Shown here piece by piece: positions 1 through 64,000 of a DNA stretch of 64,000 nucleotides; position 1 is the stretch's first letter, and each line of letters opens with the position of its first letter. The stretch comes from Streptomyces sp. NBC_01298 (GTDB lineage: Bacteria > Actinomycetota > Actinomycetes > Streptomycetales > Streptomycetaceae). Location: contig NZ_CP108414.1 in assembly GCF_035978755.1 (NCBI RefSeq), forward strand, positions 7,750,001-7,814,000, written 5' to 3'. Made by a program: the position numbers and the translations under genes. Under the pieces are notes generated by a model, which had not been told where the DNA came from, ran no database searches, and saw only the letters and a program-made list of their open reading frames with translations.

Positions 1-296
1 TCGGAGAGGGATCCGCCGATGGCCCCGGCCGCCGCGCCCACGGCGGCGCCCAGCAGCGGCACGAAGAACAGGAGCCCGAAGAGCATGCCCCAGAAGGTGC
101 CGGAGAGCGCGCCCGCTCCCGTGAGGCTGTTCAGCTGCTGGGTCTTCGGCTTCTTGGCCTCTTCGTGCCAGGTGACGACGGCCGCGTCGTGCACCTGTAT
201 GAGCTGTTCCTTCTGCAGGGCGAGCAGGGCGGACTCCGCCTGCTTCGCTCCCTCGGGAGTGGGGAACTTCCAGACGGTGAGAGTCGTGGATGCCAC
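1..296 (-). CDS. DUF1269 family membrane protein (partial, C-terminus off the window)
   Basis: A 98-codon stretch runs to the left edge without a stop. It starts at a GTG with GGAG seven bases upstream and reads VASTTLTVWKFPTPEGAKQ, the usual opening of DUF1269 proteins. A helical region with paired lysines follows, then a Gly/Ala-rich hydrophobic segment at about residues 70-98 that looks like a paired transmembrane hairpin with glycine-zipper spacing. The family has no established biochemical role; it is found in the membrane of many actinobacteria. No ATG in this frame gives a better start. The C-terminal part is missing because the window ends. Confidence 0.8.
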   Translation of the reverse strand, partial: MASTTLTVWKFPTPEGAKQAESALLALQKEQLIQVHDAAVVTWHEEAKKPKTQQLNSLTGAGALSGTFWGMLFGLLFFVPLLGAAVGAAAGAIGGSLS

Positions 297-600
297 GTAA
301 CGCTCCAGTTCATGGACGGTGTTGCCGGCGTCCAGTACAACCCATAATCAGACAATTCGCCACAATTCTTCTCAGGTGACTTGCTGTCACCTGTCGAGTC
401 GTCAGAGTGATTCGCCCGTACCCGGCTGTCCGGTGGGACGGATCCGCCCCAGCCGCCGGCCGGCCGCCGACCACGCCGGCGCCGAGGCCGTCGCCGCGGA
501 CGACGTGGGTCGAGCACCGCGAGCGGGAGAAGTAGCCGGTCACGACGGGAGACGCCCTCCCCGTGTCTCATTTCACCGTCCGGCATGTGCGAAGTCGCGC
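297..600. other. Intergenic region between the divergent DUF1269 and metE transcripts
   Basis: No convincing gene is present; the open frames here lack ribosome binding sites and family resemblance. The left part is AT-richer than its surroundings and contains an inverted repeat (373-393), so it probably carries the promoter of the DUF1269 gene. The right part leads into the riboswitch. Confidence 0.6.
373..393. promoter_or_regulatory. Inverted repeat CAGGTGAC-N5-GTCACCTG
   Basis: Perfect 8-bp arms with a 5-bp centre lie about 80 bp upstream of the DUF1269 start, in an AT-richer patch. The symmetry suggests a dimeric regulator site or a short hairpin. No regulator can be assigned from the sequence. 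Confidence 0.4.
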
Positions 601-624
601 TCGTTCCCCGGTCGGTCGATCTAG

Positions 625-830
625 TGTGGGCCGCGCAGCTGGTTCGCCCCCGTCCGCCAGGCGGGAGGCGTCGTAAGAGGGAACCCGGTGGGAATCCGGG
701 ACTGCCCCGCAGCGGTGAGTGGGAACGACCGCCGTCATACGCACTGGGACCGCAAACGGTCCTGGGAAGCGACGGCCAGTAGGTGCGGACCTTGGTGGTC
801 CGCGCGCCCGCGAGTCCGAAGACCTGCCCG
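625..830 (+). promoter_or_regulatory. Cobalamin (B12) riboswitch in the metE leader
   Basis: The hallmark blocks of the adenosylcobalamin aptamer occur in order: AAGAGGGAA at 675, the CCCGGTGGGAATCCGGG helix, the B12 box region CTGCCCCGCAGCGGTGAGT around 700-720, GCCAGTAGG near 775, and GCGAGTCCGAAGACCTGCC ending near 829. A TAGTGT -10-like element sits at 622-627, just upstream. The gene downstream is B12-independent methionine synthase, a classic target: with B12 present the B12-dependent enzyme suffices and metE is shut off. About 190 nt separate the aptamer from the start codon, leaving room for an expression platform, which was not resolved by eye. The 5' boundary is approximate. Confidence 0.93.
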
Positions 831-1019
831 TTGCCCGTGCGCGATCGACCGCGCGCGGTTTCCCGGTGACCTCGTGGGCGGGTCGGCGTGCACCTCGGGC
901 GGACCCCTCCGTCGCGTACCCAGCCGTACGCGACCCCGGCGGCCCCGCCCGTTCCGGCACCCTTCGCGTCCGCGACCCGTCACCGGGTTCATGGAGACAC
1001 GCTCGCGAAGGAGAGTTCC

Positions 1020-3353
1020 GTGACCAACGAGTCCGCAGCCGAGTCCGCAGCCGAGCCCGTACGGGCCACCGTGTACGGCTACCCCCGCCAGGGACGGAAC
1101 CGGGAACTGAAGAAGGCGATCGAGGGCTACTGGAAGGGCCGCGTCACCGCCGAAGTCCTCCGGGAGACCGCCCGCGACCTGCGCCGGGCCAACTGGGCCC
1201 AGCTCGCCGAGGCCGGCATCACCGAGGTTCCGACCGGCGACTTCTCGTACTACGACCACGTCCTGGACACCACGGTCATGGTCGGCGCGATCCCCGACCG
1301 CCACCGGGCCGCCGTCGCGGCGGACGCCCTGGACGGCTACTTCGCGATGGCCCGCGGCACGCAGGACGTGGCACCGCTCGAGATGACCAAGTGGTTCGAC
1401 ACCAACTACCACTACCTGGTCCCCGAACTCGGGCCCGACACCGTGTTCACCGCCGAACCGGCCCGACAGGTGGCGGAGTTGAAGGAGGCCCTGGCCCTCG
1501 GCCACACCGCCCGCCCGGTCCTGGTCGGACCGGTGACCTACCTCCTCCTCGCCAAGCCCGCACCCGGAGTGGCTCCCGGCTTCGACCCGCTCGCCCTGCT
1601 CGACCGGCTGCTGCCCGTCTACGCGCGCGTCCTCGCGGAACTGCGCGCCGCGGGCGCCGCATGGGTCCAGCTCGACGAGCCAGCCCTGGTCCAGGACCGC
1701 ACCCCGGCCGAACTGAACGCGGCGGCCCGCGCCTACCGCGAGCTCGGCGGCCTCACCGAGCGCCCCAAGCTGCTCGTCGCCTCCTACTTCGACCGGCTCG
1801 GCGAAGCCCTGCCCGTCCTGGCGAAGGCGCCCGTGGAGGGCCTCGCCCTCGACTTCACCGACCGGGCCGCCGCCAACCTCGAGGACCTCGCCGCGGTCGG
1901 CGGCATCCCCGGCAAGCGACTGGTCGCGGGCGTGGTCGGAGGCCGCAACATCTGGATCAACGACTACCAGGAGTCGCTGACCACCCTCGGAACCCTGCTC
2001 GGCCTCGCCGACCGGGTCGACGTGGCCGCCTCCTGCTCCCTGCTGCACGTCCCGCTCGACTCCGACGCCGAGCGCGACATCGATCCGCAGATCCACCGCT
2101 GGCTCGCCTTCGCCCGCCAGAAGACCACCGAGATCAGCACCCTGGCCCGGGGCCTCGCCCGCGGCACCGAGGCGATCGCGGCCGAACTCGCCGCCAACCG
2201 GGCCGACCTGGCCTCCCGCGCCGCCTCCCGGATCACCCACGACCCGGCGGTCCGCGCCCGCACCGCGGCGATCACCGAAGCCGACGGCCGCCGCGCCCAG
2301 TCCTACACCGAACGGGCCGCCGCGCAGCGCGCCCACCTGGGCCTGCCGCTGCTCCCCACCACGACCATCGGCTCCTTCCCGCAGACCACCGAACTGCGCA
2401 CCGCCCGCGCCGACCTGCGCGCCGGACGCATCGGCACCGCGGCCTACGAGGACCGCATCCGGGCCGAGATCCGCGAGGTCGTCTCCTTCCAGGAGAAGAC
2501 GGGCCTCGACGTGCTCGTGCACGGGGAGCCCGAACGGGGCGACATGGTCCAGTACTTCGCCGAGCAGCTGACCGGCTACCTCGCGACCCAGCACGGCTGG
2601 GTCCAGTCGTACGGCACCCGCTACGTCCGCCCGCCCGTCCTCGCCGGGGACGTCTCCCGCCCCGACCCGATGACCGTCCGCTGGACCACGTACGCCCAGC
2701 GGCAGACGGCCAAGCCCGTCAAGGGCATGCTCACCGGTCCCGTGACCATGCTCGCCTGGTCCTTCGTACGCGACGACCAGCCCCTCCGCGAGACCGCGCG
2801 CCAGGTCGGACTCGCCCTGCGCGACGAGGTCGAGGACCTCGAAGCGGCCGGCACGTCCATCATCCAGGTCGACGAGCCCGCCCTGCGCGAAACCCTGCCG
2901 CTGCGCGCCGCCGACCACGCCGAGTACCTGGCGTGGGCCACGGAATCCTTCCGCCTCACCACCAGCGGCGTCCGGCCGGACACCCAGATCCACACGCACA
3001 TGTGCTACGCGGAGTTCGGGGACATCGTCGGGGCCATCGAGAGCCTGGATGCCGACGTCATCAGCCTGGAGGCGGCCCGCTCGCACATGCGGGTCGCCGA
3101 CGAGCTCGCCGGCGCGGGCTACCCGCGCGAGGTCGGCCCCGGGGTCTGGGACATCCACTCCCCGCGCATCCCCTCGGCCTCGGAAGCGGCTGCCCTGCTG
3201 CGCAAGGGACTTGGGGCGATCCCCGCCGAACGGCTCTGGGCCAACCCCGACTGCGGCCTGAAGACCCGCGGCTGGCCGGAGACGAGGGCCTCCCTGGAGA
3301 ACCTCGTCGAGGCGGCCCGCCGGGTGCGCTCGGAGAACCCGCCCAGGGCCTGA
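1020..3353 (+). CDS. metE: Cobalamin-independent methionine synthase (5-methyltetrahydropteroyltriglutamate-homocysteine methyltransferase)
   Basis: A 777-aa cytosolic zinc enzyme that transfers the methyl group of methyl-tetrahydrofolate polyglutamate to homocysteine in the last step of methionine synthesis. Two TIM-barrel halves are visible: an N-terminal one opening ATVYGYPRQGRNRELKKA and a catalytic C-terminal one beginning near PTTTIGSFPQT. The zinc ligands match E. coli spacing exactly: H660 and C662 (IHTHMCY), E684 (SLEAARS) and C745 (NPDCGLKTR). The GTG start at 1020 has GAAGGAG just upstream; an in-frame ATG at 888 would put coding sequence in the riboswitch leader and lacks family resemblance. 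Expression is expected to be repressed by B12 through the upstream riboswitch. Confidence 0.97.
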   Translation: MTNESAAESAAEPVRATVYGYPRQGRNRELKKAIEGYWKGRVTAEVLRETARDLRRANWAQLAEAGITEVPTGDFSYYDHVLDTTVMVGAIPDRHRAAVAADALDGYFAMARGTQDVAPLEMTKWFDTNYHYLVPELGPDTVFTAEPARQVAELKEALALGHTARPVLVGPVTYLLLAKPAPGVAPGFDPLALLDRLLPVYARVLAELRAAGAAWVQLDEPALVQDRTPAELNAAARAYRELGGLTERPKLLVASYFDRLGEALPVLAKAPVEGLALDFTDRAAANLEDLAAVGGIPGKRLVAGVVGGRNIWINDYQESLTTLGTLLGLADRVDVAASCSLLHVPLDSDAERDIDPQIHRWLAFARQKTTEISTLARGLARGTEAIAAELAANRADLASRAASRITHDPAVRARTAAITEADGRRAQSYTERAAAQRAHLGLPLLPTTTIGSFPQTTELRTARADLRAGRIGTAAYEDRIRAEIREVVSFQEKTGLDVLVHGEPERGDMVQYFAEQLTGYLATQHGWVQSYGTRYVRPPVLAGDVSRPDPMTVRWTTYAQRQTAKPVKGMLTGPVTMLAWSFVRDDQPLRETARQVGLALRDEVEDLEAAGTSIIQVDEPALRETLPLRAADHAEYLAWATESFRLTTSGVRPDTQIHTHMCYAEFGDIVGAIESLDADVISLEAARSHMRVADELAGAGYPREVGPGVWDIHSPRIPSASEAAALLRKGLGAIPAERLWANPDCGLKTRGWPETRASLENLVEAARRVRSENPPRA

Positions 3354-3365
3354 TCCCCAACAGGA

Positions 3366-3398
3366 CGGCGGGCACGCGGAGTTCCCGTGTGCCCGCCG
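3366..3398. terminator. Bidirectional terminator between metE and the convergent permease gene
   Basis: A 14-bp GC-rich stem with a 4-base loop (CGGCGGGCACGCGG / CCGTGTGCCCGCCG, one G-T pair) lies 12 bases after the metE stop and 17 bases from the stop of the convergent permease gene. It is placed to end both transcripts. There is no long U tract, as usual in Streptomyces. Confidence 0.8.
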
Positions 3399-3414
3399 CC
3401 TTCCTGCCGGTGCG

Positions 3415-4833
3415 TCAGTGCACGGACCCGGCGGAAGCGGGCTCCCTTTCCGGGGCGTCGTCCCCATCGGTGCGGCCGATGTGGTTGAAGGCGAGGTTGA
3501 GCAGCACCGCGGCGACGCAGCCGGTGCTGATTCCGGAGTCGAGGATGATGCGCATGCTCTCCGGGAAGCCGTGGTAGAAGCTCTCGCTGGCCATGGGGAT
3601 CACGCCGACGCCGAGGCTGATGGCCACGATGAGGACGTTGTCACCGCGCTCGAGCCCGGCCTGGGCGAGGGTCTGGATGCCGCTGGCGGCCACGGTGCCG
3701 AACAGGGCGAGGCCGACGCCGCCGAGAACGGGCTGCGGCACCAGGGAGACGACCGAAGCGAGGAACGGGCACAGGCCCAGCAGGATGAGGATGCCGCCGC
3801 TCGCGGCCACGACGTAGCGGCTGCGGACCTTGGTGATGGCGACCAGGCCGACGTTCTGCGCGAAGGCGCTGGCGGCGAAGCCGTTGAAGAGGGGGCTCAG
3901 CGCGGTGCCCAGGCCGTCCGCGCGCAGCGCCGCGGCGAGGGTCTTCTCGTCCGCGGGCTTGTCGACGATCTGACCGAGGGCGATGACGTCGGCGGTGCTC
4001 TCGGTCATGGAGACGACCATCACGATCATCATGGAGACGATCGCGGCGACGGCGAACTGCGGGGCGCCGAAGTGGAAGGGCGTGGGGAAGCCGATCACGT
4101 CGGCGTCGGCCACGGCGCTGAAGTCGGCGAGGCCCAGGGGCAGGGCGATCAGGGTGCCGGCGACGAGGCCGAGCAGGATGGATATCTGCTTGAGGAATCC
4201 GCGCAGGACCCTGCGGAGCACCACGGTGATCAGCAGGGTCACCGCGGCGAGGGCGATGTGCTCGACGTCTCCGTAGTCCGGGGCCTGCGGGTTGCCGCCC
4301 TGGGCCCAGTTGAAGGCGACGGGCAGGAGGGACAGGCCGATCAGCGTGATCACGGTGCCGGTGACGACGGGCGGGAAGAACCGGATGAGTTTGCAGAACC
4401 AGGGGGCGAGCAGGAAGCCGAACACCCCGGCCACGATCACGGCGCCGTAGATCACGGGCAGCGCGTCCTCGGGTCCCTCGGCCTTGGCGATGGCGAGCAT
4501 CGGGGCCACGCCGGCGAAGGAGACGCCGTTGACGAAGGGGAGGCGCGCGCCGATGTTCCAGAAGCCGAGCGTCTGCAGCAGGGTGGCGATGCCGGCGGCG
4601 AAGAGGCTGGCGCTCATCAGGAACGCGATCTCGCCCTGGCTCAGCCCCACACCGATGCCGACGACCAGGGGCGGGGCGACGACTCCGGCGTACATGGCCG
4701 CCACGTGCTGGAGGCCGGCGCCGAGGAGCTTCCCGAAGGGCAGGGTCTGGTCGACGGGATGCTTCGCGGCGGGCGCCGCGTCCGGGTCCGGGGCGGGTGC
4801 CGGGGTGGGGCTGGGGGCGGCGGTGGACGACAT
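3415..4833 (-). CDS. NCS2 family nucleobase:cation symporter (xanthine/uric acid permease type)
   Basis: A 472-aa integral membrane protein predicted to import a purine (xanthine, urate or a related base) with a proton. After a Pro/Ala-rich cytoplasmic tail it shows the NCS2 core: LQHVAAMYAGVVAPPLVVG early, FVNGVSFAGVAPMLA, FFPPVVTGTVITLIGLSLLP, MTESTADVIALG, and the family signature QNVGLVAITK from about Q326. Length and some 12-14 hydrophobic segments fit the family. It starts with ATG after a GAAGG-like site. It is a paralogue of the permease at 6296-7816, and the two flank an XRE-type regulator. The exact substrate cannot be told from sequence. Confidence 0.93.
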   Translation of the reverse strand: MSSTAAPSPTPAPAPDPDAAPAAKHPVDQTLPFGKLLGAGLQHVAAMYAGVVAPPLVVGIGVGLSQGEIAFLMSASLFAAGIATLLQTLGFWNIGARLPFVNGVSFAGVAPMLAIAKAEGPEDALPVIYGAVIVAGVFGFLLAPWFCKLIRFFPPVVTGTVITLIGLSLLPVAFNWAQGGNPQAPDYGDVEHIALAAVTLLITVVLRRVLRGFLKQISILLGLVAGTLIALPLGLADFSAVADADVIGFPTPFHFGAPQFAVAAIVSMMIVMVVSMTESTADVIALGQIVDKPADEKTLAAALRADGLGTALSPLFNGFAASAFAQNVGLVAITKVRSRYVVAASGGILILLGLCPFLASVVSLVPQPVLGGVGLALFGTVAASGIQTLAQAGLERGDNVLIVAISLGVGVIPMASESFYHGFPESMRIILDSGISTGCVAAVLLNLAFNHIGRTDGDDAPEREPASAGSVH

Positions 4834-5200
4834 GGAAGGACCTCCAGGACTGCTGTGGCACGGCGGTCGCCGGGGGAGGGGCGCGCTGGGGCGCGGCCTG
4901 TGCCTCGGGGGGCCGTGTGGACTGGTGCGAGGACGCAGTCGAGCGGGCGGCAGAAGGGCCCGGGGGCATGGAGGTGCCCTGAGGTGACGGGGAACGGAAG
5001 AGTTGCCCGAACCGGGGTGCCGTGGGGTGAGCGAGCCCCGACGGCCCTGCCGAAGACTGCATGAACGGATCGTCCACGATGCGGAAAGCAGTTTCCGTAT
5101 GGCTGGGTGGCTCTAGTGCCTCACGCCGAGGGGGTCGTGTCAAGACCCGGGATCGAGGAGGCGGGGGGAGTGGGCGGGAGGGGGTGGGAGGGAGGCGGGA
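4834..5200. other. Intergenic region with the likely promoter of the first permease
   Basis: No gene is supported here; the open frames are composed of biased GC-rich repeats. The region is the 5' side of the minus-strand permease gene and contains the CGGAAA-N4-TTTCCG palindrome at 5082-5097. Confidence 0.55.
5082..5097. promoter_or_regulatory. Palindrome CGGAAAGCAGTTTCCG upstream of the first NCS2 permease
   Basis: Perfect 6-bp arms with a 4-bp centre, followed by TAT. A near copy with identical arm spacing, GGAAAGTAAATTCC, lies at 6122-6135, and a wider-spaced copy at 6167-6187, both upstream of the second NCS2 permease. A shared site in front of two paralogous purine permeases suggests a common repressor. 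The GGAAA..TTTCC form resembles operators of IclR-type allantoin/purine regulators, but that link is inference. Confidence 0.5.
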
Positions 5201-5920
5201 TCAGGCCGCCGGCACCCGCAGTCGCTGCCACAGCTGTTCGTCGATCCGGTCGAGGAAGGCCAGGGCCTCGCGCTCGACGGTTTCGGCGGCGGAGCCGGTC
5301 CTGCCGTGGTTGTCGATCCGCTGGTACTCCCGGTGGAGCTGCTCCAGGGCGCGGTGGATCTCCGCCGGTTCCACGGGTGCGATCTTCGCGACGGGGCCCA
5401 CGTAGTTCGGCCACCACCCGGTGACCGCCTCGCGCAGCAGTACGCGCAACTGCCCCGTCCTGCCGCACGCCGTGACGAAGCAGGCGGGCGGCGGCCGGAG
5501 CACCTCGAACAGCGCCTGGGTCTGCCGTCCCGACCCGCGCCAGCGATTGCGCCGTTCCGCTTCGGCGTACCGGTCGCGCGTCATGCCGACCCCCACGGCC
5601 GCCTGCTCCACCGTCAGCCCGAGCAGCGTCCGGCACTGCAGGAGCGTGGCCGGTTCGCCGAGCAGTTCGCCCGGTGAGCACCACAACGCGGCCGCCAGCG
5701 CCTTGATCTGATGGCCCGTCGGTACCTCCGTGCCCTGTTCCCAGGCCAGCAGCGTGTCGGGGTGGAACGGGTGTCCTTGGAAGGCCGATACGGCCCAGGC
5801 GACCTGGCCGGGCGTGAGTCCGAGCCGCTCGCGCACGCCGACGGCGCGGCGCGGGTCCAGCGGGGGGTAGGGGGACATTTCGCCCGCGGAGGGGCTGTGG
5901 AGATCGTCTTGGGAGGGCAT
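5201..5920 (-). CDS. XRE-like helix-turn-helix DNA-binding protein
   Basis: A 239-aa soluble protein. An HTH/Cro-type segment is seen near the N-terminus (ERLGLTPGQVAWAVSAFQG, then DTLLAWEQGTEVPTGHQIKALAAAL, the usual recognition-helix and W-E-x-G-x-x-x-P pattern), and a second copy-like HTH region follows (RTLLGLTVEQAAVGVGMTRDRY). The C-terminal part is helical and unassigned. The start could be ATG 5920 or ATG 5878 (225 aa); neither has a strong Shine-Dalgarno, and I chose the longer. It lies between two purine permease genes and is transcribed away from the second, so it may regulate them, but nothing in the sequence proves it. Confidence 0.75.
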   Translation of the reverse strand: MPSQDDLHSPSAGEMSPYPPLDPRRAVGVRERLGLTPGQVAWAVSAFQGHPFHPDTLLAWEQGTEVPTGHQIKALAAALWCSPGELLGEPATLLQCRTLLGLTVEQAAVGVGMTRDRYAEAERRNRWRGSGRQTQALFEVLRPPPACFVTACGRTGQLRVLLREAVTGWWPNYVGPVAKIAPVEPAEIHRALEQLHREYQRIDNHGRTGSAAETVEREALAFLDRIDEQLWQRLRVPAA

Positions 5921-6121
5921 AGCCGCACACCGTAGGGCGAGGGGGCGCCCCCGCCAAGGCCCGGGAACCCGGCGGCTGCCCGGGGCGGGGGTCCGTGTAC
6001 GCCGAAAGGGCGTGGTCAACGGCGATTGTGCGTACGTCCAAAGAATCGGAGGAATCGATTCGCCGCCCTGGAGGAGTTGACGGCCGGGGGGTCGGTTCGT
6101 AGGGTCGCTGTCGTCCACAGT

Positions 6122-6190
6122 GGAAAGTAAATTCCGCGATGAGGAATCGGGTCGTTCTCCGTACCCCGGAAACCGGCACGATTTCCGTAT
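6122..6190. promoter_or_regulatory. Two GGAAA/TTTCC inverted repeats in the promoter region of the second NCS2 permease
   Basis: GGAAAGTAAATTCC at 6122-6135 matches 11 of 14 positions of the palindrome in front of the other permease. A second repeat, CGGAAA-N9-TTTCCG followed by TAT, lies at 6167-6190. Both fall between the XRE-type regulator start and the permease start at 6296. They are candidate operators of a common regulator. Confidence 0.5.
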
Positions 6191-6295
6191 CCCTCCGGGC
6201 AAGTCCGTCCACTTGTCCGGCTCTTCCGGCCGTGCTTCGCCCCCGACCTTCCCCGCCGCCCGCCGGCCGGGAGGTCTCTCGGAGGGACTCTCCCC

Positions 6296-7816
6296 TTGCG
6301 CTCCCGTACGCCCTTCCCGCCCGAACGCTCCACCCCGCCCGACCCGCTCCACCCGTACGGACGGACCGCCCCGCCCGCCCCGCCCGGGCCGTCCTCTCCG
6401 TCCTCCCCGTCCGCCCCCGCCCATCCCGCCGACGAAGTGCTGCCCATGCGGCGTATGGTCCCCGCTGCCCTGCAGCACGTGGCCAGCATGTACGCGGGCC
6501 TCGCGGCGCCTCCGCTGATCATCGGCGGCGCCCTGGGGCTGACCGCCGCCCAGCTCACCGCCCTCCTCGCCGCGAGCCTGGTGGTCGCGGGCCTGACCAC
6601 CGTCGCCCAGACGTTCCGCTTCTGGGGCGTGGGGGCCGGACTGCCCGTCACCAACGGCGTCTCCTTCGCCGTGGTGTCACCGCTCCTGGCCGCCTCCGTC
6701 TCACGGGGGCAGGACGCCCTGGCCCTGGTGTTCGGCGCCACCCTCGTCGCCGGGACCGTCTGCTTCCTCCTCGCGCCGGCCTTCTGCCGGCTCCTGCGCT
6801 TCTTCCCGCCCGTCGTGAGCGGCTCCGTCATCACGCTGGTCGGCCTCTCGCTGCTGCCGGTGGCCGGGGAATGGGCCCGGGGCGGCGACCCGGAGTCCTC
6901 CGGCTACGGCTCGCCGTCCAACCTCGCGCTGGCCGCCGGAACCCTCGCCTTCACGCTCCTGCTCCACCGGCTGCTCAGCGGACGCTTCCTGCAGCGGGTG
7001 GCCATCCTGCTCGGACTCGTCGCCGGCACGGCCGCCGCGGCGGCGATGGGCAAGGTCGATTTCCAACCGCTGTCCCAGGCGCCGCTGTTCGCGTTCCCGG
7101 AACCCTTCGCCTTCGGCGCACCGCAGTTCGAGGTGCCGGTCATCGCCACCATGCTCGTCATCATGCTGGTCTCCATGACGGAGTCCACCGCCGCCCTGAT
7201 CGCGGTGGGATCGGTCGTCGACCGCCCGGTCGACGCCCGCGTCATCGCGGGCAGCCTGCGCGCCCAGGGGCTGGGCACCGCACTCGGCGGCGCCCTGGGA
7301 GCCTTCGTGAGCACCGCCTACGCGCAGAACGTGGGCCTGGTCGCGATCAGTCGCATCCGCAGCCGGTACGCGGTCACCCTGTGCGGAGCCATCCTGGTCC
7401 TCATGGGCCTGGTGCCGGTCCTGGGCTCGCTCGTCGCGCTCGTGCCGCTGCCCGTACTCGGCGGGGCGGCGGTCGTCTTCTTCGGCTCGATCACCGTCGC
7501 CGGGATCCGGACCCTGACCAAGGCCTCCCTGGCCACCGGGCACAACGGCATCATCGTGTCCGTCGCCCTCGCCTTCGGCCTCTTCCCCGTCGCGTCGGCC
7601 GACTTCTACGAACGGCTCCCCGCGCCCGTCGCCATGGTGCTCGGGTCGGGCATCACGGCGGGCTGCCTCGTCGCCGTCCTCCTCAACCTGCTCCTGAACC
7701 ACTTCGGACGGGGCAGCGAGGCCAACGAGAGCCACGTGCCCACCGCCCAGGTCGATGCCTTCGACGGGATGGGCGGCTCACGCGCGGCCGGGGGAGGGGC
7801 TGTTCGGTTCCGCTGA
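6296..7816 (+). CDS. NCS2 family nucleobase:cation symporter (second paralogue)
   Basis: A 506-aa permease with a long Pro/Ser-rich N-terminal tail (about 45 residues) and then the same NCS2 core as its neighbour: LQHVASMYAGLAAPPLIIGG, VTNGVSFAVVSPLLA, FFPPVVSGSVITLVGLSLLP, MTESTAALIAVG and the signature QNVGLVAISR from Q344. Predicted to import a purine with a cation. The TTG start at 6296 follows GGAGGG with nine bases between; a later start at the MRRMVP methionine would remove only the tail. Its 3' end overlaps the convergent DUF2254 gene by 39 bp, so the two cannot be terminated independently by a hairpin between them. Confidence 0.92.
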   Translation: MRSRTPFPPERSTPPDPLHPYGRTAPPAPPGPSSPSSPSAPAHPADEVLPMRRMVPAALQHVASMYAGLAAPPLIIGGALGLTAAQLTALLAASLVVAGLTTVAQTFRFWGVGAGLPVTNGVSFAVVSPLLAASVSRGQDALALVFGATLVAGTVCFLLAPAFCRLLRFFPPVVSGSVITLVGLSLLPVAGEWARGGDPESSGYGSPSNLALAAGTLAFTLLLHRLLSGRFLQRVAILLGLVAGTAAAAAMGKVDFQPLSQAPLFAFPEPFAFGAPQFEVPVIATMLVIMLVSMTESTAALIAVGSVVDRPVDARVIAGSLRAQGLGTALGGALGAFVSTAYAQNVGLVAISRIRSRYAVTLCGAILVLMGLVPVLGSLVALVPLPVLGGAAVVFFGSITVAGIRTLTKASLATGHNGIIVSVALAFGLFPVASADFYERLPAPVAMVLGSGITAGCLVAVLLNLLLNHFGRGSEANESHVPTAQVDAFDGMGGSRAAGGGAVRFR

Positions 7817-9139
7817 CGGCGCGTCCGGTCCCGCTGCCGACGGCGCTCCCCGTCCCGCTGCTGACGGCACCCCGGCACCGGCCCAGAGCAGCGGATACCT
7901 CTCCCGGCCCGTCCGGTCCACCCACTGGAGGCGCTCCCGTACGACCTCGCGCCGGCTCTCCGGGATCCGCTCCGCGAGCCGGTCCAGCAGGTCGTGCATC
8001 CTGCGCAGGGCCATCGGGGAACCGGCGGCGGAGAAGAGGAGGTCGTCGACGGCCGTGCGGACGTACCGCTCCCAGTCCGGCACCGGGATCGTCACCCGCA
8101 ACCGGCCGTCCTCGCCGGTGAACCGGCCGATGCCCAGGTCGTGGCCGGAGAGCCGGGTCAGCAGGTCCTCGAGGCGGTCCAGGCTGTCCGCCGCCGTGGC
8201 CGGGTCGTTGATCGCCGGGGAGAGCGCGCGCAGGGCGATGTCGGCGAGGAGCCTGAAGGGCAGATCGGGGTCCTGGTCGAAGGTGCGCTCGACCCCGGTC
8301 TCCAGAGCGTCGCGCAGAGCCGCCTCGGACAGCTCGCCGCCGGTCACCTCCGCGAGCGTCACGCCCCGGGACACGGTCGCTCCCGGGGCGACGAGGAAGG
8401 CGAGGGAGCAGTCGTGCCGCTCGGCCAGACCGACCAGGGCGCGTACGTCCATCCGCTGCACCACCACCGCCGGGCCGGACCACCGTACGGCGGTGGTGCC
8501 TGCGCCCGGGGGCGGTTCGGGCGCGGCCGTCGCCGCGGCCGTCGCCGCTTCCGGGTCGTACGGCCTGACGTACAGCTCGTCGAACAGCCGGTGCGCGCGG
8601 GTGGCGATCGCGGTCAGGGAATGACCGAGCTGGATCGAGTGGAAGGCCCTCGTCTGCAGGGTCCGCATGAGGGTGAGCGCGATCAGGGTGAGCACCATGG
8701 CGGTACCCGGAACGAGGGTCGAGACGGCCGTCCGGCGGGCACCGATGGCCAGGCCCGAGGTGATGCTGAAGACGAACACGCCGACGGTGAAGGCGAAGGT
8801 GCGCCACACGATCGGGTCGTCCCGGAAGAGGCCGAGGCGTGGGGTGAAGGTGCTGGCGGAGAACTGGATCACCAGGAACAGCATCGAGTAGATGATGCTC
8901 ACCAGGCTGATGACACCGAACCCGAGGGTGAACAGGAGCGTCACCACGGGCCCGGCGTCCACCTCGGGTCCCAGCGAGAACCTGGGGAGGGCCACCCCCA
9001 GGGCCAATCCGCCGACCGCGCAGACGAGCTGGGCCAGATCCCTGCGCATCGCGCGCGGGGGAGGGCGGAAGATCGCACGCCGCCCGTGGCGGCGTTCCCG
9101 GGTGCGGAGCCGTGCGGGGTCGTCGGCCGAGCCGGACAT
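7778..9139 (-). CDS. DUF2254 domain membrane protein
   Basis: A 453-aa protein with about four N-terminal membrane segments (LVCAVGGLALGVALP, VVTLLFTLGFGVISLVSIIYSML, TFAFTVGVFVFSITSGLA, GTAMVLTLIALTLMRTL) and a large soluble C-terminal half. The intervening RAFHSIQLGHSLTAIATRAHRLFDELY stretch and the later DPDLPFRLLADIALRALSPAINDPATA block are characteristic of DUF2254, whose function is unknown. The ATG at 9139 has a strong GGAGGAGG site; a much longer open frame upstream is not coding. The last codons overlap the convergent permease gene. Confidence 0.88.
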   Translation of the reverse strand: MSGSADDPARLRTRERRHGRRAIFRPPPRAMRRDLAQLVCAVGGLALGVALPRFSLGPEVDAGPVVTLLFTLGFGVISLVSIIYSMLFLVIQFSASTFTPRLGLFRDDPIVWRTFAFTVGVFVFSITSGLAIGARRTAVSTLVPGTAMVLTLIALTLMRTLQTRAFHSIQLGHSLTAIATRAHRLFDELYVRPYDPEAATAAATAAPEPPPGAGTTAVRWSGPAVVVQRMDVRALVGLAERHDCSLAFLVAPGATVSRGVTLAEVTGGELSEAALRDALETGVERTFDQDPDLPFRLLADIALRALSPAINDPATAADSLDRLEDLLTRLSGHDLGIGRFTGEDGRLRVTIPVPDWERYVRTAVDDLLFSAAGSPMALRRMHDLLDRLAERIPESRREVVRERLQWVDRTGRERYPLLWAGAGVPSAAGRGAPSAAGPDAPSAEPNSPSPGRA

Positions 9140-9304
9140 CCAGCCTCCTCCAGGTCCCGGTGAACGCACCGCTCCGCTGAGGATGCAATCACGGGAGCCG
9201 CGGGAGGCGGCGGCGGCGCGCGACGGAAGACGGACCACGGCCGTACACCTCGCGGCAACGGGGCTGCCGCACGGCGGATTCCGGCCGCCGGATAGGGTCT
9301 CGGC

Positions 9305-9820
9305 ATGATCACGGCCCCCGTCGCATCCGGCGCGAAGCGGGCCCGCCGTCCGGCGGGTGCGCTGCGACTGCTGTGGCTGGCCGCCCTGTTGTTCGCGTTC
9401 CTCTACACGCACGCCGCCGGAGCGGACAGCGCCTCGGCGCACGTCGCCCGCGGTGCGGTTCCGGTGGCCCACCTGGATGTCATCGGGCTCGGCGGCGCGG
9501 GCGCGGGCCTTCACGACGACGCGGCGTCCGGCGGGCACGGCGACGGCGCCGGGCACGATGTCGGCGCCGGGCAGGGCGACGGCACCGGGCACGATGTCGG
9601 CACCGGCCGCGATGACGGCGCCGGGCACGGGCATCCCGCCGAGGCGTGCGCCTCCGGTCACCCGCCGCAGGGTGCGGAGCTGCCCGCGCCGCCGCTGGTT
9701 CCCCTCGACGGTCTGTCTCCCGCCGTCGGTGCGATGCGGACGGCCTCGTGGGAACGGACCGTTCCGTCCGGCCTTTCCCCCTTGCGCGGTGTCCTCGGCT
9801 CGGTGGTGCGCCGGGTATAG
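9305..9820 (+). CDS. Small His/Asp/Gly-rich exported protein, function unknown
   Basis: A 171-aa protein with a positively charged start and one hydrophobic segment (RLLWLAALLFAFLYTHAAG, about residues 22-40) that could be a signal peptide or anchor. The middle is a low-complexity run of GHD/GHG repeats (HDDAASGGHGDGAGHDVGAG and so on), followed by HPAEACASGHPP. His/Asp richness outside the membrane hints at divalent-metal binding, but no family is recognised. ATG start at 9305. It is followed 109 bp later by another membrane protein with a His-rich tail, so the pair may act together. Confidence 0.6.
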   Translation: MITAPVASGAKRARRPAGALRLLWLAALLFAFLYTHAAGADSASAHVARGAVPVAHLDVIGLGGAGAGLHDDAASGGHGDGAGHDVGAGQGDGTGHDVGTGRDDGAGHGHPAEACASGHPPQGAELPAPPLVPLDGLSPAVGAMRTASWERTVPSGLSPLRGVLGSVVRRV

Positions 9821-9929
9821 ATCCGGGCCCTTCGCCCCGATCCGACCCGACCCTCGTCGAAGACCCGGTCCGCCCCCTCGTGGCGGGCCGGGCGATGAGC
9901 CGCGCACGCGGCACCAAAGGAACGCGCAC

Positions 9930-10691
9930 GTGACTTCGCCCCATTTCCTCGGCACCCGTACCGCGGGCGCCTCACCCGGCTCTCCCGCCTCGCCCGCCTC
10001 TCCCGCCACGGGACGCGCCGCCCGCCGCAAGCGCCACGCCGGCCCGGCGCGGACCCGGTCCCTGGCCGCCCGGTACCTCGGCTACGTCGGCTATTTCGTC
10101 GGCGCCGGCCTCATCAGCGGCGCCGTGGTCCACCACCCGCTCGACCCCGACCGCTACACCCGCGTCGCCGCGTACGGCGCCCTCGTCTTCCTCGCCGCGA
10201 CCGTACTCAACGAGTTCGTGCTCACCAGGGAGCGTCCGGGCCTGCCCCGTCTACTGCTGGTGATGGGTGCCTCGCTGCTGTTGTCCTTCGGCATCGGCAT
10301 GCTCAGCGGCGGCCTGCAGCACTTCGACGACTTCCCCGCCCGCGGCGCCGTTCTCGTCCCCGCCGGACTCGTCGTCTCCTTCGTCGCCTACGTGATCAAG
10401 GACGCGGACACCCCGGCGCGCCGGGTGTTCGGCCTCGTCGGCCTGGCCGTCCTCGTCACCGCGGCCCTCGCCTTCCTCGGCCTGCGGGAACTCGCGGCCT
10501 CCATGGAGGGCGCGCCCGCCGGCGGCCACAGCCACGGCGGGGCCGAAGAACCCGCGGCAGACGGCCCCGCCCCCGCCGCCACCCCGGCGAGTCCGGCGGC
10601 GCCCGCCCCCGGAGCCTCGCCCACCGCGAAGCCCGCTCCCGCGAAGCCCGCTGCTTCGGGGGCGCCGCACACCGACGGCCACGCCCACTGA
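9930..10691 (+). CDS. Membrane protein with His-rich, Ala/Pro-rich C-terminal tail
   Basis: A 253-aa protein. After a basic N-terminal tail it has about four to five membrane segments (YLGYVGYFVGAGLISGAVVH, YGALVFLAATVLNEFVL, LLLVMGASLLLSFGIGMLSGG, GAVLVPAGLVVSFVAYVI, VFGLVGLAVLVTAALAFLGL) and a C-terminal tail with GGHSHGG and a final HTDGHAH. The His clusters suggest metal contact. GTG start at 9930 after AAAGGAA. No described family is recognised with confidence. It is followed directly by a strong terminator. Confidence 0.65.
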   Translation: MTSPHFLGTRTAGASPGSPASPASPATGRAARRKRHAGPARTRSLAARYLGYVGYFVGAGLISGAVVHHPLDPDRYTRVAAYGALVFLAATVLNEFVLTRERPGLPRLLLVMGASLLLSFGIGMLSGGLQHFDDFPARGAVLVPAGLVVSFVAYVIKDADTPARRVFGLVGLAVLVTAALAFLGLRELAASMEGAPAGGHSHGGAEEPAADGPAPAATPASPAAPAPGASPTAKPAPAKPAASGAPHTDGHAH

Positions 10692-10699
10692 GTGACCGG

Positions 10700-10733
10700 G
10701 TGGGGCGGGGCGGGACCACCCGCCCCGCCCCAC
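10700..10733 (+). terminator. Strong hairpin terminator
   Basis: A perfect 15-bp stem made only of GC pairs apart from the ends, with loop ACCA, begins nine bases after the stop at 10691. It ends the 9305-10691 unit and insulates it from the iron-box promoter downstream. Confidence 0.85.
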
Positions 10734-10854
10734 GCCGTGAGGTCGCCCGGTGAGCGGGCGTCGCACGGTGTGATTCCGGACGCACACCTTCCGCATCCGT
10801 CCAAGTGTGTCCGACTGTGTCCGGCTTTGGCCCGCGATCGCATGGCGAGACGGG

Positions 10855-10897
10855 TTGACGGACGGCCCTGGTGATGACTTAGGTTCGCCTTGCCTAA
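10855..10897 (+). promoter_or_regulatory. Promoter overlapped by a DtxR/DmdR-type iron box
   Basis: TTAGGTTCGCCTTGCCTAA at 10879-10897 matches the 19-bp actinobacterial iron box (TTAGGTTAGSCTAACCTAA) at about 15 positions, including both TTAGGT and CCTAA arms. TTGACG at 10855-10860 lies 18 bp upstream of TTAGGT, giving a good -35/-10 pair with the box over the -10. Iron-loaded DmdR would block transcription, so the genes downstream should be induced by iron starvation. Confidence 0.8.
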
Positions 10898-10929
10898 CTC
10901 TTATCTTGTTCTTACGGAAGAAATCAGCC

Positions 10930-10998
10930 ATGCGAAGATCGCTCGGGCACCGCAATGTCCTCAGTCGCCGCCCCGCCGCCTACAAGGTGGCGAGCTGA
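10930..10998 (+). CDS. 22-aa leader ORF under iron-box control
   Basis: ATG at 10930, with ACGGAAG upstream, opens a 22-codon frame (MRRSLGHRNVLSRRPAAYKV then AS) that stops three bases before the ATG of the next gene. It is Arg-rich with no hydrophobic core. The tight spacing and the weak ribosome site of the next gene suggest translational coupling: ribosomes finishing the leader would start the membrane protein. It could also be a regulatory leader peptide. No homologue is known to me. Confidence 0.5.
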   Translation: MRRSLGHRNVLSRRPAAYKVAS

Positions 10999-11001
10999 CT
11001 C

Positions 11002-11592
11002 ATGGCCCTCTCCGTTGACGCGCAGATAGCCGTTCCGGTCGCGCCGGCGCACCGCTCCGAGGGGGAGGGGCGGCAGCCGACCCCGGTATGGGTGCTCGGA
11101 GCGCTCGGGGTCTTCAGCACCGCCGCCCTGGCCGGCGCGTGCTGGGTGTCCGGCCATGTCCACGCGGACCCGACGCTCCAGACCACCGCCCGGTTCCTCC
11201 ACTTGGCCGCCATGGTCGTGGGCCTGGGCGCCGTACTGGCCGTCGACTGGTTCGCCATCCTGTGGCTGCTCGGGCGCCGCCGCCTGGCCGACATCCTGAA
11301 CACCGCCACCACGCTGCAGGTTCCGATCTGGGGCGGCCTCGCGGGCCTCCTCGTCACGGGTCTCTTCCTGAGCCCGAGCATGGAATCGAAGCTCACCCTC
11401 ACCAAGATCGCCCTGGTCCTGGCCATCACCCTGAACGGCCTCTACGCGCACTGGCTCGGCCAGCGCCTGGAGCGGTACCGGGACACCGGCGTCCCCGTCC
11501 GCTTCCTCGTCCAGTCGGGAGCGGCCGCCACCGTCAGCCAGGCCGGCTGGTGGGGCGCCTGCGTCATCGGATTCCTCAACAGCCAGTCCTGA
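11002..11592 (+). CDS. Iron-regulated integral membrane protein, unassigned
   Basis: A 196-aa protein with about five membrane segments: VLGALGVFSTAALAGACWVSG, FLHLAAMVVGLGAVLAVDWFAILWLLG, VPIWGGLAGLLVTGLFL, LTKIALVLAITLNGLYAHWLG and a C-terminal AGWWGACVIGFL. Several membrane-embedded histidines (GHVHAD, RFLHLAA, YAHWLG) could bind heme or metal, loosely like CopD/DUF2214-type proteins. Its promoter carries an iron box, which predicts induction when iron is scarce. It starts three bases after the leader ORF. Function is unknown. Confidence 0.75.
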   Translation: MALSVDAQIAVPVAPAHRSEGEGRQPTPVWVLGALGVFSTAALAGACWVSGHVHADPTLQTTARFLHLAAMVVGLGAVLAVDWFAILWLLGRRRLADILNTATTLQVPIWGGLAGLLVTGLFLSPSMESKLTLTKIALVLAITLNGLYAHWLGQRLERYRDTGVPVRFLVQSGAAATVSQAGWWGACVIGFLNSQS

Positions 11593-11649
11593 CCGGCGCC
11601 CCCGCCGCACGCGGGGTGTGGGGCCCAGGGCGGGCAGGGACGGACCACC

Positions 11650-12525
11650 TCAGACGTCCCGGCGCCGTACGACCGTCACGGCCGTGATCACCGAGACGAG
11701 CGCCCAGCCCGCGAGCGCGATCCAGGAGCCGGTGACCGTCCCCGGGTGGGAACCCAGGGAGGTGGGGGAGTCCGGGTTCAGGGCCAGCCGGGCCTGGGCG
11801 GCGAGCGGCAGGTGGTTGCCGATCTCCTTCAGGAACCGGTACCGGTCGCCACCGAAGAGCAGGGGCATCAGGAAGAGCAGGCCCACGACCGCGACGATCG
11901 AGGCCGTGGCGTGGCGCAGGACGGCCCCGAACGCCATGCCGGTCAGCGCGCACACCGGGACGACCAGTGCGTAGGCCGCGACGGCCCGCAGGCAGCCGGG
12001 GTCGTGGATCGAGAGCCCGACGTGCCGGGAGGACAGCATCGCGTTGACCGTGAAGAACGAGCTCACGGAGACCAGGACGCCGAGCAGGAGCGTGGTCGCG
12101 GTGACCAGGACCACCTTGGCCGTGATCACCGCGCGCCGGTCGGGAACGGCGGCGAAGGTGGTGCGGATCATCCCGGTCGCGTATTCGCCGAAGACGGTGA
12201 TGGCCCCGAACGCGGCCGCGGCCAGGGCCATGACGTCGGCGGCGATGCTGCTCAGGCCGTGGAACAACGGGTCGTACGTGTAGGCGGGTTCGCCGGGAAC
12301 CAGGGGATGCGGCTGGTCGATGTACGGCAGGTCGGAGTGGACGGCGTTCACGTTGATCGCGATCGCCACGACGGCGCTGAGGGCGAGCACCCAGTAGGTC
12401 GACCTGAGCGACCGCATCTTGATCCACTCGGCGGCGAGCAGATCGGTGAAGGCGGCCGACGCGGGCTCGGCCGTCCGCTCGAACGGCCTGGTGCCGGACG
12501 GAGCCTGGATGTCCGGTGTGGTCAT
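11650..12525 (-). CDS. ABC-2 type transporter permease
   Basis: A 291-aa membrane protein with about six transmembrane segments in the ABC-2 layout: LLAAEWIKMRSLRSTYWVLALSAV near the N-terminus, then SSIAADVMALAAAAFGAITVFGEYATGMIRTTFAA (the typical EYxxGxIRTT motif), and later hydrophobic blocks ending in ALVSVITAVTVVRRRDV. It pairs with the ATPase gene upstream: its ATG overlaps the ATPase stop by four bases (ATGA). Together they form an exporter for a drug, lipid or peptide; the substrate is unknown. Confidence 0.9.
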   Translation of the reverse strand: MTTPDIQAPSGTRPFERTAEPASAAFTDLLAAEWIKMRSLRSTYWVLALSAVVAIAINVNAVHSDLPYIDQPHPLVPGEPAYTYDPLFHGLSSIAADVMALAAAAFGAITVFGEYATGMIRTTFAAVPDRRAVITAKVVLVTATTLLLGVLVSVSSFFTVNAMLSSRHVGLSIHDPGCLRAVAAYALVVPVCALTGMAFGAVLRHATASIVAVVGLLFLMPLLFGGDRYRFLKEIGNHLPLAAQARLALNPDSPTSLGSHPGTVTGSWIALAGWALVSVITAVTVVRRRDV

Positions 12526-13442
12526 CGGGGGTCTCCCGCGAGGTATTCGGCGCTGTCGGCGGTGAGGGACAGGAACACCGCCTCCAGGGAGAAGGTGTGC
12601 GGGGCCAGTTCGTGCAGCACGATGCGGTGCCGGTGGGCGAGGTCGCCGATCCGGGCCGCGGTCAGTCCGGTGACGCGGACGGCCGGGCCGCCTTCCCGCC
12701 GCACCGACCCGCCCTCGCCGACGAGTACGGCCTCCAGGGCCGCCGGGTCGGGGGTGTGGACCGTCACGCCCCGGGAGCCCTGCCGCGCGGAGAACTCCGC
12801 CAGGCTCTCGTCGGCGATCAGCCGGCCCCGGCCGATGACGATGATCCGGTCGGCGGTGTGCTCCATCTCGGCCATCATGTGGCTGGAGACGAGGAGGGTG
12901 CGGCCCTCGGACGCCAGCCGCCGCAGCAGTCCGCGCACCCACAGCACCCCCTCGGGATCCAGGCCGTTGAGGGGCTCGTCGAACAGCAGCACCGGCGGAT
13001 CGCCGAGCAGGGCGCCCGCGATGCCGAGGCGCTGCTTCATGCCGAGGGAGAACCCGCCGATCCGGCGGCCCGCCGCCTTTCCCAGCCCGACCTCCCTCAG
13101 GACCTCGTCCACGCGGGACAGGGGGATGCGGTTGCCGCGGGCCAGGGCGGACAGGTGGGCCCGTGCGCTCCGTCCGCCGTGTACGTCCTGGGCGTCCAGC
13201 AGCGCGCCCACGTGGCGCAGGCCCCGTGGGCGGCGGCCGAAGGGGACCCCGTCCACGGTGACGCCGCCGCCGGTCGGCGCGTTCAGACCCAGGATCATGC
13301 GCAGGGTGGTGGACTTGCCCGCGCCGTTGGGGCCGAGGAAGCCCGTCACCCGGCCCGGTTCCACGGTGAAGGTCAGGTCGTCGACGGCGACGGTGTCGCC
13401 GTACCGCTTGGTCAGCCGAGTCGATTCGATCACGGGCTCCAC
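12522..13442 (-). CDS. ABC transporter ATP-binding protein (ABC-2 exporter type)
   Basis: A 306-aa cytoplasmic ATPase. Walker A is GPNGAGKST (about residues 37-45), the signature is FSLGMKQRLGIA and Walker B is PVLLFDEPLNGLDPEG, followed by the switch histidine in LLVSSHMMAEME. The C-terminal extension is that of drug-resistance ABC ATPases (DrrA/CcmA group). It opens an operon with the permease downstream and is divergent from a NarL-type two-component system with a 124-bp shared promoter region, a common arrangement in which the kinase senses the compound exported. Confidence 0.94.
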   Translation of the reverse strand: MEPVIESTRLTKRYGDTVAVDDLTFTVEPGRVTGFLGPNGAGKSTTLRMILGLNAPTGGGVTVDGVPFGRRPRGLRHVGALLDAQDVHGGRSARAHLSALARGNRIPLSRVDEVLREVGLGKAAGRRIGGFSLGMKQRLGIAGALLGDPPVLLFDEPLNGLDPEGVLWVRGLLRRLASEGRTLLVSSHMMAEMEHTADRIIVIGRGRLIADESLAEFSARQGSRGVTVHTPDPAALEAVLVGEGGSVRREGGPAVRVTGLTAARIGDLAHRHRIVLHELAPHTFSLEAVFLSLTADSAEYLAGDPR

Positions 13443-13566
13443 GCTGCCGGTACGGGCACCGCCCGCGCATCGGCCCGGGGTTCACACCACCGGGCCCCGC
13501 CGGTGGCCCGGGGGATTAGGTCTGCGGGCCAATGCCCCCGCGGACGGGCGCGGTTACGATCGACCG

Positions 13567-14739
13567 ATGACCGCAGCCCCTCGAACACCCCTGCTCAGAC
13601 GCGTACCACCGGGTGCGTGGGTGGGCGCCTTCTGGGTGACCCTGATCCTCGTGCGGATGCTGCAACGACCGGACGAGCTGCGTCACTTGGTCCAGTACGA
13701 CGGCAACATCGAGGACGCGCCGCTGCTGGCCACCGCCGTCGTGACCACCCTGGGTGCGCTGCTGCTCTTCCGGGCACCGCTGGCAGCGGTGGCCGTCGCG
13801 CTCGCGGGCGCCGTGTTCTCGATCGGGATGGCGGTGCGGGAGACGACCTTCGTCCTGTTCCTGCTGGCCGACGCGGCCGTGGGCTACACCGCCGCGACCC
13901 GCTCACGACGCCTCTCCGTGCCCGCCGCCGGGCTCTGCCTCGCCACCCTGGCGGGCTACTCGCTCTGGCGGCTGGCCCGCGGCACCTTCTTCAACGCCTC
14001 GGCGCCGGCCGGGCTCGCGTCGACCGTCGCCATCGCCTGGCTGATCGGTAACACGATCCGTCAGGACCGGGCCCACACGGAGACGGTGCGCGCCCAGGCC
14101 ACCCGCCAGGCGATCACCGCCGAGCGGCTGCGGATCGCCCGGGAACTGCACGACATGGTCGCCCACGCCATCGGCATCATCACCATCCAGGCCGGCGTGG
14201 GCAGCCGGGTCATGGACACCCAGCCCGCCGAGACGCGCAAGGCGCTCGAAGCCATCGAGGCCACCGGCCGGGAGACCCTCGCCGGCCTGCGGCGGATGCT
14301 CGGCGCGCTGCGCAAGGGCGAGGAGGAGCCGGCGCCGCTGGATCCGCTCCCCGGCCTCGCCGCCCTCGGCCACCTGGTCGGGCGGAGCGCGTCCGCCGGT
14401 GTCAGGGTCGATGTCCGCCGGCGGGGGGAGCGGCGCGAACTGCCCCCGGACGTGGACCTGGCGGCCTTCCGCATCGTCCAGGAGGCGGTCACCAACGTGG
14501 TGCGGCACTCCGGCACCCGGGAGTGCACGGTGACCGTCGACTACGGCCGGGGCGAGCTGGCCGTCGACGTGGTCGACCGGGGCCGCGGCCGCGGCGCCGA
14601 CGGGGGCTCCGGATACGGCATCGTCGGCATGCGGGAGCGGGTCGGACTGCTGCACGGCGAGTTCAGCGCCGGGCCGCTGCCGGACGGCGGCTTCCGCGTG
14701 GCGGCCCTGTTCCCGATACCGGTGGAGGCGCAACGATGA
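13567..14739 (+). CDS. NarL-type sensor histidine kinase
   Basis: A 390-aa membrane kinase. The N-terminal half has about five short hydrophobic segments with little extracytoplasmic sequence (intramembrane-sensing style). The HisKA_3 box is ERLRIARELHDMVAHAIGII, with the phosphorylated His near residue 194, and the HATPase region includes FRIVQEAVTNVVRHSG and DRGRGRGADGGSGYGIVGMRERV. ATG at 13567 lies 124 bp from the divergent ABC ATPase. The stop overlaps the start of the response regulator gene (ATGA), so the two are co-translated. Confidence 0.93.
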   Translation: MTAAPRTPLLRRVPPGAWVGAFWVTLILVRMLQRPDELRHLVQYDGNIEDAPLLATAVVTTLGALLLFRAPLAAVAVALAGAVFSIGMAVRETTFVLFLLADAAVGYTAATRSRRLSVPAAGLCLATLAGYSLWRLARGTFFNASAPAGLASTVAIAWLIGNTIRQDRAHTETVRAQATRQAITAERLRIARELHDMVAHAIGIITIQAGVGSRVMDTQPAETRKALEAIEATGRETLAGLRRMLGALRKGEEEPAPLDPLPGLAALGHLVGRSASAGVRVDVRRRGERRELPPDVDLAAFRIVQEAVTNVVRHSGTRECTVTVDYGRGELAVDVVDRGRGRGADGGSGYGIVGMRERVGLLHGEFSAGPLPDGGFRVAALFPIPVEAQR

Positions 14740-15443
14740 TCCGGGTGGTCCTGGTCGACGACCAGCCGCTGATCCGTACGGGCCTGCGCGTCCTCATCGC
14801 CGACACCCCTGACCTGGAGGTGGTCGGCGAGGCCGGGAACGGCGCCGAGGCCGTGGAACTGGTGGCGCGGCTGCGGCCCGACGTCGCCATCATGGACATC
14901 CGGATGCCCGGCACCGACGGCATCGAAGCCACCCGCCGGATCCACGCGGAGACCTCGCCGACGGGGGCGACGGGGGAGCCGACCCGCGTCCTGATCCTCA
15001 CCACCTTCGACGACGACGAGTACGTCTACGGTGCGCTCCGCGCCGGGGCGAGCGGCTTCCTCGTCAAGGACATGCCCCTGGAGTCCATCCTCGACGGTGT
15101 CCGGGTCGTCGCCGCCGGGGACGCCCTGATCGCGCCGGGCGTCACGCGCCGTCTCATCGCGGAGTTCGCGGCGCGGCCCGATCCCGGTCCCGATCCCGAA
15201 CCGGGACCCGCCCCCGCCCCGGCGCGCCGGGCGGCCGTCGGCGGCATCACCGAGCGCGAGCGGGAGGTGCTGACGCTGGTCGGCCGAGGCCTGTCCAACG
15301 CGGAGATCGCCGCGGAGCTCACCATCAGCGTGGCCACCGCCAAGGCCCACCTCGCGCGGCTCTTCACCAAACTCGACGCGCGCGACCGGGTCCAACTCGT
15401 GATCCTCGCCTACGAGATCGGCCTGGTCGCGCCCCCGGGGTGA
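14736..15443 (+). CDS. NarL/FixJ-family response regulator
   Basis: A 235-aa cognate regulator of the preceding kinase. The receiver has the acidic pair in VLVDDQPLIRTGL, phosphoacceptor D54 in AIMDIRMPGTDG and the conserved K in FLVKDMPLE. A Pro-rich linker (DPGPDPEPGPAPAPA) joins it to a LuxR-type HTH (TEREREVLTLVGRGLSNAEI, then VATAKAHLARLFTKLDARDR). It probably controls the divergent ABC exporter. It ends 12 bp from the convergent truncated regulator. Confidence 0.94.
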   Translation: MIRVVLVDDQPLIRTGLRVLIADTPDLEVVGEAGNGAEAVELVARLRPDVAIMDIRMPGTDGIEATRRIHAETSPTGATGEPTRVLILTTFDDDEYVYGALRAGASGFLVKDMPLESILDGVRVVAAGDALIAPGVTRRLIAEFAARPDPGPDPEPGPAPAPARRAAVGGITEREREVLTLVGRGLSNAEIAAELTISVATAKAHLARLFTKLDARDRVQLVILAYEIGLVAPPG

Positions 15444-15455
15444 GGACCCGGCGCG

Positions 15456-16028
15456 TCAGACCGACGGCCCGGCGCCCCGGCCCCGTCCCGGGTTCCCCGG
15501 CCTCCCCGGTGCGGCCGGGGTGACCAACCCCGTCTCGTACGCCGCGATCACCGCCTGTGCGCGGTCGCGCAGGCGGAGCTTGCCGAGGATCCGGGCGACG
15601 TGCGTCTTCGCCGTGGCCTCGCTGACGTGGAAGCGGACGGCCAGTTCGGCGTTGCCGAGGCCGCGGGCCAGGGCTTCGAGGAACTCCAGCTCGCGCGGTG
15701 TCAGCGCGGACAGGTCCCGGTGGAGGGGAGCCGTGCGGTCGTCGGCGGAGGCGAAGCGTTCGACCAGCCGGCGGGTGATGGCCGGGGCCAGCAGGGCGTC
15801 GCCGGAGCGCACCAGCCGGACCGCGGCCCCCAAGTGCTCGGGGGTGACGTCCTTCAGCAGGAAGCCGCTCGCCCCGGCACTGAGGGCGGCGTACACGTAC
15901 CGGTCGAGGTCATAGGTGGTGAGGATGACGATCCGGGGCGCCGGGCCCTCGTGCCGCAGGATGCGGCGCGTGGCCTCCAGCCCGTCGGTGCCGGGCATCC
16001 GGACGTCCATCGGCACGACGTCGGGCAG
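15456..16028 (-). pseudogene. 5'-truncated NarL-family response regulator
   Basis: The frame matches a NarL-type regulator only from the phosphoacceptor strand onward (LPDVVPMDVRMPGTDGLEAT), then the rest of the receiver (FLLKDVTPEHLG) and an intact LuxR-type HTH (LTPRELEFLEALARGLGNAEL, ATAKTHVARIL). The first about 48 receiver residues, with the acidic pair needed for Mg binding, are absent. The open frame continues upstream to 16112 only as Arg/Pro-rich nonsense. No partner kinase lies upstream, where one would be expected; the GH16-like gene is there instead. A deletion that removed the kinase and the regulator's 5' end explains this best. Confidence 0.75.
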
Positions 16029-16223
16029 GGTGCGCTGCTGCCGGCCGGGTGGGCGGCGCGGACGAGGACGGCGCAGGCTCTGCGGGCGGAGTGAGGCGGG
16101 GCGCGGCACCACCGGGTGGGACCTTGGCCGAAATCTGTCGGTCAGACAGGAGCGGTGCGGCCCCGCCGGCTTGGACGGAAGTCCGGGACGGCGGGGTCTT
16201 TCCGTTGGCGGAGGAACCGAGGA

Positions 16224-17180
16224 TCAGGACTTCGGCACGGTGTTGATGAAGCTGGTTCCGGCGCTGTAGAAGCCGGCGACGGTCTTCTGGACATCCGCGT
16301 GGGAAACGGCCTCACCGGCCTTGTAGTAGAACCAGTTGACCTTCATGTTCCACGTGCGTGAACCGCCGGTGAAGGGGAGGTCGATGAACCAGTTGCTGAA
16401 ATGCATGTCCATCTTTTCGCGCGGGACGTATTTGCCGGAACTGGTGAACAGGTTCTTGCCGTCCAGTGAATAGGTCACTTTCCCGTCCATGAAAGTGACC
16501 ATCATGATGTGCCAGCCCTCCAGGCGCTGCTTCTTCAGCGCGTGGGTGACCCGGTCCGGCGGGTCGGCCTTGAACCAGCTCGTGGTGTCGAGCTGTGGTC
16601 CCGGGGCGCCCCAGCCGCCGTTCGGCAGGTACTCGTAGTCGAGTTCGCTGTAGTTCGCCGAGGAGTCCGCGGCCGATATCGGGAAGAAGGTCTCGACGAC
16701 GTGGTCGCCGCCCCGGCCGGCGGCGGGCTCGTCGCTCAGATAGACCCTGGCGGCGAATGTTCCCGTGAAGAGCGGGGTGCCGGTGGTCTGCACCTCGACC
16801 TGCCGCGTTCCCTGCTTGGTGCCGTCGGTGGAGGACTGCAGCTGCAGGACCCTGCCCCCCTGGGCGGTCGAGTCGGAGGGGAAGCTCGCACCGGCGGCGG
16901 ACCAGGTGTCCTTGATCCCCGGGCCGCCGCCACCGGTACGGACCTCCCAGCCGTGCTCGCCGAGCGAGGGGTCGTCGGGGCCGCTGTACCGGAAGTCGTC
17001 GAACAGGGTTCCCGGCGGTCCGGACGGCGTCGGCGAGGCGCTGGGGGTGCGTGCGCCGGATCCGGCGGCGGATCCGGCGAGGGTGCCACCACCGGAGCAC
17101 GCGGCGAGTGCGCACAGGAGGACGGGCAGCGTGAGCGCGGTCCACGCGCGGCGACGAGGGGTGCGGCGGGGCTGACTCAC
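16224..17180 (-). CDS. Secreted lipoprotein with a GH16-like (concanavalin-fold) domain
   Basis: A 318-aa predicted lipoprotein. The signal peptide ends in the lipobox LAAC (PVLLCALAACSGGG). After a Ser/Pro linker the domain begins LFDDFRYSGPDDPSLGEHGW, with ETFFPI, SELDYEYLPNGGW and GWHIMMVTFMDGKVTYSLDG, as in laminarinase-like GH16 folds. The canonical ExDxxE catalytic triplet is not clean (ELDYEYLP is the nearest), so it may bind or trim polysaccharide. GTG at 17180 has GGAG five bases upstream; an upstream start would lack the signal peptide. It is divergent from the polysaccharide synthesis operon, which fits a role in processing that polymer. Confidence 0.75.
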   Translation of the reverse strand: MSQPRRTPRRRAWTALTLPVLLCALAACSGGGTLAGSAAGSGARTPSASPTPSGPPGTLFDDFRYSGPDDPSLGEHGWEVRTGGGGPGIKDTWSAAGASFPSDSTAQGGRVLQLQSSTDGTKQGTRQVEVQTTGTPLFTGTFAARVYLSDEPAAGRGGDHVVETFFPISAADSSANYSELDYEYLPNGGWGAPGPQLDTTSWFKADPPDRVTHALKKQRLEGWHIMMVTFMDGKVTYSLDGKNLFTSSGKYVPREKMDMHFSNWFIDLPFTGGSRTWNMKVNWFYYKAGEAVSHADVQKTVAGFYSAGTSFINTVPKS

Positions 17181-17477
17181 ACGGGCTCCTTGGGGCGTAC
17201 GACAGATCAGCGGATCAGTGGCTGATCGCACGAGAGGGTCATCCTAAGGTTCGCGGCGGCCCCTGTTTCCCCGGCCGTATACGTGCTGATGATTGTCGGG
17301 CAACCGCGCATGCGGGCCTACTTGTCAGTACCGCCAATTGGTATTCCAATCCGATTACGGCACCGGAGCAGAACGCTCCAAAACCGCACATCGGGCCCAA
17401 GTCGGTTTGGCCCGGTGCACTAGCGTTCGCCCTGCCATCCAACGGTCTACGTACCCTGCAATGAAAGGCCCCGCAAG
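17181..17477. promoter_or_regulatory. Divergent promoter region of the lipoprotein gene and the polysaccharide operon
   Basis: About 300 bp with unusually AT-rich patches for this genome. It holds the inverted repeat ATTGG-TATT-CCAAT at 17337-17350 and a TAGCGT -10-like element at 17421-17426 pointing toward the polysaccharide operon. No gene is supported in it. Confidence 0.5.
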
Positions 17478-18074
17478 GTGCGCTCAGTCAACGGTTCCCC
17501 TGATCGCGGATCGGCGTACCCCACGCAGCTTGAAATGTCCGAATTGGACGTCGAGGAGCCCGCTCCGGCGCCGGTCTTCGTCGACCAGTCGGGTCTGCGC
17601 GGCCGGCTGCTGCGGGGCCTCGGCTGGCCGGTTTCGGTCGTCGGCGCGGTCCTGGCGGTCGCCATGGGCAGCAGCCTGATCGGCATACAGGCGGACGCCC
17701 CGGCGATGGGGATCCCCGCACAGCCCTCGCGGCAACCCGCGGCACCGCCCTCGGCCGTACCGCCCCCGTCCCCCGGCTCGTCGTCGGTGCCGTCGGCGTC
17801 GTCGGCGTCGCCCGGGCCGTCCTCGCCGCGGCCGGCCTCACCGTCCGCGACTCCCCGGCCGAAGCCCTCGGCCACGCCGTCGAAGCCGGTGGTCACCCCA
17901 CCGAAGCCGTCGGCCGCCCCGTCGAAGTCCGCGCCCGCCAAACCGAAACCCCCGGCGGCCAAGCCGAAGCCCACGGCCACCGGCCCGAAGCCCATGGCCA
18001 CCACGCCGGACGCCCCGGCCACCGCGCCGCCGCCCGGGTCGAGCCCTTCGGGCCGCCCGGTCAACACCCCCTGA
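17478..18074 (+). CDS. Single-pass membrane protein with a Pro/Ala/Lys-rich exported tail
   Basis: A 198-aa protein: about 50 cytoplasmic residues, one membrane segment (WPVSVVGAVLAVAMGSSLIGI), then about 120 residues that are nearly all Pro, Ser, Ala, Lys and Thr (repeats such as TPSKPV, AAPSKSAP). Such a tail suits spanning or binding the cell wall. GTG start at 17478; ATG at 17535 is an alternative. It is the first gene of the operon with the MatB-like protein, in the place where matA-type genes sit, and may be an accessory subunit. The role is inferred from position only. Confidence 0.65.
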   Translation: MRSVNGSPDRGSAYPTQLEMSELDVEEPAPAPVFVDQSGLRGRLLRGLGWPVSVVGAVLAVAMGSSLIGIQADAPAMGIPAQPSRQPAAPPSAVPPPSPGSSSVPSASSASPGPSSPRPASPSATPRPKPSATPSKPVVTPPKPSAAPSKSAPAKPKPPAAKPKPTATGPKPMATTPDAPATAPPPGSSPSGRPVNTP

Positions 18075-18153
18075 GCTTCACCCTGAGCTCCACCCTGAGC
18101 TTGACCCTGATCTTCTGCCTGATCTTCCGCACCACCCATCTCCAGGAGCGTCA

Positions 18154-20310
18154 TTGTCCCGCCATCAGCGCCGCCGGCAGTCCCTGCTCAGGCCGCGCCG
18201 ACTGGCCGCGCCGCCGCTGCGCTTCTTCATGCCGCTGTCGCTGCTGGCGTGCCTGCTCGCGCTTCTCGTCCTGCGCGGCCTCGCCACCAACGAGGCCTTC
18301 CACGACGACCGGATCGCGATCTCGGTCGACAAGACGACCGTGCCGAACGACCTGCTCAAGGGTGGTCCGGTCATCGACGCGCGCGGCAGCAAGAACGAGA
18401 AGCCCGTGAGCTATCACATCCCCGACCGCACCGCGGTCCTGAGCTTCGACGACGGCCCCTCGCCGCAGTGGACTCCGAAGATCCTGGACGTGCTCGCGGA
18501 CCGGGATGTCCGCGCGGACTTCTTCGTGACCGGCGCCATGACCACCCGCAACCCGGAGCTGATCCGGCAGATCGTCGCGGGCGGCCACGAGCTCGGCGTG
18601 CACACCTTCACCCACCCCGACCTGGTGTACCAGTCCAAGACCCGGATCAGCTGGGAGCTGGCGCAGACCCAGCTCGCGCTGGCCGGCGTCGCGGGCGTGC
18701 ACAGCGCGCTGTTCCGCCCGCCGTACTCCTCCGACGCCACGGCGATGGACGACTGGAACTACCCGGTGATCAAGTACGTCGGCGCACGCGGCTACCTCAC
18801 CGCGTTCATCGACCGGGACACCGACGACTGGAAGCGTCCCGGAGTCGAGGAGATCGTCAAGGCGGCGATGCCGGCCAAGCCCGGCGCGGGCGCGCTGATC
18901 CTGCTGCACGACGCGGGTGGCGACCGTACCCAGACCATCGCCGCGCTCGAGCAGATCATCGACAAGCTGAAGGCCCAGGGCTACCGCTTCACCACCATCT
19001 CCGACGCGCTCGGCGCCTCCAGCGCCACCGTGCCGGTGACCGGGTACCAGCTGTGGGCGGGCAAGGGCTACATCTGGGCCACCCAGTTCGCCGTGCACAC
19101 CCTGCCGGTGCTGGTCGGGCTGCTGGCCCTCGTCGGCTTCCTCAACTTCGGCCGGTTCGGCCTGATGCTCGTGCTCGCACCGCTCCACGCCCGCCGCGCC
19201 AAGAAGCGCGACGCCTGGGGACCGCCCGTCACCGGGATGGTCACCGTGCTGGTCCCGGCGTACAACGAGCGCGAGTGCATAGCCAACACCCTCAACTCCC
19301 TGGCCGTCAGCGATCATCCGATCGAGGTGATCGTCATCGACGACGGCTCCTCGGACGGCACCGCGGACATCGTCGAGGCGATGAACCTGCCGTTCGTCCG
19401 CCTGATCCGCCAGGCCAACGGCGGCAAGTCCAGCGCCCTCAACACCGGTATCGCGGCCGCCTCGCACGAGATCATCGTGATGATGGACGGGGACACCGTC
19501 TTCGAACCGTCCACCGTGCGCGAGCTGGTCCAGCCCTTCGGCGACGAGGCGATCGGCGCGGTCGCGGGCAACGCCAAGGTCGGCAACCGCGACAGCCTGA
19601 TCGGCGCCTGGCAGCACATCGAGTACGTCCTCGGCCACAACCTGGACCGCCGGATGTACGACATGCTGAACGTCATCCAGACCATCCCCGGCGCCGTCGG
19701 CGCCTTCCGCAAGGAGGCCCTGCGGCGGGTCGGCGGGATGAGCGAGGACACCCTCGCCGAGGACACCGACATCACCATCGCGGTGCTCTGCGACGGCTGG
19801 CGGATCGTCTACGCCGAGCACGCCCGCGCCTGGACCGAGGCACCCGTCAGCCTCCAGCAGCTCTGGTCCCAGCGGTACCGCTGGAGCTACGGCAGCATGC
19901 AGGCGATGTGGAAGCACCGCCACGCGGTGACCTCCAGCGGCCCGGGCAAGCGCTTCGGCCGGGTCGGGCTGCCGCTCGTCGTGCTGTTCGGCGTGGTCGC
20001 CCCGCTGCTGGCGCCGCTGGTCGACATGTTCCTGCTGTACGGCGTGTTCTTCGGGGACGCGGGCATCACCCTCGCCAGCTGGGGCGGCTTCATCCTGCTC
20101 CAGGCCGCACTGTCCTGGTACGCCTTCCACCTGGACGGCGAGAAGCCCTGGTACCTGATCAGCCTGCCGATCCAGCAACTGGTCTACCGGCAGCTGATGT
20201 ACATCGTCCTGCTGCAGTCCGCGATCACGGCGATGACCGGTGGCCGCCTGCGCTGGCAGAAGCTCCGGCGCACCGGTGAGGTCGCCGTACCCGTGGAGGT
20301 CCGACCGTGA
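18154..20310 (+). CDS. matB: Bifunctional polysaccharide deacetylase / family 2 glycosyltransferase (MatB-like)
   Basis: A 718-aa membrane protein with two catalytic parts. After an N-terminal anchor (about residues 23-42) comes an extracytoplasmic NodB deacetylase: LSFDDGPSPQWTP (D99-D100), HTFTHPD (H150, H154) and FRPPYSSDA. After a second membrane segment follows a cytoplasmic GT2 domain: VLVPAYNERE, VIDDGSSDGTADI, MMDGDT, EDTDIT and QQLWSQRYRW (QxxRW), then further membrane helices for export. This order is that of MatB, which makes the poly-beta-1,6-N-acetylglucosamine-like glycan behind hyphal aggregation in Streptomyces. TTG start at 18154 after CAGGAG. The stop overlaps the acyltransferase start (GTGA). 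Confidence 0.92.
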   Translation: MSRHQRRRQSLLRPRRLAAPPLRFFMPLSLLACLLALLVLRGLATNEAFHDDRIAISVDKTTVPNDLLKGGPVIDARGSKNEKPVSYHIPDRTAVLSFDDGPSPQWTPKILDVLADRDVRADFFVTGAMTTRNPELIRQIVAGGHELGVHTFTHPDLVYQSKTRISWELAQTQLALAGVAGVHSALFRPPYSSDATAMDDWNYPVIKYVGARGYLTAFIDRDTDDWKRPGVEEIVKAAMPAKPGAGALILLHDAGGDRTQTIAALEQIIDKLKAQGYRFTTISDALGASSATVPVTGYQLWAGKGYIWATQFAVHTLPVLVGLLALVGFLNFGRFGLMLVLAPLHARRAKKRDAWGPPVTGMVTVLVPAYNERECIANTLNSLAVSDHPIEVIVIDDGSSDGTADIVEAMNLPFVRLIRQANGGKSSALNTGIAAASHEIIVMMDGDTVFEPSTVRELVQPFGDEAIGAVAGNAKVGNRDSLIGAWQHIEYVLGHNLDRRMYDMLNVIQTIPGAVGAFRKEALRRVGGMSEDTLAEDTDITIAVLCDGWRIVYAEHARAWTEAPVSLQQLWSQRYRWSYGSMQAMWKHRHAVTSSGPGKRFGRVGLPLVVLFGVVAPLLAPLVDMFLLYGVFFGDAGITLASWGGFILLQAALSWYAFHLDGEKPWYLISLPIQQLVYRQLMYIVLLQSAITAMTGGRLRWQKLRRTGEVAVPVEVRP

Positions 20311-21584
20311 GCGCGTACACCGAGCCCGGGCGCATCCGGGACACGGTCCAGCTGAGGGTCCTCACCCTTCCGCTCCAGGGGCCGGGTGCGGATCCGGTCC
20401 CGGATCCCGATCCGGATGTCACCGCGGATCCGGCCCCGCGCAAGGGCGGCCGGGACCGATACCTCGACCTGCTGCGCGCGCTGGCCCTCGTGCGCGTGAT
20501 CTTCTACCACAACTTCGGCTGGTTCTGGCTGCCGCTCCTCTTTCCGTCGATGGGCGTGATGTTCGCGCTGGCCGGCTCGCTGATGGCCCGCTCGCTCAGC
20601 CGTCCCGCCCTCGGCGTGATCCGCGGCCGACTCCGCCGCCTGCTCCCGCCGATGTGGCTGTTCGGCGCGGTCCTGATCACCCTCCAGTTCCTCGACGGCT
20701 GGGGCCCCGACTCCGACGGCCACCCCACCTGGTGGTGGGCCAAGATGGCGTTCTGGATCCTGCCGCTGAGCACTCCGCCGTACGCGGAATCCCTGCCCGG
20801 TCTCGGGCTGACGGAGGGCGGCTGGGCCCTGCAGATCACCGTCCCGCTCTGGTACCTCCGGGCGTACCTGTGGTACGTGCTGCTCTCCCCGCTGATGCTC
20901 CGGGCGCTGCGAAGGCTTCCGTGGGTGACCCTGTTCAGCCCCCTGGCGGTGCTGATCGTCATGAACTCGTTCCTCGCCGACCAGGAGTTCGTCTACGGCC
21001 GGGTCTGGGAGACCGCCAACGACTTCGCCATGTTCGGCTCCTGCTGGATCCTGGGCATGGCCCATCAGGAGGGGCTGCTCAAGAGGATCCCGCAGTACGT
21101 CCTGCCGTCCATCGCGCCGCTGGTCATGGTGGCCGGCCTCTGGTACCTGCAGACCCGGCCGGTCGACCCGACCGTGCCGACCGACATCGAGGCCTGGCCG
21201 ATCGCCCAGGCCCTGTGGTCCCTGGGCTTCGTCGCCATCCTGCTCCACGTCAGCCCGTCCTGGGACCAGTGGCCCAGAGTGCTGGAGCGCTGGAACGGCT
21301 TGGTGAGCCTGCTCAACTCGCGCGCGGTCAGCGTCTACCTGTGGCACCAGGTGGCCCTGGTGGCCGCGATCCCGCTGATCGACCCGCTCTGGAGCGTCCC
21401 CTTCTTCTACGACAACCTCCAGTGGCTGCTGTCCAGCCAGTGGTTCACGCTGCTGGTGGCGATACCGCTGGTCGGTCTGCTGGTACTGACCTTCGGCTGG
21501 GTCGAGGACGTGGCCGCCCGACGCTCGCCCCGGCTCCTGCCGTACCCGCGCCGCCAGCGGGGCAAGCGCCGGTCCGCCGACTGA
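20307..21584 (+). CDS. Acyltransferase family 3 membrane protein
   Basis: A 425-aa protein. After an acidic N-terminal tail with DPVPDPDPD repeats it shows the acyltransferase-3 start YLDLLRALALVRVIFYHNFG, with the R and H usually needed for transfer, and about ten membrane segments. The domain probably O-acylates or succinylates a sugar at the membrane. Its GTG start overlaps the stop of the MatB-like gene, so it is part of the same operon and likely decorates the same glycan. A strong terminator overlaps its stop codon. Confidence 0.88.
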   Translation: MSAYTEPGRIRDTVQLRVLTLPLQGPGADPVPDPDPDVTADPAPRKGGRDRYLDLLRALALVRVIFYHNFGWFWLPLLFPSMGVMFALAGSLMARSLSRPALGVIRGRLRRLLPPMWLFGAVLITLQFLDGWGPDSDGHPTWWWAKMAFWILPLSTPPYAESLPGLGLTEGGWALQITVPLWYLRAYLWYVLLSPLMLRALRRLPWVTLFSPLAVLIVMNSFLADQEFVYGRVWETANDFAMFGSCWILGMAHQEGLLKRIPQYVLPSIAPLVMVAGLWYLQTRPVDPTVPTDIEAWPIAQALWSLGFVAILLHVSPSWDQWPRVLERWNGLVSLLNSRAVSVYLWHQVALVAAIPLIDPLWSVPFFYDNLQWLLSSQWFTLLVAIPLVGLLVLTFGWVEDVAARRSPRLLPYPRRQRGKRRSAD

Positions 21585-21609
21585 CGGGGGCCGCCGGGGC
21601 GGCCCCCGT
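21584..21609 (+). terminator. Hairpin terminator of the polysaccharide operon
   Basis: A GC-rich stem (ACGGGGGCCGCC pairing with GGCGGCCCCCGT) begins at the last base of the acyltransferase stop codon. It closes the three-gene operon. Confidence 0.85.
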
Positions 21610-21652
21610 CGCCGGACGCGTCACCCGGCCACCCCGTCACCCCGTCAACCCG

Positions 21653-22255
21653 TCACCCCGTACCGCCCGGCCGGCGGTCCGGATCACGCCCGCTCAGCCC
21701 GACCGCCCGGTCGAGCAGCGGGGCGCCGTCCGGTACGGGGACGACGGGCCCGAAGATGCCCCCGCCGCCACCCTCTTCCTCCACCGTCGCCCGGAGGAAC
21801 GCGTACGAGCTGTTCAGCGCGGCCTGATCGGGCGCGTACTCCTGGCCGGTGGCCCGCGCCAGGTCCCAGCCGTGGATGACCAGTTCGTTGACGGCCACCC
21901 GACCCGCGATCTCGCCCGGCAGGTCCACGCCGCCCGCACGGGTCATGCCGGTCCAGGCGTCCGGATCCCTCCAGGCCTCCGCCAACTCGCCGAGCACCCG
22001 GGGCAGTTCCTCCCGCCAGCCGGCGGGCAGGGCGGGTACGGCCGTGCCGGGGGCCGTGTCCGTCGTGGGGCCCAGGTCCTTGCGGCCGGCGTCACGGAAG
22101 GCGACGGCCAGCCCCGTGACGTGGCCCAGCAGGTCGCGGACCGCGTAGTCGGGGCAGGGCGTCGGGCCGGTGAGCAGGGCGTCCGGGACGCTCGTAGCGA
22201 GCCGGGCCACGATCCGGCACTGCGGTCCGAGGTCGAGCATCGTCGTATCGGTCAT
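21653..22255 (-). CDS. TIGR03086-type mycothiol-dependent isomerase-like / DinB-fold metal-binding protein
   Basis: A 200-aa soluble protein of the mycothiol maleylpyruvate-isomerase N-terminal family. Typical features: TPCPDYAVRDLLGHVTGLAVAF, where the His of LGHV is the first metal ligand, and RVAVNELVIHGWDLARATGQ, with the second His and the HxWDLA motif. These proteins fold as four-helix bundles and bind Zn or Ni; many have unknown thiol-transfer roles. ATG at 22255 follows GAAGGAGCGG. It is not linked to a neighbouring pathway. Confidence 0.85.
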   Translation of the reverse strand: MTDTTMLDLGPQCRIVARLATSVPDALLTGPTPCPDYAVRDLLGHVTGLAVAFRDAGRKDLGPTTDTAPGTAVPALPAGWREELPRVLGELAEAWRDPDAWTGMTRAGGVDLPGEIAGRVAVNELVIHGWDLARATGQEYAPDQAALNSSYAFLRATVEEEGGGGGIFGPVVPVPDGAPLLDRAVGLSGRDPDRRPGGTG

Positions 22256-22315
22256 CTGCCGCTCCTTCGGGGCACGGGGCCAACGGTCAGGGGGGAAGGG
22301 TGAAGGGCCAGGGGT

Positions 22316-22494
22316 TCAGGGGCAGCTGATGCGGCTGTCGCCGGTCGGTGGTGCAGGTGTCGGATCCCATGCCCCCGTCGGCGGTGTCGTTGCCGGGCGA
22401 CGTCCAGCCCCTCGGCGTAGTCCCACGGCCCGCCGTCGTCGGGGAAGTACGTCTGCACCTTGCCGGAGCCGGCGAAGGCCGGGTCCAGGTCCCC
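22316..22494 (-). pseudogene. Remnant of a delta-60-repeat / calcium-binding secreted protein
   Basis: One frame reads GDLDPAFAGSGKVQTYFPDD, the start of a delta-60 repeat. Shifting frame once gives PGNDTADGGMGSDTCTTD, an RTX-like GGxGxD calcium-binding repeat, and a further shift gives GDSRISCP and a stop. Such matches in three frames within 180 bp show a broken, partly deleted gene for a secreted repeat protein. No start codon or signal peptide remains. Confidence 0.55.
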
Positions 22495-22746
22495 CGGAGC
22501 CGCCACCACCCTGCCCGCCCGCCCTCCGGGCCGGCCGGGGCGGAGGCGCTCTTCAGCTGGTCTGGGGTGGGAGCGGGTCATGGGCGTACGGACCTCCGGG
22601 TCGCGCCGGTGCGAACGAGCAGGCAGCAGCTTCGTCCCGCCCGCGCGCGGTCCGCCCGAGGCGCGGTCCGCACTAAGCCCTCTGAGCGCGGGGATCCACC
22701 CCTGCGGGCGAACGGACGGGGGCCGCCCTCAGGGCCTGCGCACCCG

Positions 22747-22941
22747 CTACCCGCTGACCTGAACGTCGTCGCAGGGCGGGGGCGTCGGTGCCACGGCCCG
22801 CTGCGCGTCCCTCCAGTGAGCGGCCTCCCCGTCGACGCCGCGCTTCGCGGGTGCCGCGTAGCCGACCCACGGCCCCCGGCCCTCGTTGTCCATGGTCTCG
22901 ATGCCCACCACGTACCGCCGGCCCGGCAGGGCGCCCCCTAG
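22747..22941 (-). pseudogene. C-terminal fragment of an unidentified protein
   Basis: About 60 codons read PGRRYVVGIETMDNEGRGPW and on to PPPCDDVQVSG and a stop, with balanced composition unlike the surrounding nonsense, so it was probably once coding. It has no start; on its 5' side lies the MITE-like element and then the FKBP gene on the same strand, so the N-terminal part is gone. The family is not recognised. Confidence 0.4.
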
Positions 22942-23102
22942 GCCGTCTCTTTCGGATCTTGTCGGGCCCGCGACGCCTGGTGCCGTGCCTGGCCGCACTG
23001 CCGAGGCGACCACGTACGCCCAGTGCGCGAGCGCCCCGACAGCACGCCCAGGCCCGGCACCAGACGCCGCGGACTCGGCCGACAAGATCCGAAAGAGACG
23101 AC
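22942..23102. mobile_element. MITE-like palindromic element flanked by CTAG duplications
   Basis: A 161-bp element with long imperfect terminal inverted repeats: the core GTCTCTTTCGGATCTTGTCGG at the left end is repeated inverted at the right end, and similarity continues inward for about 50 bp per side. CTAG occurs on both sides (22938-22941 and 23103-23106), as expected for a 4-bp YTAR target duplication of IS5-family transposases. It encodes nothing, so it would need a transposase in trans. The right CTAG includes the TAG stop codon of the FKBP gene. Confidence 0.82.
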
Positions 23103-23507
23103 CTAGCCCTTGCTCCACCCGGTGGTGCCGGAATAGCAGTCCAGCAGGTCCACCACGAAGACCAGGGTCGAGCCCGCCGGGATCAACCGGGAGGGCGACT
23201 GGTTGCCGTAGCCGAGACGCGGGGGAACGATGATCTCGCGTCGACCGCCGACCCTCATCCCCTTCACTCCGCGGTCCCAGCCCTTGATGACCCGGCCGCC
23301 GCCCAGGGCGAACTTGAACGGCTCACCCCGGTCCCAGGAGGCATCGAACTCCTTGCCGGACTCGAAGGTCACCCCGACGTAGTGGACCCTGACCACCATG
23401 CCCGACTTGACCTCGGGCCCGTCCCCGACGACCAGGTCCCGCATGGTCAGCTCGGCGGGAGCGGCACCCTCCGGAACCTCGACCTCGGGCTTCGTCAGCT
23501 CATTCAT
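23103..23507 (-). CDS. FKBP-type peptidyl-prolyl cis-trans isomerase
   Basis: A 134-aa single-domain FKBP catalysing proline isomerisation in protein folding. After a short acidic N-terminus (KPEVEVPEGAAPAELTMRDL) the domain is complete: VRVHYVGVTFESGKEFDASW, GGGRVIKGWDRGVKGMRVGG, PPRLGYGNQ and IPAGSTLVFVVDLLDC, with the active-site Y, D, W, I and Y positions. Start at ATG 23507. The stop codon TAG lies in the CTAG target duplication of the adjacent MITE, but the empty site would also have supplied it. An in-frame GTG at 23753 could extend the protein by 82 unrelated residues; I think this unlikely. Confidence 0.93.
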   Translation of the reverse strand: MNELTKPEVEVPEGAAPAELTMRDLVVGDGPEVKSGMVVRVHYVGVTFESGKEFDASWDRGEPFKFALGGGRVIKGWDRGVKGMRVGGRREIIVPPRLGYGNQSPSRLIPAGSTLVFVVDLLDCYSGTTGWSKG

Positions 23508-23749
23508 CGCAGCCTCACACTCTTCAACGGAAGCCCCGCACGGGCCGGCCCGCACACAGGGACACATGGACACCCATGCGGCAGCTGTCCACGCTACCGA
23601 CATCGCCGACACCAGGAGCACACGGGCGCGGTGGGCGCGGGGCCGTGTGCGGCGGACGCGCGGCCGGGTGGACCGGGAGGAGGAGGGTCCGGCCCGGCAG
23701 TACGCCACCATCGGCTCCGGCAGCCCGCCCTCCGGCTCCGGCATCCGCG

Positions 23750-25771
23750 TCACGACACCTCCTCCACGCCGGCCGTGGCGGATTCCCCGCGCGGGCCGGG
23801 CAGGGTGTCGGCGAACGCGGATGCCTGGATCCGGTACGCGGTCCGGAAGTCCCCCGTGCCCGTACCGGCGTTCTCGTCCATGAGCTCGGAAAAGGTCCCG
23901 GACTCCGCGAGTCGTCCGTCCTTCATGACGTGGATGACGTCCGCGTGCCGTACGGAGTGCAGCCGGTGGGTGATCAGTACGACGGTCTGGCCGGCCGCGG
24001 CCAGGGCCCGGATCTGGTCGAAGACGCGTTGTTCGGCGACGGCGTCGAGGGCGCTCGTCGGCTCGTCGACCACCAGGATCTGAGCGCGTTTGTACCAGGC
24101 ACGGGCGATCCCGACCATCTGCCACTCGCCGCCGGAGGCTTCCTGGCCACCCCTGTAGCCGCGCCCGAGGAGAGTGGAGAGTTCGCGGCGCAGGCCGGCG
24201 ATGAACCGGTCGGCGCCGGAGAACGCCGCGGCCTCCCGCACCGCCCCGTCGTCGATCGGCGGGGTCGGGTTTCCGATGCCGATGTTGACGCGGACGGTGA
24301 AGGGCCACCGGAAGAAGGACTGCGACATGAGCCCGACGCGGGCGAAGATCTGGCCGCGGTCGGCGGCGGCGGCGTCCACGTCGTCCCACCAGACCGTCCC
24401 GCCGCCCGGATCGGGCTGGTGGAGGCCGGCCAGGAGCTTGACGACCGTGGACTTGCCGGAGCCGTTCTCCCCGACCAGGGCGACGACCTTGCCCATGGGG
24501 AAGGCCATCGACACCTCCCGCAGGGTGGGCTCGGGCACCTCGCCCCCGCTGCCGGGATAGGTGAACGTGACCTTCTCGAAGCGGACTTCCCGCACCCGCT
24601 CGGGCAGGTCCACGCCGCTCTCGGGGATGGCCCTCGCCTTCGCCTCCGTGCACAGCCGCTCGAAGTCGGCGACGAACAGGGACTCCTGGTGCAGGTCGGC
24701 CATCTGCAGCACGAGACCGTCCAGGCTGGAGGACCCGGTGCGGATGGCCAGGACCGCCGTGCCCGCGACCGCGAGGTCCATCCGCCCGCTCCACAGCAGC
24801 AGCCCCAGCGCCCCGTACGTGAGCAGGGTGGCGACGCCGGACGCGCCGTCGGCGATCAGACCGATCTTCGCCGCGTTGCGGGCCAGCCGGGTCTGCTCGC
24901 GCTCGCTCGTCTCGGCCATCTCCCGGAAGTGACCGAGGAGGAAGGGCCCGACCTCGTGGACGCGGACCTCGGCGGCCGCCTCCCGCTGGGTCAGCAACTG
25001 CCCCAGGAGGTGTCCGGCCCGCGCGTGCTGGACGAAGGCGTGGAAAGAGAGGTAGCGCTGCCGGGAGATCGTCAGGGACCGCCACCCGCTCGGCAGGGTC
25101 ATCAGCACGAGCAGGGGGAGGAGTCCGATGTGCAGCACGGTGAGCACGCCGGCCGCGGCGACCAGGGAGATGCCGGAGTTCAACGTGTTGGTGCAGTACC
25201 GGATCATGCGCCGGGCGGAGTCGGCCCCGTAGCGGGCGGCGTCCAGCAGCCGGTGGAACTCGTCGTCCTCGATCGCCGCGAGCTCCACCCGGTGCACCAG
25301 CCCCAGGTACTGCTCGGTGGCGACCCGCTGCACCTTCGGCTCCAGCTCACCGGTGGCGGCCGTGGACGCGGACCGCAGCAGCGAACCGAGCAACGCGGTG
25401 ACGGCGACGACCGCCAGTGCCGGGAACGCGCTGGTCAGCCGCTCCTTCGTCCCACCCCCGGCGAGGATGTGCCCCAGGACGGCGTTGACCGCGACCAGCC
25501 CGGCCGCCTGCGCGATGCCGCGCCCCACCTCGGCGCCGAGTACGACGCGCAGGGCGCGCGCGTCGGCGAGGTGCGCGAGCCGCAGCCCCGTCCCGATCAT
25601 CCGGGGTAAGCCCTTGGCCATGGCCCAGAGCCCCAGCTTGAGCCAGGCACCCTCGTGCTGGTCCCAGCCCACGTCGTAGGCGAGCTCCCCGCCGAACAGG
25701 AGCCGCTCGGAGTCCGACACCGAGACGGCCGCGGGCGTCTCCTGCGCTGCCTGCTCCTCGGACCGGGTCAT
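23750..25771 (-). CDS. ABC transporter with fused membrane and ATPase domains (exporter)
   Basis: A 673-aa half-transporter expected to act as a homodimer. The N-terminal 350 residues contain about five to six membrane segments; the ATPase part has Walker A VGENGSGKSTVVKLL, signature ASGGEWQMVGIARAW, Walker B ILVVDEPTSALDA and switch His in VVLITHRLHSVRHAD. The W in the signature and the exporter arrangement resemble the peptide/lantibiotic-type exporters common in Streptomyces, but no precursor peptide or modification enzyme is next to it. ATG at 25771 has only a G-rich upstream tract. The stop is followed by 242 bp before FKBP. Confidence 0.9.
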   Translation of the reverse strand: MTRSEEQAAQETPAAVSVSDSERLLFGGELAYDVGWDQHEGAWLKLGLWAMAKGLPRMIGTGLRLAHLADARALRVVLGAEVGRGIAQAAGLVAVNAVLGHILAGGGTKERLTSAFPALAVVAVTALLGSLLRSASTAATGELEPKVQRVATEQYLGLVHRVELAAIEDDEFHRLLDAARYGADSARRMIRYCTNTLNSGISLVAAAGVLTVLHIGLLPLLVLMTLPSGWRSLTISRQRYLSFHAFVQHARAGHLLGQLLTQREAAAEVRVHEVGPFLLGHFREMAETSEREQTRLARNAAKIGLIADGASGVATLLTYGALGLLLWSGRMDLAVAGTAVLAIRTGSSSLDGLVLQMADLHQESLFVADFERLCTEAKARAIPESGVDLPERVREVRFEKVTFTYPGSGGEVPEPTLREVSMAFPMGKVVALVGENGSGKSTVVKLLAGLHQPDPGGGTVWWDDVDAAAADRGQIFARVGLMSQSFFRWPFTVRVNIGIGNPTPPIDDGAVREAAAFSGADRFIAGLRRELSTLLGRGYRGGQEASGGEWQMVGIARAWYKRAQILVVDEPTSALDAVAEQRVFDQIRALAAAGQTVVLITHRLHSVRHADVIHVMKDGRLAESGTFSELMDENAGTGTGDFRTAYRIQASAFADTLPGPRGESATAGVEEVS

Positions 25772-26352
25772 TCCCCCCACCCCCCATCCGGTCGTGCGGT
25801 GCGGCGGACCCGGCTGACGGCGTCAAGCCGATGCCCGGAGGACGGCCGGGGGCGGCATTCGCTCTCGCGCTGTTCGATTGCGGGCCGGGTGAGCCGGGTG
25901 AGTCGAGGGGCGGGGCTGGGATGCACGGGATCCTCCGGATGGGGGAGTCAGGGGTACGTATGCTCCAAGAACGGCCCGGATTGCGGCTCGTAACGGTCGA
26001 TCCGGGGGCAGACCGTGAACGGATGTTCCAGTCTGGCCGGTCGGTCAAGTGCCGCCCGGGCAGCGGGCACCGGTGATTGTTCGACCGGGCGGGCCACCCT
26101 TTCGAGGTATTGCCGCCGAGCAGGTGTCGTCGGGCGCCGGGGCCTGGGGTGGCGCTGCCGCCGAAGTGGCCGATGGGCTTCGCTTCGCCCCCTGCCGGGC
26201 GCTGAAGGGCGCGCAGGGCGTGGAGGGCGACGAGCGGCTGCTGCGTGGCCGACACCTTGGTCCGCCCCGGTGTCGACTGCTGCGGATAGCGTGATCGTCA
26301 GGGCGGCCGACAGGTCGCTTTCCCCACCGATTCAGAGCGAGGCGTCGACCCC
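25772..26352. other. Intergenic region between the divergent ABC exporter and molbindin genes
   Basis: About 580 bp without a supported gene; open frames here are Arg/Pro-rich and lack ribosome sites. A GATAGCGT -10-like element near 26286 could serve the molbindin gene, and the G/C tract just before 25771 is the leader of the exporter. Nothing else is recognised. Confidence 0.5.
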
Positions 26353-26772
26353 ATGAGCCTGAGCATCCGCAACCAGTTCCCCGGCACCATCACCTCCGTC
26401 ACGGCCGGCGAGGCCATGTCCACGGTGAAGGTCCGCCTGGCCGGCGGGCAGGACATCACCGCCGCGATCACCACCGACGCCGTCAAGGAACTCGGCTTCG
26501 CCGAGGGCGCCGCCGTCAAGGCGCTCGTGAAGTCCACCGAGGTCTCCCTCGCCACCGGCCCGGTCGAGGGCATCTCCATCCGCAACCAGATCGCGGGCAC
26601 CGTCACCGAGGTCGCGACCGGTGGCGCCATGGGCTCCGTCAAGGTGTCCGTCGAAGGTGGCGAACTGACCGCCGCCATCACCAAGGACGCCGTCGAGGCC
26701 CTCGGCCTGGCCGCCGGCTCCTCAGTCGTCGCGCTGATCAAGTCGACCGAGATCTCCCTCGCCACCGCCTGA
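26353..26772 (+). CDS. Tandem TOBE (Mop) domain molybdate-binding protein (molbindin)
   Basis: A 139-aa protein made of two Mop repeats: residues 1-68 (MSLSIRNQFPGTITSVTAG to KSTEVSLATG) and 72-139 (ISIRNQIAGTVTEVATGGAM to KSTEISLATA). Each has the IRNQ..GTV start and the ALVKSTEVS/ALIKSTEIS end that bind molybdate oxyanion at subunit interfaces. It should form a cytoplasmic trimer or hexamer storing molybdate or tungstate. ATG at 26353 follows GAGG. No molybdate transporter (modABC) is nearby, so it stands alone. A strong terminator follows. Confidence 0.93.
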   Translation: MSLSIRNQFPGTITSVTAGEAMSTVKVRLAGGQDITAAITTDAVKELGFAEGAAVKALVKSTEVSLATGPVEGISIRNQIAGTVTEVATGGAMGSVKVSVEGGELTAAITKDAVEALGLAAGSSVVALIKSTEISLATA

Positions 26773-26784
26773 TCGCCCCCGCCA

Positions 26785-26831
26785 CGCCCGAGGGCCCCTA
26801 GAAACCGCCGCCGGTGCGGGGCCCTCGGGCG
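26785..26831 (+). terminator. Hairpin terminator of the molbindin gene
   Basis: A perfect 14-bp stem (CGCCCGAGGGCCCC / GGGGCCCTCGGGCG) with a 19-base loop begins 12 bases after the stop. Confidence 0.85.
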
Positions 26832-26903
26832 TCCGCGTCCGCCGCGGCGGTGTCCGACGCCGCAGGGAACGCCGGCGCCGCACGCCACGGCCGACGCGGC
26901 CCG

Positions 26904-27413
26904 TCAGGCCGGATGCAGTACGGCCATGGCGATCTCGCGTACGCGGTCCCGCGTGATTCCGGTGCGCTGTTCGACGGCGAGCGGGTGGTCGGTGGGCTCC
27001 AACTGGATGAGGGGCCTCTTGCCGACCGGCCGGGTGTGGGCGTTGGTCTTCAGGTCGGTGGTGCTCTCGGAGTAGAGCGCGAGTTCGGTGCTGAGCCAGC
27101 CGAAGTACGGCTTCTCCGCTTCACGCCCCTCGGTGTTCCACACGTCGAGGGCGCGGTCGAAGTTGTCCCTGCTCAGAGAGACCCAGACGCCCCACGAGAA
27201 GACGTCCTCGCTCCCGATCACAGGTATCTCGATCAGGCCCCGGACGAAGAAGTGCTGTCCCTTGATCACGCACTGGTCGGACGACAGCGTGCTGTTCGGA
27301 TCACTCTCGAAGGCGGGATCCCATACGTCAGGGGCCATGGCCGAGTAGCTCATGGGGAGCTCGGCGTGGTGATCGCCGCAGCATGAGCACGTGAAACCGA
27401 GACTGTTAGGCAT
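26904..27413 (-). CDS. DUF2199 family protein
   Basis: A 169-aa protein that begins with a metal-type cluster, FTCSCCGDHHAELPMSYSA, and continues with FVRGLIEIPVIGSEDVFSWGVWVSLS and KPYFGWLSTELALY, the conserved core of DUF2199. The CxCC plus HH likely binds zinc. The protein is soluble and its function unknown. ATG at 27413 has a weak upstream site. It is convergent with the molbindin gene. Confidence 0.85.
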   Translation of the reverse strand: MPNSLGFTCSCCGDHHAELPMSYSAMAPDVWDPAFESDPNSTLSSDQCVIKGQHFFVRGLIEIPVIGSEDVFSWGVWVSLSRDNFDRALDVWNTEGREAEKPYFGWLSTELALYSESTTDLKTNAHTRPVGKRPLIQLEPTDHPLAVEQRTGITRDRVREIAMAVLHPA

Positions 27414-27630
27414 GGCGCGAGCCTAGCGACCACCTGGACACGTGCGGCCCCCGGGCCGTTCTACAGCCGTGGGCGCCGGTGATCGGGGGAGCGTCCACGT
27501 GCGTCCACGTCGGTCAACCAGCGCCCCTACGCCCAGGCAGGCCGCACCTGACCGTCCGATGGGCTGTCACGCGCGGACGGACGGGGCGGGCGTCTCGGCG
27601 AGCGTTCCGTCACGCGATGCCCGGTACGGC

Positions 27631-28043
27631 TCACCCTCTCCGTACTCGGGCCCGTCGCAAAGGCCGGTTGAAGGCCTTGACGACGTGCGCACCCGGTGCC
27701 GCCGCGGCAAGCCGGCCCGCCGCCGAGGGGCCGCCTTCCGTCAGCAGCCGGAAGCCGGGTCCGACTGGATTGGCGCAGTCGAGCAGGACCTTCCCGCTCA
27801 GCGCCGCCCGGAGGTCCGCGACGACGGCCGCCCCCGCTTCGTACGGCAGCGCGGCCAGCACCACCTCACCGAAGCGTGCCGCCGCGTGCGGACTCCCGTG
27901 CCCGCACCGCCCCCGACGCGTCCCGCGAGCCCTCGGGCCTTCGGCTCGTCCCGGCCCCCTATGAACACCTCGTGCCCGGCCCGCACCCAGTGCGTGGCCA
28001 GTGCGTCTGCCATGTTCCCCGTCCCCAGCACACCGATCCTCAT
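27631..28043 (-). pseudogene. Frameshifted, 3'-truncated NAD(P)/F420-dependent oxidoreductase
   Basis: From ATG 28043 the frame reads MRIGVLGTGNMADALATHWV, then AGHEVFIGGRDEPKARGLAG, the Rossmann start of coenzyme-F420/NADP oxidoreductase-like proteins. Around 27885 the match moves to another frame: AARFGEVVLAALPYEAGAAV, GKVLLDCANPVGPGF and APGAHVVKAFN, and then ends abruptly at about 27665 with unrelated residues before a stop. The gene thus has one frameshift and has lost its C-terminal third. It is divergent from an HxlR regulator, the usual neighbour of such reductases. Confidence 0.8.
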
Positions 28044-28119
28044 GGATCCACCCCTCTCCGTGCTTGCTTCGACCGCTTCCGGGACGACAGTAGGAAACCC
28101 GTCAGGCACCATGTGGTAA

Positions 28120-28470
28120 GTGACGACCGACGCCCACCTCGCCGACTGCCGCGCCCGCCTCGCCTTCGACCTTCTCTCCAACACCTGGAACGCCGTCCTG
28201 CTCTGGGTCCTGCGGGACGGTCCCATGCGTCCCGGCGAACTCCGCGAGCGCATCGGCGGCATCAGCCCCAAGGTCCTGACCGAGACGCTGCGGCGGCTGG
28301 GGTTCAGCGGTCTGGTGGAACGACACGCCTTTGCCGAGGCTCCGCCCCGTGTCGAGTACGAACTCACCGCCCTGGGAAGGACGTTGCTCGGCCCGATCGG
28401 CGCATTCGGTGTCTGGGCCTTCGAGTACGGCGATGAGGTCATGGCTGCTCAAGACCGAAACGGTGGGTGA
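28120..28470 (+). CDS. HxlR-family transcriptional regulator
   Basis: A 116-aa winged-helix regulator: LLSNTWNAVLLWVLRDGPMRPGELRERIGGISPKVLTETLRRLGFSGLVER contains the full HTH, followed by PPRVEYELTALGRTLLGPI, the HxlR wing. GTG start at 28120. It is divergent from the broken oxidoreductase, with 76 bp between, and probably once regulated it. It lacks an obvious sensing cysteine (C10 is near the start). Confidence 0.9.
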   Translation: MTTDAHLADCRARLAFDLLSNTWNAVLLWVLRDGPMRPGELRERIGGISPKVLTETLRRLGFSGLVERHAFAEAPPRVEYELTALGRTLLGPIGAFGVWAFEYGDEVMAAQDRNGG

Positions 28471-28532
28471 GTTCCGGACCGCGACGCGCGACGGGACGGT
28501 GACGGTCCCGTCAGGGGACGGTGGAGCCGCTC

Positions 28533-29399
28533 TCAGCGGAACGTGTCGGCGTGTTCCGTCAGGAACGCCTCCAGCCCGCGCGGGGCGCGCCCCAGCAGCC
28601 GGGCGACGGCGTCGGTGGGCCGCTCCGGTCGGGTGAGCGCGAGCTGTTGGATCTCGACGATGTGGGCGGCCAGCCAGTCCGGCAGCCCTCGTGTCGTGCT
28701 CAGTTGTGCGCGGAACTGCTCCGGCGGCAGGTCGAGGTAGCGCACGGGCTGCCCCCGCAGCCGGGTCAGCAGCGTGGCGAGACGGTCGAAGGAGCAGGTC
28801 TCGGCGCCGGTCAAGGCGTACGTGTGGCCCGCCAGTTCGGGTCGGGTGAGGACGGCCCTGGCCACCTCGCCGATGTCCCGGCAGTCGACGTAATTGCAGG
28901 GAGCCCGGCCCATCGCCCCCACCAGCAGGCCGCCGTGGACCACGCCCGGCCCGAGCATCAGGAGGTTCTGCATGAACGCGTAGGGGCGCAGGACGGTGGC
29001 GGTGATGCCGGCCGTCCGCAGCCGGGACTCGACGGCGTGGTGGCCGCGGGCTATCGCGACCGGGGAGTCCGGCTCGGCGGCAGGGGAAGAGATCTTGACG
29101 ATGTGTTCGATGCCGACGTCCAGGGCGGCCTCGATGGCCGCGAGCTCGAACTCGACCTGCCGCGGGCCGTTCTCCATGGTAAGGAAGAGTTGGCGGCCGC
29201 CACTGAACGCGGTCCGCAGCGAAACGGGGTCGGCCGCGTCGGCGTACCGGAATGCGGTGGACGGCCCGGCACCGGAGCCGAGGAGGGTTTGCAGCCGGCG
29301 CGGGTCGCGGCTGAGGGCCCGGCAGGGCGCCGAGCCGTCGGCCAGGCTGCGGACGAGTGCGCCGCCGGTCGATCCGGTTGCTCCCATGACGATGATCAT
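28533..29399 (-). CDS. NmrA-like / SDR-family NAD(P)-binding protein
   Basis: A 288-aa atypical short-chain dehydrogenase of the NmrA type. The N-terminus MIIVMGATGSTGGALVRSL is the GxxGxxG dinucleotide site. KISSPAAEPDSPVAIARGHH and LRPYAFMQNLLM follow, but there is no clear YxxxK catalytic pair, so it may sense NADP or quinone redox state. ATG at 29399 overlaps the stop of the membrane protein upstream (ATGA), so they form an operon, probably controlled by the MarR protein encoded just beyond. Confidence 0.88.
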   Translation of the reverse strand: MIIVMGATGSTGGALVRSLADGSAPCRALSRDPRRLQTLLGSGAGPSTAFRYADAADPVSLRTAFSGGRQLFLTMENGPRQVEFELAAIEAALDVGIEHIVKISSPAAEPDSPVAIARGHHAVESRLRTAGITATVLRPYAFMQNLLMLGPGVVHGGLLVGAMGRAPCNYVDCRDIGEVARAVLTRPELAGHTYALTGAETCSFDRLATLLTRLRGQPVRYLDLPPEQFRAQLSTTRGLPDWLAAHIVEIQQLALTRPERPTDAVARLLGRAPRGLEAFLTEHADTFR

Positions 29400-29857
29400 C
29401 GGTTTCCCTTCGAGGGGCGAGTGGTGAACCGGGCGCGCCAGCGCCAGCCCACGATCGTGGCGGCCAGCGCCGCGGAGAGCGGCAGGTCGAGCGAGAGGCG
29501 GTCGAGCGCCGCCCCGTGGAGCGGCCCGAGGCCTTCGGGCCGCGCGTGCTGGACGGCGTAGGCGAGGGCGAAGGCGAGAGCGGCCGTGAGGGCGGCCCCC
29601 GTCAGGGACAGTGCGGCGCGGCGCGCCCGTCCGGCCGGGCGTCGGCTGCCGAAGAGCTGCAGCCACGCGCCGATCAGGGCGGCGACCACGGCGGAGGTTC
29701 CGGCGATCGAGGTGCCGGCGGCCCACAGGAGCCGGCTGTTCCCGCCGATGAGCGCGCCCGCCCCCGCCGACACCGCGGGTGCGACGTAGGCCGTCGCGAC
29801 CTCGCGCCAGAGGACGAACGGTCTTGGATCGACTGTCTGTTGGTCCATCTTGGTCAT
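29396..29857 (-). CDS. Small membrane protein, unassigned
   Basis: A 153-aa protein with four membrane segments (VATAYVAPAVSAGAGALIGG, WAAGTSIAGTSAVVAALIGAWLQLFG, ALSLTGAALTAALAFALAYAVQ, DLPLSAALAATIVGWRWR). No family is recognised. ATG at 29857 with GAGG six bases upstream. It is the first gene of a two-gene unit with the NmrA-like protein, transcribed from a region containing a MarR-type palindrome. Confidence 0.7.
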   Translation of the reverse strand: MTKMDQQTVDPRPFVLWREVATAYVAPAVSAGAGALIGGNSRLLWAAGTSIAGTSAVVAALIGAWLQLFGSRRPAGRARRAALSLTGAALTAALAFALAYAVQHARPEGLGPLHGAALDRLSLDLPLSAALAATIVGWRWRARFTTRPSKGNR

Positions 29858-29886
29858 GCGGTCCTCGCGTAGCTAGGAGAGTCAGA

Positions 29887-29904
29887 TAATTAGCTGGCTA
29901 ACTA
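29887..29904. promoter_or_regulatory. Palindrome TAATTAGC-TG-GCTAACTA, likely MarR operator
   Basis: Seven of eight arm positions match in an AT-rich 18-mer, striking in this GC-rich genome. It lies 30 bp upstream of the membrane-protein gene and just beyond the terminator of the MarR gene. The CTAACTAC arm recurs at 30500-30506 next to the MarR start, so the MarR protein probably binds both. Confidence 0.6.
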
Positions 29905-29920
29905 CATGGGCTGAAAAAGG

Positions 29921-29940
29921 CCCCCGCCGCTAGGCGGGGG
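29921..29940 (-). terminator. Rho-independent terminator of the MarR gene
   Basis: An 8-bp GC stem with a 4-base loop, followed in the minus-strand direction by CCTTTTTC, a real U tract. It separates the MarR gene from the two-gene unit it may control. Confidence 0.88.
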
Positions 29941-29961
29941 AGTGTGCTACCCGTATGGCCC

Positions 29962-30483
29962 CTACTCCTCGACCAGTGCGCCGATGCCCTGCGCGATCCG
30001 GTCCAGCAGCTCCAGGAACGTGCCGAGCTCGGCCTCGGTGAGTCCGCCGACCATCGACTCCAGTCGCCGGAAGTGCTCCGGCGCCATGTCCCGCAGGCGC
30101 TGTGCGCCGCGAGCCGTCAACACCACGACCGTTGCCCGACCGTCCTCCCGGGAGGAACGGCGGGCCACCAGGCCTTCCCGTTCCAGCCCGTCCACCAGCC
30201 CCGTGACCGTGGCCCGCGATACGCCGAGCCCGGCCGCCAGCTGTGAGGGCGACTTCTCGCCCCCGCAGTCCTCGAGGTCGGCCAGGAGCCGGTAACGGCC
30301 CGTGGAGAGGCCGAACCTGCCGAAGTGCACCTCGGTCGCCTGGCCGAGCCGGGCGCCGGTCGCCATCAGCCGGACGGCGACCAGAACGGCCTGCGGGTCC
30401 GCGGTCAGCCCGTAACTCCGGATCTGGCGGGCGGCCTGATCCAGCGTCGGCTGGGCTTGGTGATGATCGGCGTCCTGGGGCAT
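29962..30483 (-). CDS. MarR-family transcriptional regulator
   Basis: A 173-aa regulator. The winged helix is complete: RYRLLADLEDCGGEKSPSQLAAGLGVSRATVTGLVDGLEREGLVARR, then the wing SREDGRATVVVLTARG. N- and C-terminal helices for dimerisation flank it. ATG at 30483, close to an imperfect repeat containing TAACTAC (30496-30513), which suggests autorepression. A terminator follows, and the downstream membrane/NmrA pair has its own site with the same half, so a small regulon is likely. Confidence 0.92.
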   Translation of the reverse strand: MPQDADHHQAQPTLDQAARQIRSYGLTADPQAVLVAVRLMATGARLGQATEVHFGRFGLSTGRYRLLADLEDCGGEKSPSQLAAGLGVSRATVTGLVDGLEREGLVARRSSREDGRATVVVLTARGAQRLRDMAPEHFRRLESMVGGLTEAELGTFLELLDRIAQGIGALVEE

Positions 30484-30495
30484 GGAAGTAATATG

Positions 30496-30513
30496 GCACC
30501 TAACTACTGGTGC
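30496..30513. promoter_or_regulatory. Inverted repeat GCACC-N8-GGTGC with TAACTAC centre
   Basis: The site lies 13 bp upstream of the MarR start, in its own promoter region. It shares CTAACTAC with the palindrome at 29887-29904. A candidate autoregulatory operator. Confidence 0.45.
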
Positions 30514-30640
30514 GGTCAATCGGTTGGGCCGACATGCGCCGGGGATGCCCGCGGTCAGGGTGTGATCGGGTGACGGGTTCGGAAGGCAGGGCGCATGAAG
30601 GGTGTAAGTGCGCACCTGGGAACGTCCGCGCCGGATACGG

Positions 30641-30681
30641 CACAAGGGCCCGGATCCTTGTTGAGGATCCGGGCCCTTGTG
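30641..30681 (-). terminator. Terminator downstream of the initiator tRNA gene
   Basis: A perfect 17-bp inverted repeat (30641-30657 with 30665-30681) with a 7-base loop starts three bases after the tRNA CCA end. Its strength fits a stable-RNA transcript. Confidence 0.88.
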
Positions 30682-30683
30682 AG

Positions 30684-30760
30684 TGGTAGCGGGGACAGGA
30701 TTTGAACCTGCGACCTCTGGGTTATGAGCCCAGCGAGCTACCGAGCTGCTCCACCCCGCG
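30684..30760 (-). tRNA. Initiator tRNA-Met (anticodon CAT)
   Basis: The 77-nt gene folds as a tRNA and begins CGCGGGGTGGAGCAG like bacterial initiator tRNAs. The anticodon stem-loop is CTGGGCTCATAACCCAG, with the three consecutive G-C pairs that mark initiators, and position 1 (C) is mismatched with position 72 (T), another initiator feature. TTCAAAT gives the T loop. CCA is encoded (30684-30686). TATAGT at 30772-30777, read on the minus strand, is a good -10 element. Confidence 0.96.
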
Positions 30761-31069
30761 TCGATGTCTCCACTATACGGCACCTTTGGCCCGGGCTTCG
30801 CCAGGTTTCCCTGCCCGACCGGCGCCCGCAAGCGCTCGCAGCGCCAGCGGCCTGGTGATCGCGACCGCCAAGCAGGGCGGTCTGCGGTCTACGACCTGGA
30901 GGCCCGGCGCCTTCCGGATCACGGCGGCCTCCGGTGCCCCGCCGTTCCTGTGGCGAGTCTGCGGGCTTCCTTAAGGGACCTTGAAGAACGCCCCCGGGCC
31001 GCTGTTTTCGCTGGTCATCAGCCTAGGCTCGGGGGCCCGTCCCTCCTTTCCCGCAGAGGTGTCACCGGC
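30761..31069. other. Spacer between the tRNA promoter and the CAP-domain gene
   Basis: About 310 bp. The left end holds the tRNA promoter; the right end leads to the CAP gene through a short GTCC/GGGGGCCC-rich leader. The open frame across it is an upstream extension without support. Confidence 0.5.
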
Positions 31070-31942
31070 ATGAGCCGCAGCCGAACCCCCGCAGTGCCGT
31101 CCCGCGTCGAGACGCGACGGAAGAAGGCGGTGCGCACGCGCGTCGTGCTGTCCCTCACCACGGCGGCCGCGGCTGCGGCGGTGGCGGTCGGGGTCGCGGT
31201 GGCCGACTCCGACGACGGCGTACGTGCCCGTGCCGCCGGCCCGAACTCCGGGGCGGTGGGGTCCGGTCGTGAGGGCGCGACGGCAAGCCCCTCTCCGGCC
31301 GCCCCCGCGTCCTCCGGCGTCGCCGCGTCCGTGACGGGCACGACGCCGTCCTCGACGCCCACCGCGGGTGCCACCGGATCCGCCGTCCCCACGAAGCCGG
31401 CGGCGGTGAGCCGCCCGACCCCCGCGGCGTCGACCGAGGCCGTCAAGCCCCAAGCCCCGACCCGTAAGCCCACCGCGACCACGGGTGGCGGCTCCGGGGG
31501 CTCCAGCGGTTCCGGCGGCTCCGGCGGTTCGGGTGGTTCGGGTGGTTCCTCCGGTGTGTCCGGTGCGGAGTCCGCGGTCCTGTCCCTGGTCAACAAGGAG
31601 CGGGCCGCGGCCGGGTGCGGTGCACTGACCGCGAACTCCAAGCTGAGCGCCGCGGCGCGGGCGTACAGCGACACCATGGCTCGCAGCGGCGTCATGTCCC
31701 ACACCGGCCCCGACGGTTCCACCATGACCACCCGCGTGGAAGCTGCCGGATACGGCTGGTCCCGCCTGGGCGAGAACATAGCCCGGGGCCAGGCGGACGC
31801 CGCCGCGGTCATGAAGGCTTGGATGAACAGCCCCGGTCACAAGGCCAACATTCTCAACTGTGGGTTCAAGGAGATCGGCATAGGTTTCCACAAGGGCGAC
31901 GGCGGTCCCTGGTGGACGCAGGACTTCGGAACGTCCAGGTAG
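31070..31942 (+). CDS. Secreted CAP (SCP/PR1) domain protein
   Basis: A 290-aa exported protein. A basic N-terminus and hydrophobic segment (VVLSLTTAAAAAAVAVGVAVA) act as signal or anchor. Then come about 120 residues rich in Ser, Pro, Thr and Ala, a Gly/Ser linker (SGGSGGSGGSGG), and a C-terminal CAP domain from about residue 165: VLSLVNKERAAAGCGALTAN, MARSGVMSHTGPDGSTM, GENIARGQ, WMNSPGHKANILNCGFKEIG and GGPWWTQDFG. The CAP His and Glu residues are present. Streptomyces has many such proteins of unknown target. ATG at 31070. Confidence 0.92.
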   Translation: MSRSRTPAVPSRVETRRKKAVRTRVVLSLTTAAAAAAVAVGVAVADSDDGVRARAAGPNSGAVGSGREGATASPSPAAPASSGVAASVTGTTPSSTPTAGATGSAVPTKPAAVSRPTPAASTEAVKPQAPTRKPTATTGGGSGGSSGSGGSGGSGGSGGSSGVSGAESAVLSLVNKERAAAGCGALTANSKLSAAARAYSDTMARSGVMSHTGPDGSTMTTRVEAAGYGWSRLGENIARGQADAAAVMKAWMNSPGHKANILNCGFKEIGIGFHKGDGGPWWTQDFGTSR

Positions 31943-32123
31943 GAACCCTCACCCGGCCCGTACCCACGGGCCCGGCACACGACGTCCTGCGACCCGTACG
32001 CGGGCCAGGAGGACGTTTGTGTTCCCCCGTACATCCGGGGCCCTCCGGGGGCTCTCCGGCGGGCCGGCTCCCTCGCGGGGGAGGCGGTGACGGGCGGCCG
32101 AGCGGGTCCGCCACTATGGGGCC

Positions 32124-32687
32124 GTGCCCCGAATTCCGCGCTACCTGCTCATATGGCTGTCGTGCACGGCCGCCAGCGTGACCGCCGTACTCGGCACGGT
32201 CCAGTTCGTCGTCGGTTCGACCAGGCACACGCCCCCGGTCGCGCGGTCCGCCCCCGTGGTCATCGAGACGCCGCCGGCCTGGACGGCGTCGCCGGCCCCG
32301 TCACCGGGCCCGCCGTCCCCGGGCGCCACCGCCAGTGGTTCGCCCGTCGCGACCGAGCGGCAGTCACCCCCGGCTTCGACACCCACCTCCGTGAAGCCCC
32401 CGACGGCAACGCCCCGGACGACAGCGGCCAAACCACCCGTCGACTGCGACGGAGGCGGATTCGGCCTGCACACCGTCCCCTCGGAGGGCGGCAAGGTCAC
32501 CGTGCGCTACGGCAGCCGCGGCGTGTGCCTGATCTCCGCGGTACCCGGCCGGGGATACAAGGCCGCCACGTCACAGACCGCGGACGACACCCTGACCGTC
32601 ACGTTCACCGGCGCGGACCATCGCTCGGTGATCACGGCGACCATCACCCCGTCGGCGAAGGCCAGCGTGCGCGAGACGTCCTTCTGA
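32124..32687 (+). CDS. Exported protein with Pro/Ser/Thr linker, unassigned
   Basis: A 187-aa protein with an N-terminal membrane segment (YLLIWLSCTAASVTAVLGTVQFVVG), a Pro/Ser/Thr-rich linker (about residues 35-105) and a small C-terminal beta-rich domain beginning VDCDGGGFGLHTVPSEGG and ending TPSAKASVRETSF. Two cysteines (in VDCDG and GVCLIS) could form a disulfide outside the cell. GTG start at 32124. No family is recognised. It precedes the thiol-redox operon by 290 bp on the same strand. Confidence 0.65.
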   Translation: MPRIPRYLLIWLSCTAASVTAVLGTVQFVVGSTRHTPPVARSAPVVIETPPAWTASPAPSPGPPSPGATASGSPVATERQSPPASTPTSVKPPTATPRTTAAKPPVDCDGGGFGLHTVPSEGGKVTVRYGSRGVCLISAVPGRGYKAATSQTADDTLTVTFTGADHRSVITATITPSAKASVRETSF

Positions 32688-32980
32688 CTTCCCTTCCGGG
32701 TTCGCCCCCTTCTGCACGCCTATCCGCCGAGCTCCGGTGAAGCGGAAGGTGAGCTGTTCCTTAGGGGAACCTCAAGATCACGCCCAACCGGTTCCGGCGG
32801 CCCCCGGCGGTCATATGCTCGCGTCAGCCGAGCGGCCTTCGGCGCCCGGGCACGACTGCCCCGGCCCCCCGACGAGCCGCTGTGCCGCGGTGCTGCCGTG
32901 CCGCCGTGCCACCGGCTCCACCGATCCGGAAGGCGTTCCGCGCTTCCGTACTCCGAACCGTGCCCTGGGGTGTCTTCGCC

Positions 32981-33772
32981 ATGACTTCTCGCATCCTCCG
33001 ACCCGCCCGTGCCACCCGCCGTACGCCGCGCCCGCGCACCGCCGGGCCCCTGGGCAGGCGGCTGCCCCTGGTGGCCGCGGCCGTGGTCGCCGCCGCGCTG
33101 ACCGCGGCGTGCGGTCCGTCCGCCCAGTCCACCGGTGCCGCCGCGCCGGCCGCGCCCGGACAGCCGTCGCAGACCCTCGCGGCCGCAACGGAGTCCGCGT
33201 CCGCGGAGGCCTCCCCGACCGCGTCCGGCACGCCGTCCACGCCGCCGTCGGCGTCCGCGTCGGCCGGCACCCCGGCCGGCGCCTCGCCCACCTCCTCGCG
33301 CGGCAAGCCCGCCCCGCCCGCCAAGCCCGCCCCCAAGCCGTCCCGCACCACCGCCGCCGCGCCCGCCCCGGCGGCCCGGATACCGGGCCCCGGCTACGAC
33401 AGTTCGGCCGACGCGCAGAAGCTGATCGACGCGGCGCTGCGCGCGGCCAAGGCCGACGGCCGGATGGTGCTGCTCGACTTCGGCGCCAACTGGTGCGGCA
33501 ACTGCAAGGCGGCCGACAAGGTGTTCGCCCAGCCCCGGACGGCATCGGTCCTCGGAGCCTCGTACCACCTGGTCAAGGTGGACATCGGCGGCGACAGCTC
33601 CGCCAACTCCGCCCTCCTGCGCAAGTACAGCCCCTCGGGCGGGACGTACAAGATGCCCGTCCTGGTCGTGGTCTCGGCGACCGGCACGGTACGCACCGAC
33701 ACGCACGTCACCGGCAATCCCGCCCTGACCTCGGACGGCATCGGCTCCTTCCTCCGCAAGTGGGCGTCATGA
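32981..33772 (+). CDS. Thioredoxin-like lipoprotein (DsbD gamma-like module)
   Basis: A 263-aa lipoprotein: signal peptide with lipobox TAAC (C44), a Pro/Ala/Ser/Lys linker to about residue 130, then a thioredoxin fold with DGRMVLLDFGANWCGNC (C172/C175) and later GGTYKMPVLVVVSATG, with the cis-Pro. The WCGNC site and fold match the C-terminal thioredoxin module of DsbD. It would carry reducing equivalents at the outer face of the membrane. ATG at 32981. Its stop overlaps the next gene's start (ATGA), opening a tight operon. Confidence 0.88.
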   Translation: MTSRILRPARATRRTPRPRTAGPLGRRLPLVAAAVVAAALTAACGPSAQSTGAAAPAAPGQPSQTLAAATESASAEASPTASGTPSTPPSASASAGTPAGASPTSSRGKPAPPAKPAPKPSRTTAAAPAPAARIPGPGYDSSADAQKLIDAALRAAKADGRMVLLDFGANWCGNCKAADKVFAQPRTASVLGASYHLVKVDIGGDSSANSALLRKYSPSGGTYKMPVLVVVSATGTVRTDTHVTGNPALTSDGIGSFLRKWAS

Positions 33773-34392
33773 GACGAGCGGTCCCGCGCCGCACCGTCCT
33801 GGCCGGTGCCGGCCTCGCGGTCGCCGTCGCCGGCTGCCTCTACGCCGCCGCGGGCCCCACCCCCCAAGACGGCGGCGGGGCGCCGCCCGGCCCGGACGGC
33901 GCCGCGGTCAGGCCCGTGTCCGTGTCCGCGGCCGTGGTCGTGGACACGGGCGGCCGGCCCCCCGCGCCCGTGCTGACGGGCGCAGACCTGGACGGAAAGC
34001 CGCTCAGCCTCACCGAGTACCGGGGGCAGGTCGTCGTCCTCAACGTCTGGGGATCGTGGTGCGGGCCCTGCCGGGCGGAGGCCGACGACCTCGAACGGCT
34101 CAGCGGGCAGACCCGCACGCAGGGCGTCCGGTTCCTCGGGATCAACACCCGCGACCCGGACCGCGCGGCGGCACGGTCCTTCGTACGCGCGCACGGCCTG
34201 GGGTTCCCGAGCCTCCACGACCCCACCGGCAAGCTCCTGCTCCGCTTTCCGCCCGCACTCCTCAACCCGCAGACCATCCCCTCGACGCTGGTGATCGACC
34301 GCCGCGGCCGGATCGCCGTCAGCATCGGGGGAGCGGTCACCGACGAGGAACTGAGGCCCTTGCTCCTCCGCGTCGCCGAGGAGACGGCATGA
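33769..34392 (+). CDS. TlpA/ResA-like thiol-disulfide oxidoreductase, membrane-tethered
   Basis: A 207-aa protein with an N-terminal signal ending VAVAGC (C23, lipobox-like) and an AhpC/TSA-Redoxin-type thioredoxin domain: LSLTEYRGQVVVLNVWGSWCGPC (C98/C101), FLGINTRDPDRAAARSF and NPQTIPSTLVIDRRGRI, with cis-Pro. Such proteins reduce disulfides in apocytochrome c or other exported proteins and are re-reduced by CcdA. It overlaps both neighbours by four bases (ATGA), so production is coupled to CcdA. Confidence 0.92.
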   Translation: MRRAVPRRTVLAGAGLAVAVAGCLYAAAGPTPQDGGGAPPGPDGAAVRPVSVSAAVVVDTGGRPPAPVLTGADLDGKPLSLTEYRGQVVVLNVWGSWCGPCRAEADDLERLSGQTRTQGVRFLGINTRDPDRAAARSFVRAHGLGFPSLHDPTGKLLLRFPPALLNPQTIPSTLVIDRRGRIAVSIGGAVTDEELRPLLLRVAEETA

Positions 34393-35177
34393 CGACGCTC
34401 ACCGGCATGACGACGCTCACCGCCGCCGACGTCGCCCCCTCCCTCCTCCACGGGACGCTGGCCGTGGCCGCCCCCGTGGCGTTCTTCGCGGGACTGGTCT
34501 CCTTCCTCTCGCCGTGCGTACTGCCGCTCGTGCCGGGCTACCTCAGCTACGTGACCAGCCTGTCGGTCTCCGACCTGGCGGACGCCCGCGGCGGGCAGCG
34601 CAGCCGCATGGCGGCCGGCGCGGCGCTGTTCGTCCTCGGCTTCACGGCCGTACTGGTCTCCGGAGGCGCCCTGTTCGGGTACTTCGGCCGCACCCTGCTG
34701 GCCCACCAGGAGGCCGTCACCCGGGTGCTCGGCGCCTTCACCGTGCTGATGGGGCTGTCCTTCATGGGCTTCCTGCCGGGTTTCGCGCAGCGGGAGTTCC
34801 GCAGCCACCGGCGGCCCGTGCTCGGCCTGGCGGGCGCGCCGCTGCTGGGGGCGGTGTTCGCGGTCGGGTGGACCCCGTGCATCGGCCCGACACTGGCCGC
34901 CGTACAGGCGCTCGCCTGGAGCGAGGCCAGCGCGGCCCGCGGGGCCCTGCTGATGGCGGCCTACTGCCTCGGGCTGGGCCTGCCGTTCCTCCTGGCGGCC
35001 CTGGCCTTCCGCCGGACACTGGGCGCCTTCGGCCTGGTCAAACGGCACTACCAGTGGGTCTTGCGGACCGGCGGCGCAATGCTCGTCCTCGTCGGCCTCC
35101 TGCTGGCCACCGGGGTGTGGAACGACCTGGTGTACCGGCTCCAGTCGTGGAGCGCGGCGTTCACCACCGCCGTCTAG
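34389..35177 (+). CDS. ccdA: CcdA-family membrane thiol-disulfide transporter
   Basis: A 262-aa membrane protein with six segments. The two redox cysteines sit in the typical contexts LVSFLSPCVLPLVPGYLSYV (C43) and FAVGWTPCIGPTLAAV (C164). CcdA moves electrons from cytoplasmic thioredoxin to extracytoplasmic partners, here probably the thioredoxin-like lipoprotein, the TlpA-like protein and the DsbD-alpha-like lipoprotein of the same operon. Two near-identical start repeats (MTTLTGMTTLT) lie at the N-terminus; I take the first, which overlaps the upstream stop. Confidence 0.94.
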   Translation: MTTLTGMTTLTAADVAPSLLHGTLAVAAPVAFFAGLVSFLSPCVLPLVPGYLSYVTSLSVSDLADARGGQRSRMAAGAALFVLGFTAVLVSGGALFGYFGRTLLAHQEAVTRVLGAFTVLMGLSFMGFLPGFAQREFRSHRRPVLGLAGAPLLGAVFAVGWTPCIGPTLAAVQALAWSEASAARGALLMAAYCLGLGLPFLLAALAFRRTLGAFGLVKRHYQWVLRTGGAMLVLVGLLLATGVWNDLVYRLQSWSAAFTTAV

Positions 35178-35224
35178 AACCGGCCCCGCCCATGTCCCGT
35201 CCTTTCCTCACGAAGGCACAGCCG

Positions 35225-35854
35225 ATGAACGTTTCCCCGTACGCGAAGGACTCCCGCAAGGCCGGCGTCGCCGCGGCCCTGGTCGCCATGCTCTCCCTGG
35301 GCGCCCTCGCGGCATGCGGCGAGCAGCCCGCCGCGACCGGCTCCGCGACCGGCTCCGCGCCCGGCTCCGCGCCCGGCTCCGCGACCGGCTCCGCGCCCAC
35401 GACGAGCTTCACCGAGAACGGCGTCACCGTCACGCTCTCCGTCTCCGACTGGCAACCACCGAGGGCCACCTTGACCGCGGTCTTCACCCCCGAGGAGAAG
35501 GGGTTCCACCTCTACAGCACCGATCTGCCGGCCACCGGAATCGAGGGCGTCGGCCGGCCGACCTCGCTGGCCGTCACCGGCGTGCTGCGGGCGGACGGGA
35601 AGCTGACGGCCGCGGCGGACGTACGGACGATCAGCGTGCCCGGCGTCGACGCCCCGGTCCCCGTCTACCCGGACGGCCCGGTCACCACCACCCTGCCCGT
35701 CCGCCTGGACGGCAGCGGGGACGCGACCGTACTGCTCGGGTACGCGAGCTGCAGTGCGCAGGAGGGCTGCACCATTCCGGTCTCCGACCGCCCCGTCCAC
35801 CTGCACGTCACCGACGGGGGCCCGGCCTTCGGCGACCAAGCCGGCAACCAATAG
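35225..35854 (+). CDS. DsbD alpha-domain-like lipoprotein
   Basis: A 209-aa lipoprotein (lipobox LAAC, C31) with a short [T/P]GSA repeat linker and a beta-sandwich domain: GFHLYSTDLPATGI, then LLGYASCSAQEGCTIPVSDRPVHLHV. The C176-x5-C182 pair in this context corresponds to the redox pair of the DsbD N-terminal (alpha) domain, which passes electrons to exported clients. Start at ATG 35225 after GAAGG; ATG 35192 would add 11 residues. Lying directly after ccdA, it completes the three DsbD modules as separate proteins. The linker is encoded by five 12-bp tandem repeats (35336-35395). Confidence 0.85.
   Translation: MNVSPYAKDSRKAGVAAALVAMLSLGALAACGEQPAATGSATGSAPGSAPGSATGSAPTTSFTENGVTVTLSVSDWQPPRATLTAVFTPEEKGFHLYSTDLPATGIEGVGRPTSLAVTGVLRADGKLTAAADVRTISVPGVDAPVPVYPDGPVTTTLPVRLDGSGDATVLLGYASCSAQEGCTIPVSDRPVHLHVTDGGPAFGDQAGNQ
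35336..35395 (+). repeat. Five 12-bp tandem repeats in the lipoprotein linker
   Basis: Units of the form [A/C]CCGGCTCCGCG repeat five times and encode TGSA/PGSA. They lie just after the lipid-anchored cysteine, so copy-number change would only lengthen or shorten the tether in steps of four residues. Confidence 0.85.
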
Positions 35855-35881
35855 GAACGAGCGTTCACCTAAGGTGTGCCC

Positions 35882-36613
35882 ATGCCGAGCGTCCTGGTCG
35901 TCGAAGACGACCCCAGCATCCGCCAGTCACTCATCGAAGTCCTGACGGAGCACGGCTATGCCGTACGCAGCGCGGGCGACGGGTTCGGCGCCCTGCGCGA
36001 GGTCACCCAGTCACCCGTCGACGCGGTGGTCCTCGACCTGGGGCTGCCCGATCTGGACGGAGGAGACGCACTGCGCATGATCCGGGGCATCTCCTCCGTT
36101 CCCGTCCTGGTGGCCACCGCCCGCGACGACGAAGCGGAAATCATCCGGCTCCTCAACGCGGGCGCCGACGACTACCTGGTCAAACCCTTCTCCGGGGGAC
36201 AGCTCATCGCACGCCTCTCCGCCGTCCTGCGGCGCACCAACCACCTGCCGCCGGCCCATGCCGCGCACGGCGGCGGGGGTGCGCGGCCGGCCCCCGCGGC
36301 CGAGCCGCTGCGCCCCACCACCGTGGGCGAGCTGGCGGTGGACCCCGGGGCGCGCACCGCGTACCTGTCCGGCCGCGAGCTGCGGCTCACCCGGCGCGAG
36401 TTCGACCTCCTGGCCTTCCTCGCCCACCACACCGGCCAGGTCGTCTCCAAACGGCGGCTGCTGACCGAGGTCTGGCGCGAGCCCTACGTCGACGACCAGA
36501 CCGTCGACGTGCACCTGTCCTCGCTGCGCCGAAAGCTCGGCGAACGCGCGGCGGCCCCCCGCTACTTGCTGACCGTCCGCGGTGTCGGCATCAAGCTGGT
36601 GGCGCCGCGGTGA
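35882..36613 (+). CDS. OmpR-family response regulator
   Basis: A 243-aa regulator: receiver with VVEDDPSIRQS, phosphoacceptor D52 in AVVLDLGLPDLDGG and YLVKPFSGGQL; a Gly/Pro linker; and an OmpR winged helix with LRLTRREFDLLAFLAHHTG, VSKRRLLTEVW and DVHLSSLRRKLGE. ATG at 35882 follows AAGGTG; GTG 35876 would add two residues. It lies 27 bp after the thiol-redox genes and overlaps the kinase gene (GTGA). It probably senses and controls extracytoplasmic redox stress or the same operon, by position. Confidence 0.93.
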   Translation: MPSVLVVEDDPSIRQSLIEVLTEHGYAVRSAGDGFGALREVTQSPVDAVVLDLGLPDLDGGDALRMIRGISSVPVLVATARDDEAEIIRLLNAGADDYLVKPFSGGQLIARLSAVLRRTNHLPPAHAAHGGGGARPAPAAEPLRPTTVGELAVDPGARTAYLSGRELRLTRREFDLLAFLAHHTGQVVSKRRLLTEVWREPYVDDQTVDVHLSSLRRKLGERAAAPRYLLTVRGVGIKLVAPR

Positions 36614-38013
36614 GACGCTCGCTCGCCGGAGTGGCGCTCGCCGTCACGTCCATGGTCGCCCTCTCCTTCCTCATACCGCTGGCCGCCCTGGTGATGTCGC
36701 TCGTCAAGGAGCAGAGCGTCACCGCGGCCGAGCAGCGGGCCGCCGCCCTGGCCCCCGTACTGGCACTGACCACGGATCCGTCCGCCCTGCGGGAATCCGC
36801 GGCCAGCCTGGACGCGGCCGAGTACGTGGTCGTGCACCTGCCGGACGAGCCCGCCCTCGGCGCCTCCCGCGCCCCGGCGGCCCTGCTCGAACGGGCCCAG
36901 CGGGGACGCGAGTCCATCTCCCAGCGGATGCCCGACGGGTGGATCTGCCTGCAGCCGGTCGTACTGCCCGGGGACCAGGTCGCCGTCATCGAGAACTTCG
37001 TCCCCGAAGAGGAGCTGACCCGCGGGGTCACGGCCTCCTGGACGGTCATGCTCCTCCTCGCCGTCGGACTGGTCGGCGGGTCCGTCCTGGTCGCCGACCG
37101 CCTCGGCGCGAAGGTCGTCAGGTCCTCCAAGAGGCTCGCCCACGCCTCCCAGGCCCTGGGCCGGGGCAATCTGGACGCCCGCGTGGACCCCATGGGACCC
37201 AGGGAACTGCGCGAGGCGGGCATCGCCTTCAACACCATGGCCCACCGGATGACCGAACTGCTCGCCGTCGAACGCGAACTGGTCGCCGACCTGTCCCACC
37301 GGCTGCGCACCCCGCTGACCGCCCTGCACCTGGCAACGGAACGCATGGCCGGCTCACCGGAGTCGGCCAGGGTCGAGGCCGCCGTGTGCGCCCTGGAGAC
37401 GGAACTCCGGGCCATCATCACCGCGGCCCGCACCCCGCTCGCCGTGGGCCCGATGGGGCAGGGCATGCTCGGCCCGGAAACGGGCGGGGCACACCGCGCC
37501 ACGAGTCCCGCACCGGCCGGACCCCGCTGCGAGGCCGCGGACGTCGTGCGCCGGCGGACCGCCTTCTGGGCGGTTCTGGCGGAGCAGCAGGACCGCCCCT
37601 GCTCCCTCGACCTCACCCAGGAGCCCGCGGCCGTCGGCCTCTCCGAGGACGACGTCGCCGCCGTGGTGGACGCGCTCATCGGCAACGTCTTCCGGCACAC
37701 CGCGCCCGGCACCGCGTTCGCCGTCCGTGTCGCCCGTACCGCCCAGGCCGTGGAACTGGTCGTGGAGGACGAGGGCCCCGGCATCCCCGAACCGGACCAG
37801 GCACTCTCCCGCGGAAGCAGCACCGGTTCCTCGGGGCTCGGCCTCGACATCGCCCGCAGGGCCGGGTCCGTCACCGGCGGCTCGGTGCGCATCGCCCGCG
37901 GGCCCCGCGGCGGCGCCCGGATCACCGTGGTCTTCGGCCTGGCCGCACCCCTGCCGTCCGGGCGTGCGTCGCGCGGCTCCCGGCGGCGTACGGGATGGCC
38001 GCGCGGCCGGTGA
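36610..38013 (+). CDS. Membrane sensor histidine kinase with HAMP domain
   Basis: A 467-aa kinase: first membrane segment near residues 8-32, a small extracytoplasmic loop of about 110 residues with one Cys (GWICLQP), second segment near 143-162, a HAMP region (DRLGAKVVRSSKRLAHASQALGRGNLDARVDP), the H box VADLSHRLRTPLTAL (H230), and HATPase motifs NVFRHTAPG, VEDEGPGIP and GSSGLGLDIARRAG. GTG start overlaps the regulator stop. The single exported Cys and the thiol-redox neighbours make redox sensing possible, though unproven. Confidence 0.92.
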   Translation: MRRSLAGVALAVTSMVALSFLIPLAALVMSLVKEQSVTAAEQRAAALAPVLALTTDPSALRESAASLDAAEYVVVHLPDEPALGASRAPAALLERAQRGRESISQRMPDGWICLQPVVLPGDQVAVIENFVPEEELTRGVTASWTVMLLLAVGLVGGSVLVADRLGAKVVRSSKRLAHASQALGRGNLDARVDPMGPRELREAGIAFNTMAHRMTELLAVERELVADLSHRLRTPLTALHLATERMAGSPESARVEAAVCALETELRAIITAARTPLAVGPMGQGMLGPETGGAHRATSPAPAGPRCEAADVVRRRTAFWAVLAEQQDRPCSLDLTQEPAAVGLSEDDVAAVVDALIGNVFRHTAPGTAFAVRVARTAQAVELVVEDEGPGIPEPDQALSRGSSTGSSGLGLDIARRAGSVTGGSVRIARGPRGGARITVVFGLAAPLPSGRASRGSRRRTGWPRGR

Positions 38014-38075
38014 AGGTCGGCCGCGGGCCGCGGGACGGGCCGTCCGACCGCCGGGGAGACCTCGGGCGCGAGCTC

Positions 38076-38711
38076 TCAGACTGCCGGGGGGACCTCCGGC
38101 GCGACCTCGGGGAAGACGGGGGCGATCCCGAGGGCCGGCGCGATCGCCCGCCAGATCGTCGACTGAGCCGTGGCGAGGTCGATCCGGGGGTCCTCCAGCA
38201 TCAGCCGGTTGCCGAGGCCGTCGCACAGGGCCAGCACCAGCGTGCCCACCTCGGCGACGTCGCAGTCGGTGAACTCTCCGGAAGCGATGCCCCGTTCCAC
38301 GACCCCGGCGACCCACGCGTGCAGCTGGTCGTACAGGTCGACGGCGAGGTCCCGGGCCGCCGCGTCGCGCAGGGCGCGCACCCACAGCTCCTGCCAGAGC
38401 TTCCAGTCCTGGCGGAGTTCGGCGTCCGTGGGCAGCATGCTCCGTACGATCCGCGCCAGGACGGCGGCGGCCGGGAGCGAAGCGTCCTCGCTGCCGGTGT
38501 CCGTGCCGGTCTTGGCGAAAGAGTGCGTCATCGCCTCGGCGAAGAGCTTCTCGCGGGTGTCGAAGTGGTAGTGGAGCAGGGCCTTCGAGACACCCGCGTG
38601 CTCGGCGACCTTGCGCATGCTGACGTGCTCGAAGCCGATGTCGGCGATCACTTCGCACGCGGCCGTGAGGATTCGCTCACGCGTTTCGAGTGCCCGCTCG
38701 GCCTTGGTCAC
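38076..38711 (-). CDS. TetR-family regulator (BetI-like)
   Basis: A 211-aa repressor. The HTH is TRERILTAACEVIADIGFEHVSMRKVAEHAGVSKALLHYHFDTREKLF; the ligand domain (EVGTLVLALCDGLGNRLMLE) resembles the BetI-type C-terminal domain. GTG at 38711 with GGGGAG eight bases upstream. It is on the same strand as, and just beyond, the beta-oxidation arm of the amine island, so it is a candidate for the protein that binds the CTGACC..GGTCAG palindromes of the island. Its own upstream region shows no such palindrome. Confidence 0.9.
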   Translation of the reverse strand: MTKAERALETRERILTAACEVIADIGFEHVSMRKVAEHAGVSKALLHYHFDTREKLFAEAMTHSFAKTGTDTGSEDASLPAAAVLARIVRSMLPTDAELRQDWKLWQELWVRALRDAAARDLAVDLYDQLHAWVAGVVERGIASGEFTDCDVAEVGTLVLALCDGLGNRLMLEDPRIDLATAQSTIWRAIAPALGIAPVFPEVAPEVPPAV

Positions 38712-38860
38712 GTGGGCTGCTCCCCGGGTCGGCACCCGTCGAGTGGGGTGCGTGGGTGGGTGGGTGGAAGGGCCCCGGCGGCCCCGCCCGCCGGACCCCC
38801 ATCCTCGCGCATGAGGCGTCCGGGCTCCGGCCGCCGGGGCACCGCGGTCATGAAGAGCGG

Positions 38861-39721
38861 TCATGAATAGGTGTGGAAGCCCCGGCCCGTCTTGCGGCCG
38901 AGCAGGCCCGCGTCCACCATCCGCGCCAGCAAGGGCGGCGGTGCGTACAGCGGCTCCCGGTACTCCGCGTACATCGACCGGGCGATCGCCTGGACGGTGT
39001 CCAGTCCGATGAGGTCGGCCAGGGCCAGCGGCCCGAGCGGGTGCGCGCAGCCCAGGGTCATGCCCCGGTCGATGTCCTCGGCCGAAGCGGTCCGCGATGC
39101 GGCCATCCGGACGGCGGCCAGCAGGTACGGGACGAGGAGCGCGTTCACCACGAACCCTGCCCGGTCCTCGGCGTGGACCACCTGCTTGCCCAGCACGTCG
39201 GCGGCGAACTCCCCGGCGCGCCGGACGGTCTCCGCGGAGGTGAGCAGGGAGGGCACCAGCTCGACCAGGGGAAGCACCGGGACGGGATTGAAGAAGTGGA
39301 GGCCGACGACCTGCTCCGGCCGGGACGTTGCCGCCGCCAGCCGGATGACCGCGATGGAGGAGGTGTTCGTCGCGAGGACCGCGTCCCCGCGCCCGACGGT
39401 CCGGTCGAGCCGGGCGAAGACCTCCAGCTTCGCCCGCTCGTCCTCGGCCACCGCTTCGACCACGAGGTCCCGGTCGGTCATCCGGTCCATGTCCGTGGTC
39501 ATCACGATCCGGCCCAGAGCGGCTTCGCGGTCCGCGGTGGTGAGCTTTCCGGCGGCCGTGGCGCGGGCCAGGGAGCGGGTGATCCGCTCCAGGCCGGCGT
39601 CCGCGGCCCTCCGGTTCGACTCCACCACCACGACGTCCCGCCCGGCGCGGGCGCAGACCTCGGCGATCCCGGAGCCCATCAGGCCGCACCCCACGATCCC
39701 GACGCGTTCGACATCGGCCAT
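38861..39721 (-). CDS. 3-hydroxyacyl-CoA dehydrogenase
   Basis: A 286-aa NAD-dependent enzyme of the 3-hydroxybutyryl-CoA dehydrogenase type. Rossmann start VGIVGCGLMGSGIAEVCARA, NTSSIAVIRLAAAT, the catalytic-His motif GLHFFNPVPVLPLVELV, and the C-terminal domain RAGFVVNALLVPYLLAAVRM plus GCAHPLGPLALADLIGLD. It oxidises L-3-hydroxyacyl-CoA to 3-ketoacyl-CoA. ATG at 39721 with GAAGGGAAAG upstream. It is the last gene of the minus-strand arm, after two acyl-CoA dehydrogenases; no enoyl-CoA hydratase or thiolase gene is in the window. Confidence 0.94.
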   Translation of the reverse strand: MADVERVGIVGCGLMGSGIAEVCARAGRDVVVVESNRRAADAGLERITRSLARATAAGKLTTADREAALGRIVMTTDMDRMTDRDLVVEAVAEDERAKLEVFARLDRTVGRGDAVLATNTSSIAVIRLAAATSRPEQVVGLHFFNPVPVLPLVELVPSLLTSAETVRRAGEFAADVLGKQVVHAEDRAGFVVNALLVPYLLAAVRMAASRTASAEDIDRGMTLGCAHPLGPLALADLIGLDTVQAIARSMYAEYREPLYAPPPLLARMVDAGLLGRKTGRGFHTYS

Positions 39722-39734
39722 CGGTTCTTTCCCT

Positions 39735-39788
39735 TCGGATCTGTCGGATGCCCCGGATGTGCCGGATGCCTCGGATGCGTCGGATGCG
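39735..39788. repeat. Six 9-bp tandem repeats between two catabolic genes
   Basis: Six units close to [T/C]CGGATGCC fill most of the 71-bp gap between the acyl-CoA dehydrogenase stop and the dehydrogenase start. The unit length keeps the frame of the downstream gene open upstream of its start (Ser-x-x repeats), but there is no reason to think it is translated. A likely slippage site. Confidence 0.8.
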
Positions 39789-39792
39789 GAGG

Positions 39793-40968
39793 TCACACGG
39801 CCGACGGCATCCGCAGCACGCCCGTGCCGCGCTTGACGAGTTCGCCCGCGATGATCAGGCGCTGGATCTCGGAGGTGCCCTCCCAGATCCGGTCCACGCG
39901 CAGTTCGCGGTAGAGCCGCTCGACGGGGTACGAGCGGTCGTAGCCGCGGCCGCCGAAGATCTGCAGGCAGCGGTCGATGACCCGGCCGGACGCCTCGCTC
40001 GCCGACAGCTTGGCGATGGCGGCCTTCGCGTGCAGCGTCTTGCGGTCGAGGACGCCTTCGTCGGCCTCCCAGGCGACCTGGTGGGTGTAGGCGCGGTTGA
40101 CGGCGATGTCTACGGCGCAGTCGGCGAGCATGCCCTGGATCAGCTGGAAGTCGGCGATGGGGGAGCCGAACTGGCGGCGCTCGACCGCCCAGTCGCGGGC
40201 GAGTTCCAGGGCCCGCTCCGCCGCTCCGATCGTGCGTGCGGCGATCATCAGCCGTTCCTCGGTGAACCAGGAGCGGGTGATGTCGTAGCCGGTGCCCACT
40301 TCCCCCAGCACGGCGTCCGCGGGCAGGCGGACATCGGTGAAGGTGAACTCGGGGTGCTCGTAGACGAAGGTGTGCATCCAGCGGGGCACCCGGGTCATCT
40401 CGATGCCCGGGGTGTCCTTGTCGACGAGGAACAGGGTCGGTGCCCGCTCCTCCCCGGCGGCCGCGAGCACGATCATGAAGTCGGCGTGGTCGCCCACGGT
40501 GACGAACCACTTCTCGCCGTTCAGCACCCAGCCGCCGTCCCCGGTCCGCGTCGCCGTGGTCCGCAGGCTCTGCGGGTCCGAGCCCGCCTCGGGCTCGCTC
40601 ACCGCGTAGCAGTCGCGGCGCCGTCCCCGGATCACCGGGACGAGGTAGCGCTCGCGCTGCTCCGGCGTGCAGAAGGACAGGGCGTTGGCGGGACGCCACA
40701 CCATGTCCCACAGGGCGCCGGTGAGCCGTCCCAGTTCGGCCTGGACGGTGACCTGCTCCAGGATGCTCAGGCCGGCGCCGCCCCATTCCACGGGCATGTT
40801 GACGGCCTGGAGTCCGCTGTCGAGGACGGCGTCGCGGATCTCGGTGTGGGCCTGCGGGGGCAGCCCGTTGTTCTCCTCGCAGTCGAGCTCGTACTTCGTG
40901 ATGAAGCCGGTGAGGGCGCGCGCCGAGTCGCGGAGCTCTTCCTGACGGGCGGTGAGGCGGAAGTCCAT
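39793..40968 (-). CDS. Acyl-CoA dehydrogenase (first of a tandem pair)
   Basis: A 391-aa FAD enzyme. Typical blocks: MDFRLTARQEELRDSARALTG, WGGAGLSILEQVTVQAELGR, CYAVSEPEAGSDPQSLRTTA (flavin-binding), WVLNGEKWFVT, ERRQFGSPIADFQLIQGMLAD and IFGGRGYDRSYPVERLYRELRVDRIWEGT, with the catalytic Glu E363. It introduces a double bond into an acyl-CoA and passes electrons to an electron-transfer flavoprotein. Very close to its neighbour in the C-terminal 150 residues and diverged in the N-terminal half, suggesting duplication then change of substrate pocket. Confidence 0.95.
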   Translation of the reverse strand: MDFRLTARQEELRDSARALTGFITKYELDCEENNGLPPQAHTEIRDAVLDSGLQAVNMPVEWGGAGLSILEQVTVQAELGRLTGALWDMVWRPANALSFCTPEQRERYLVPVIRGRRRDCYAVSEPEAGSDPQSLRTTATRTGDGGWVLNGEKWFVTVGDHADFMIVLAAAGEERAPTLFLVDKDTPGIEMTRVPRWMHTFVYEHPEFTFTDVRLPADAVLGEVGTGYDITRSWFTEERLMIAARTIGAAERALELARDWAVERRQFGSPIADFQLIQGMLADCAVDIAVNRAYTHQVAWEADEGVLDRKTLHAKAAIAKLSASEASGRVIDRCLQIFGGRGYDRSYPVERLYRELRVDRIWEGTSEIQRLIIAGELVKRGTGVLRMPSAV

Positions 40969-41029
40969 GGGGTGTTCGTCCTCGTGATCGTGGTGGAGGG
41001 GGGCAAGTGGTGGTGGTGAAGGGGACCCG

Positions 41030-42205
41030 TCAGGAGCGGCCGGGCAGCGCGAGTGCCCGCGTACCCCGCTTGACGAGCTCGTTGGCGATGATCAGGCGCT
41101 GGATCTCGGAGGTGCCCTCCCAGATCCGGTCGACGCGCAGTTCGCGGTACATCCGCTCGACGGGGTACGAGCGGTCGTAGCCGCGGCCGCCGAAGATCTG
41201 TACGCACCGGTCGATGACCCGACCCGCCGCCTCGCTCGCGGCGAGCTTCGCCGTCGACGCCTTGGCGTGCAGGGTCTTGGGGTCGGTGTGCGGCTGGTCG
41301 GCCTCCCAGGCGACCTGGTGGGTGTAGGCGCGGTTGACGGCGATGTCGACGGCGCAGTCGGCGAGCATGCCCTGGATCAGCTGGAAGTCGGCGATGGGGG
41401 AGCCGAACTGGCGACGGCCGACGGCCCAGTCGCGGGCGAGTTCGAGGGCCCGCTCCGCCGCTCCGACGGTCCGGGCGGCGATCATCAGCCGCTCGTCCGT
41501 GAACCACTCCTTCGTCAGCTCGTAGCCGTTGCCGACACCGCCGAGGACGTCCTCGTCGGCGACGAAGACATCGGTGAAGGTGAACTCGGGGTGCCCGTTC
41601 ACCGCGGAGTGCATGAACCGGGGGACCCGCGTCATCTCGACGCCCGCCGCACCCTTGTCCACGAAGAACAGCGTCGCGGCCCGCTCCGGGCCCGCATCGG
41701 CCTGCACCAGCAGGAAATCGGCGATGTCACCGCAGGTCACGAACCACTTCTCGCCGTTGAGCAGCCAGCCGCCCGCGGTGCGGGTCGCCGTACTCGTGCA
41801 CGAGCCGGGGTCCGAGCCCGCACCCGGTTCGGTGACGGCGAACGCGTCGAACCGCTCGCCCCGGATGACGGGCAGGAGGTACTTCTCGCGCTGCGCCCCG
41901 GTGCCGTGGGCGAGGACGTTCGCGGGCCGCCAGGGGATGTCCCAGAGGCAGTTGGTGACCTTGCCGAACTCCTCCTCGACGATGACCTGGTCCAGCAGGG
42001 ACAGGCCGGCCCCGCCCCAGGCGGCGGGCATGTTGATCGCGTAGACGCCGGCGTCCATGGCGGCGCGGGTCAGTTCGCGGACCGTCTCGGCGGGCAGCGG
42101 ACCGCCCGCTTCCTCGGACTGCTCCTCGTACCCCATCAGGAGGTGTGCGTAGGCGGCGGCGCGGGCCTTGAGGTCGGCCTGCTCGGGCGTGTAGCGGAAG
42201 TCCAC
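41030..42205 (-). CDS. Acyl-CoA dehydrogenase (second of a tandem pair)
   Basis: Also 391 aa, with the same architecture: MDFRYTPEQADLKARAAAYA, WGGAGLSLLDQVIVEEEFGK, AFAVTEPGAGSDPGSCTSTA, WLLNGEKWFVTCGD, RRQFGSPIADFQLIQGMLAD and YPVERMYRELRVDRIWEGT (E363). Equal length, 61 bp apart on the same strand, and long identical stretches in the C-terminal domain show a tandem duplication. The pair lies between an acyl-CoA synthetase and a hydroxyacyl-CoA dehydrogenase, so they act on the acyl-CoA made from the island's substrate. Confidence 0.95.
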   Translation of the reverse strand: MDFRYTPEQADLKARAAAYAHLLMGYEEQSEEAGGPLPAETVRELTRAAMDAGVYAINMPAAWGGAGLSLLDQVIVEEEFGKVTNCLWDIPWRPANVLAHGTGAQREKYLLPVIRGERFDAFAVTEPGAGSDPGSCTSTATRTAGGWLLNGEKWFVTCGDIADFLLVQADAGPERAATLFFVDKGAAGVEMTRVPRFMHSAVNGHPEFTFTDVFVADEDVLGGVGNGYELTKEWFTDERLMIAARTVGAAERALELARDWAVGRRQFGSPIADFQLIQGMLADCAVDIAVNRAYTHQVAWEADQPHTDPKTLHAKASTAKLAASEAAGRVIDRCVQIFGGRGYDRSYPVERMYRELRVDRIWEGTSEIQRLIIANELVKRGTRALALPGRS

Positions 42206-42272
42206 GGTGTTCTCCTGGGCCTAAGGGGCGGAAGAAGTAGGGAAGTCGAGGTGCGCGGAGAGTGGCGCGGGA

Positions 42273-44366
42273 TCAGCCCAGGACGGCCCGTGCGTCGAGC
42301 GCCAGGGCGCCGCCGGGGCGGACCAGCAGCGGGTTGACCTCAAGCTCGGCGATCTCCGGATGCGCGGCGGCCACGGTCGTGATGCGTTCGATCACGTCGG
42401 CCGCGGCCGCCACGTCCACGGCCGGCCGGCCGCGGACACCCGACAGCAGGGCGGCGGTCCGCAGCCCCCGCAGCAGCTCCCCGGCCCGCCGCGCCGGTAC
42501 CGGCGCCAGCGCGAAGGCCACGTCGCGCAGGGTCTCGGTGAGGACCCCGCCGAGCCCGACCATGGCCACCGGTCCGAAGCGGGGGTCGCGGTTCACGCCC
42601 ACGATCAGCTCGATGCCGTCCGAGAGGTCGGCCATCGCCTCGACCGAGTACGAGCCGGGGCCGAGCCGGGCGCGCATGTCCCGGTAGGCGGCCAGGAGAT
42701 CGTCCCGGCCGGCCAGCCGCAGCGCCACGCCACCCGCGTCGGACTTGTGCAGGAGGTGCAGGGCCTTCAGTACGTACGGGCCCTCGAACTCCCCGGCCGC
42801 GGCCAGTGCTCCGGCCTCGTCGGTGACCTCGCGGGCCGGCGGGAACGGCACTCCGGCGGCGCCGAGCAGTCCGCGCACCGCGTGGTACCCCGGGTCCCGC
42901 AGCGGCGCGGCGGCGGCGGGCAGTGCGGCGAGCTCCGGGCCGGAGCGGGCCGCCCGGCGGGTCATCGCCGACAGCGCGCGGGCGGCGTCCTCCGTGGCGG
43001 CGAACACCGGTATCCCGGCCCCGGCCAGGACGCGGCAGCTCGGCGAGCGCGGATACATCGACTGCACCACCAGGGGTTTGGGTGACTCCGCGAGGCGGGT
43101 GACGATCTTCTCGGCGGCCCGGGTCTCACCCTCCGCGAGCACGGAGCCGCCCGCCTGCCCGCCGCCCAGGCCGCCCTCGGACGCCGCGTACCCGCCGAAG
43201 TAGCCCGTCATCAGCACCGCGTCGACCTCCTCGGCGGCGAGGAGGTGCCCGACCGCGTCGGCGTACGACAGGGGCCGCTGCTCGCCCATCCCCGCCAGGT
43301 CGACCGGATTGGCGACCGCCGACTGCTGCCACAGCACGGTCCGCAGCCCTGCCTGGGTCGCCTCCGCGAGCTCCGGCACGTCCAGCCCGGCGTCCTCGGC
43401 GGCGTCGGCCGCGATCGCCCCGTGGCCACCGCCGTCGGTGAAGACCGCGGTCCGGCGCCCTCCCGTACGAGGCCCGGGCCGACTGCTCACGGCGGCCAGT
43501 ACGACGGTCATCTCCCTGGGCGTGCGCACCAGTTCCACTCCCGCGTCGCGGCAGGCGGCGGCCACGACGTCGGCCGACGTGGTGAGCGCCCCGGTGTGCG
43601 AGCGGGCGCTGCGCGCCGAGGCGGAGCCGCGCCCGGCGGTGAGCAGGACCACCGGTTTGCCCGCCGCGGCGGCGGCCCCGGCGAAGGCCCTGCCGTCGCC
43701 GAAGTCCTCGGCGTACACGGCGATCGCGGTGGTGGCCTCGTGGCGGGCGCAGTCCTCGACGAGGTCGACGAGGGTGACGTCGGCCTGATTGCCGAGCGAG
43801 ACGAACCGGGAGAAGCCCAGACCGTGCGGAGCGCCGCGGAGCTGGAGTTCGAGGGCGAGGTTGCCGCTCTGGCTCAGCAGGGCGGTGCCGCCGGGCGCGA
43901 ATCGGTCCGAGGCGAGGTACAGCTCGGTCGTGTTGTCCGCGACGCCCAGGCAGTTGGGCCCGACGAGCACGGCTCCGGCCTCCCGGACCCTGGCGACGAC
44001 CGCGCGCTGGCGGGCCGCTCCCGCGGGGCCGGCCTCGGCGAAGCCGGCGGTGATGCCGACGATCGCCTTCGCCCCGCAGGCCAGGGCGTCCTCCACGGCG
44101 GCTTCGAAGCCGCTGCCGGGGACGGAGATCACCACCAGCTCGACGGGTTCGCCGATCGCCGAGAGGGACGGGGCCGCCCGTCTGCCGAGGACGGTGCCAC
44201 CGCGCCGGTTCACCAGGTGCACGGGGCGCCGGCCATCGGCGCGGAGCGCCTGGGAGGCCACGGCGTGGCCGTACTTGGCCGGATCGTCGCTGGCACCGAC
44301 CACGGCGACCGAGCGGGGGTCGAAGAGAGCGGTCAGATCACGGGGAGCGGTCAGATCACGTCCCAT
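42273..44366 (-). CDS. ADP-forming acetyl/acyl-CoA synthetase (NDP-forming, fused subunits)
   Basis: A 697-aa fused protein. N-terminal CoA-binding and ligase-CoA domains: LFDPRSVAVVGASDDPAKYG, GPNCLGV, LLSQSGNLALELQ, SARSHTGALTTS with the phosphohistidine, and FTDGGGHGAIAADAAE. The C-terminal ATP-grasp part begins near HAVRGLLGAAGVPFPPAREV, with GPYVLKALHLLHKSDAGGVAL and ELEVNPLLVRPGGALALDAR. It would activate a carboxylic acid to its CoA thioester. ATG at 44366 lies one base after the ferredoxin stop. It supplies substrate to the two acyl-CoA dehydrogenases next in the operon. Confidence 0.92.
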   Translation of the reverse strand: MGRDLTAPRDLTALFDPRSVAVVGASDDPAKYGHAVASQALRADGRRPVHLVNRRGGTVLGRRAAPSLSAIGEPVELVVISVPGSGFEAAVEDALACGAKAIVGITAGFAEAGPAGAARQRAVVARVREAGAVLVGPNCLGVADNTTELYLASDRFAPGGTALLSQSGNLALELQLRGAPHGLGFSRFVSLGNQADVTLVDLVEDCARHEATTAIAVYAEDFGDGRAFAGAAAAAGKPVVLLTAGRGSASARSARSHTGALTTSADVVAAACRDAGVELVRTPREMTVVLAAVSSRPGPRTGGRRTAVFTDGGGHGAIAADAAEDAGLDVPELAEATQAGLRTVLWQQSAVANPVDLAGMGEQRPLSYADAVGHLLAAEEVDAVLMTGYFGGYAASEGGLGGGQAGGSVLAEGETRAAEKIVTRLAESPKPLVVQSMYPRSPSCRVLAGAGIPVFAATEDAARALSAMTRRAARSGPELAALPAAAAPLRDPGYHAVRGLLGAAGVPFPPAREVTDEAGALAAAGEFEGPYVLKALHLLHKSDAGGVALRLAGRDDLLAAYRDMRARLGPGSYSVEAMADLSDGIELIVGVNRDPRFGPVAMVGLGGVLTETLRDVAFALAPVPARRAGELLRGLRTAALLSGVRGRPAVDVAAAADVIERITTVAAAHPEIAELEVNPLLVRPGGALALDARAVLG

Positions 44367-44367
44367 G

Positions 44368-44559
44368 TCACTTCTCCACTCGGAGCGCGGAGTTGGGGCA
44401 GCTCGCGGCGCAGTCGCGCGCCGCTTCCTCGGCGCCGGGCGGGACGGCGACGGCGATGACCTTCGCGTAGCCCCACTCGTCGAGTTCGACCAGGTGGGGT
44501 GCGTGTTCCTGGCACAGTCCGTAGCCCTGGCAGCGGGTGGAGTCCAGCAGGAGGTTCAC
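44368..44559 (-). CDS. Small [3Fe-4S]-type ferredoxin
   Basis: A 63-aa ferredoxin, MNLLLDSTRCQGYGLCQEHA with C10 and C16 and a late CAASCPNSAL (C50, C54). The C-x5-C..CP pattern is that of the single-cluster [3Fe-4S] ferredoxins that feed cytochrome P450s and oxygenases in Streptomyces. GTG start at 44559 with AGGA six bases upstream; it overlaps the stop of the NuoF-like gene. The pairing suggests the flavoprotein reduces this ferredoxin. No P450 is in the window, so the Rieske oxygenase of the divergent arm is the likely acceptor. Confidence 0.93.
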   Translation of the reverse strand: MNLLLDSTRCQGYGLCQEHAPHLVELDEWGYAKVIAVAVPPGAEEAARDCAASCPNSALRVEK

Positions 44560-45866
44560 GGTGTTCCTTTCAGCACGGGCGAGCGGGGTACGGTCCTGTC
44601 GCCCACGGCCGTGCCGGTGATCTCCGGTACGGCCACGGTGAGGCGGCGCCCTTGACCGCCCGCGGGGGAGGAGACGGCGGCGCAGCCGGGGCAGGGCCCG
44701 CGCAGGTGGGACCGGACGGGTTCGGGGAAGGAGCGCAGCAGGCTCCCGGCGATGCCCGCGGCGGCGTCGAGCAGGCCGCACGCGCCGCGCCCGGGCAGGC
44801 CCCGCGACCACCGGTCCAGGTGGAGGAGGGTGTCGGGGCCGGCGGTCCCCGTGGCGAGGGCGTACACGGCGTCGCGGACGGCCGCGGTGCCCGAGACGCA
44901 GACCCCGCACTGCCGTGCGCTCTGCGCCGCGAGGTGGCCGACGGCATCGGCGGCGGTGCTCACCGGGCAGGCTCCGGCGGCGAGGAAGCGGATCGCCCCG
45001 CAGCCCAGTGCCGTGCCCGCCGCGGTGAGCGCGCCGGGTTCGAGGGGGAGATCCAGGGCGCGGGCGTCGATGAACCCGCCGAACAGTCCGCCCATCAGGG
45101 CCCCGGCCGCGTCCGGGACGCCGAGAGCGGCGGCCAGTTCACGCAGGGGGACGCCGTAGGGGACCTCGGTGAGGACGGGGGCGGCGCCGCCGCCGGACAG
45201 GGTCACCAGGGTGGAGCGGGCGATCGACTGCCGCAGGCCGGGGCTGGTGGCGATGAGGGCGATTCGGGCGAGGGTCTCGACGTTGGAGACGAGGGTCGGC
45301 GCGCCGCCGACGCCGCGCTCGAAGGGGCGGGGAGGCTTGGCGGTGGGCAGGGCCGGCCCGCCGTCGATCCGGCGGACGACCGCGCTCTCCTCCCCGGCGA
45401 CGTAGGTGTGCGCGGTCTCGACGACCTCGACGGGAAGGTCCGGCTCCCGTTCGGCTAGGGCCCGGCGGACGCGGTCGGCGGCCACCGGGTCCGAGAGGTA
45501 GACGTAGCCGCGTACGGCGCCGGTGACCGCGGCGGCGCGGGCGAGGCCGTCGAGGACCAGATGGGGCCTGGCCCGCAGCAGCCAGCGGTCCTTGACCGAG
45601 CCGGGCTCGCCCTCCTCGCCGTTCGCCACCACCACCGGGACGCCGCCGCGCTCGCGGACGGCACGCAGCTTGACGGCGGCCGGGAAGCCGGCCCCGCCGC
45701 GCCCGCGCAGACCGGATGAGGCGAGGTGGCCCAGCAGCTCGTCCGGGCCGGTGGCTTCGGCGTAGCCGCCGGTGGCGAGGTACGCCTCGACGCCTTCCGG
45801 CGCGCCCGGAGCGGCTCCGAGTACGGAACCCGGTGGCTGCCCCGCAGGGAGTCGAATCGCGGTCAT
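44556..45866 (-). CDS. NuoF-like NADH:acceptor flavoprotein (stand-alone)
   Basis: A 436-aa homologue of the NADH-binding subunit of complex I: GLRGRGGAGFPAAVKLRAV and VVVANGEEGEPGSVKDRWLL for FMN/NADH, AHTYVAGEESAVVRRIDGG, and the SLBB region. The Fe-S binding C-terminal domain has C320 and C323 (RQCGVC) and C363 (GACGLL), but the third ligand of the usual CxxCxxC motif is missing. No other complex I subunit is nearby. It overlaps the ferredoxin gene, so it probably moves electrons from NADH to that ferredoxin. ATG at 45866 overlaps the stop of the gene before. Confidence 0.87.
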   Translation of the reverse strand: MTAIRLPAGQPPGSVLGAAPGAPEGVEAYLATGGYAEATGPDELLGHLASSGLRGRGGAGFPAAVKLRAVRERGGVPVVVANGEEGEPGSVKDRWLLRARPHLVLDGLARAAAVTGAVRGYVYLSDPVAADRVRRALAEREPDLPVEVVETAHTYVAGEESAVVRRIDGGPALPTAKPPRPFERGVGGAPTLVSNVETLARIALIATSPGLRQSIARSTLVTLSGGGAAPVLTEVPYGVPLRELAAALGVPDAAGALMGGLFGGFIDARALDLPLEPGALTAAGTALGCGAIRFLAAGACPVSTAADAVGHLAAQSARQCGVCVSGTAAVRDAVYALATGTAGPDTLLHLDRWSRGLPGRGACGLLDAAAGIAGSLLRSFPEPVRSHLRGPCPGCAAVSSPAGGQGRRLTVAVPEITGTAVGDRTVPRSPVLKGTP

Positions 45867-46306
45867 CGGATGCTTTCTGTGCGGGAGTTGGAGTGCAGTG
45901 TCCGAACGGCACGCTCAAGTGCGGCGCGGTCCGAGGCGGTTCGGGCGTATCCCGGTCCCGAGAGCCCGACGAGCATGCGGTGGTGGTCGAGGACCACCTC
46001 GCCGGCGAGCAGGGCGGCCGGGTGGTCGCCCTGCCCGGCGCCGTCGGCGGCGGCGGTCACCAGCGCGGCGACTTCGGCCAGGTAACGCAGCCAGTCGCGC
46101 CGGCCGCCCCGCAGGATCAGGTGCTCCAGGCGGCGTCGCTCGGAGGCGACGAGCTCGGCCGGTGGCGGCGGTGCGGGGTCTGTGGGCCCCGTGGGTTCCG
46201 TAGGGGGATGGTGCGAGGAAGCGCGCAGGGCGGCGACCGCAGCGGGCAGTTCCCGCTCCGGTTCGGGGGTGAGCCCGAGCCAGTCCAGACGCCGACGACC
46301 GCTCAT
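45863..46306 (-). CDS. Small protein of unknown function, first gene of the left arm
   Basis: A 147-aa mostly helical soluble protein: MSGRRRLDWLGLTPEPEREL, a Pro/Thr-rich insert, then RLEHLILRGGRRDWLRYLAE and a HHRMLVGLSGPGYART block. No family is recognised. ATG start at 46306, and its stop overlaps the start of the NuoF-like gene (ATGA), so it is a real member of the operon. It might be an assembly or regulatory partner of the flavoprotein, an inference from position only. Confidence 0.65.
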   Translation of the reverse strand: MSGRRRLDWLGLTPEPERELPAAVAALRASSHHPPTEPTGPTDPAPPPPAELVASERRRLEHLILRGGRRDWLRYLAEVAALVTAAADGAGQGDHPAALLAGEVVLDHHRMLVGLSGPGYARTASDRAALERAVRTLHSNSRTESIR

Positions 46307-46549
46307 GCGTGCCTCCGGGAGGAGTGGGGGTGCCGTGAGCGACCGGGCCGGATGCGGGGCCGGGGGCGGTGTGGGGATGCCCGGGGCTCACCGCGGGGAC
46401 GCCGATGGCGTGCGGCAGGAGATGGGGGGAGGGGGGGAGGGGTGAAGGGGGTGCGAGCCCGGGCGGGTGCCGGGGCGGCGGGGCCGCATCGGGTCAGACA
46501 AATGGCTCAGAAGAGGATGAACTCCGGTGCGGCGACGAGAATTACGCTA

Positions 46550-46567
46550 GCTGACCGATCGGTCAGC
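46550..46567. promoter_or_regulatory. Perfect 18-bp palindrome GCTGACCGATCGGTCAGC
   Basis: A perfect palindrome of the size and form of TetR-family operators, lying in the divergent promoter region. Related sites: TGTCCAATCGGTCAG (46609-46623), CTGACCGGTCAG inside 52056-52083, and CTGACACATCGGTCAG (56571-56586). No other part of the window that I inspected shows such a match. Confidence 0.75.
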
Positions 46568-46608
46568 GTACAAGTCTTGACCCAGCGGAAATCAGCCAGC
46601 AATCTGAC

Positions 46609-46623
46609 TGTCCAATCGGTCAG
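46609..46623. promoter_or_regulatory. Second, imperfect copy of the island operator
   Basis: TGTCCAATCGGTCAG matches 12 of 15 positions of TGACCGATCGGTCAG at 46552-46566, 57 bp upstream. One half-site (ATCGGTCAG) is intact. It lies about 100 bp before the Rieske oxygenase start. Confidence 0.55.
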
Positions 46624-46724
46624 CAAGGCCTCGGCGTCCGCCCGGCCCGCTGCCCGCCGCCGGGTCGTCTCGCTGCCCTTCGCCGAGACCGATCGCCGCA
46701 CCGCCGGTACGGAGGAGTCACCCG

Positions 46725-47912
46725 ATGCACTCCAGAGCACCCGAAAGGCCCCCGGCCGACCAGCCGGTCCCGCACCTCCCCGGGCCCGCCCTGTCGGCCC
46801 GCTACTACACCGATCCCGACATCGCCGCCGAGGAGATCCGGCTCGTCTTCGCCAAGTCCTGGCAGCTCGTCTGCCACGAGTCCGACCTGCCGAACCCGGG
46901 CGCCCGGCTCGCCGCCACCGTGGCCGGCCGCGAGGTGCTCGTCGTCCGTACCGAGGACGGTGCCCTCGCCGCCCACCTCAACGTGTGCCGCCACCGAGGA
47001 ACGCGCCTGGTCACCGCCCCCGAACCGGCCGGCAAAGCGATCCGCTGCCCTTACCACGGCTGGACCTACCGCCTCGACGGAAGCCTGGTCGGAGCCCCGG
47101 AGGCACGGCAGATCCCCTGCCTCGACAAGCCCGCGCTCGGCCTGTTCCCGGCCCGAGTCGAATCGTTCCTCGGCTTCGTCTTCGTCAACCTCGACCTCGA
47201 TGCGGTACCCCTGGCCGAGCAGTGCGCCGGGCTCGCGGAGGCCGTCGGCCACTACGCCGGGGCCGGCCTGGTGCCGGTCGGCCGCGCCCGGATCCACGAC
47301 CTGGCCGCGGCCGAGGTGCAGGAGGCCAACTGGAAGGTGACGGTCGACAATTACCTGGAGGGCTACCACGTACCGGTGGCCCACCCGGGACTGATGCGGC
47401 TGCTCGACTACCAGGGCTACACCTGCGAGATCGAGGGGTCCTACGCGCTGTTCGCCTCGCCCCTGCGGGACAAGCCGTCCTCGAACTGGGCCGAACGCCT
47501 CTACCAGCGCATCGCCGCACCCATGCCCGGCCTCACCGAAGCCGACCGGCGGGTCTGGCGGTACGCGGTCATCTACCCGAACACCCTCATCGACTTCTAC
47601 CCCGACCACGTCCTGGCCTGGACCGCGATCCCGACGGCGGTGGACCGGGTGGCGGTCCCCGGCGCGTTCTACACCCGCCGCGGTACGAGCCTGCGCACCC
47701 GCATCGCCCGCCGCCTGAACATCCACATCGGCTGGATCACCAACGACGAGGACGTCGAGCTGGTCGCCCGCGTGCAGAAGGGGCTCTCCACCCCCGGTTT
47801 CGAGCCCGGCCCGCTGTCCCGCCGCGAGTCGGCGGTCGGCTGGTTCGCCGGCCGTATCCGAGCGGAGCTGGACGCCGTCGCGGATCCCGACACGGCCGAC
47901 GCCGAGCACTGA
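46725..47912 (+). CDS. Rieske non-heme iron oxygenase, alpha subunit (quaternary-amine type)
   Basis: A 395-aa oxygenase. Rieske cluster ligands are in NVCRHRGTR (C88, H90) and CPYHGWTYRLDG (C108, H111). The mononuclear iron site is DNYLEGYHVPVAH (H215, H220), with a later Asp in ITNDEDVELV. The residue bridging the two centres is Glu (E212), not the Asp of aromatic dioxygenases; Glu here is known from carnitine monooxygenase (CntA) and betaine demethylase-type enzymes. So a methylated-amine or quaternary-ammonium substrate is more likely than an aromatic one. ATG at 46725. It heads the right arm, 65 bp before the ABC importer genes. Confidence 0.9.
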   Translation: MHSRAPERPPADQPVPHLPGPALSARYYTDPDIAAEEIRLVFAKSWQLVCHESDLPNPGARLAATVAGREVLVVRTEDGALAAHLNVCRHRGTRLVTAPEPAGKAIRCPYHGWTYRLDGSLVGAPEARQIPCLDKPALGLFPARVESFLGFVFVNLDLDAVPLAEQCAGLAEAVGHYAGAGLVPVGRARIHDLAAAEVQEANWKVTVDNYLEGYHVPVAHPGLMRLLDYQGYTCEIEGSYALFASPLRDKPSSNWAERLYQRIAAPMPGLTEADRRVWRYAVIYPNTLIDFYPDHVLAWTAIPTAVDRVAVPGAFYTRRGTSLRTRIARRLNIHIGWITNDEDVELVARVQKGLSTPGFEPGPLSRRESAVGWFAGRIRAELDAVADPDTADAEH

Positions 47913-47977
47913 ACCGCGCCTGAGACACCTTTCGTCCCCCACGGCCCCCCACGGCCCCCCTACGGAGAGGACCCCGC

Positions 47978-49108
47978 ATGTCCCCCGAGGCACACCCCCT
48001 GTCCAGACGCTCCCTCCTCCGCGCCGGCACCGCCGCCGCACTCGGCCTCGCCGCGGCCGGCTGCGGGTTCGCGGCCGGTGAGGACCCGGCCGGCGAAGCG
48101 GCCGCGCAGACGCCGATCGACGTCAAGGTCGACGGCGACCTCGTCTACTTCAACTGGGCCGACTTCGTCGACCCGGCCGTCTTCGAAGGCTTCGAGAAGG
48201 AGTACGGCGTCAAGGTCGTCCAGTCGAACTTCGACTCGATGGAAGGCATGGCCGCCAAGCTCAACTCCGGGAACCGGTACGACATCATCTTCCCCACGGC
48301 GAAATGGTCCCAGCGCCTCGCCACCGGGGGGAAGCTGCGGACGATCGACCACACCCGGCTGAAGAACGCCGAGGCGGTGTTCGCCGGCTACGACTACTTC
48401 GCCGACCCCTGGTACGACCCCCGCTCCCGGCACACCGTGCCCTTCACCATGTACAAGACCGGCATCGGCTGGCGCCGCGACCGGCTCGGTGACCTGACCG
48501 GTTCCTGGGACGACCTGTGGAACGAGCGGGCCAAGGGCAAGGTCTTCGTACTCGACGACCGTGACGAGGTGCTCGGCGTGGGGGCGCTGAAGCTCGGCCT
48601 CGGCCTCACCACCGACGACCAGGACGAGCTCGCGCGCGTCACCGACACCCTGCGCTCGCTCCGCCCCCGCCTGCGCGGCTTCTCCAGCGACAGCTACAAC
48701 AACCTGCTCAACGGCAACGCCGACATGACGCAGGCGTGGAGCGGGGACATGGCCGCCATGCTCGCCCAGGCCGAGGACCCCGCCGTCTTCGGCTTCGAGG
48801 TCGCGCGCGAGGGCGCTCCCCTCAACTCCGACTGTTACGCGATCCCCGCCAACGCGCAGCACCCCGGCACGGCGATGCTCTTCATCGACTACATGCTCCG
48901 CCCGGAGAACGCGAAGAAGAACATCGAGTACATCGGCTACCCCATGCCGGTCCGCGGCACCGAGGACACCTACACCGCGCTCGTGGAGCCGTTCCCCCAG
49001 TGCCAGGTGACGGCGGCCGACCTCAAGGACGACCTCTACTTCCGCAACGGCACGGCCAAGGGCGAGCAGCACCGCGACGCCGCCTGGACCGATGTGAAGG
49101 CCGGCTGA
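47978..49108 (+). CDS. potD: Polyamine-type ABC transporter substrate-binding lipoprotein
   Basis: A 376-aa extracytoplasmic binding protein. The signal peptide has a twin-arginine motif (LSRRSLLRAG) and a lipobox-like LAAAGC, so it is probably exported folded and lipid-anchored. The mature part follows PotD/PotF: DLVYFNWADFVDPAVFEGFEKEYGVKV, YDIIFPTAKWSQRLA, MTQAWSGDMAAMLAQ and GAPLNSDCYAIPANAQHP, with the acidic and aromatic residues that hold polyamines. Which amine it binds is not determined by sequence. ATG at 47978 after GGAGAGG. Confidence 0.92.
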   Translation: MSPEAHPLSRRSLLRAGTAAALGLAAAGCGFAAGEDPAGEAAAQTPIDVKVDGDLVYFNWADFVDPAVFEGFEKEYGVKVVQSNFDSMEGMAAKLNSGNRYDIIFPTAKWSQRLATGGKLRTIDHTRLKNAEAVFAGYDYFADPWYDPRSRHTVPFTMYKTGIGWRRDRLGDLTGSWDDLWNERAKGKVFVLDDRDEVLGVGALKLGLGLTTDDQDELARVTDTLRSLRPRLRGFSSDSYNNLLNGNADMTQAWSGDMAAMLAQAEDPAVFGFEVAREGAPLNSDCYAIPANAQHPGTAMLFIDYMLRPENAKKNIEYIGYPMPVRGTEDTYTALVEPFPQCQVTAADLKDDLYFRNGTAKGEQHRDAAWTDVKAG

Positions 49109-49109
49109 C

Positions 49110-50033
49110 ATGCCACGACCTGATCTTCGGGGTCCGCGGAGCCGATCCCTCCCGCCCCCTCCGCCACGCGCAGGACGTGCGGGGCAGGAGGCGAGGCTGT
49201 GGACCTGGTTCATGCTCCCGGGCACCCTGTGGATGACCGGGTTCCTCGTCGCGTCCCTGCTCCTGGTGGCCACCCTCGCCCTCGGCACCACCGACCCGCT
49301 CGGGAACCCGCGCTTCGGGCTCAACTTCGAGAACTTCGCCGCGCTCGCCGATCCGGCCTACCGCACCGTCCTGCTGCGCTCGCTCGGCTACGCGCTGATC
49401 ACCTGCCTCATCTGCCTGGCCGTGGCCTACCCGGTCGCCTACGCCATCGCCCTGCGCGGCGGCCGCTTCAAGAGCCTGCTGATCGCCGCGATCGTCGTGC
49501 CGTTCTTCGCCAACTACCTGGTACGGATGTACGGCTGGTCCGTGGTGCTCTCCGATGACGGGCCGGTGCTGAAGGCCCTGCGCGCGATCGGCCTCGCCGA
49601 CACCGACACCAAGATCCTCCAGACCGCCCCGGGAGTCATCGCCGGCCTCGTCTACGGCTTCGTCGTCTTCATGATCATCCCGCTGTACGCGGCCATGGAG
49701 CGGATGGACACCTCGCTCATCGAGGCCGGGCGGGACCTCTACGGCGGCCCCTTGAGGACCTTCCTCTTCGTCACCGTGCCCGCCACCCGCCAGGGCGCGG
49801 CGGCGGGCTGCGTCCTCGTCTTCCTGCCCGCCATGGGCGACTTCGTCAGCGCACAGCTCATGGGAGGCCCCGACCAGATCATGATCGGCAACCTGATCCA
49901 GGACAAGTTCTTCCAGGGCCAGAACTGGCCGCTCGGCTCGGCCCTGACCATCCTGCTGATGGCGGTCCTGCTCCTCGGGATGCTCGGCTACCTGAGGCGC
50001 ACCCGCAAGGACGAGGCGGAGGCGGTCCGATGA
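49110..50033 (+). CDS. potB: Polyamine-type ABC transporter permease (PotB-like)
   Basis: A 307-aa inner membrane permease with six main segments, beginning WTWFMLPGTLWMTGFLVASLLL. The cytoplasmic EAA loop is DTSLIEAGRDLYGGPLRTFLFVTVP, which docks on the ATPase. PotB proteins pair with PotC. ATG at 49110 follows the binding-protein stop by one base, and the end overlaps the PotC gene start (ATGA). Confidence 0.94.
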   Translation: MPRPDLRGPRSRSLPPPPPRAGRAGQEARLWTWFMLPGTLWMTGFLVASLLLVATLALGTTDPLGNPRFGLNFENFAALADPAYRTVLLRSLGYALITCLICLAVAYPVAYAIALRGGRFKSLLIAAIVVPFFANYLVRMYGWSVVLSDDGPVLKALRAIGLADTDTKILQTAPGVIAGLVYGFVVFMIIPLYAAMERMDTSLIEAGRDLYGGPLRTFLFVTVPATRQGAAAGCVLVFLPAMGDFVSAQLMGGPDQIMIGNLIQDKFFQGQNWPLGSALTILLMAVLLLGMLGYLRRTRKDEAEAVR

Positions 50034-50959
50034 CCCCGCGCCCGGTCCCCCGTACGGCACCTTCGCTTCGTACGGCACCGTCACCCGGTACGGCTCCGTC
50101 ACCCGGTACGGCTCCGTCACCTCGTACCCCGCGCGGCAGGCGGCGCCGCGGCGCAGACCGCCGGCCCCGGTTCGCCATCGCCGTCACCGCGGTCTTCTTC
50201 GCGCTGCTCTACCTCCCCGTCGGCGTCGTCGTCCTCTTCTCCTTCAACGCGCAGAAGTCCCTCACCGTCTTCGACGGCGCGAGCCTGCGCTGGTACCGCG
50301 CGTTCCTCCGCGACGACGCACTCGTCGGCTCGCTCGGCATGAGCCTGAGGGTGTCCCTGGTCGCGATGGCCGTCTCGCTCGTCCTCGGAGTGCTCCTCGC
50401 CCTCGGACTGGTCCGCGGCCGCGGCCGCCTCGGCTCCTTCGCCGGCCTGGTCATGCTCGTACCGCTGGTCACCCCGGAGATCGTCACCGGCGTCGCATCG
50501 ATGATGCTCTTCAAGGGCCTCGGCATCACCCTGTCCACCACCACCGTGATGCTCGCCGAGGTCACCTTCTCCATCTCCTACGTCACGGTCATCCTGCGCT
50601 CCCGCATCGCGGCCCTCAACCCGGAGGTCGAGGAGGCGGCGATGGACCTCGGAGCCACCCGCCGCCAAGCCCTGCGCCTGGTGACCCTGCCCGCACTGCT
50701 CCCCGGCATCCTCGCGTCCGGGGTACTGATCTTCGCCCTGGTCTTCGACGACTTCGTCCTCGCCTACTTCACCACCGGCGTCGACCCGCAGCCGCTTTCC
50801 GTCCGCATCTACTCGGCGATCCGGTTCGGCGTCCAGCCCACCATCAACGCCGTCGGCACCCTGATGCTCGTCGGGTCCATCGCCCTCATCGCCTTCGCCC
50901 TTGCCATCCCGCGCCTCTTCGGCCGCCGGGGCGGCCTCGATCTGCTCCCGGGGAAGTGA
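50030..50959 (+). CDS. potC: Polyamine-type ABC transporter permease (PotC-like)
   Basis: A 309-aa permease with six segments and the EAA loop PEVEEAAMDLGATRRQALRLVTLP. The N-terminal tail is unusual: about 45 residues containing four near-identical TAPSPG-type units encoded by 18-bp tandem repeats (50051-50122) ahead of the first membrane segment (FAIAVTAVFFALLYLPVGVVVLF). The start ATG overlaps the PotB stop. It forms the channel with PotB. Confidence 0.93.
   Translation: MTPRPVPRTAPSLRTAPSPGTAPSPGTAPSPRTPRGRRRRGADRRPRFAIAVTAVFFALLYLPVGVVVLFSFNAQKSLTVFDGASLRWYRAFLRDDALVGSLGMSLRVSLVAMAVSLVLGVLLALGLVRGRGRLGSFAGLVMLVPLVTPEIVTGVASMMLFKGLGITLSTTTVMLAEVTFSISYVTVILRSRIAALNPEVEEAAMDLGATRRQALRLVTLPALLPGILASGVLIFALVFDDFVLAYFTTGVDPQPLSVRIYSAIRFGVQPTINAVGTLMLVGSIALIAFALAIPRLFGRRGGLDLLPGK
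50051..50122 (+). repeat. Four 18-bp tandem repeats in the PotC N-terminal tail
   Basis: Units of about CGTACGGCACCGTCACCC repeat four times with few changes and stay in frame, encoding (R/G)TAPS(P/L). They extend the cytoplasmic tail without touching the membrane domain. Length may vary between strains. Confidence 0.85.
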
Positions 50960-50964
50960 CACCG

Positions 50965-52050
50965 ATGCACCACCCGAACCCACAGCCCGCCGTCCGGCTC
51001 GACCGGGTCGCCAAGCGGTACCGCACCACGGACACCTACGCCGTCCACGACGTCACCCTCGACATCGCCCCGGGCGAGTTCTTCTCCCTCCTCGGCCCCT
51101 CCGGCTGCGGGAAGACCACCCTCCTGCGCATGACCGGAGGCTTCACCGACCCCACGGAGGGCAGCGTCCTGCTCGGCGGCGAGGACGTCACGGGTCTGCC
51201 GCCCAACAAGCGCGACGTCAACACCGTCTTCCAGAGCTACGCCCTCTTCGACCACCTCTCGCTCGCCGACAACGTGGCCTTCGGCCTCAAGCGCAGCGGC
51301 GTGCCCCGCGCCGAGATCCGCCAACGGGTCGGCGACATGCTGGACCTCGTACAGCTCGGGGAACTGGCCGGCCGCAAACCGCCCACCCTCTCCGGCGGCC
51401 AGCGCCAGCGCGTCGCCCTCGCCCGCGCCCTGGTCAACCGGCCCCAAGTGCTGCTCCTGGACGAGCCGTTGGCCGCCCTCGACCTGAAACTGCGGCGCCG
51501 GATGCAGGTCGAGCTCAAGCAGATCCAGCGGGAGGTCGGCATCACCTTCGTCTTCGTCACCCACGACCAGGACGAGGCCCTGACCATGTCGGACCGCCTC
51601 GCCGTCATGAACGAGGGCCGCATCGAGCAGTGCGGCACGCCGGAGGACGTGTACGAGCGCCCCACGAGCAGCTTCACGGCCACCTTCATGGGCACCTCCA
51701 ACCTGGTCCCGGGGACCTACCGCTCCGGTCGCGTCGTCCTCGACCAGGGGCCGGCCCTGCCCGTCGGTCCCCGGTCCGGCGTCCCCGACGGCAGCCGGGT
51801 CAGCCTCTCGATCCGCCCCGAGAAGATCTGGCTCTCCGGATTCGAACCGGGCATGGCCAAGGTCGGCGGAGTCGTCCGGGAGACCGTCTACTCCGGCCCG
51901 ACCACCACCTACCTCATCGAACTGGCCCCCGGCGTCACGGTGTCCGTACTGGAGCAGAACACCGTCCGCTCCCGCATGGAGGACCGCTGGAGCGGCGGCG
52001 AGCAGGTCGAGATCGGCTGGAACCCCGAACACTGCCTGGTCCTCGACTGA
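50965..52050 (+). CDS. potA: Polyamine-type ABC transporter ATP-binding protein (PotA-like)
   Basis: A 361-aa ATPase: Walker A LLGPSGCGKTTLLRM, Q-loop FQSYALFDHLSLADNVAFGLK, signature LSGGQRQRVALARAL, Walker B VLLLDEPLAALDLKLRR and switch FVTHDQDEALTMSDRLAV, followed by a TOBE domain (VSLSIRPEKIWL). It powers uptake through PotBC. I chose ATG 50965, with GGGGAAG nine bases upstream; GTG 50956 would overlap the PotC stop. The stop codon lies in the first copy of a repeated operator-like sequence. Confidence 0.95.
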   Translation: MHHPNPQPAVRLDRVAKRYRTTDTYAVHDVTLDIAPGEFFSLLGPSGCGKTTLLRMTGGFTDPTEGSVLLGGEDVTGLPPNKRDVNTVFQSYALFDHLSLADNVAFGLKRSGVPRAEIRQRVGDMLDLVQLGELAGRKPPTLSGGQRQRVALARALVNRPQVLLLDEPLAALDLKLRRRMQVELKQIQREVGITFVFVTHDQDEALTMSDRLAVMNEGRIEQCGTPEDVYERPTSSFTATFMGTSNLVPGTYRSGRVVLDQGPALPVGPRSGVPDGSRVSLSIRPEKIWLSGFEPGMAKVGGVVRETVYSGPTTTYLIELAPGVTVSVLEQNTVRSRMEDRWSGGEQVEIGWNPEHCLVLD

Positions 52051-52083
52051 CCGGCGTCCTCGACTGACCGGTCAGTCGAGGAC
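52039..52083. promoter_or_regulatory. Repeated operator-like palindrome after potA
   Basis: A 16-bp unit GTCCTCGACTGACCGG occurs twice in tandem (52039-52054 and 52056-52071, one base apart), and the second copy is followed by its inverse, giving a perfect 28-bp palindrome at 52056-52083. The centre is CTGACCGGTCAG, sharing arms with the operator at 46550-46567. The first copy contains the potA stop codon. It may be an operator for an internal promoter of the amine oxidase gene; it could also form a hairpin, though with no loop. Confidence 0.65.
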
Positions 52084-52138
52084 CGGTCCTCCCCTCGCTC
52101 CCGCCGCCATCCGGCACCGACCGAAGGAAGCACACCCC

Positions 52139-53455
52139 ATGAACCACGACGTCATCGTGCTCGGCGCCGGACTGGCGGGTCTCGCCGCCGCGCGCGACCT
52201 GGCCGCGGGCGGGGCCGACGTCCTCGTCGTCGAGGCACGCGACCGCGTCGGCGGACGCGTCGAACAGACCACCCTCCCCGACGGCCGGCTGGTTCAGCTC
52301 GGCGGGGAGGTGGTGGGCCGCGCCCACACCGCCTACACCGCCCTGGTCGCGGAACTGGGCCTGACCCTGGTCCCCAGCTACGTCTCCGAGCCCGGCGCCC
52401 TCGTCCGCGCCACCGCCGAAGGAGTCTCCGCCACGGATCCGCCCCACTGGTTCGGCCCCGGTGACGACTCCTGCCACGCCAAGGTCACCGCCGCCTTCAC
52501 GGTGCTCGCCGCGACCGTCGACCCCGCCGACCCCTGGTCCCACCCCGAGGCCGCGCACCTCGACCGGCTGTCCGTCGGCACCTGGCTCCGTGCCCAGGGC
52601 GCCACCCAGGCCGTCGTCCGCCTCTGGGAGATCGGCCAACTCGCCCTCGCCGACGGCTCCTGCGAACGGACCTCCCTGCTCGCGGCCCTCCGCAAACACG
52701 CCGCCGTACCCGGCACCGGCCACTACGAGTACGAGGCGTGGGAGGGCCTGCGCGTCGCCGAGGGCTCGGCCACCGTGGCCCTGCGCATGGCCGAGGCCCT
52801 CGGCGGCCGGATCCGTACGGGCTCACCCGTCGAGGCGGTCGCGATACACCGGCCCGGCCGCAGCTCCGTACGCCTGGCCGGTGGCGAAACCCTCACCGCC
52901 GCCGCCGTGGTCAGCGCGCTCCCGGTGGGGCCGCTCCGGGCGGTCGCCGTCACCGGGGTCACGGACGAACGCCTCTCCTCCCTGCACCGCCAACGCCACG
53001 CCCTCGCGGCCAAGTTCACCGCCGCCTACGCCCGGCCCTTCTGGCGCGACCGGGGCCTCAGCGGCCTCTCCGAAAGCGAAGGGATCCTCGGCAGCACCTG
53101 GCCGCAGAGCGAAGGCATCCTCTCCGCCCTCGTCCCGCCCGAACGCTACGGCGTCCTCCTCGGTACGCCCGCACCCCTGCGCACCCCCGAACTGCTGGCC
53201 GACATCGCGCGCCTCTACGGCGACGAGGCCAACCGGCCGCTCGCCGCGTTCATCCGCATGTGGGGCACCGACCCGTGGACCCAGGGCTACGTCACCCAGT
53301 GGACCCCCGGCGACGTCATGGCCGTCGGCCCCCGCCACGGCACCCACGAACCCCCCTTCTACGTCTGCGGATCCGACCAGTGGGTGGCCGGCTACATGGA
53401 AGGCGCCGTCCGCACCGGACGAGCCGCCGCCGAGGAGGCCCTGCGCCGTGGCTGA
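52139..53455 (+). CDS. Flavin monoamine oxidase family protein
   Basis: A 438-aa FAD amine oxidase. N-terminal dinucleotide motif HDVIVLGAGLAGLAAARDLAAGGADVLVVEARDRVGGR, then GGEVVGRAHTAYTALVAELG, and the C-terminal flavin contact PFYVCGSDQWVAGYMEGAVRTGRAAAEEAL. It oxidises an amine to an imine/aldehyde with H2O2 or another acceptor. ATG at 52139 follows GAAGGAA. The next gene, an aldehyde dehydrogenase, overlaps by eight bases, so the aldehyde is oxidised in the same unit. Confidence 0.92.
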   Translation: MNHDVIVLGAGLAGLAAARDLAAGGADVLVVEARDRVGGRVEQTTLPDGRLVQLGGEVVGRAHTAYTALVAELGLTLVPSYVSEPGALVRATAEGVSATDPPHWFGPGDDSCHAKVTAAFTVLAATVDPADPWSHPEAAHLDRLSVGTWLRAQGATQAVVRLWEIGQLALADGSCERTSLLAALRKHAAVPGTGHYEYEAWEGLRVAEGSATVALRMAEALGGRIRTGSPVEAVAIHRPGRSSVRLAGGETLTAAAVVSALPVGPLRAVAVTGVTDERLSSLHRQRHALAAKFTAAYARPFWRDRGLSGLSESEGILGSTWPQSEGILSALVPPERYGVLLGTPAPLRTPELLADIARLYGDEANRPLAAFIRMWGTDPWTQGYVTQWTPGDVMAVGPRHGTHEPPFYVCGSDQWVAGYMEGAVRTGRAAAEEALRRG

Positions 53456-54911
53456 CACCCCGCACCACCGCACGGGACCCGTGGACCACCACACCGGGCC
53501 CCTCCACAACGACACCGGGCCCCTCCACAACCACATCGGGGGAGTGGACCAGCCGGCTGCCTCGGGCGAGACCATGCCCCTCACCGACCCCGCCACCGGC
53601 CGCGTGCACGGCCACGCCCCGCGCTCGGGCCCCGCCGACACGGACGCGGCCTGCCTCGCGGCAGCGGCCGCGTACGGACAGTGGTCCCTCACCACCCCGG
53701 CGATCCGGCAGCGCGCCCTCCTCGCCGTGGCCGATGCCATCGAGGCGCACGCCGACGCCTTCACCGCCGCCGAGACCGGGGACACCGGCAAGCCCGCCGA
53801 GCGGTTCAGGGACGACGAGCTGCCCGCGATCGCCGACGCCGTCCGCTACTTCGCCGGAGCCGCGCGGAACCTCCCGGGCGCCGCCGCGGCCGAGTACACC
53901 GAGGGCCGCACCTCCCTGCTGCGCCGCGAACCGGTCGGCGTCTGCGCCCAGATCACCCCCTGGAACTACCCGCTGATGATGGCCGCGTGGAAGATCGCTC
54001 CGGCCATCGCCGCCGGAAACACCACCGTGCTCAAGCCCGCCGACACCACCCCCTCCTCGTCCGTGCTCCTGGCCCGGATCGCCGCGGAGCACCTGCCGCC
54101 GGGCGTGCTCAACGTCGTCTGCGGGGACCGCGACGCGGGCCGCGCCCTCACCGCCCATCCGGCGGTCGCCCTGATCGCGGTCACCGGCAGCGTCCGAGCC
54201 GGACGGGAGATCGCGGCGGCCGCCGCGGCCGGCCTCAAGCGGGTCCACTTGGAGCTCGGCGGGAACGCACCCGTCATCGTCCACGAGGACGTGGACGTGG
54301 AAGCCACCGCCGCCGCCCTCGCCGCGGTCGCCTACTACAACGCCGGCCAGGACTGCACCGCGCCCACCCGGTTCCTGGTCCACCGCCGGATCCACGACGC
54401 GTTCCTCGCGGCCTTCGCCGCCGAGGCGGCCGGGCTCCGCGCCGGCGCCGACTTCGGTCCCCTCAACAACGCCGGCCAACTCGCCTCCGTACGAGGACTG
54501 CTGGACCGGCTGCCGCCCCACGCCCGAATCGTCACCGGCGGCAGCCGGTTCGCGGGCCCCGGCTTCTTCCACGAGCCCACCGTGATCGCGGGCGTCCGCC
54601 AGGACGACGAGATCGTGCAGGAGGAGATCTTCGGACCCGTCGTGACCGTCCAGTCCTTCGCGGACGAGGCCGAGGCCCTGCACCTCGCCAACGGAGTGCG
54701 CTTCGGCCTGGCCGCGAGCGTGTGGACCACCGGCCACGAGCGCGCGATGCGCGCCACCCGCGCCCTGCACACCGGCATCGTCTGGGTGAACACCCACGGC
54801 ACCACGGTCTCCGAGATGCCGCACGGCGGAGTCAAACACTCCGGCTACGGCAGCGACCTCTCCCTGTCAGGCCTCCTGGACTACACCCAGGCCAAGCACG
54901 TCATGCTGTGA
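53448..54911 (+). CDS. Aldehyde dehydrogenase (gamma-aminobutyraldehyde/betaine aldehyde type)
   Basis: A 487-aa NAD(P) enzyme. ALDH motifs: APWNYP-type QITPWNYPLMMAAWK, catalytic E269 in HLELGGNAPVIV, C303 in [25 protein letters not shown] and MPHGGVKHSGYGSD. The KPADTTPSSSVLLARIAAEHLPPGVLNVVCGD block resembles aminobutyraldehyde dehydrogenases. The first about 40 residues are atypical, with His/Thr/Pro repeats (HHTGPLHNDTGPLHN) encoded by a 21-bp tandem repeat; the real domain begins at about residue 45. GTG 53448 has GAGGAGG upstream and lies inside the end of the amine oxidase gene. Confidence 0.92.
   Translation: MADTPHHRTGPVDHHTGPLHNDTGPLHNHIGGVDQPAASGETMPLTDPATGRVHGHAPRSGPADTDAACLAAAAAYGQWSLTTPAIRQRALLAVADAIEAHADAFTAAETGDTGKPAERFRDDELPAIADAVRYFAGAARNLPGAAAAEYTEGRTSLLRREPVGVCAQITPWNYPLMMAAWKIAPAIAAGNTTVLKPADTTPSSSVLLARIAAEHLPPGVLNVVCGDRDAGRALTAHPAVALIAVTGSVRAGREIAAAAAAGLKRVHLELGGNAPVIVHEDVDVEATAAALAAVAYYNAGQDCTAPTRFLVHRRIHDAFLAAFAAEAAGLRAGADFGPLNNAGQLASVRGLLDRLPPHARIVTGGSRFAGPGFFHEPTVIAGVRQDDEIVQEEIFGPVVTVQSFADEAEALHLANGVRFGLAASVWTTGHERAMRATRALHTGIVWVNTHGTTVSEMPHGGVKHSGYGSDLSLSGLLDYTQAKHVML
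53491..53532 (+). repeat. Two 21-bp tandem repeats in the aldehyde dehydrogenase N-terminus
   Basis: Two units beginning ACACCGGGCCCCTCCACAAC encode TGPLHND/TGPLHNH. They lie before the catalytic domain and explain the His-rich tail as a local duplication. Confidence 0.8.
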
Positions 54912-55361
54912 GCGGGTCGTCGGCGCCAGCGGGGTCGTCCAGGGCCAGGAGCGTCAGCGGTACGTTGCCGCGTACTGCCTGCGAGTAGGGGCAGACCGCG
55001 TCCCCCGGTGCAGCAGCGGCTGGAGGTCTGCCGCCCGCCACCCGGGCAGGCTGACGGTGAGGGCCACCGCCAGACCGTAGCCCGCAGGCGTGTCCGTGGT
55101 GCCGAGCTGCACCTCGCACGCCACGCGTGCGGCGGAGGCGTCCGCCCCGAACTCGGCGGCGACCTCCGCGAGCGCGGAGGTGAAGCAGGCGGCGAAACCG
55201 GCCGCGAACAGCTGCTCGGGGTTGGTGGTGCCGGGGACGTTCTTGCGGGGCGGGGCGAGACGGACGTCCACGCGGCCGTCTTCGGTGCGGACGGATCCGG
55301 TGCGGCCCCCGGCGGCGTGCGCGGTCGTCCGGTACAGGCTGCGGGTGAGTGGCACGGTCAT
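54901..55361 (-). pseudogene. ohr: Ohr/OsmC-family organic hydroperoxide resistance gene, frameshifted
   Basis: From ATG 55361 the frame reads LTRSLYRTTAHAAGGRTGSV, NPEQLFAAGFAACFTSAL (first peroxidatic Cys) and VALTVSLPGWRAADLQPLLH, a normal Ohr. Then a one-base loss in a run of five C at 55002-55006 (plus strand) shifts it to another frame; the missing end, VCPYSQAVRGNVPLTLLALD with the second Cys, is intact in the shifted frame and stops at 54901. Because the change lies in a homopolymer it may be a sequencing error. If real, the protein loses its resolving Cys. Confidence 0.85.
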
Positions 55362-55551
55362 GGCGTTCGGCCCATCTTGCTCGACGAGGACGCTGCCCGG
55401 GTGCGGACAGCGGAAGGCGCCGCTGGTGCGGCACCTCGCGCGTCGTCGTGCGTAACCGGGTACGGCGCATCTCGTCCGGGGCCTGGGTTCGGCCGCCGGA
55501 CAATCTAGCAACGGAGACGGCCGGCCGGGGCGTCGCCCGCGGTGACCCTCC

Positions 55552-56577
55552 TCACCCGTGGCAGGCCGCGTCGCGCTCCTCGGCCCGGGGCCGTTGCCGG
55601 CTGCGGTACGCCCCCGGAGGCATGCCCTCCCACCGGTTGAAGGCGCGGACCAGGGCCGTCGCACCGCTCAGGCCGACGAGCGGCGCGATCCGGTCCAGCG
55701 GCAGGTCCGTGGTCTCCAGCAGCCGCCCGGCCCGGCCGTGGCGGGCGGTGTCGAGGAGCGCGCGCCACGACGTGCCCTCCGCGTGCAGGGCCCTGCGCAG
55801 GGTACGGACGCTGAGGCTGAGCTCCTTGGCGGGGCCGTCGGGGCCCGCGTCCGCGAGCGGGGCCTCCTCCAGCCACTGCCGTACGCGCTCGGCGACGGTC
55901 GAGGTCACGGCCGTGGACAGCCGGCGCAGGAGCCGGTCGGCGTAGGCCCGGTGCAGGGCGTTGAGCGCCGGGTCGTAGAGCGGGCGGCGCCGGTCGAGGT
56001 CGTCGTCGGCGACCGTGATCGCGGTCTCCGGGGCATCGAAGACGACGGGGCAGCCGAGGACGTCGGCGTACGGCTCCGCCGAGCCCCTGCGGGGGTGGGT
56101 GAAGGACACGGCCAGGGGCGCCCAGCCGTCGCCGGCGATCCAGCGGCCCGCCCGCACCATGCTGCTGACGACCGCCTCCACCTGCTGCGGGTGCATGGCC
56201 TCCGGCGCGACGTTCGGCCGGTAGCAGACCCGCCCGACGCCGGCGCGGCGCTGCAGGGTCACCGCGCCCGCCTGGCTCACCAGGGGGTGGTAGCGCTCGG
56301 CCGCCCGCGCGGCGTCCGCGAGGCTGGCACACGTGAGGACGAGGTGGCCCAGGATGTGCAGTCCCTCGGGCCTGATGCGGTCGCCCACGAGGAGTCCGGT
56401 GTGCGGGCCGGCGCCCACGGCGCCCAGTACTTCGTCCCACAGGGCACGCATCTCGCCGAACTCCAGCCGGTCCGTGGGCAGGGCCCGGGCGGCCGACCCG
56501 CCGGTGCCCTCCGCCGTGGCGCTCAGGACGGCGAGGGCGTAGCACGCGGCGACTGAGGGCGGCTCGATGGCTGACAC
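55552..56577 (-). CDS. AraC-family transcriptional regulator (arabinose-binding-like domain)
   Basis: A 341-aa regulator: an N-terminal PF12625-type ligand region (about residues 15-210, with RPEGLHILGHLVLTCASLADA and SFTHPRR) and a C-terminal HTH_18 (ELSLSVRTLRRALHAEGTSWRALLD, IAPLVGLSGATALVRAFNRWEGMPPGAYRSR). GTG 56577 is the longest start; there is no good ribosome site, so initiation may be leaderless or further in. The palindrome CTGACACATCGGTCAG overlaps this start, and direct repeats lie in the divergent region toward the DJ-1 gene. It lies at the right border of the amine island. Confidence 0.9.
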   Translation of the reverse strand: MSAIEPPSVAACYALAVLSATAEGTGGSAARALPTDRLEFGEMRALWDEVLGAVGAGPHTGLLVGDRIRPEGLHILGHLVLTCASLADAARAAERYHPLVSQAGAVTLQRRAGVGRVCYRPNVAPEAMHPQQVEAVVSSMVRAGRWIAGDGWAPLAVSFTHPRRGSAEPYADVLGCPVVFDAPETAITVADDDLDRRRPLYDPALNALHRAYADRLLRRLSTAVTSTVAERVRQWLEEAPLADAGPDGPAKELSLSVRTLRRALHAEGTSWRALLDTARHGRAGRLLETTDLPLDRIAPLVGLSGATALVRAFNRWEGMPPGAYRSRQRPRAEERDAACHG

Positions 56578-56586
56578 ATCGGTCAG
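56571..56586. promoter_or_regulatory. Imperfect copy of the island operator at the AraC gene start
   Basis: CTGACACATCGGTCAG matches 14 of 16 positions of CTGACCGATCGGTCAG at 46551-46566. It overlaps the start codon of the AraC-type gene, so binding would directly block its transcription or initiation. Confidence 0.6.
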
Positions 56587-56704
56587 TCAATGCGGACGCG
56601 CCGCCCGCGTCAACACCGCCCGCGTCACCGCGGCCCCGGCACGGCGCCCCGGCACGGCGCTCCGCGGCACCGCCCGCGGGACGACGCCGGGGCCGGTCCG
56701 GAGA

Positions 56705-56732
56705 GTCAACGGGTTGGCCGCCGAAGTCAATG
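56705..56732 (+). promoter_or_regulatory. Direct repeats GTCAACG/GTCAATG spaced 21 bp
   Basis: GTCAACG at 56705-56711 and GTCAATG at 56726-56732 are spaced two helical turns apart, the pattern bound by AraC-family dimers. A third GTCAATG is at 56586-56592. They lie between the AraC gene and the DJ-1 gene and could serve either promoter. Confidence 0.5.
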
Positions 56733-56772
56733 ACGGCGCCGGGGGCTGCTCCTAAGGTCGGCCTTCGGGCAC

Positions 56773-56823
56773 CAAGAGCGGCACGCTCCAGCGCCCCCCC
56801 GCTCGGGGAGCGTGCCGCTCTTG
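56773..56823 (+). promoter_or_regulatory. Perfect 17-bp hairpin in the DJ-1 gene leader
   Basis: CAAGAGCGGCACGCTCC pairs perfectly with 56807-56823 around a 17-base loop, and the helix ends 34 bases before the DJ-1 start codon. No gene ends just upstream, so it is not an ordinary terminator; an attenuator, RNA stabiliser or bulky operator are options. Confidence 0.6.
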
Positions 56824-56857
56824 CTGTCGCGATCGCCACCGCTCAGAGGAGTACGCC

Positions 56858-57613
56858 GTGATTCTCTTCCTGCTCCCCGCGGGAGACTACGACCCCACCG
56901 AGGCGGCGGTGCCCTGGGCCGCCCTGCGGAAGGCCGGCTTCGAGGTGCGGTTCGCGACCCCGGGCGGCAAGGCCGCGTACGCCGACCCCCGGCTCACGGA
57001 CCTCGGCTTCTCCTGGCTGTCGCCCTGGCTGATGACCCGCCGCGCCGAGCTCGCCGCCTACCGGGACCTCACCGAGGACCCCCATTTCCTCGCCCCCTCC
57101 CCGTACGAGGAGGTGGACCCGGCCGACGTCACGGGCCTGTTCGTCCCCGGCGGCCACGCCCCGGGCATGCGCACCCTGCTCGAGGACGCCACCGCCCAGC
57201 ACCTGTTCGCCCGGGTCTTCACCCAGGGGCTGCCGATGGGGGCCGTCTGCCACGGAGTGCTCCTCGCCGCCCGGGCCAAGGATCCCGCCACCGGGCGCTC
57301 GGTCCTCCACGGCCGGCGGACGACGGCCTTGACGTCCCTGCTGGAGCTGACCGGGTGGAACCTCACCCGGTTCTGGCTGGGGCGCTACTACCGGACCTAC
57401 CGCACCACCGTGCAGCAGGAGGTCACCGCGGCGCTCGCCGATCCGGCCCACTTCCTCACCGGCCCGCCGCTGCCCCTCCGCGACACCGCCGCCCGGCCCG
57501 GACGCGGCTTCACCGTCAAGGACGGCAACTACGTCTCCGCGCGGTGGCCAGGCGACTGCCATCGCCTGGCGGCCGAGTACCTGGCCCTGGTCCGTACCCA
57601 TGTCATGTCATGA
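56858..57613 (+). CDS. DJ-1/PfpI-family protein (type 1 glutamine amidotransferase-like)
   Basis: A 251-aa cytosolic protein. The nucleophile elbow is [13 protein letters not shown] (C131 followed by His), and [26 protein letters not shown] is the conserved glycine-rich turn. These proteins include chaperone/deglycase and protease-like members; the substrate is unknown. GTG at 56858 with AGAGGAG seven bases upstream. A strong hairpin lies in its leader. The stop is 28 bp before the start of the secreted hydrolase, so the two may be co-transcribed. Confidence 0.9.
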
Positions 57614-57641
57614 ACGCACTGTGAAGGAGAAGGAGAAAGGG

Positions 57642-59780
57642 ATGGGGATGAACCGTCGAAGAGCCCCCGGGCGAAGCCGGTACTTGTTAGCCGGCCTGGT
57701 CCTCGCACTGGTCACCCTGCTGCTCGGCCCCCCGGCCGTCGGCGCGGCGGCGGGCCCGCAGTGGTGGGAGCCCGTGGCGCGCCCGGCCCCGGACTCGCAG
57801 GTCAACGTCACCGGGGAGCCGTTCACCGGCACCGACGCCCAGGGCCGGGTCCGCGGATACGTCGACGGGCACGTCCACCTGATGTCCGACGAGGCCTTCG
57901 GCGGACGGCTGGTCTGCGGAAAGACCTTCTCCGCGGCGGGGGTGGCGGACGCCCTCAGGGACTGTCCCGAGCACTACCCGAACGGTGTCCTCGCCCTCTT
58001 CGACATGATCACCAAGGGTGGTGACGGCCGGCACGACCCGACCGGCTGGCCGACGTTCCGCGACTGGCCGGCCCACGACTCCGCCACCCACCAGCAGACC
58101 TACTACGCCTGGGTGGAGCGGGCGTGGCGGGGCGGCCAGCGGATCCTGGTGAACGACATGGTCACCAACGGGGTCATCTGCTCGATGCACTTCTTCAAGG
58201 ACCGCGGCTGTGACGAGATGACCGCGATCAGGCTCCAGATCCAGAAGACGTACGAACTCCAGAACCACGTGGACACGATGTACGGCGGCCCCGGCAAGGG
58301 CTGGTTCCGGGTGGTCACCGAGCCCGACCAGGCCCGCAAGGTCATCCAGGAGGGCAAACTGGCCGTCGTCCTCGGGGTGGAGACCTCCGAACCGTTCGGC
58401 TGCAAACAGGTACTGGACGGCGCCCGCTGCACCATGGCCGACATCGACCGCGGCCTCGACGAACTGCACGCTCTGGGCGTGCGCAGCATGTTCCTGTGCC
58501 ACAAGTTCGACAACGCCCTGTGCGGCGTCCGGTTCGACTCGGGCACCCAGGGCATGGCCATCAACGCCGGCCAGTTCCTGTCGACGGGCACCTTCTGGAG
58601 CACGGAGCCCTGCCCCGGCGCCGAGCACGACAACCCGATCGGCTTCGGACTGGCCGCCGAGGGCCATGCGGAGGCGGGGGCCGCCGTGAAGGCCTCGGAC
58701 CCCGGCACCTCCGAAGCGCAGGCGCAGGCCGAGGCCGAGGCCGAGGCCCGGATTCGGGAATCTCTGCCGGAAGGCGTCGAACTTCCCCAGTACGAAGCCT
58801 CCTTGCAGGCCGCACAGTGCAACCGCCGGGGCCTGACCGCGCTGGGCGAGTACGCGGTACTGGGCATGACCAAGCGCAACATGATGCTGGAAATCGACCA
58901 CATGAGTGTCAAGGCGGCCAACCGGGCGCTGCGCGTGCTCGAAGCCGAACGCTACTCCGGCGTGCTCTCCACCCACGGCTGGATGGACGACAACTGGACC
59001 GAGCGGGTCTACCGCCTGGGCGGCTTCATCACGGGCCACATGTACGAGGCGCCCGCGTTCACCGCCGAGGCGCGCAGGCATGCCGCGCTGCGCGCCGAGT
59101 ACGGCGCCGGGTACGGGATCGGCACCGACATGAACGGCTTCGCCTGGCTCCCCGGCCCCCGGGCCGCGGCCGGGAACCCCGTCCGCTACCCCTTCCGCAG
59201 CCCCGACGGCGGCTCGGTCCTCGACCGGCAGGTCACCGGCTCGCGCGTCTGGGACGTCAACACCGACGGCGGCGGCACCCATTACGGCCTCGTACCCGAC
59301 TGGATCGAGGACATCCGGGTCACCGGCGGCCAGGACGTGGTGGACGAGCTCATGCGGGGAGCCGAGGGCTACCTGCGCACCTGGGAGGGAGCCGGTCGCC
59401 ACACCACCCCGTACGTACCGCTGGTCCGCGGCCACCGACCCCACGCCGGGCACGTGGCGTCCTCGCGCTCCCTGCCCTCCGGGTTCACCCACGAAGGGGT
59501 CTGGAAGGTGCTGAGGGACCCCGCGCCCGGCACCGTCCGCCTCTACGAGTGCAAGGTGGCGAACCACTCGCTGCTGACCGCCGACCCGGGGTGCGAGGGC
59601 CAACAGCCCCTCGGCGCGGTCGGATACGTGTACACCAGGGCGGTGCCGGGCTCGGTGCCCCTCTACCGGTGTTACGCCCCCTCCGTGTTCGACCACTTCG
59701 TCTCCAACAGGGCCGACTGCGAGGGGCCTTATACGAAGGAGGGCCTGCTCGGCCACGTCATGCCCGTGGCCGCGTCGTAG
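57642..59780 (+). CDS. Secreted metal-dependent hydrolase (dipeptidase/amidohydrolase-like) with C-terminal DUF5648-like domain
   Basis: A 712-aa exported protein. Signal peptide: [20 protein letters not shown] through [10 protein letters not shown]. The TIM-barrel part has a first metal motif [12 protein letters not shown], then [41 protein letters not shown] and [14 protein letters not shown], recalling membrane-dipeptidase/amidohydrolase metal sites. A charged Ala/Glu-rich insert ([18 protein letters not shown]) splits the barrel. The last about 110 residues ([20 protein letters not shown] plus [10 protein letters not shown]) resemble DUF5648 repeats found at the end of secreted enzymes. 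ATG 57642 follows AAGGAGAAAGG; ATG 57648 is an alternative. The substrate is unknown. Confidence 0.82.
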
Positions 59781-59831
59781 CGGCGTACACAAGGAGCGTC
59801 CGTCACGGTCCTGCCGCGCGATGATCTGCCG

Positions 59832-59871
59832 ATGGTGCCTGGCCTGGGGAAAACGCCAGGTCAGGCACCAT
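59832..59871. terminator. Bidirectional terminator between the secreted hydrolase and the convergent ALDH
   Basis: A 16-bp stem with one mismatch and an 8-base loop, followed by TTT on the plus strand, lies between the two stops (59780 and 59883) and can serve both genes. Confidence 0.82.
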
Positions 59872-59882
59872 TTCTCGTGCCT

Positions 59883-61406
<1,524 letters not shown>

Positions 61407-61461
61407 GGAAGGTCTCCCCTTGCCGGGCGCCGGCCGCCATCGGCCGGTGCTCGCCGTGAGG

Positions 61462-62856
61462 CTAGGGGCGGGCAGGTTGCCGGTACGTTGCACGGCCGCG
61501 CGGTGAACGGCCCGCGGGCGGCGGTGCGGTGGGGGCCGTGGCGCTCCCCGCCGGGGTGTCGCGGCGCCGCGCCGGTGATCCGGGGACCGGGACGTGCGCC
61601 GGTGGCGTCCCGAGTTCCGCGTCGATGGCCCGTACGCGGGCCAGCGCGGCCGTCCGGCCGGCAGGCGGGAGGACGGCCGCCAGGGCCCGCCAGACTTCGG
61701 CGTCCTCCGTGCCCCACGGGCCGCACACCCAGTCCGTCAGCAGCCCGGGGTCGGCCCGCGCGATCACCGCGGCCCGCGCCTGCTCCTCGATGCGGCGCCG
61801 GAGCCGGACGATGCCGGGCGCCGTCGAGGCGGGCAGGAGCGGGCCCGGGTAGCCGGCCAGGGCCGCCGAGACGGCGCCGGAGGCCAGGTGGCGGGTGACG
61901 GCGGTGAAGTCGGCCTCCAGCGGGGCCGCCGTGCGGTACGGGCGGGAGAGCGGGGCCCGGGGGCCCAACAGGCCGCGCAGCCGTGACATTTCGGCGCGCA
62001 GGGTGACCGGTGACACCGACTCGTCCTCGTACAGGGCGATCGCCAGTTCCTCCCCCGACAGCCCCTCGGGGTGGTGCGCGAGCAGCGCCATGATCTCGCT
62101 GTGCCGCCGCCCGAGCCGGAGCTCACGGCCCCCTCCGGTCAGCAGCGCCTCCTCACGGCCCAGTGCCGTGAGGCAGTCCCCGGGTGCCCCGGGCCGCGGA
62201 TCCAGCAGGGCGAGCCGGGCCTCCGCCGCGCACGCCACCGCACGCACGAAGGCCAGGGAGTGCGGATGGGCCAGCCAGTCGCCACCGGTGACGTCGACGG
62301 CGCCGAGCAGCCTTCCGGTGTGCGGATCGCGGACCGGAGCCGCCGCACAGGTCCACGGGTGCACCCGACGGCTGAAGTGCTCGGCGCCGAAGACCTGGAC
62401 CGGCTCCCCGACCGCCACCGCCGTGCCGGGGGCGTTGGTGCCCATCGCCGTCTCCGCCCAGCGGGCCCCCGGCACGAAGCCGAGGCCCTCCGCACGCCGC
62501 ATCGTGGCGGGTTCGCCCTCCACCCAGAGCAGGCTGCCCCGGGCGTCGCACACCGCCAGCAGGTGGGCCCCGTCCGAGGCGAAGGCGCCCACCAGGTCCC
62601 GGAACAGCGGCAGCACCCGGGCCAGCGGATGCTGCTCCCGGTACGACCGCAGTTCCGCCCCGGCCAGCTCCAGACGGGGCGTGCACTCCGGGCTGACCCG
62701 GGCCCGGGCGCAGCGGCGCCAGGACCTCGCGATGACCGCCCGCACCGGGGCCTCGAGCCGCCCGTCCCGGGTGAACGCGGCGTGCGCCGCCCGTAGTTCC
62801 CGCGTCCGCTCGGCGGGGTCGGCCCCGCCCGGCAGAGCCACCGAAGGATCGTCCAT
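61462..62856 (-). CDS. GAF-domain transcriptional regulator (AcoR-like N-terminus, no sigma-54 domain)
   Basis: A 464-aa regulator. The N-terminal half follows AcoR-type sensors: [56 protein letters not shown] and [32 protein letters not shown]. After it there is no AAA+ sigma-54 domain but a winged-helix-like part, [47 protein letters not shown], and a Pro-rich tail. This is the actinobacterial version, working with ordinary sigma factors. ATG 62856 follows GAGAGGG. It presumably activates the aldehyde dehydrogenase next to it. Confidence 0.88.
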
Positions 62857-62991
62857 GTCGCCCTCTCGCGGTGCCTTGGTACCCGGAGCGCCCCATCGTC
62901 GTACCGGCCCGCCGCCCCGGCAAGCGGTGCGTCGGCCAGTGCGGGACGAACTCGGCCGGTCCCGATCGGTGCGAGCCCCGGGGAGGCCGCG

Positions 62992-64000
62992 CTAGGCCGT
63001 CTCCTCCGGGTCCAGCGCCGCCAGCGCGGCCGCGGGGTCCGGGGACGGTGGGCCCGCCGGGAGCCAGTGGTCCGCCGCGCAGCGGTACGGCCACCAGCGG
63101 CCGTCGCGGCCCAGGCGGAGCTGGCGGTCGCCGCCCGGTTCGGTCCAGCGGGACCGGATCCGGCGCAGCACCGGGGCGTCGACGTCGGGGCCGGCGTCCG
63201 CGGTGGCTTCCGCGGTGGCTTCCGCCCCGTCGGGCCATGCCGACGCCAGCGCGGCCCTGGCCCGGGCGAGCGACGCCCGGTCCGGGGTCCAGTCCTCCTC
63301 CAGTACCGCGACGGCCTGTGCCCCGCCGAAGCCCCAGGCGAGTACGGCCCGGTCCATGGCGGCCCGGTCCCTGTCGGAAGCCGCCGACAGGCGGGAGCGG
63401 ACCCGAAGGTCGTGAGCCTGCGCCGTGAGCCGTACGGCGTCCTGCGCGAGCGTGGGACCGGGCCGCGGGGCGCGCTCCGCGTGGGCCGGAGCGAGCGCCT
63501 CCGCGAGCAGCCCGTACGCCTGCGTCGCGGCCGCCTGCGCCAGGAACTCCACCCCGTCCACATCCAGGCCCGGCGGCTCCGTCCCCGACTCCGTGTCCAG
63601 CGTCGGAGGCTGGCCCGGCGCGTCCGGCAGCCGCGCGGGCGGGGGCAGCGGGGGCAGGGCGGAAGCCGCCGCGTAGACCTCGGAGGCGGGGACACCGGCG
63701 TCGGGCGCGGAGCCGGGGGATCCCGCGCCCGCTTCCGCGCCCGCTTCCGCGCCCGCTTCCGCTTCCGCCGTGCTGCGCTCCTCCAGCTCGGCCACCAGGC
63801 CGGCCTCCGCCCGCCCGCGGAGCAGCAGCAGCACGAAGGGGTCCTCGTCCAGCAGCCGCGCCACCTGGTAGCAGAGCGCCGCCGTGTGCGGGCAGTGGTC
63901 CCACTCCTCGCAGTCGCAGCGCGGGTCGAGGTCCCCTATCCCGGGCAACAGGTCCACCCCGGCCGCCGCCGCGTCCTCCGCCAGCTCCGGCGGAACCTCC
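62992..64000 (-). CDS. SWIM zinc-finger protein (partial; N-terminus off the window)
   Basis: At least 335 residues, open to the right edge. A SWIM finger is seen near the visible start: CDCEEWDHCPHTAALCYQVA (CxC...CxH). Such fingers occur in proteins paired with SNF2-type helicases. The rest is Ala/Pro-rich with a low-complexity EAGAEAGAEAGAG stretch encoded by four 12-bp repeats (63725-63772), then helical sequence ending RWWPYRCAADHWLPAGPP. The start codon lies outside the window; GTG 63957 is only the first internal candidate. The SNF2 partner may lie beyond the edge. Confidence 0.82.
   Translation of the reverse strand, partial: EVPPELAEDAAAAGVDLLPGIGDLDPRCDCEEWDHCPHTAALCYQVARLLDEDPFVLLLLRGRAEAGLVAELEERSTAEAEAGAEAGAEAGAGSPGSAPDAGVPASEVYAAASALPPLPPPARLPDAPGQPPTLDTESGTEPPGLDVDGVEFLAQAAATQAYGLLAEALAPAHAERAPRPGPTLAQDAVRLTAQAHDLRVRSRLSAASDRDRAAMDRAVLAWGFGGAQAVAVLEEDWTPDRASLARARAALASAWPDGAEATAEATADAGPDVDAPVLRRIRSRWTEPGGDRQLRLGRDGRWWPYRCAADHWLPAGPPSPDPAAALAALDPEETA
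63725..63772 (-). repeat. Four 12-bp tandem repeats in the SWIM protein
   Basis: Units of GCGCCCGCTTCC (plus strand) repeat four times and encode the EAGA run. Copy-number changes would stay in frame. Confidence 0.85.

What the first reader, a model, noticed from the sequence alone, without database searches (positions are those of the whole stretch)
38076..56586. Divergent amine-catabolic island combining a Rieske oxygenase, polyamine ABC importer, amine oxidase and a beta-oxidation arm
Seen: two divergent arms around 46.5 kb. The right arm encodes a Rieske oxygenase, PotABCD-type importer, flavin amine oxidase and aldehyde dehydrogenase; the left arm encodes an unknown small protein, NuoF-like flavoprotein, ferredoxin, ADP-forming acyl-CoA synthetase, two acyl-CoA dehydrogenases and a hydroxyacyl-CoA dehydrogenase. 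Known: Glu at the Rieske bridging position marks carnitine/betaine-type oxygenases. Inferred: one pathway that imports an N-methylated amine or polyamine, removes the nitrogen and degrades the carbon chain as CoA esters. I do not know a described pathway with this gene set.
Basis: partly seen in the sequence, partly recalled or inferred. Interest (0 to 1): 0.78.

Follow-up and report, generated by a model that had tools for sequence, protein, structure and literature searches.

The report
Conserved Rieske amine-degradation gene island
A set of fifteen neighbouring genes, kept together in several soil bacteria, appears to form one pathway that imports a nitrogen compound and breaks it down, and it includes a small uncharacterised protein that travels with an oxygen-using enzyme.

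Summary
The island is real. All 15 genes, TetR-HAD-ACAD2-ACAD1-ACS-ferredoxin-NuoF-p147 <> Rieske-PotD-B-C-A-amine oxidase-ALDH, keep order and orientation in 11 of 11 uncut orthologous Streptomyces loci; 2 more are cut by contig ends. Both arms share a promoter region with two TetR-type palindromes, 57 bp apart in 13 of 13 loci that hold it, in two sequence types that follow the TetR clades. Rearranged or reduced versions lie in Streptacidiphilus, Mycobacterium and Thermoleophilia-type genomes. The 'unknown small protein' (p147) is the surprise: a five-helix family (W-L-x-L-T-P-E-x-E) found in 18 of 18 named island loci (one partial; 11 of the 18 supplied profile rows) and in none of 62 other Rieske loci. 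The NuoF subfamily, outside islands, sits with a ferredoxin and Rieske proteins in 11 of 11 loci, suggesting an NADH-NuoF-ferredoxin-Rieske electron chain. Most likely function: uptake and breakdown of an N-methylated or polyamine-like amine through an acid and its CoA ester. The substrate is not shown. All paper searches failed; novelty rests on recall.

The parts
38076..38711 (-). TetR-family regulator, BetI-type C-terminal domain; island-specific repressor (inferred)
   Evidence: PF00440/PF13977; conserved in all 11 uncut Streptomyces loci; BetI equivalog cut-off not reached
38861..39721 (-). 3-hydroxyacyl-CoA dehydrogenase (HAD)
   Evidence: PF02737/PF00725; conserved in all 11 uncut loci
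39793..40968 (-). acyl-CoA dehydrogenase 2 (ACAD2)
   Evidence: PF00441/PF02770/PF02771; no NCBIfam equivalog cut-off reached
41030..42205 (-). acyl-CoA dehydrogenase 1 (ACAD1); catalytic-Glu motif WEGTSEIQR present (residue role recalled)
42273..44366 (-). ADP-forming acyl-CoA synthetase (ACS)
   Evidence: PF13380/PF13607/PF13549; nearest solved: 4-hydroxybutyrate- and 3-hydroxypropionate-CoA ligases; a DMSP lyase 7cm9 is fourth
44368..44559 (-). small ferredoxin, cysteine pattern CxxYxxC...CxxxCP ([3Fe-4S]-type by recall)
   Evidence: PF13459
44556..45866 (-). NuoF-like NADH:FMN flavoprotein subfamily; CGVCVSGT where NuoF has CGxCxPC (recalled), i.e. third cluster cysteine absent
   Evidence: PF01512/PF10589; alignment; signature scan
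45863..46306 (-). p147: small all-helical protein, family motif W-L-x-L-T-P-E-x-E; constant companion of the island Rieskes
   Evidence: no Pfam or NCBIfam hit for the window protein
46550..46567 (.). perfect TetR-type palindrome GCTGACCGATCGGTCAGC, operator 1 (inferred)
46607..46624 (.). operator 2 (3 mismatches), 57 bp from operator 1 (inferred)
46725..47912 (+). Rieske non-heme iron oxygenase alpha subunit; [2Fe-2S] ligands C88 H90 C108 H111, bridging E212, iron ligands H215 H220 D343 (roles recalled)
   Evidence: PF00355/PF00848; alignment; nearest solved: carnitine monooxygenase 6y9c/6y8j
47978..49108 (+). PotD-like polyamine-binding protein
   Evidence: PF13416; putrescine/spermidine-binding proteins nearest; pocket residues
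49110..50033 (+). PotB-like permease
   Evidence: PF00528; Pot name from gene order and recall
50030..50959 (+). PotC-like permease
   Evidence: PF00528; Pot name from gene order and recall
50956..52050 (+). PotA-like ATPase
   Evidence: PF00005, PF08402 TOBE_2
52139..53455 (+). flavin amine oxidase, nearest to putrescine oxidase but without one of its loops
   Evidence: PF01593
53574..54911 (+). aldehyde dehydrogenase, nearest to gamma-aminobutyraldehyde dehydrogenase
   Evidence: PF00171

Best explanation
The island is one catabolic system for an N-substituted amine, most likely an N-methylated amine or polyamine-like cation of the C4-C5 diamine / gamma-butyrobetaine class. Shown by comparison: the genes belong together and share a divergent promoter region with conserved palindromes. 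Inferred steps: (1) PotABCD imports the cation. (2) The Rieske oxygenase, with p147 as its dedicated partner, removes an N-substituent or cleaves a C-N bond; its electrons come from NADH through the NuoF-like flavoprotein and the small ferredoxin in Streptomyces, and through the ferredoxin and another reductase in Mycobacterium. (3) The amine oxidase and ALDH turn a terminal amine into a carboxylate. (4) The acyl-CoA synthetase makes the CoA ester; the two acyl-CoA dehydrogenases and the HAD (with a hydratase and thiolase encoded elsewhere) run beta-oxidation. (5) The TetR protein blocks both arms until a pathway intermediate binds it. My estimates: single pathway 0.9; p147 works with the Rieske 0.75; NuoF-ferredoxin feeds the Rieske 0.6; N-methylated or polyamine-like substrate 0.6.
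For: Same 15-gene order in 11 of 11 uncut Streptomyces loci; palindrome pair 57 bp apart in 13 of 13 loci that hold the region, two box types that follow the TetR clades. Rieske plus ACS plus ACAD plus TetR recurs in Streptacidiphilus, Mycobacterium, Thermoleophilia-type genomes, G321 and G374. p147 in 18 of 18 named island loci (11 of them supplied rows of the profile, 4 more are the same contigs as profile rows) and in 0 of 62 other Rieske loci; a plain motif scan gives the same picture. In the genus 15 of 121 genomes have p147: 13 with it next to the Rieske orthologue, one (G063) with the two at ends of separate contigs, one (G085) cut at a contig end before the Rieske. The closest non-island NuoF relatives lie beside a ferredoxin and within about 2.2 kb of a Rieske ferredoxin-like protein in 11 of 11 loci, 0 of 6 for more distant NuoF; L083 has NuoF-ferredoxin-Rieske oxygenase in a row. 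Amine link: nearest solved relatives are putrescine oxidase, gamma-aminobutyraldehyde dehydrogenase, polyamine-binding proteins, carnitine monooxygenase; the four proteobacterial sister Rieskes sit by class III aminotransferases (3 of 4), DAO oxidases and GcvT-like demethylases (2 of 4 each); a Parasedimentitalea plasmid has Rieske + Pot-like permeases and ATPase (32-44% to the window's) + Oxidored_FMN protein near gcvT and lpdA.
Against: No substrate was tested. NuoF is missing from all three mycobacterial islands, and neither NuoF nor ferredoxin was found in L114-L118 (short ferredoxins could be missed and some of these contigs are short), so that electron route is not universal. Within the held stretches Pot genes are missing beside the Rieske in L111 and L115-L118, the amine oxidase in L097 and L115-L118, the ALDH in these and in L113 and L114, so the amine-to-acid steps are not part of the shared core. 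PotD of the Streptomyces and Mycobacterium islands keeps the acidic pocket of polyamine binders, which speaks for a polycation more than for a zwitterionic betaine; in L097 and L114 that pocket differs. The mycobacteria-like NuoF loci L084-L093 share one neighbourhood, so the 11 of 11 count holds perhaps two independent cases. Four Rieskes of the same clade (L119-L122) have no detectable p147. The Sphingobium plasmid relative has no Pot genes.
Confidence: 0.6

Rival explanations
1. The NuoF-ferredoxin pair is the electron acceptor of the two acyl-CoA dehydrogenases (in place of ETF), not the donor of the Rieske enzyme.
For: In Streptomyces the pair lies in the ACAD/ACS arm, with gene ends that touch or overlap; no ETF gene among the island's 15; ACADs also lie near the NuoF gene in most of the loci L084-L093.
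Against: Outside islands the closest NuoF relatives sit with Rieske proteins in 11 of 11 loci, once directly before a Rieske oxygenase. L114-L118 have ACADs but no NuoF or ferredoxin was found there. No other Rieske reductase is encoded in the island.
Confidence: 0.25
2. The substrate is an ordinary non-methylated polyamine (putrescine, cadaverine, spermidine) and the Rieske enzyme hydroxylates carbon in a later step.
For: Pot importer with polyamine-type pocket residues; putrescine-oxidase-like and gamma-aminobutyraldehyde-dehydrogenase-like enzymes.
Against: The amine oxidase lacks the loop that holds the diamine-binding Glu of putrescine oxidase (residue role recalled), beta-oxidation is not needed for GABA (recalled), and GcvT-like demethylases near two sister Rieskes point to methyl groups.
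Confidence: 0.25
3. The two arms are unrelated neighbours that serve different substrates.
For: In the distant loci arms differ in content, and NuoF, Pot, amine oxidase and ALDH can each be absent.
Against: Complete conservation in 11 of 11 uncut Streptomyces loci, shared operator region, and Rieske, ACS and ACAD kept together in G321 and G374, whose families differ from the window's.
Confidence: 0.04

Closest known systems
Carnitine monooxygenase CntA / glycine betaine monooxygenase GbcA (Rieske oxygenases)
   Same: Nearest solved structure by sequence and best NCBIfam match GbcA; Rieske cluster ligands, bridging Glu and iron ligands kept
   Different: GbcA score 127.5 against a cut-off of 670; no CntB/GbcB-type reductase gene among the 15 island genes; carries p147 and CoA-pathway genes; separate clade from the Acinetobacter rows of the tree, which I take to be CntA (that name recalled)
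Putrescine utilisation by PotABCD, putrescine oxidase and gamma-aminobutyraldehyde dehydrogenase
   Same: The six right-arm genes after the Rieske gene resemble this set
   Different: Amine oxidase lacks a putrescine-oxidase loop and PotD has changed pocket residues; a Rieske enzyme and a CoA pathway are added
Aerobic gamma-butyrobetaine / carnitine beta-oxidation (recalled)
   Same: CoA ligase, acyl-CoA dehydrogenase and hydroxyacyl-CoA dehydrogenase together with a quaternary-amine-type Rieske oxygenase
   Different: The crotonobetainyl-CoA dehydrogenase model is matched far below its cut-off (190 and 183.9 against 540); importer is of the polyamine type
NuoF / HydB / HoxF NADH-binding subunits
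   Same: FMN and NADH domains
   Different: Below the NuoF cut-off (162.6 against 558.65); third cysteine of the cluster motif absent and an extra C-terminal CxxC in 12 of 13 aligned rows (L110 differs there and looks frame-shifted)

Membership tests
CntA/GbcA-type Rieske monooxygenase | Rieske [2Fe-2S] ligands CxH...CxxH and 2-His-1-carboxylate iron site with bridging Glu | tested here: met
   C88 H90 C108 H111, E212, H215, H220, D343 invariant in 8 aligned sequences; roles recalled
CntA/GbcA-type Rieske monooxygenase | Curated GbcA model cut-off | tested here: not met
   127.5 bits against 670
CntA/GbcA-type Rieske monooxygenase | Adjacent CntB/GbcB-type FNR reductase gene | tested here: not met
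   Not among the 15 island genes; a reductase elsewhere in the genome was not looked for
CntA/GbcA-type Rieske monooxygenase | Activity on carnitine, gamma-butyrobetaine or glycine betaine | not testable with these tools
   needs biochemistry
PotABCD polyamine importer | Binding protein, two permeases and one ATPase with TOBE domain side by side | tested here: met
PotABCD polyamine importer | Polyamine pocket residues (E. coli PotD numbering, recalled) | tested here: inconclusive
   W34, D for E36, F for Y37, D168, E171, W229, D257, Y293 kept; T35 to A, S83 to T, Y85 to K and W255 to N
Putrescine oxidase | Loop with the Glu that binds the distal amine (recalled) | tested here: not met
   six-residue gap in all 17 island amine oxidases aligned with 3rha
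NuoF (complex I) | Four-cysteine N3 cluster motif CGxCxPC...C (recalled) | tested here: not met
   CGVCVSGT; the pattern CGxCxPC was found in none of the loci scanned, CGxCxxGT/S in the window and L083-L093
BetI choline repressor | BetI equivalog cut-off | tested here: not met
   58.6 bits against 201.3
ADP-forming acyl-CoA synthetase | CoA-binding, ligase and ATP-grasp domains in one chain | tested here: met
   no substrate-specific equivalog cut-off reached

The most novel reading that the evidence does not exclude
p147 is a previously undescribed, obligate small helical subunit (neither a beta subunit nor a Rieske ferredoxin) of a distinct Rieske oxygenase class, and in Streptomyces this class draws its electrons from a NuoF-type FMN/iron-sulphur NADH dehydrogenase through a [3Fe-4S]-type ferredoxin: a redox arrangement that I do not know for Rieske oxygenases, in a pathway that joins N-dealkylation to CoA-dependent beta-oxidation.
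Probability: 0.35. Interest if true: 0.72.

Novelty: new variant of a known kind. Interest (0 to 1): 0.56.

Why it matters
If right, it adds a Rieske oxygenase class with its own small partner protein and an unusual electron-transfer chain, and a genetically tractable catabolic island in Streptomyces whose substrate could be found by one growth and binding screen. The p147 motif gives a simple marker for finding further members.

Tried and rejected
Rejected: two unrelated neighbouring operons; bridging Glu as a substrate marker (Glu in all 58 of 88 rows where the motif was found); reading the guanidine-III riboswitch at the island's right edge as part of the system (it precedes an Ohr/OsmC-like gene and lies outside the conserved block); putrescine oxidase in the strict sense.

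Literature could not be used: the paper search failed, paper reading. No paper was seen in any form; statements on known enzymes are recalled. The claim that the system is undescribed therefore has no search behind it.
Full report
What is there. The window (Streptomyces-like; named Streptomyces genomes share the island) holds two divergent arms around an intergenic region at 46307-46724. Left, reading outward: p147 (45863-46306), NuoF-like flavoprotein (44556-45866), ferredoxin (44368-44559), ADP-forming acyl-CoA synthetase (42273-44366), ACAD1 (41030-42205), ACAD2 (39793-40968), HAD (38861-39721), TetR (38076-38711). Right: Rieske oxygenase (46725-47912), PotD, PotB, PotC, PotA (47978-52050), amine oxidase (52139-53455), aldehyde dehydrogenase (53574-54911). 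Families come, start sites.

One unit. In a genus sample of 121 genomes (own genome included) 14 have a Rieske orthologue at 79% identity or more; the other matches listed at E 1e-40 were 39% or less. I fetched the 13 other loci plus 3 of the distant ones. In 11 of 11 uncut orthologous loci all 15 genes stand in the same order and orientation; L045 and L047 are cut by contig ends and keep the genes they can. In L048 four genes match in two pieces, so some may be broken or misassembled. None of the 3 distant Rieske loci (L049-L051) has the island. As far as the fetched 20-kb stretches reach, the flanking genes tested are shared only with the nearest relative L036 (a 42% response-regulator match in L037 apart). 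The intergenic region has two palindromic boxes around a -35-like TTGAC, 57 bp apart in 13 of 13 loci that hold the region (L047 is cut). In one clade the first box reads GCTGACCGATCGGTCAGC or close to it (5 loci), in the other CTAACTAATTAGTCAGC (8 loci); the second clade has the more distant TetR (63-66% against 83-96%; no TetR gene in the cut L045). This is what a co-evolving repressor and operator pair would look like; binding is inferred.

Wider distribution. G321 (L097) has PotD-B-C-A, TetR, Rieske, p147, ACS, enoyl-CoA hydratase, ACAD, second ACS and an Oxidored_FMN protein. G374 (L190) has p147-ACAD-ACS-HAD against Rieske, FAD oxidoreductase, TetR, PotA and an amine oxidase. The shared core is therefore Rieske + p147 + ACS + ACAD + TetR; importer, amine oxidase, ALDH, HAD, ferredoxin and NuoF come and go.

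p147. The window protein has no Pfam or NCBIfam match. The aligned family of 24 has 13 invariant columns, among them W9 L10 L12 T13 P14 E15 E17. A profile of these 24 found p147 in 18 of 18 named island loci L101-L118 (L105 only a part, at a contig end) and in L097, and in 0 of the 62 loci L119-L180 at E below 0.5. Eleven of the 18 and L097 supplied profile rows, and four more are the same contigs as profile rows, so only L105, L111 and L112 are new to it; the plain motif scan, which needs no profile, agrees. Whole-genome searches: 15 of 121 genus genomes and 5 of 396 phylum genomes. The five phylum genomes (three of them Streptomyces already counted) carry it beside a Rieske gene. In the genus 13 of 15 do; in G063 the two lie near the ends of separate contigs and in G085 the left arm begins at a contig end (L191). 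In L116, L117 and L097 the p147 start overlaps the Rieske stop. AlphaFold gives a five-helix bundle (mean pLDDT 84.2) without a confident structural relative. This pattern fits a dedicated partner of the oxygenase; the biochemical role is inferred.

Rieske tree. In a tree of 88 rows the 22 island Rieskes and four proteobacterial ones (L119-L122) form one branch (support 99/98). The p147 label needs two changes on the tree, against 19.8 on average for shuffled labels: one gain and one loss, or two gains. The four without p147 lie next to class III aminotransferases (L119, L120, L121), DAO oxidases and GcvT-like proteins resembling TMAO and DMSP demethylases (L120, L121), an acyl-CoA synthetase (L120), PotA/PotD (L121) and ACADs (L122). 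A more distant relative on a Parasedimentitalea plasmid (34% identity) lies with Pot-like permeases and ATPase (32-44% to the window's), a second Rieske, a solute-binding protein and an Oxidored_FMN protein, near gcvT and lpdA; by contrast the Sphingobium plasmid relative (38%) has no Pot genes but an enoyl-CoA hydratase and an FAD oxidoreductase nearby. Only these 2 of the 19 plasmid records with a match were looked at.

Electron supply. The NuoF-like protein keeps the FMN and NADH motifs (recalled) but has CGVCVSGT where NuoF has CGxCxPC (recalled), and in 12 of 13 island rows an extra C-terminal CxxC. Of 396 phylum genomes 144 have some NuoF match at E 1e-40; I fetched 17 of these neighbourhoods (the 18th, G321, was fetched for its Rieske). 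The 11 closest (47-52% identity, L083-L093) share the CGxCxxGT signature, have a ferredoxin gene alongside and a Rieske ferredoxin-like protein within about 2.2 kb; the 6 more distant (L094-L096, L098-L100) have neither signature nor that protein, though 4 of them have a ferredoxin. In L083 NuoF, ferredoxin and a Rieske oxygenase follow one another. Since L084-L093 share one gene neighbourhood, this is perhaps two independent cases. ACADs are near most of these loci too. I read it as moderate support for NADH-NuoF-ferredoxin-Rieske.

Substrate. By sequence the nearest solved proteins are CntA for the Rieske, putrescine and spermidine binders for PotD, putrescine oxidase for the amine oxidase, gamma-aminobutyraldehyde dehydrogenase for the ALDH, hydroxyacid-CoA ligases for ACS. 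PotD of the Streptomyces, Streptacidiphilus and Mycobacterium islands keeps the acidic and most aromatic pocket residues of E. coli PotD; T35, Y85 and W255 are changed, and L097 and L114 differ more (residue roles recalled). The amine oxidase lacks a six-residue loop of putrescine oxidase in all 17 island copies aligned (L121 was left out as a different enzyme). No curated substrate-specific cut-off is reached by the proteins scanned. I therefore commit only to a class: an N-methylated amine or polyamine-like cation, degraded through an acid and its CoA ester.

Limits. No experiment, no literature (all paper calls failed), and no protein database beyond the genome sets named. Novelty is a judgement from recall.

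Noticed in passing
window 55437-55499 (-): Guanidine-III riboswitch (43.7 bits, cut-off 36) just upstream of an Ohr/OsmC-like gene (start about 55360, -; family by eye) that appears frameshifted near its 3' end here; the relative L036 has the riboswitch (572-635) and an intact 150-aa frame (711-1163). A guanidine switch before such a gene is unusual as far as I recall.
   Followed up: partly
window 623-845 (+): Cobalamin riboswitch (87.5 bits) ahead of an 821-aa reading frame at 888-3353.
   Followed up: no
window 56570-56587: A third operator-like palindrome (3 mismatches) at the start of the AraC-type gene 55552-56577; its counterpart in L036 lies outside the fetched stretch.
   Followed up: partly
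L084-L093: Conserved cluster: amidohydrolase-like genes, Rieske ferredoxin-like protein, alpha/beta hydrolase-like protein, NuoF-like subfamily and ferredoxin; names by eye except the Rieske and NuoF motifs.
   Followed up: partly
L111 1896-4742, L112 67-1935: In two Mycobacterium species the island lies next to a gene that looks like an amino-acid decarboxylase (by eye); in the third (L113) the neighbourhood is different, so the insertion site varies.
   Followed up: no
L190 7800-9122 (-): In G374 the Rieske gene closest to p147 seems to be only a C-terminal remnant (51% over 9% of the length) followed by a second, nearly full Rieske (31%).
   Followed up: no
L100 (G000:C1:376000-395999): The window's genome has a second, more distant NuoF-ferredoxin pair (40% and 37%) without the CGxCxxGT signature.
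   Followed up: partly
L115: A contig titled Bifidobacterium breve (MAG) carries an island with the same gene layout as the Thermoleophilia contig L116; probably a mislabelled bin.
   Followed up: no
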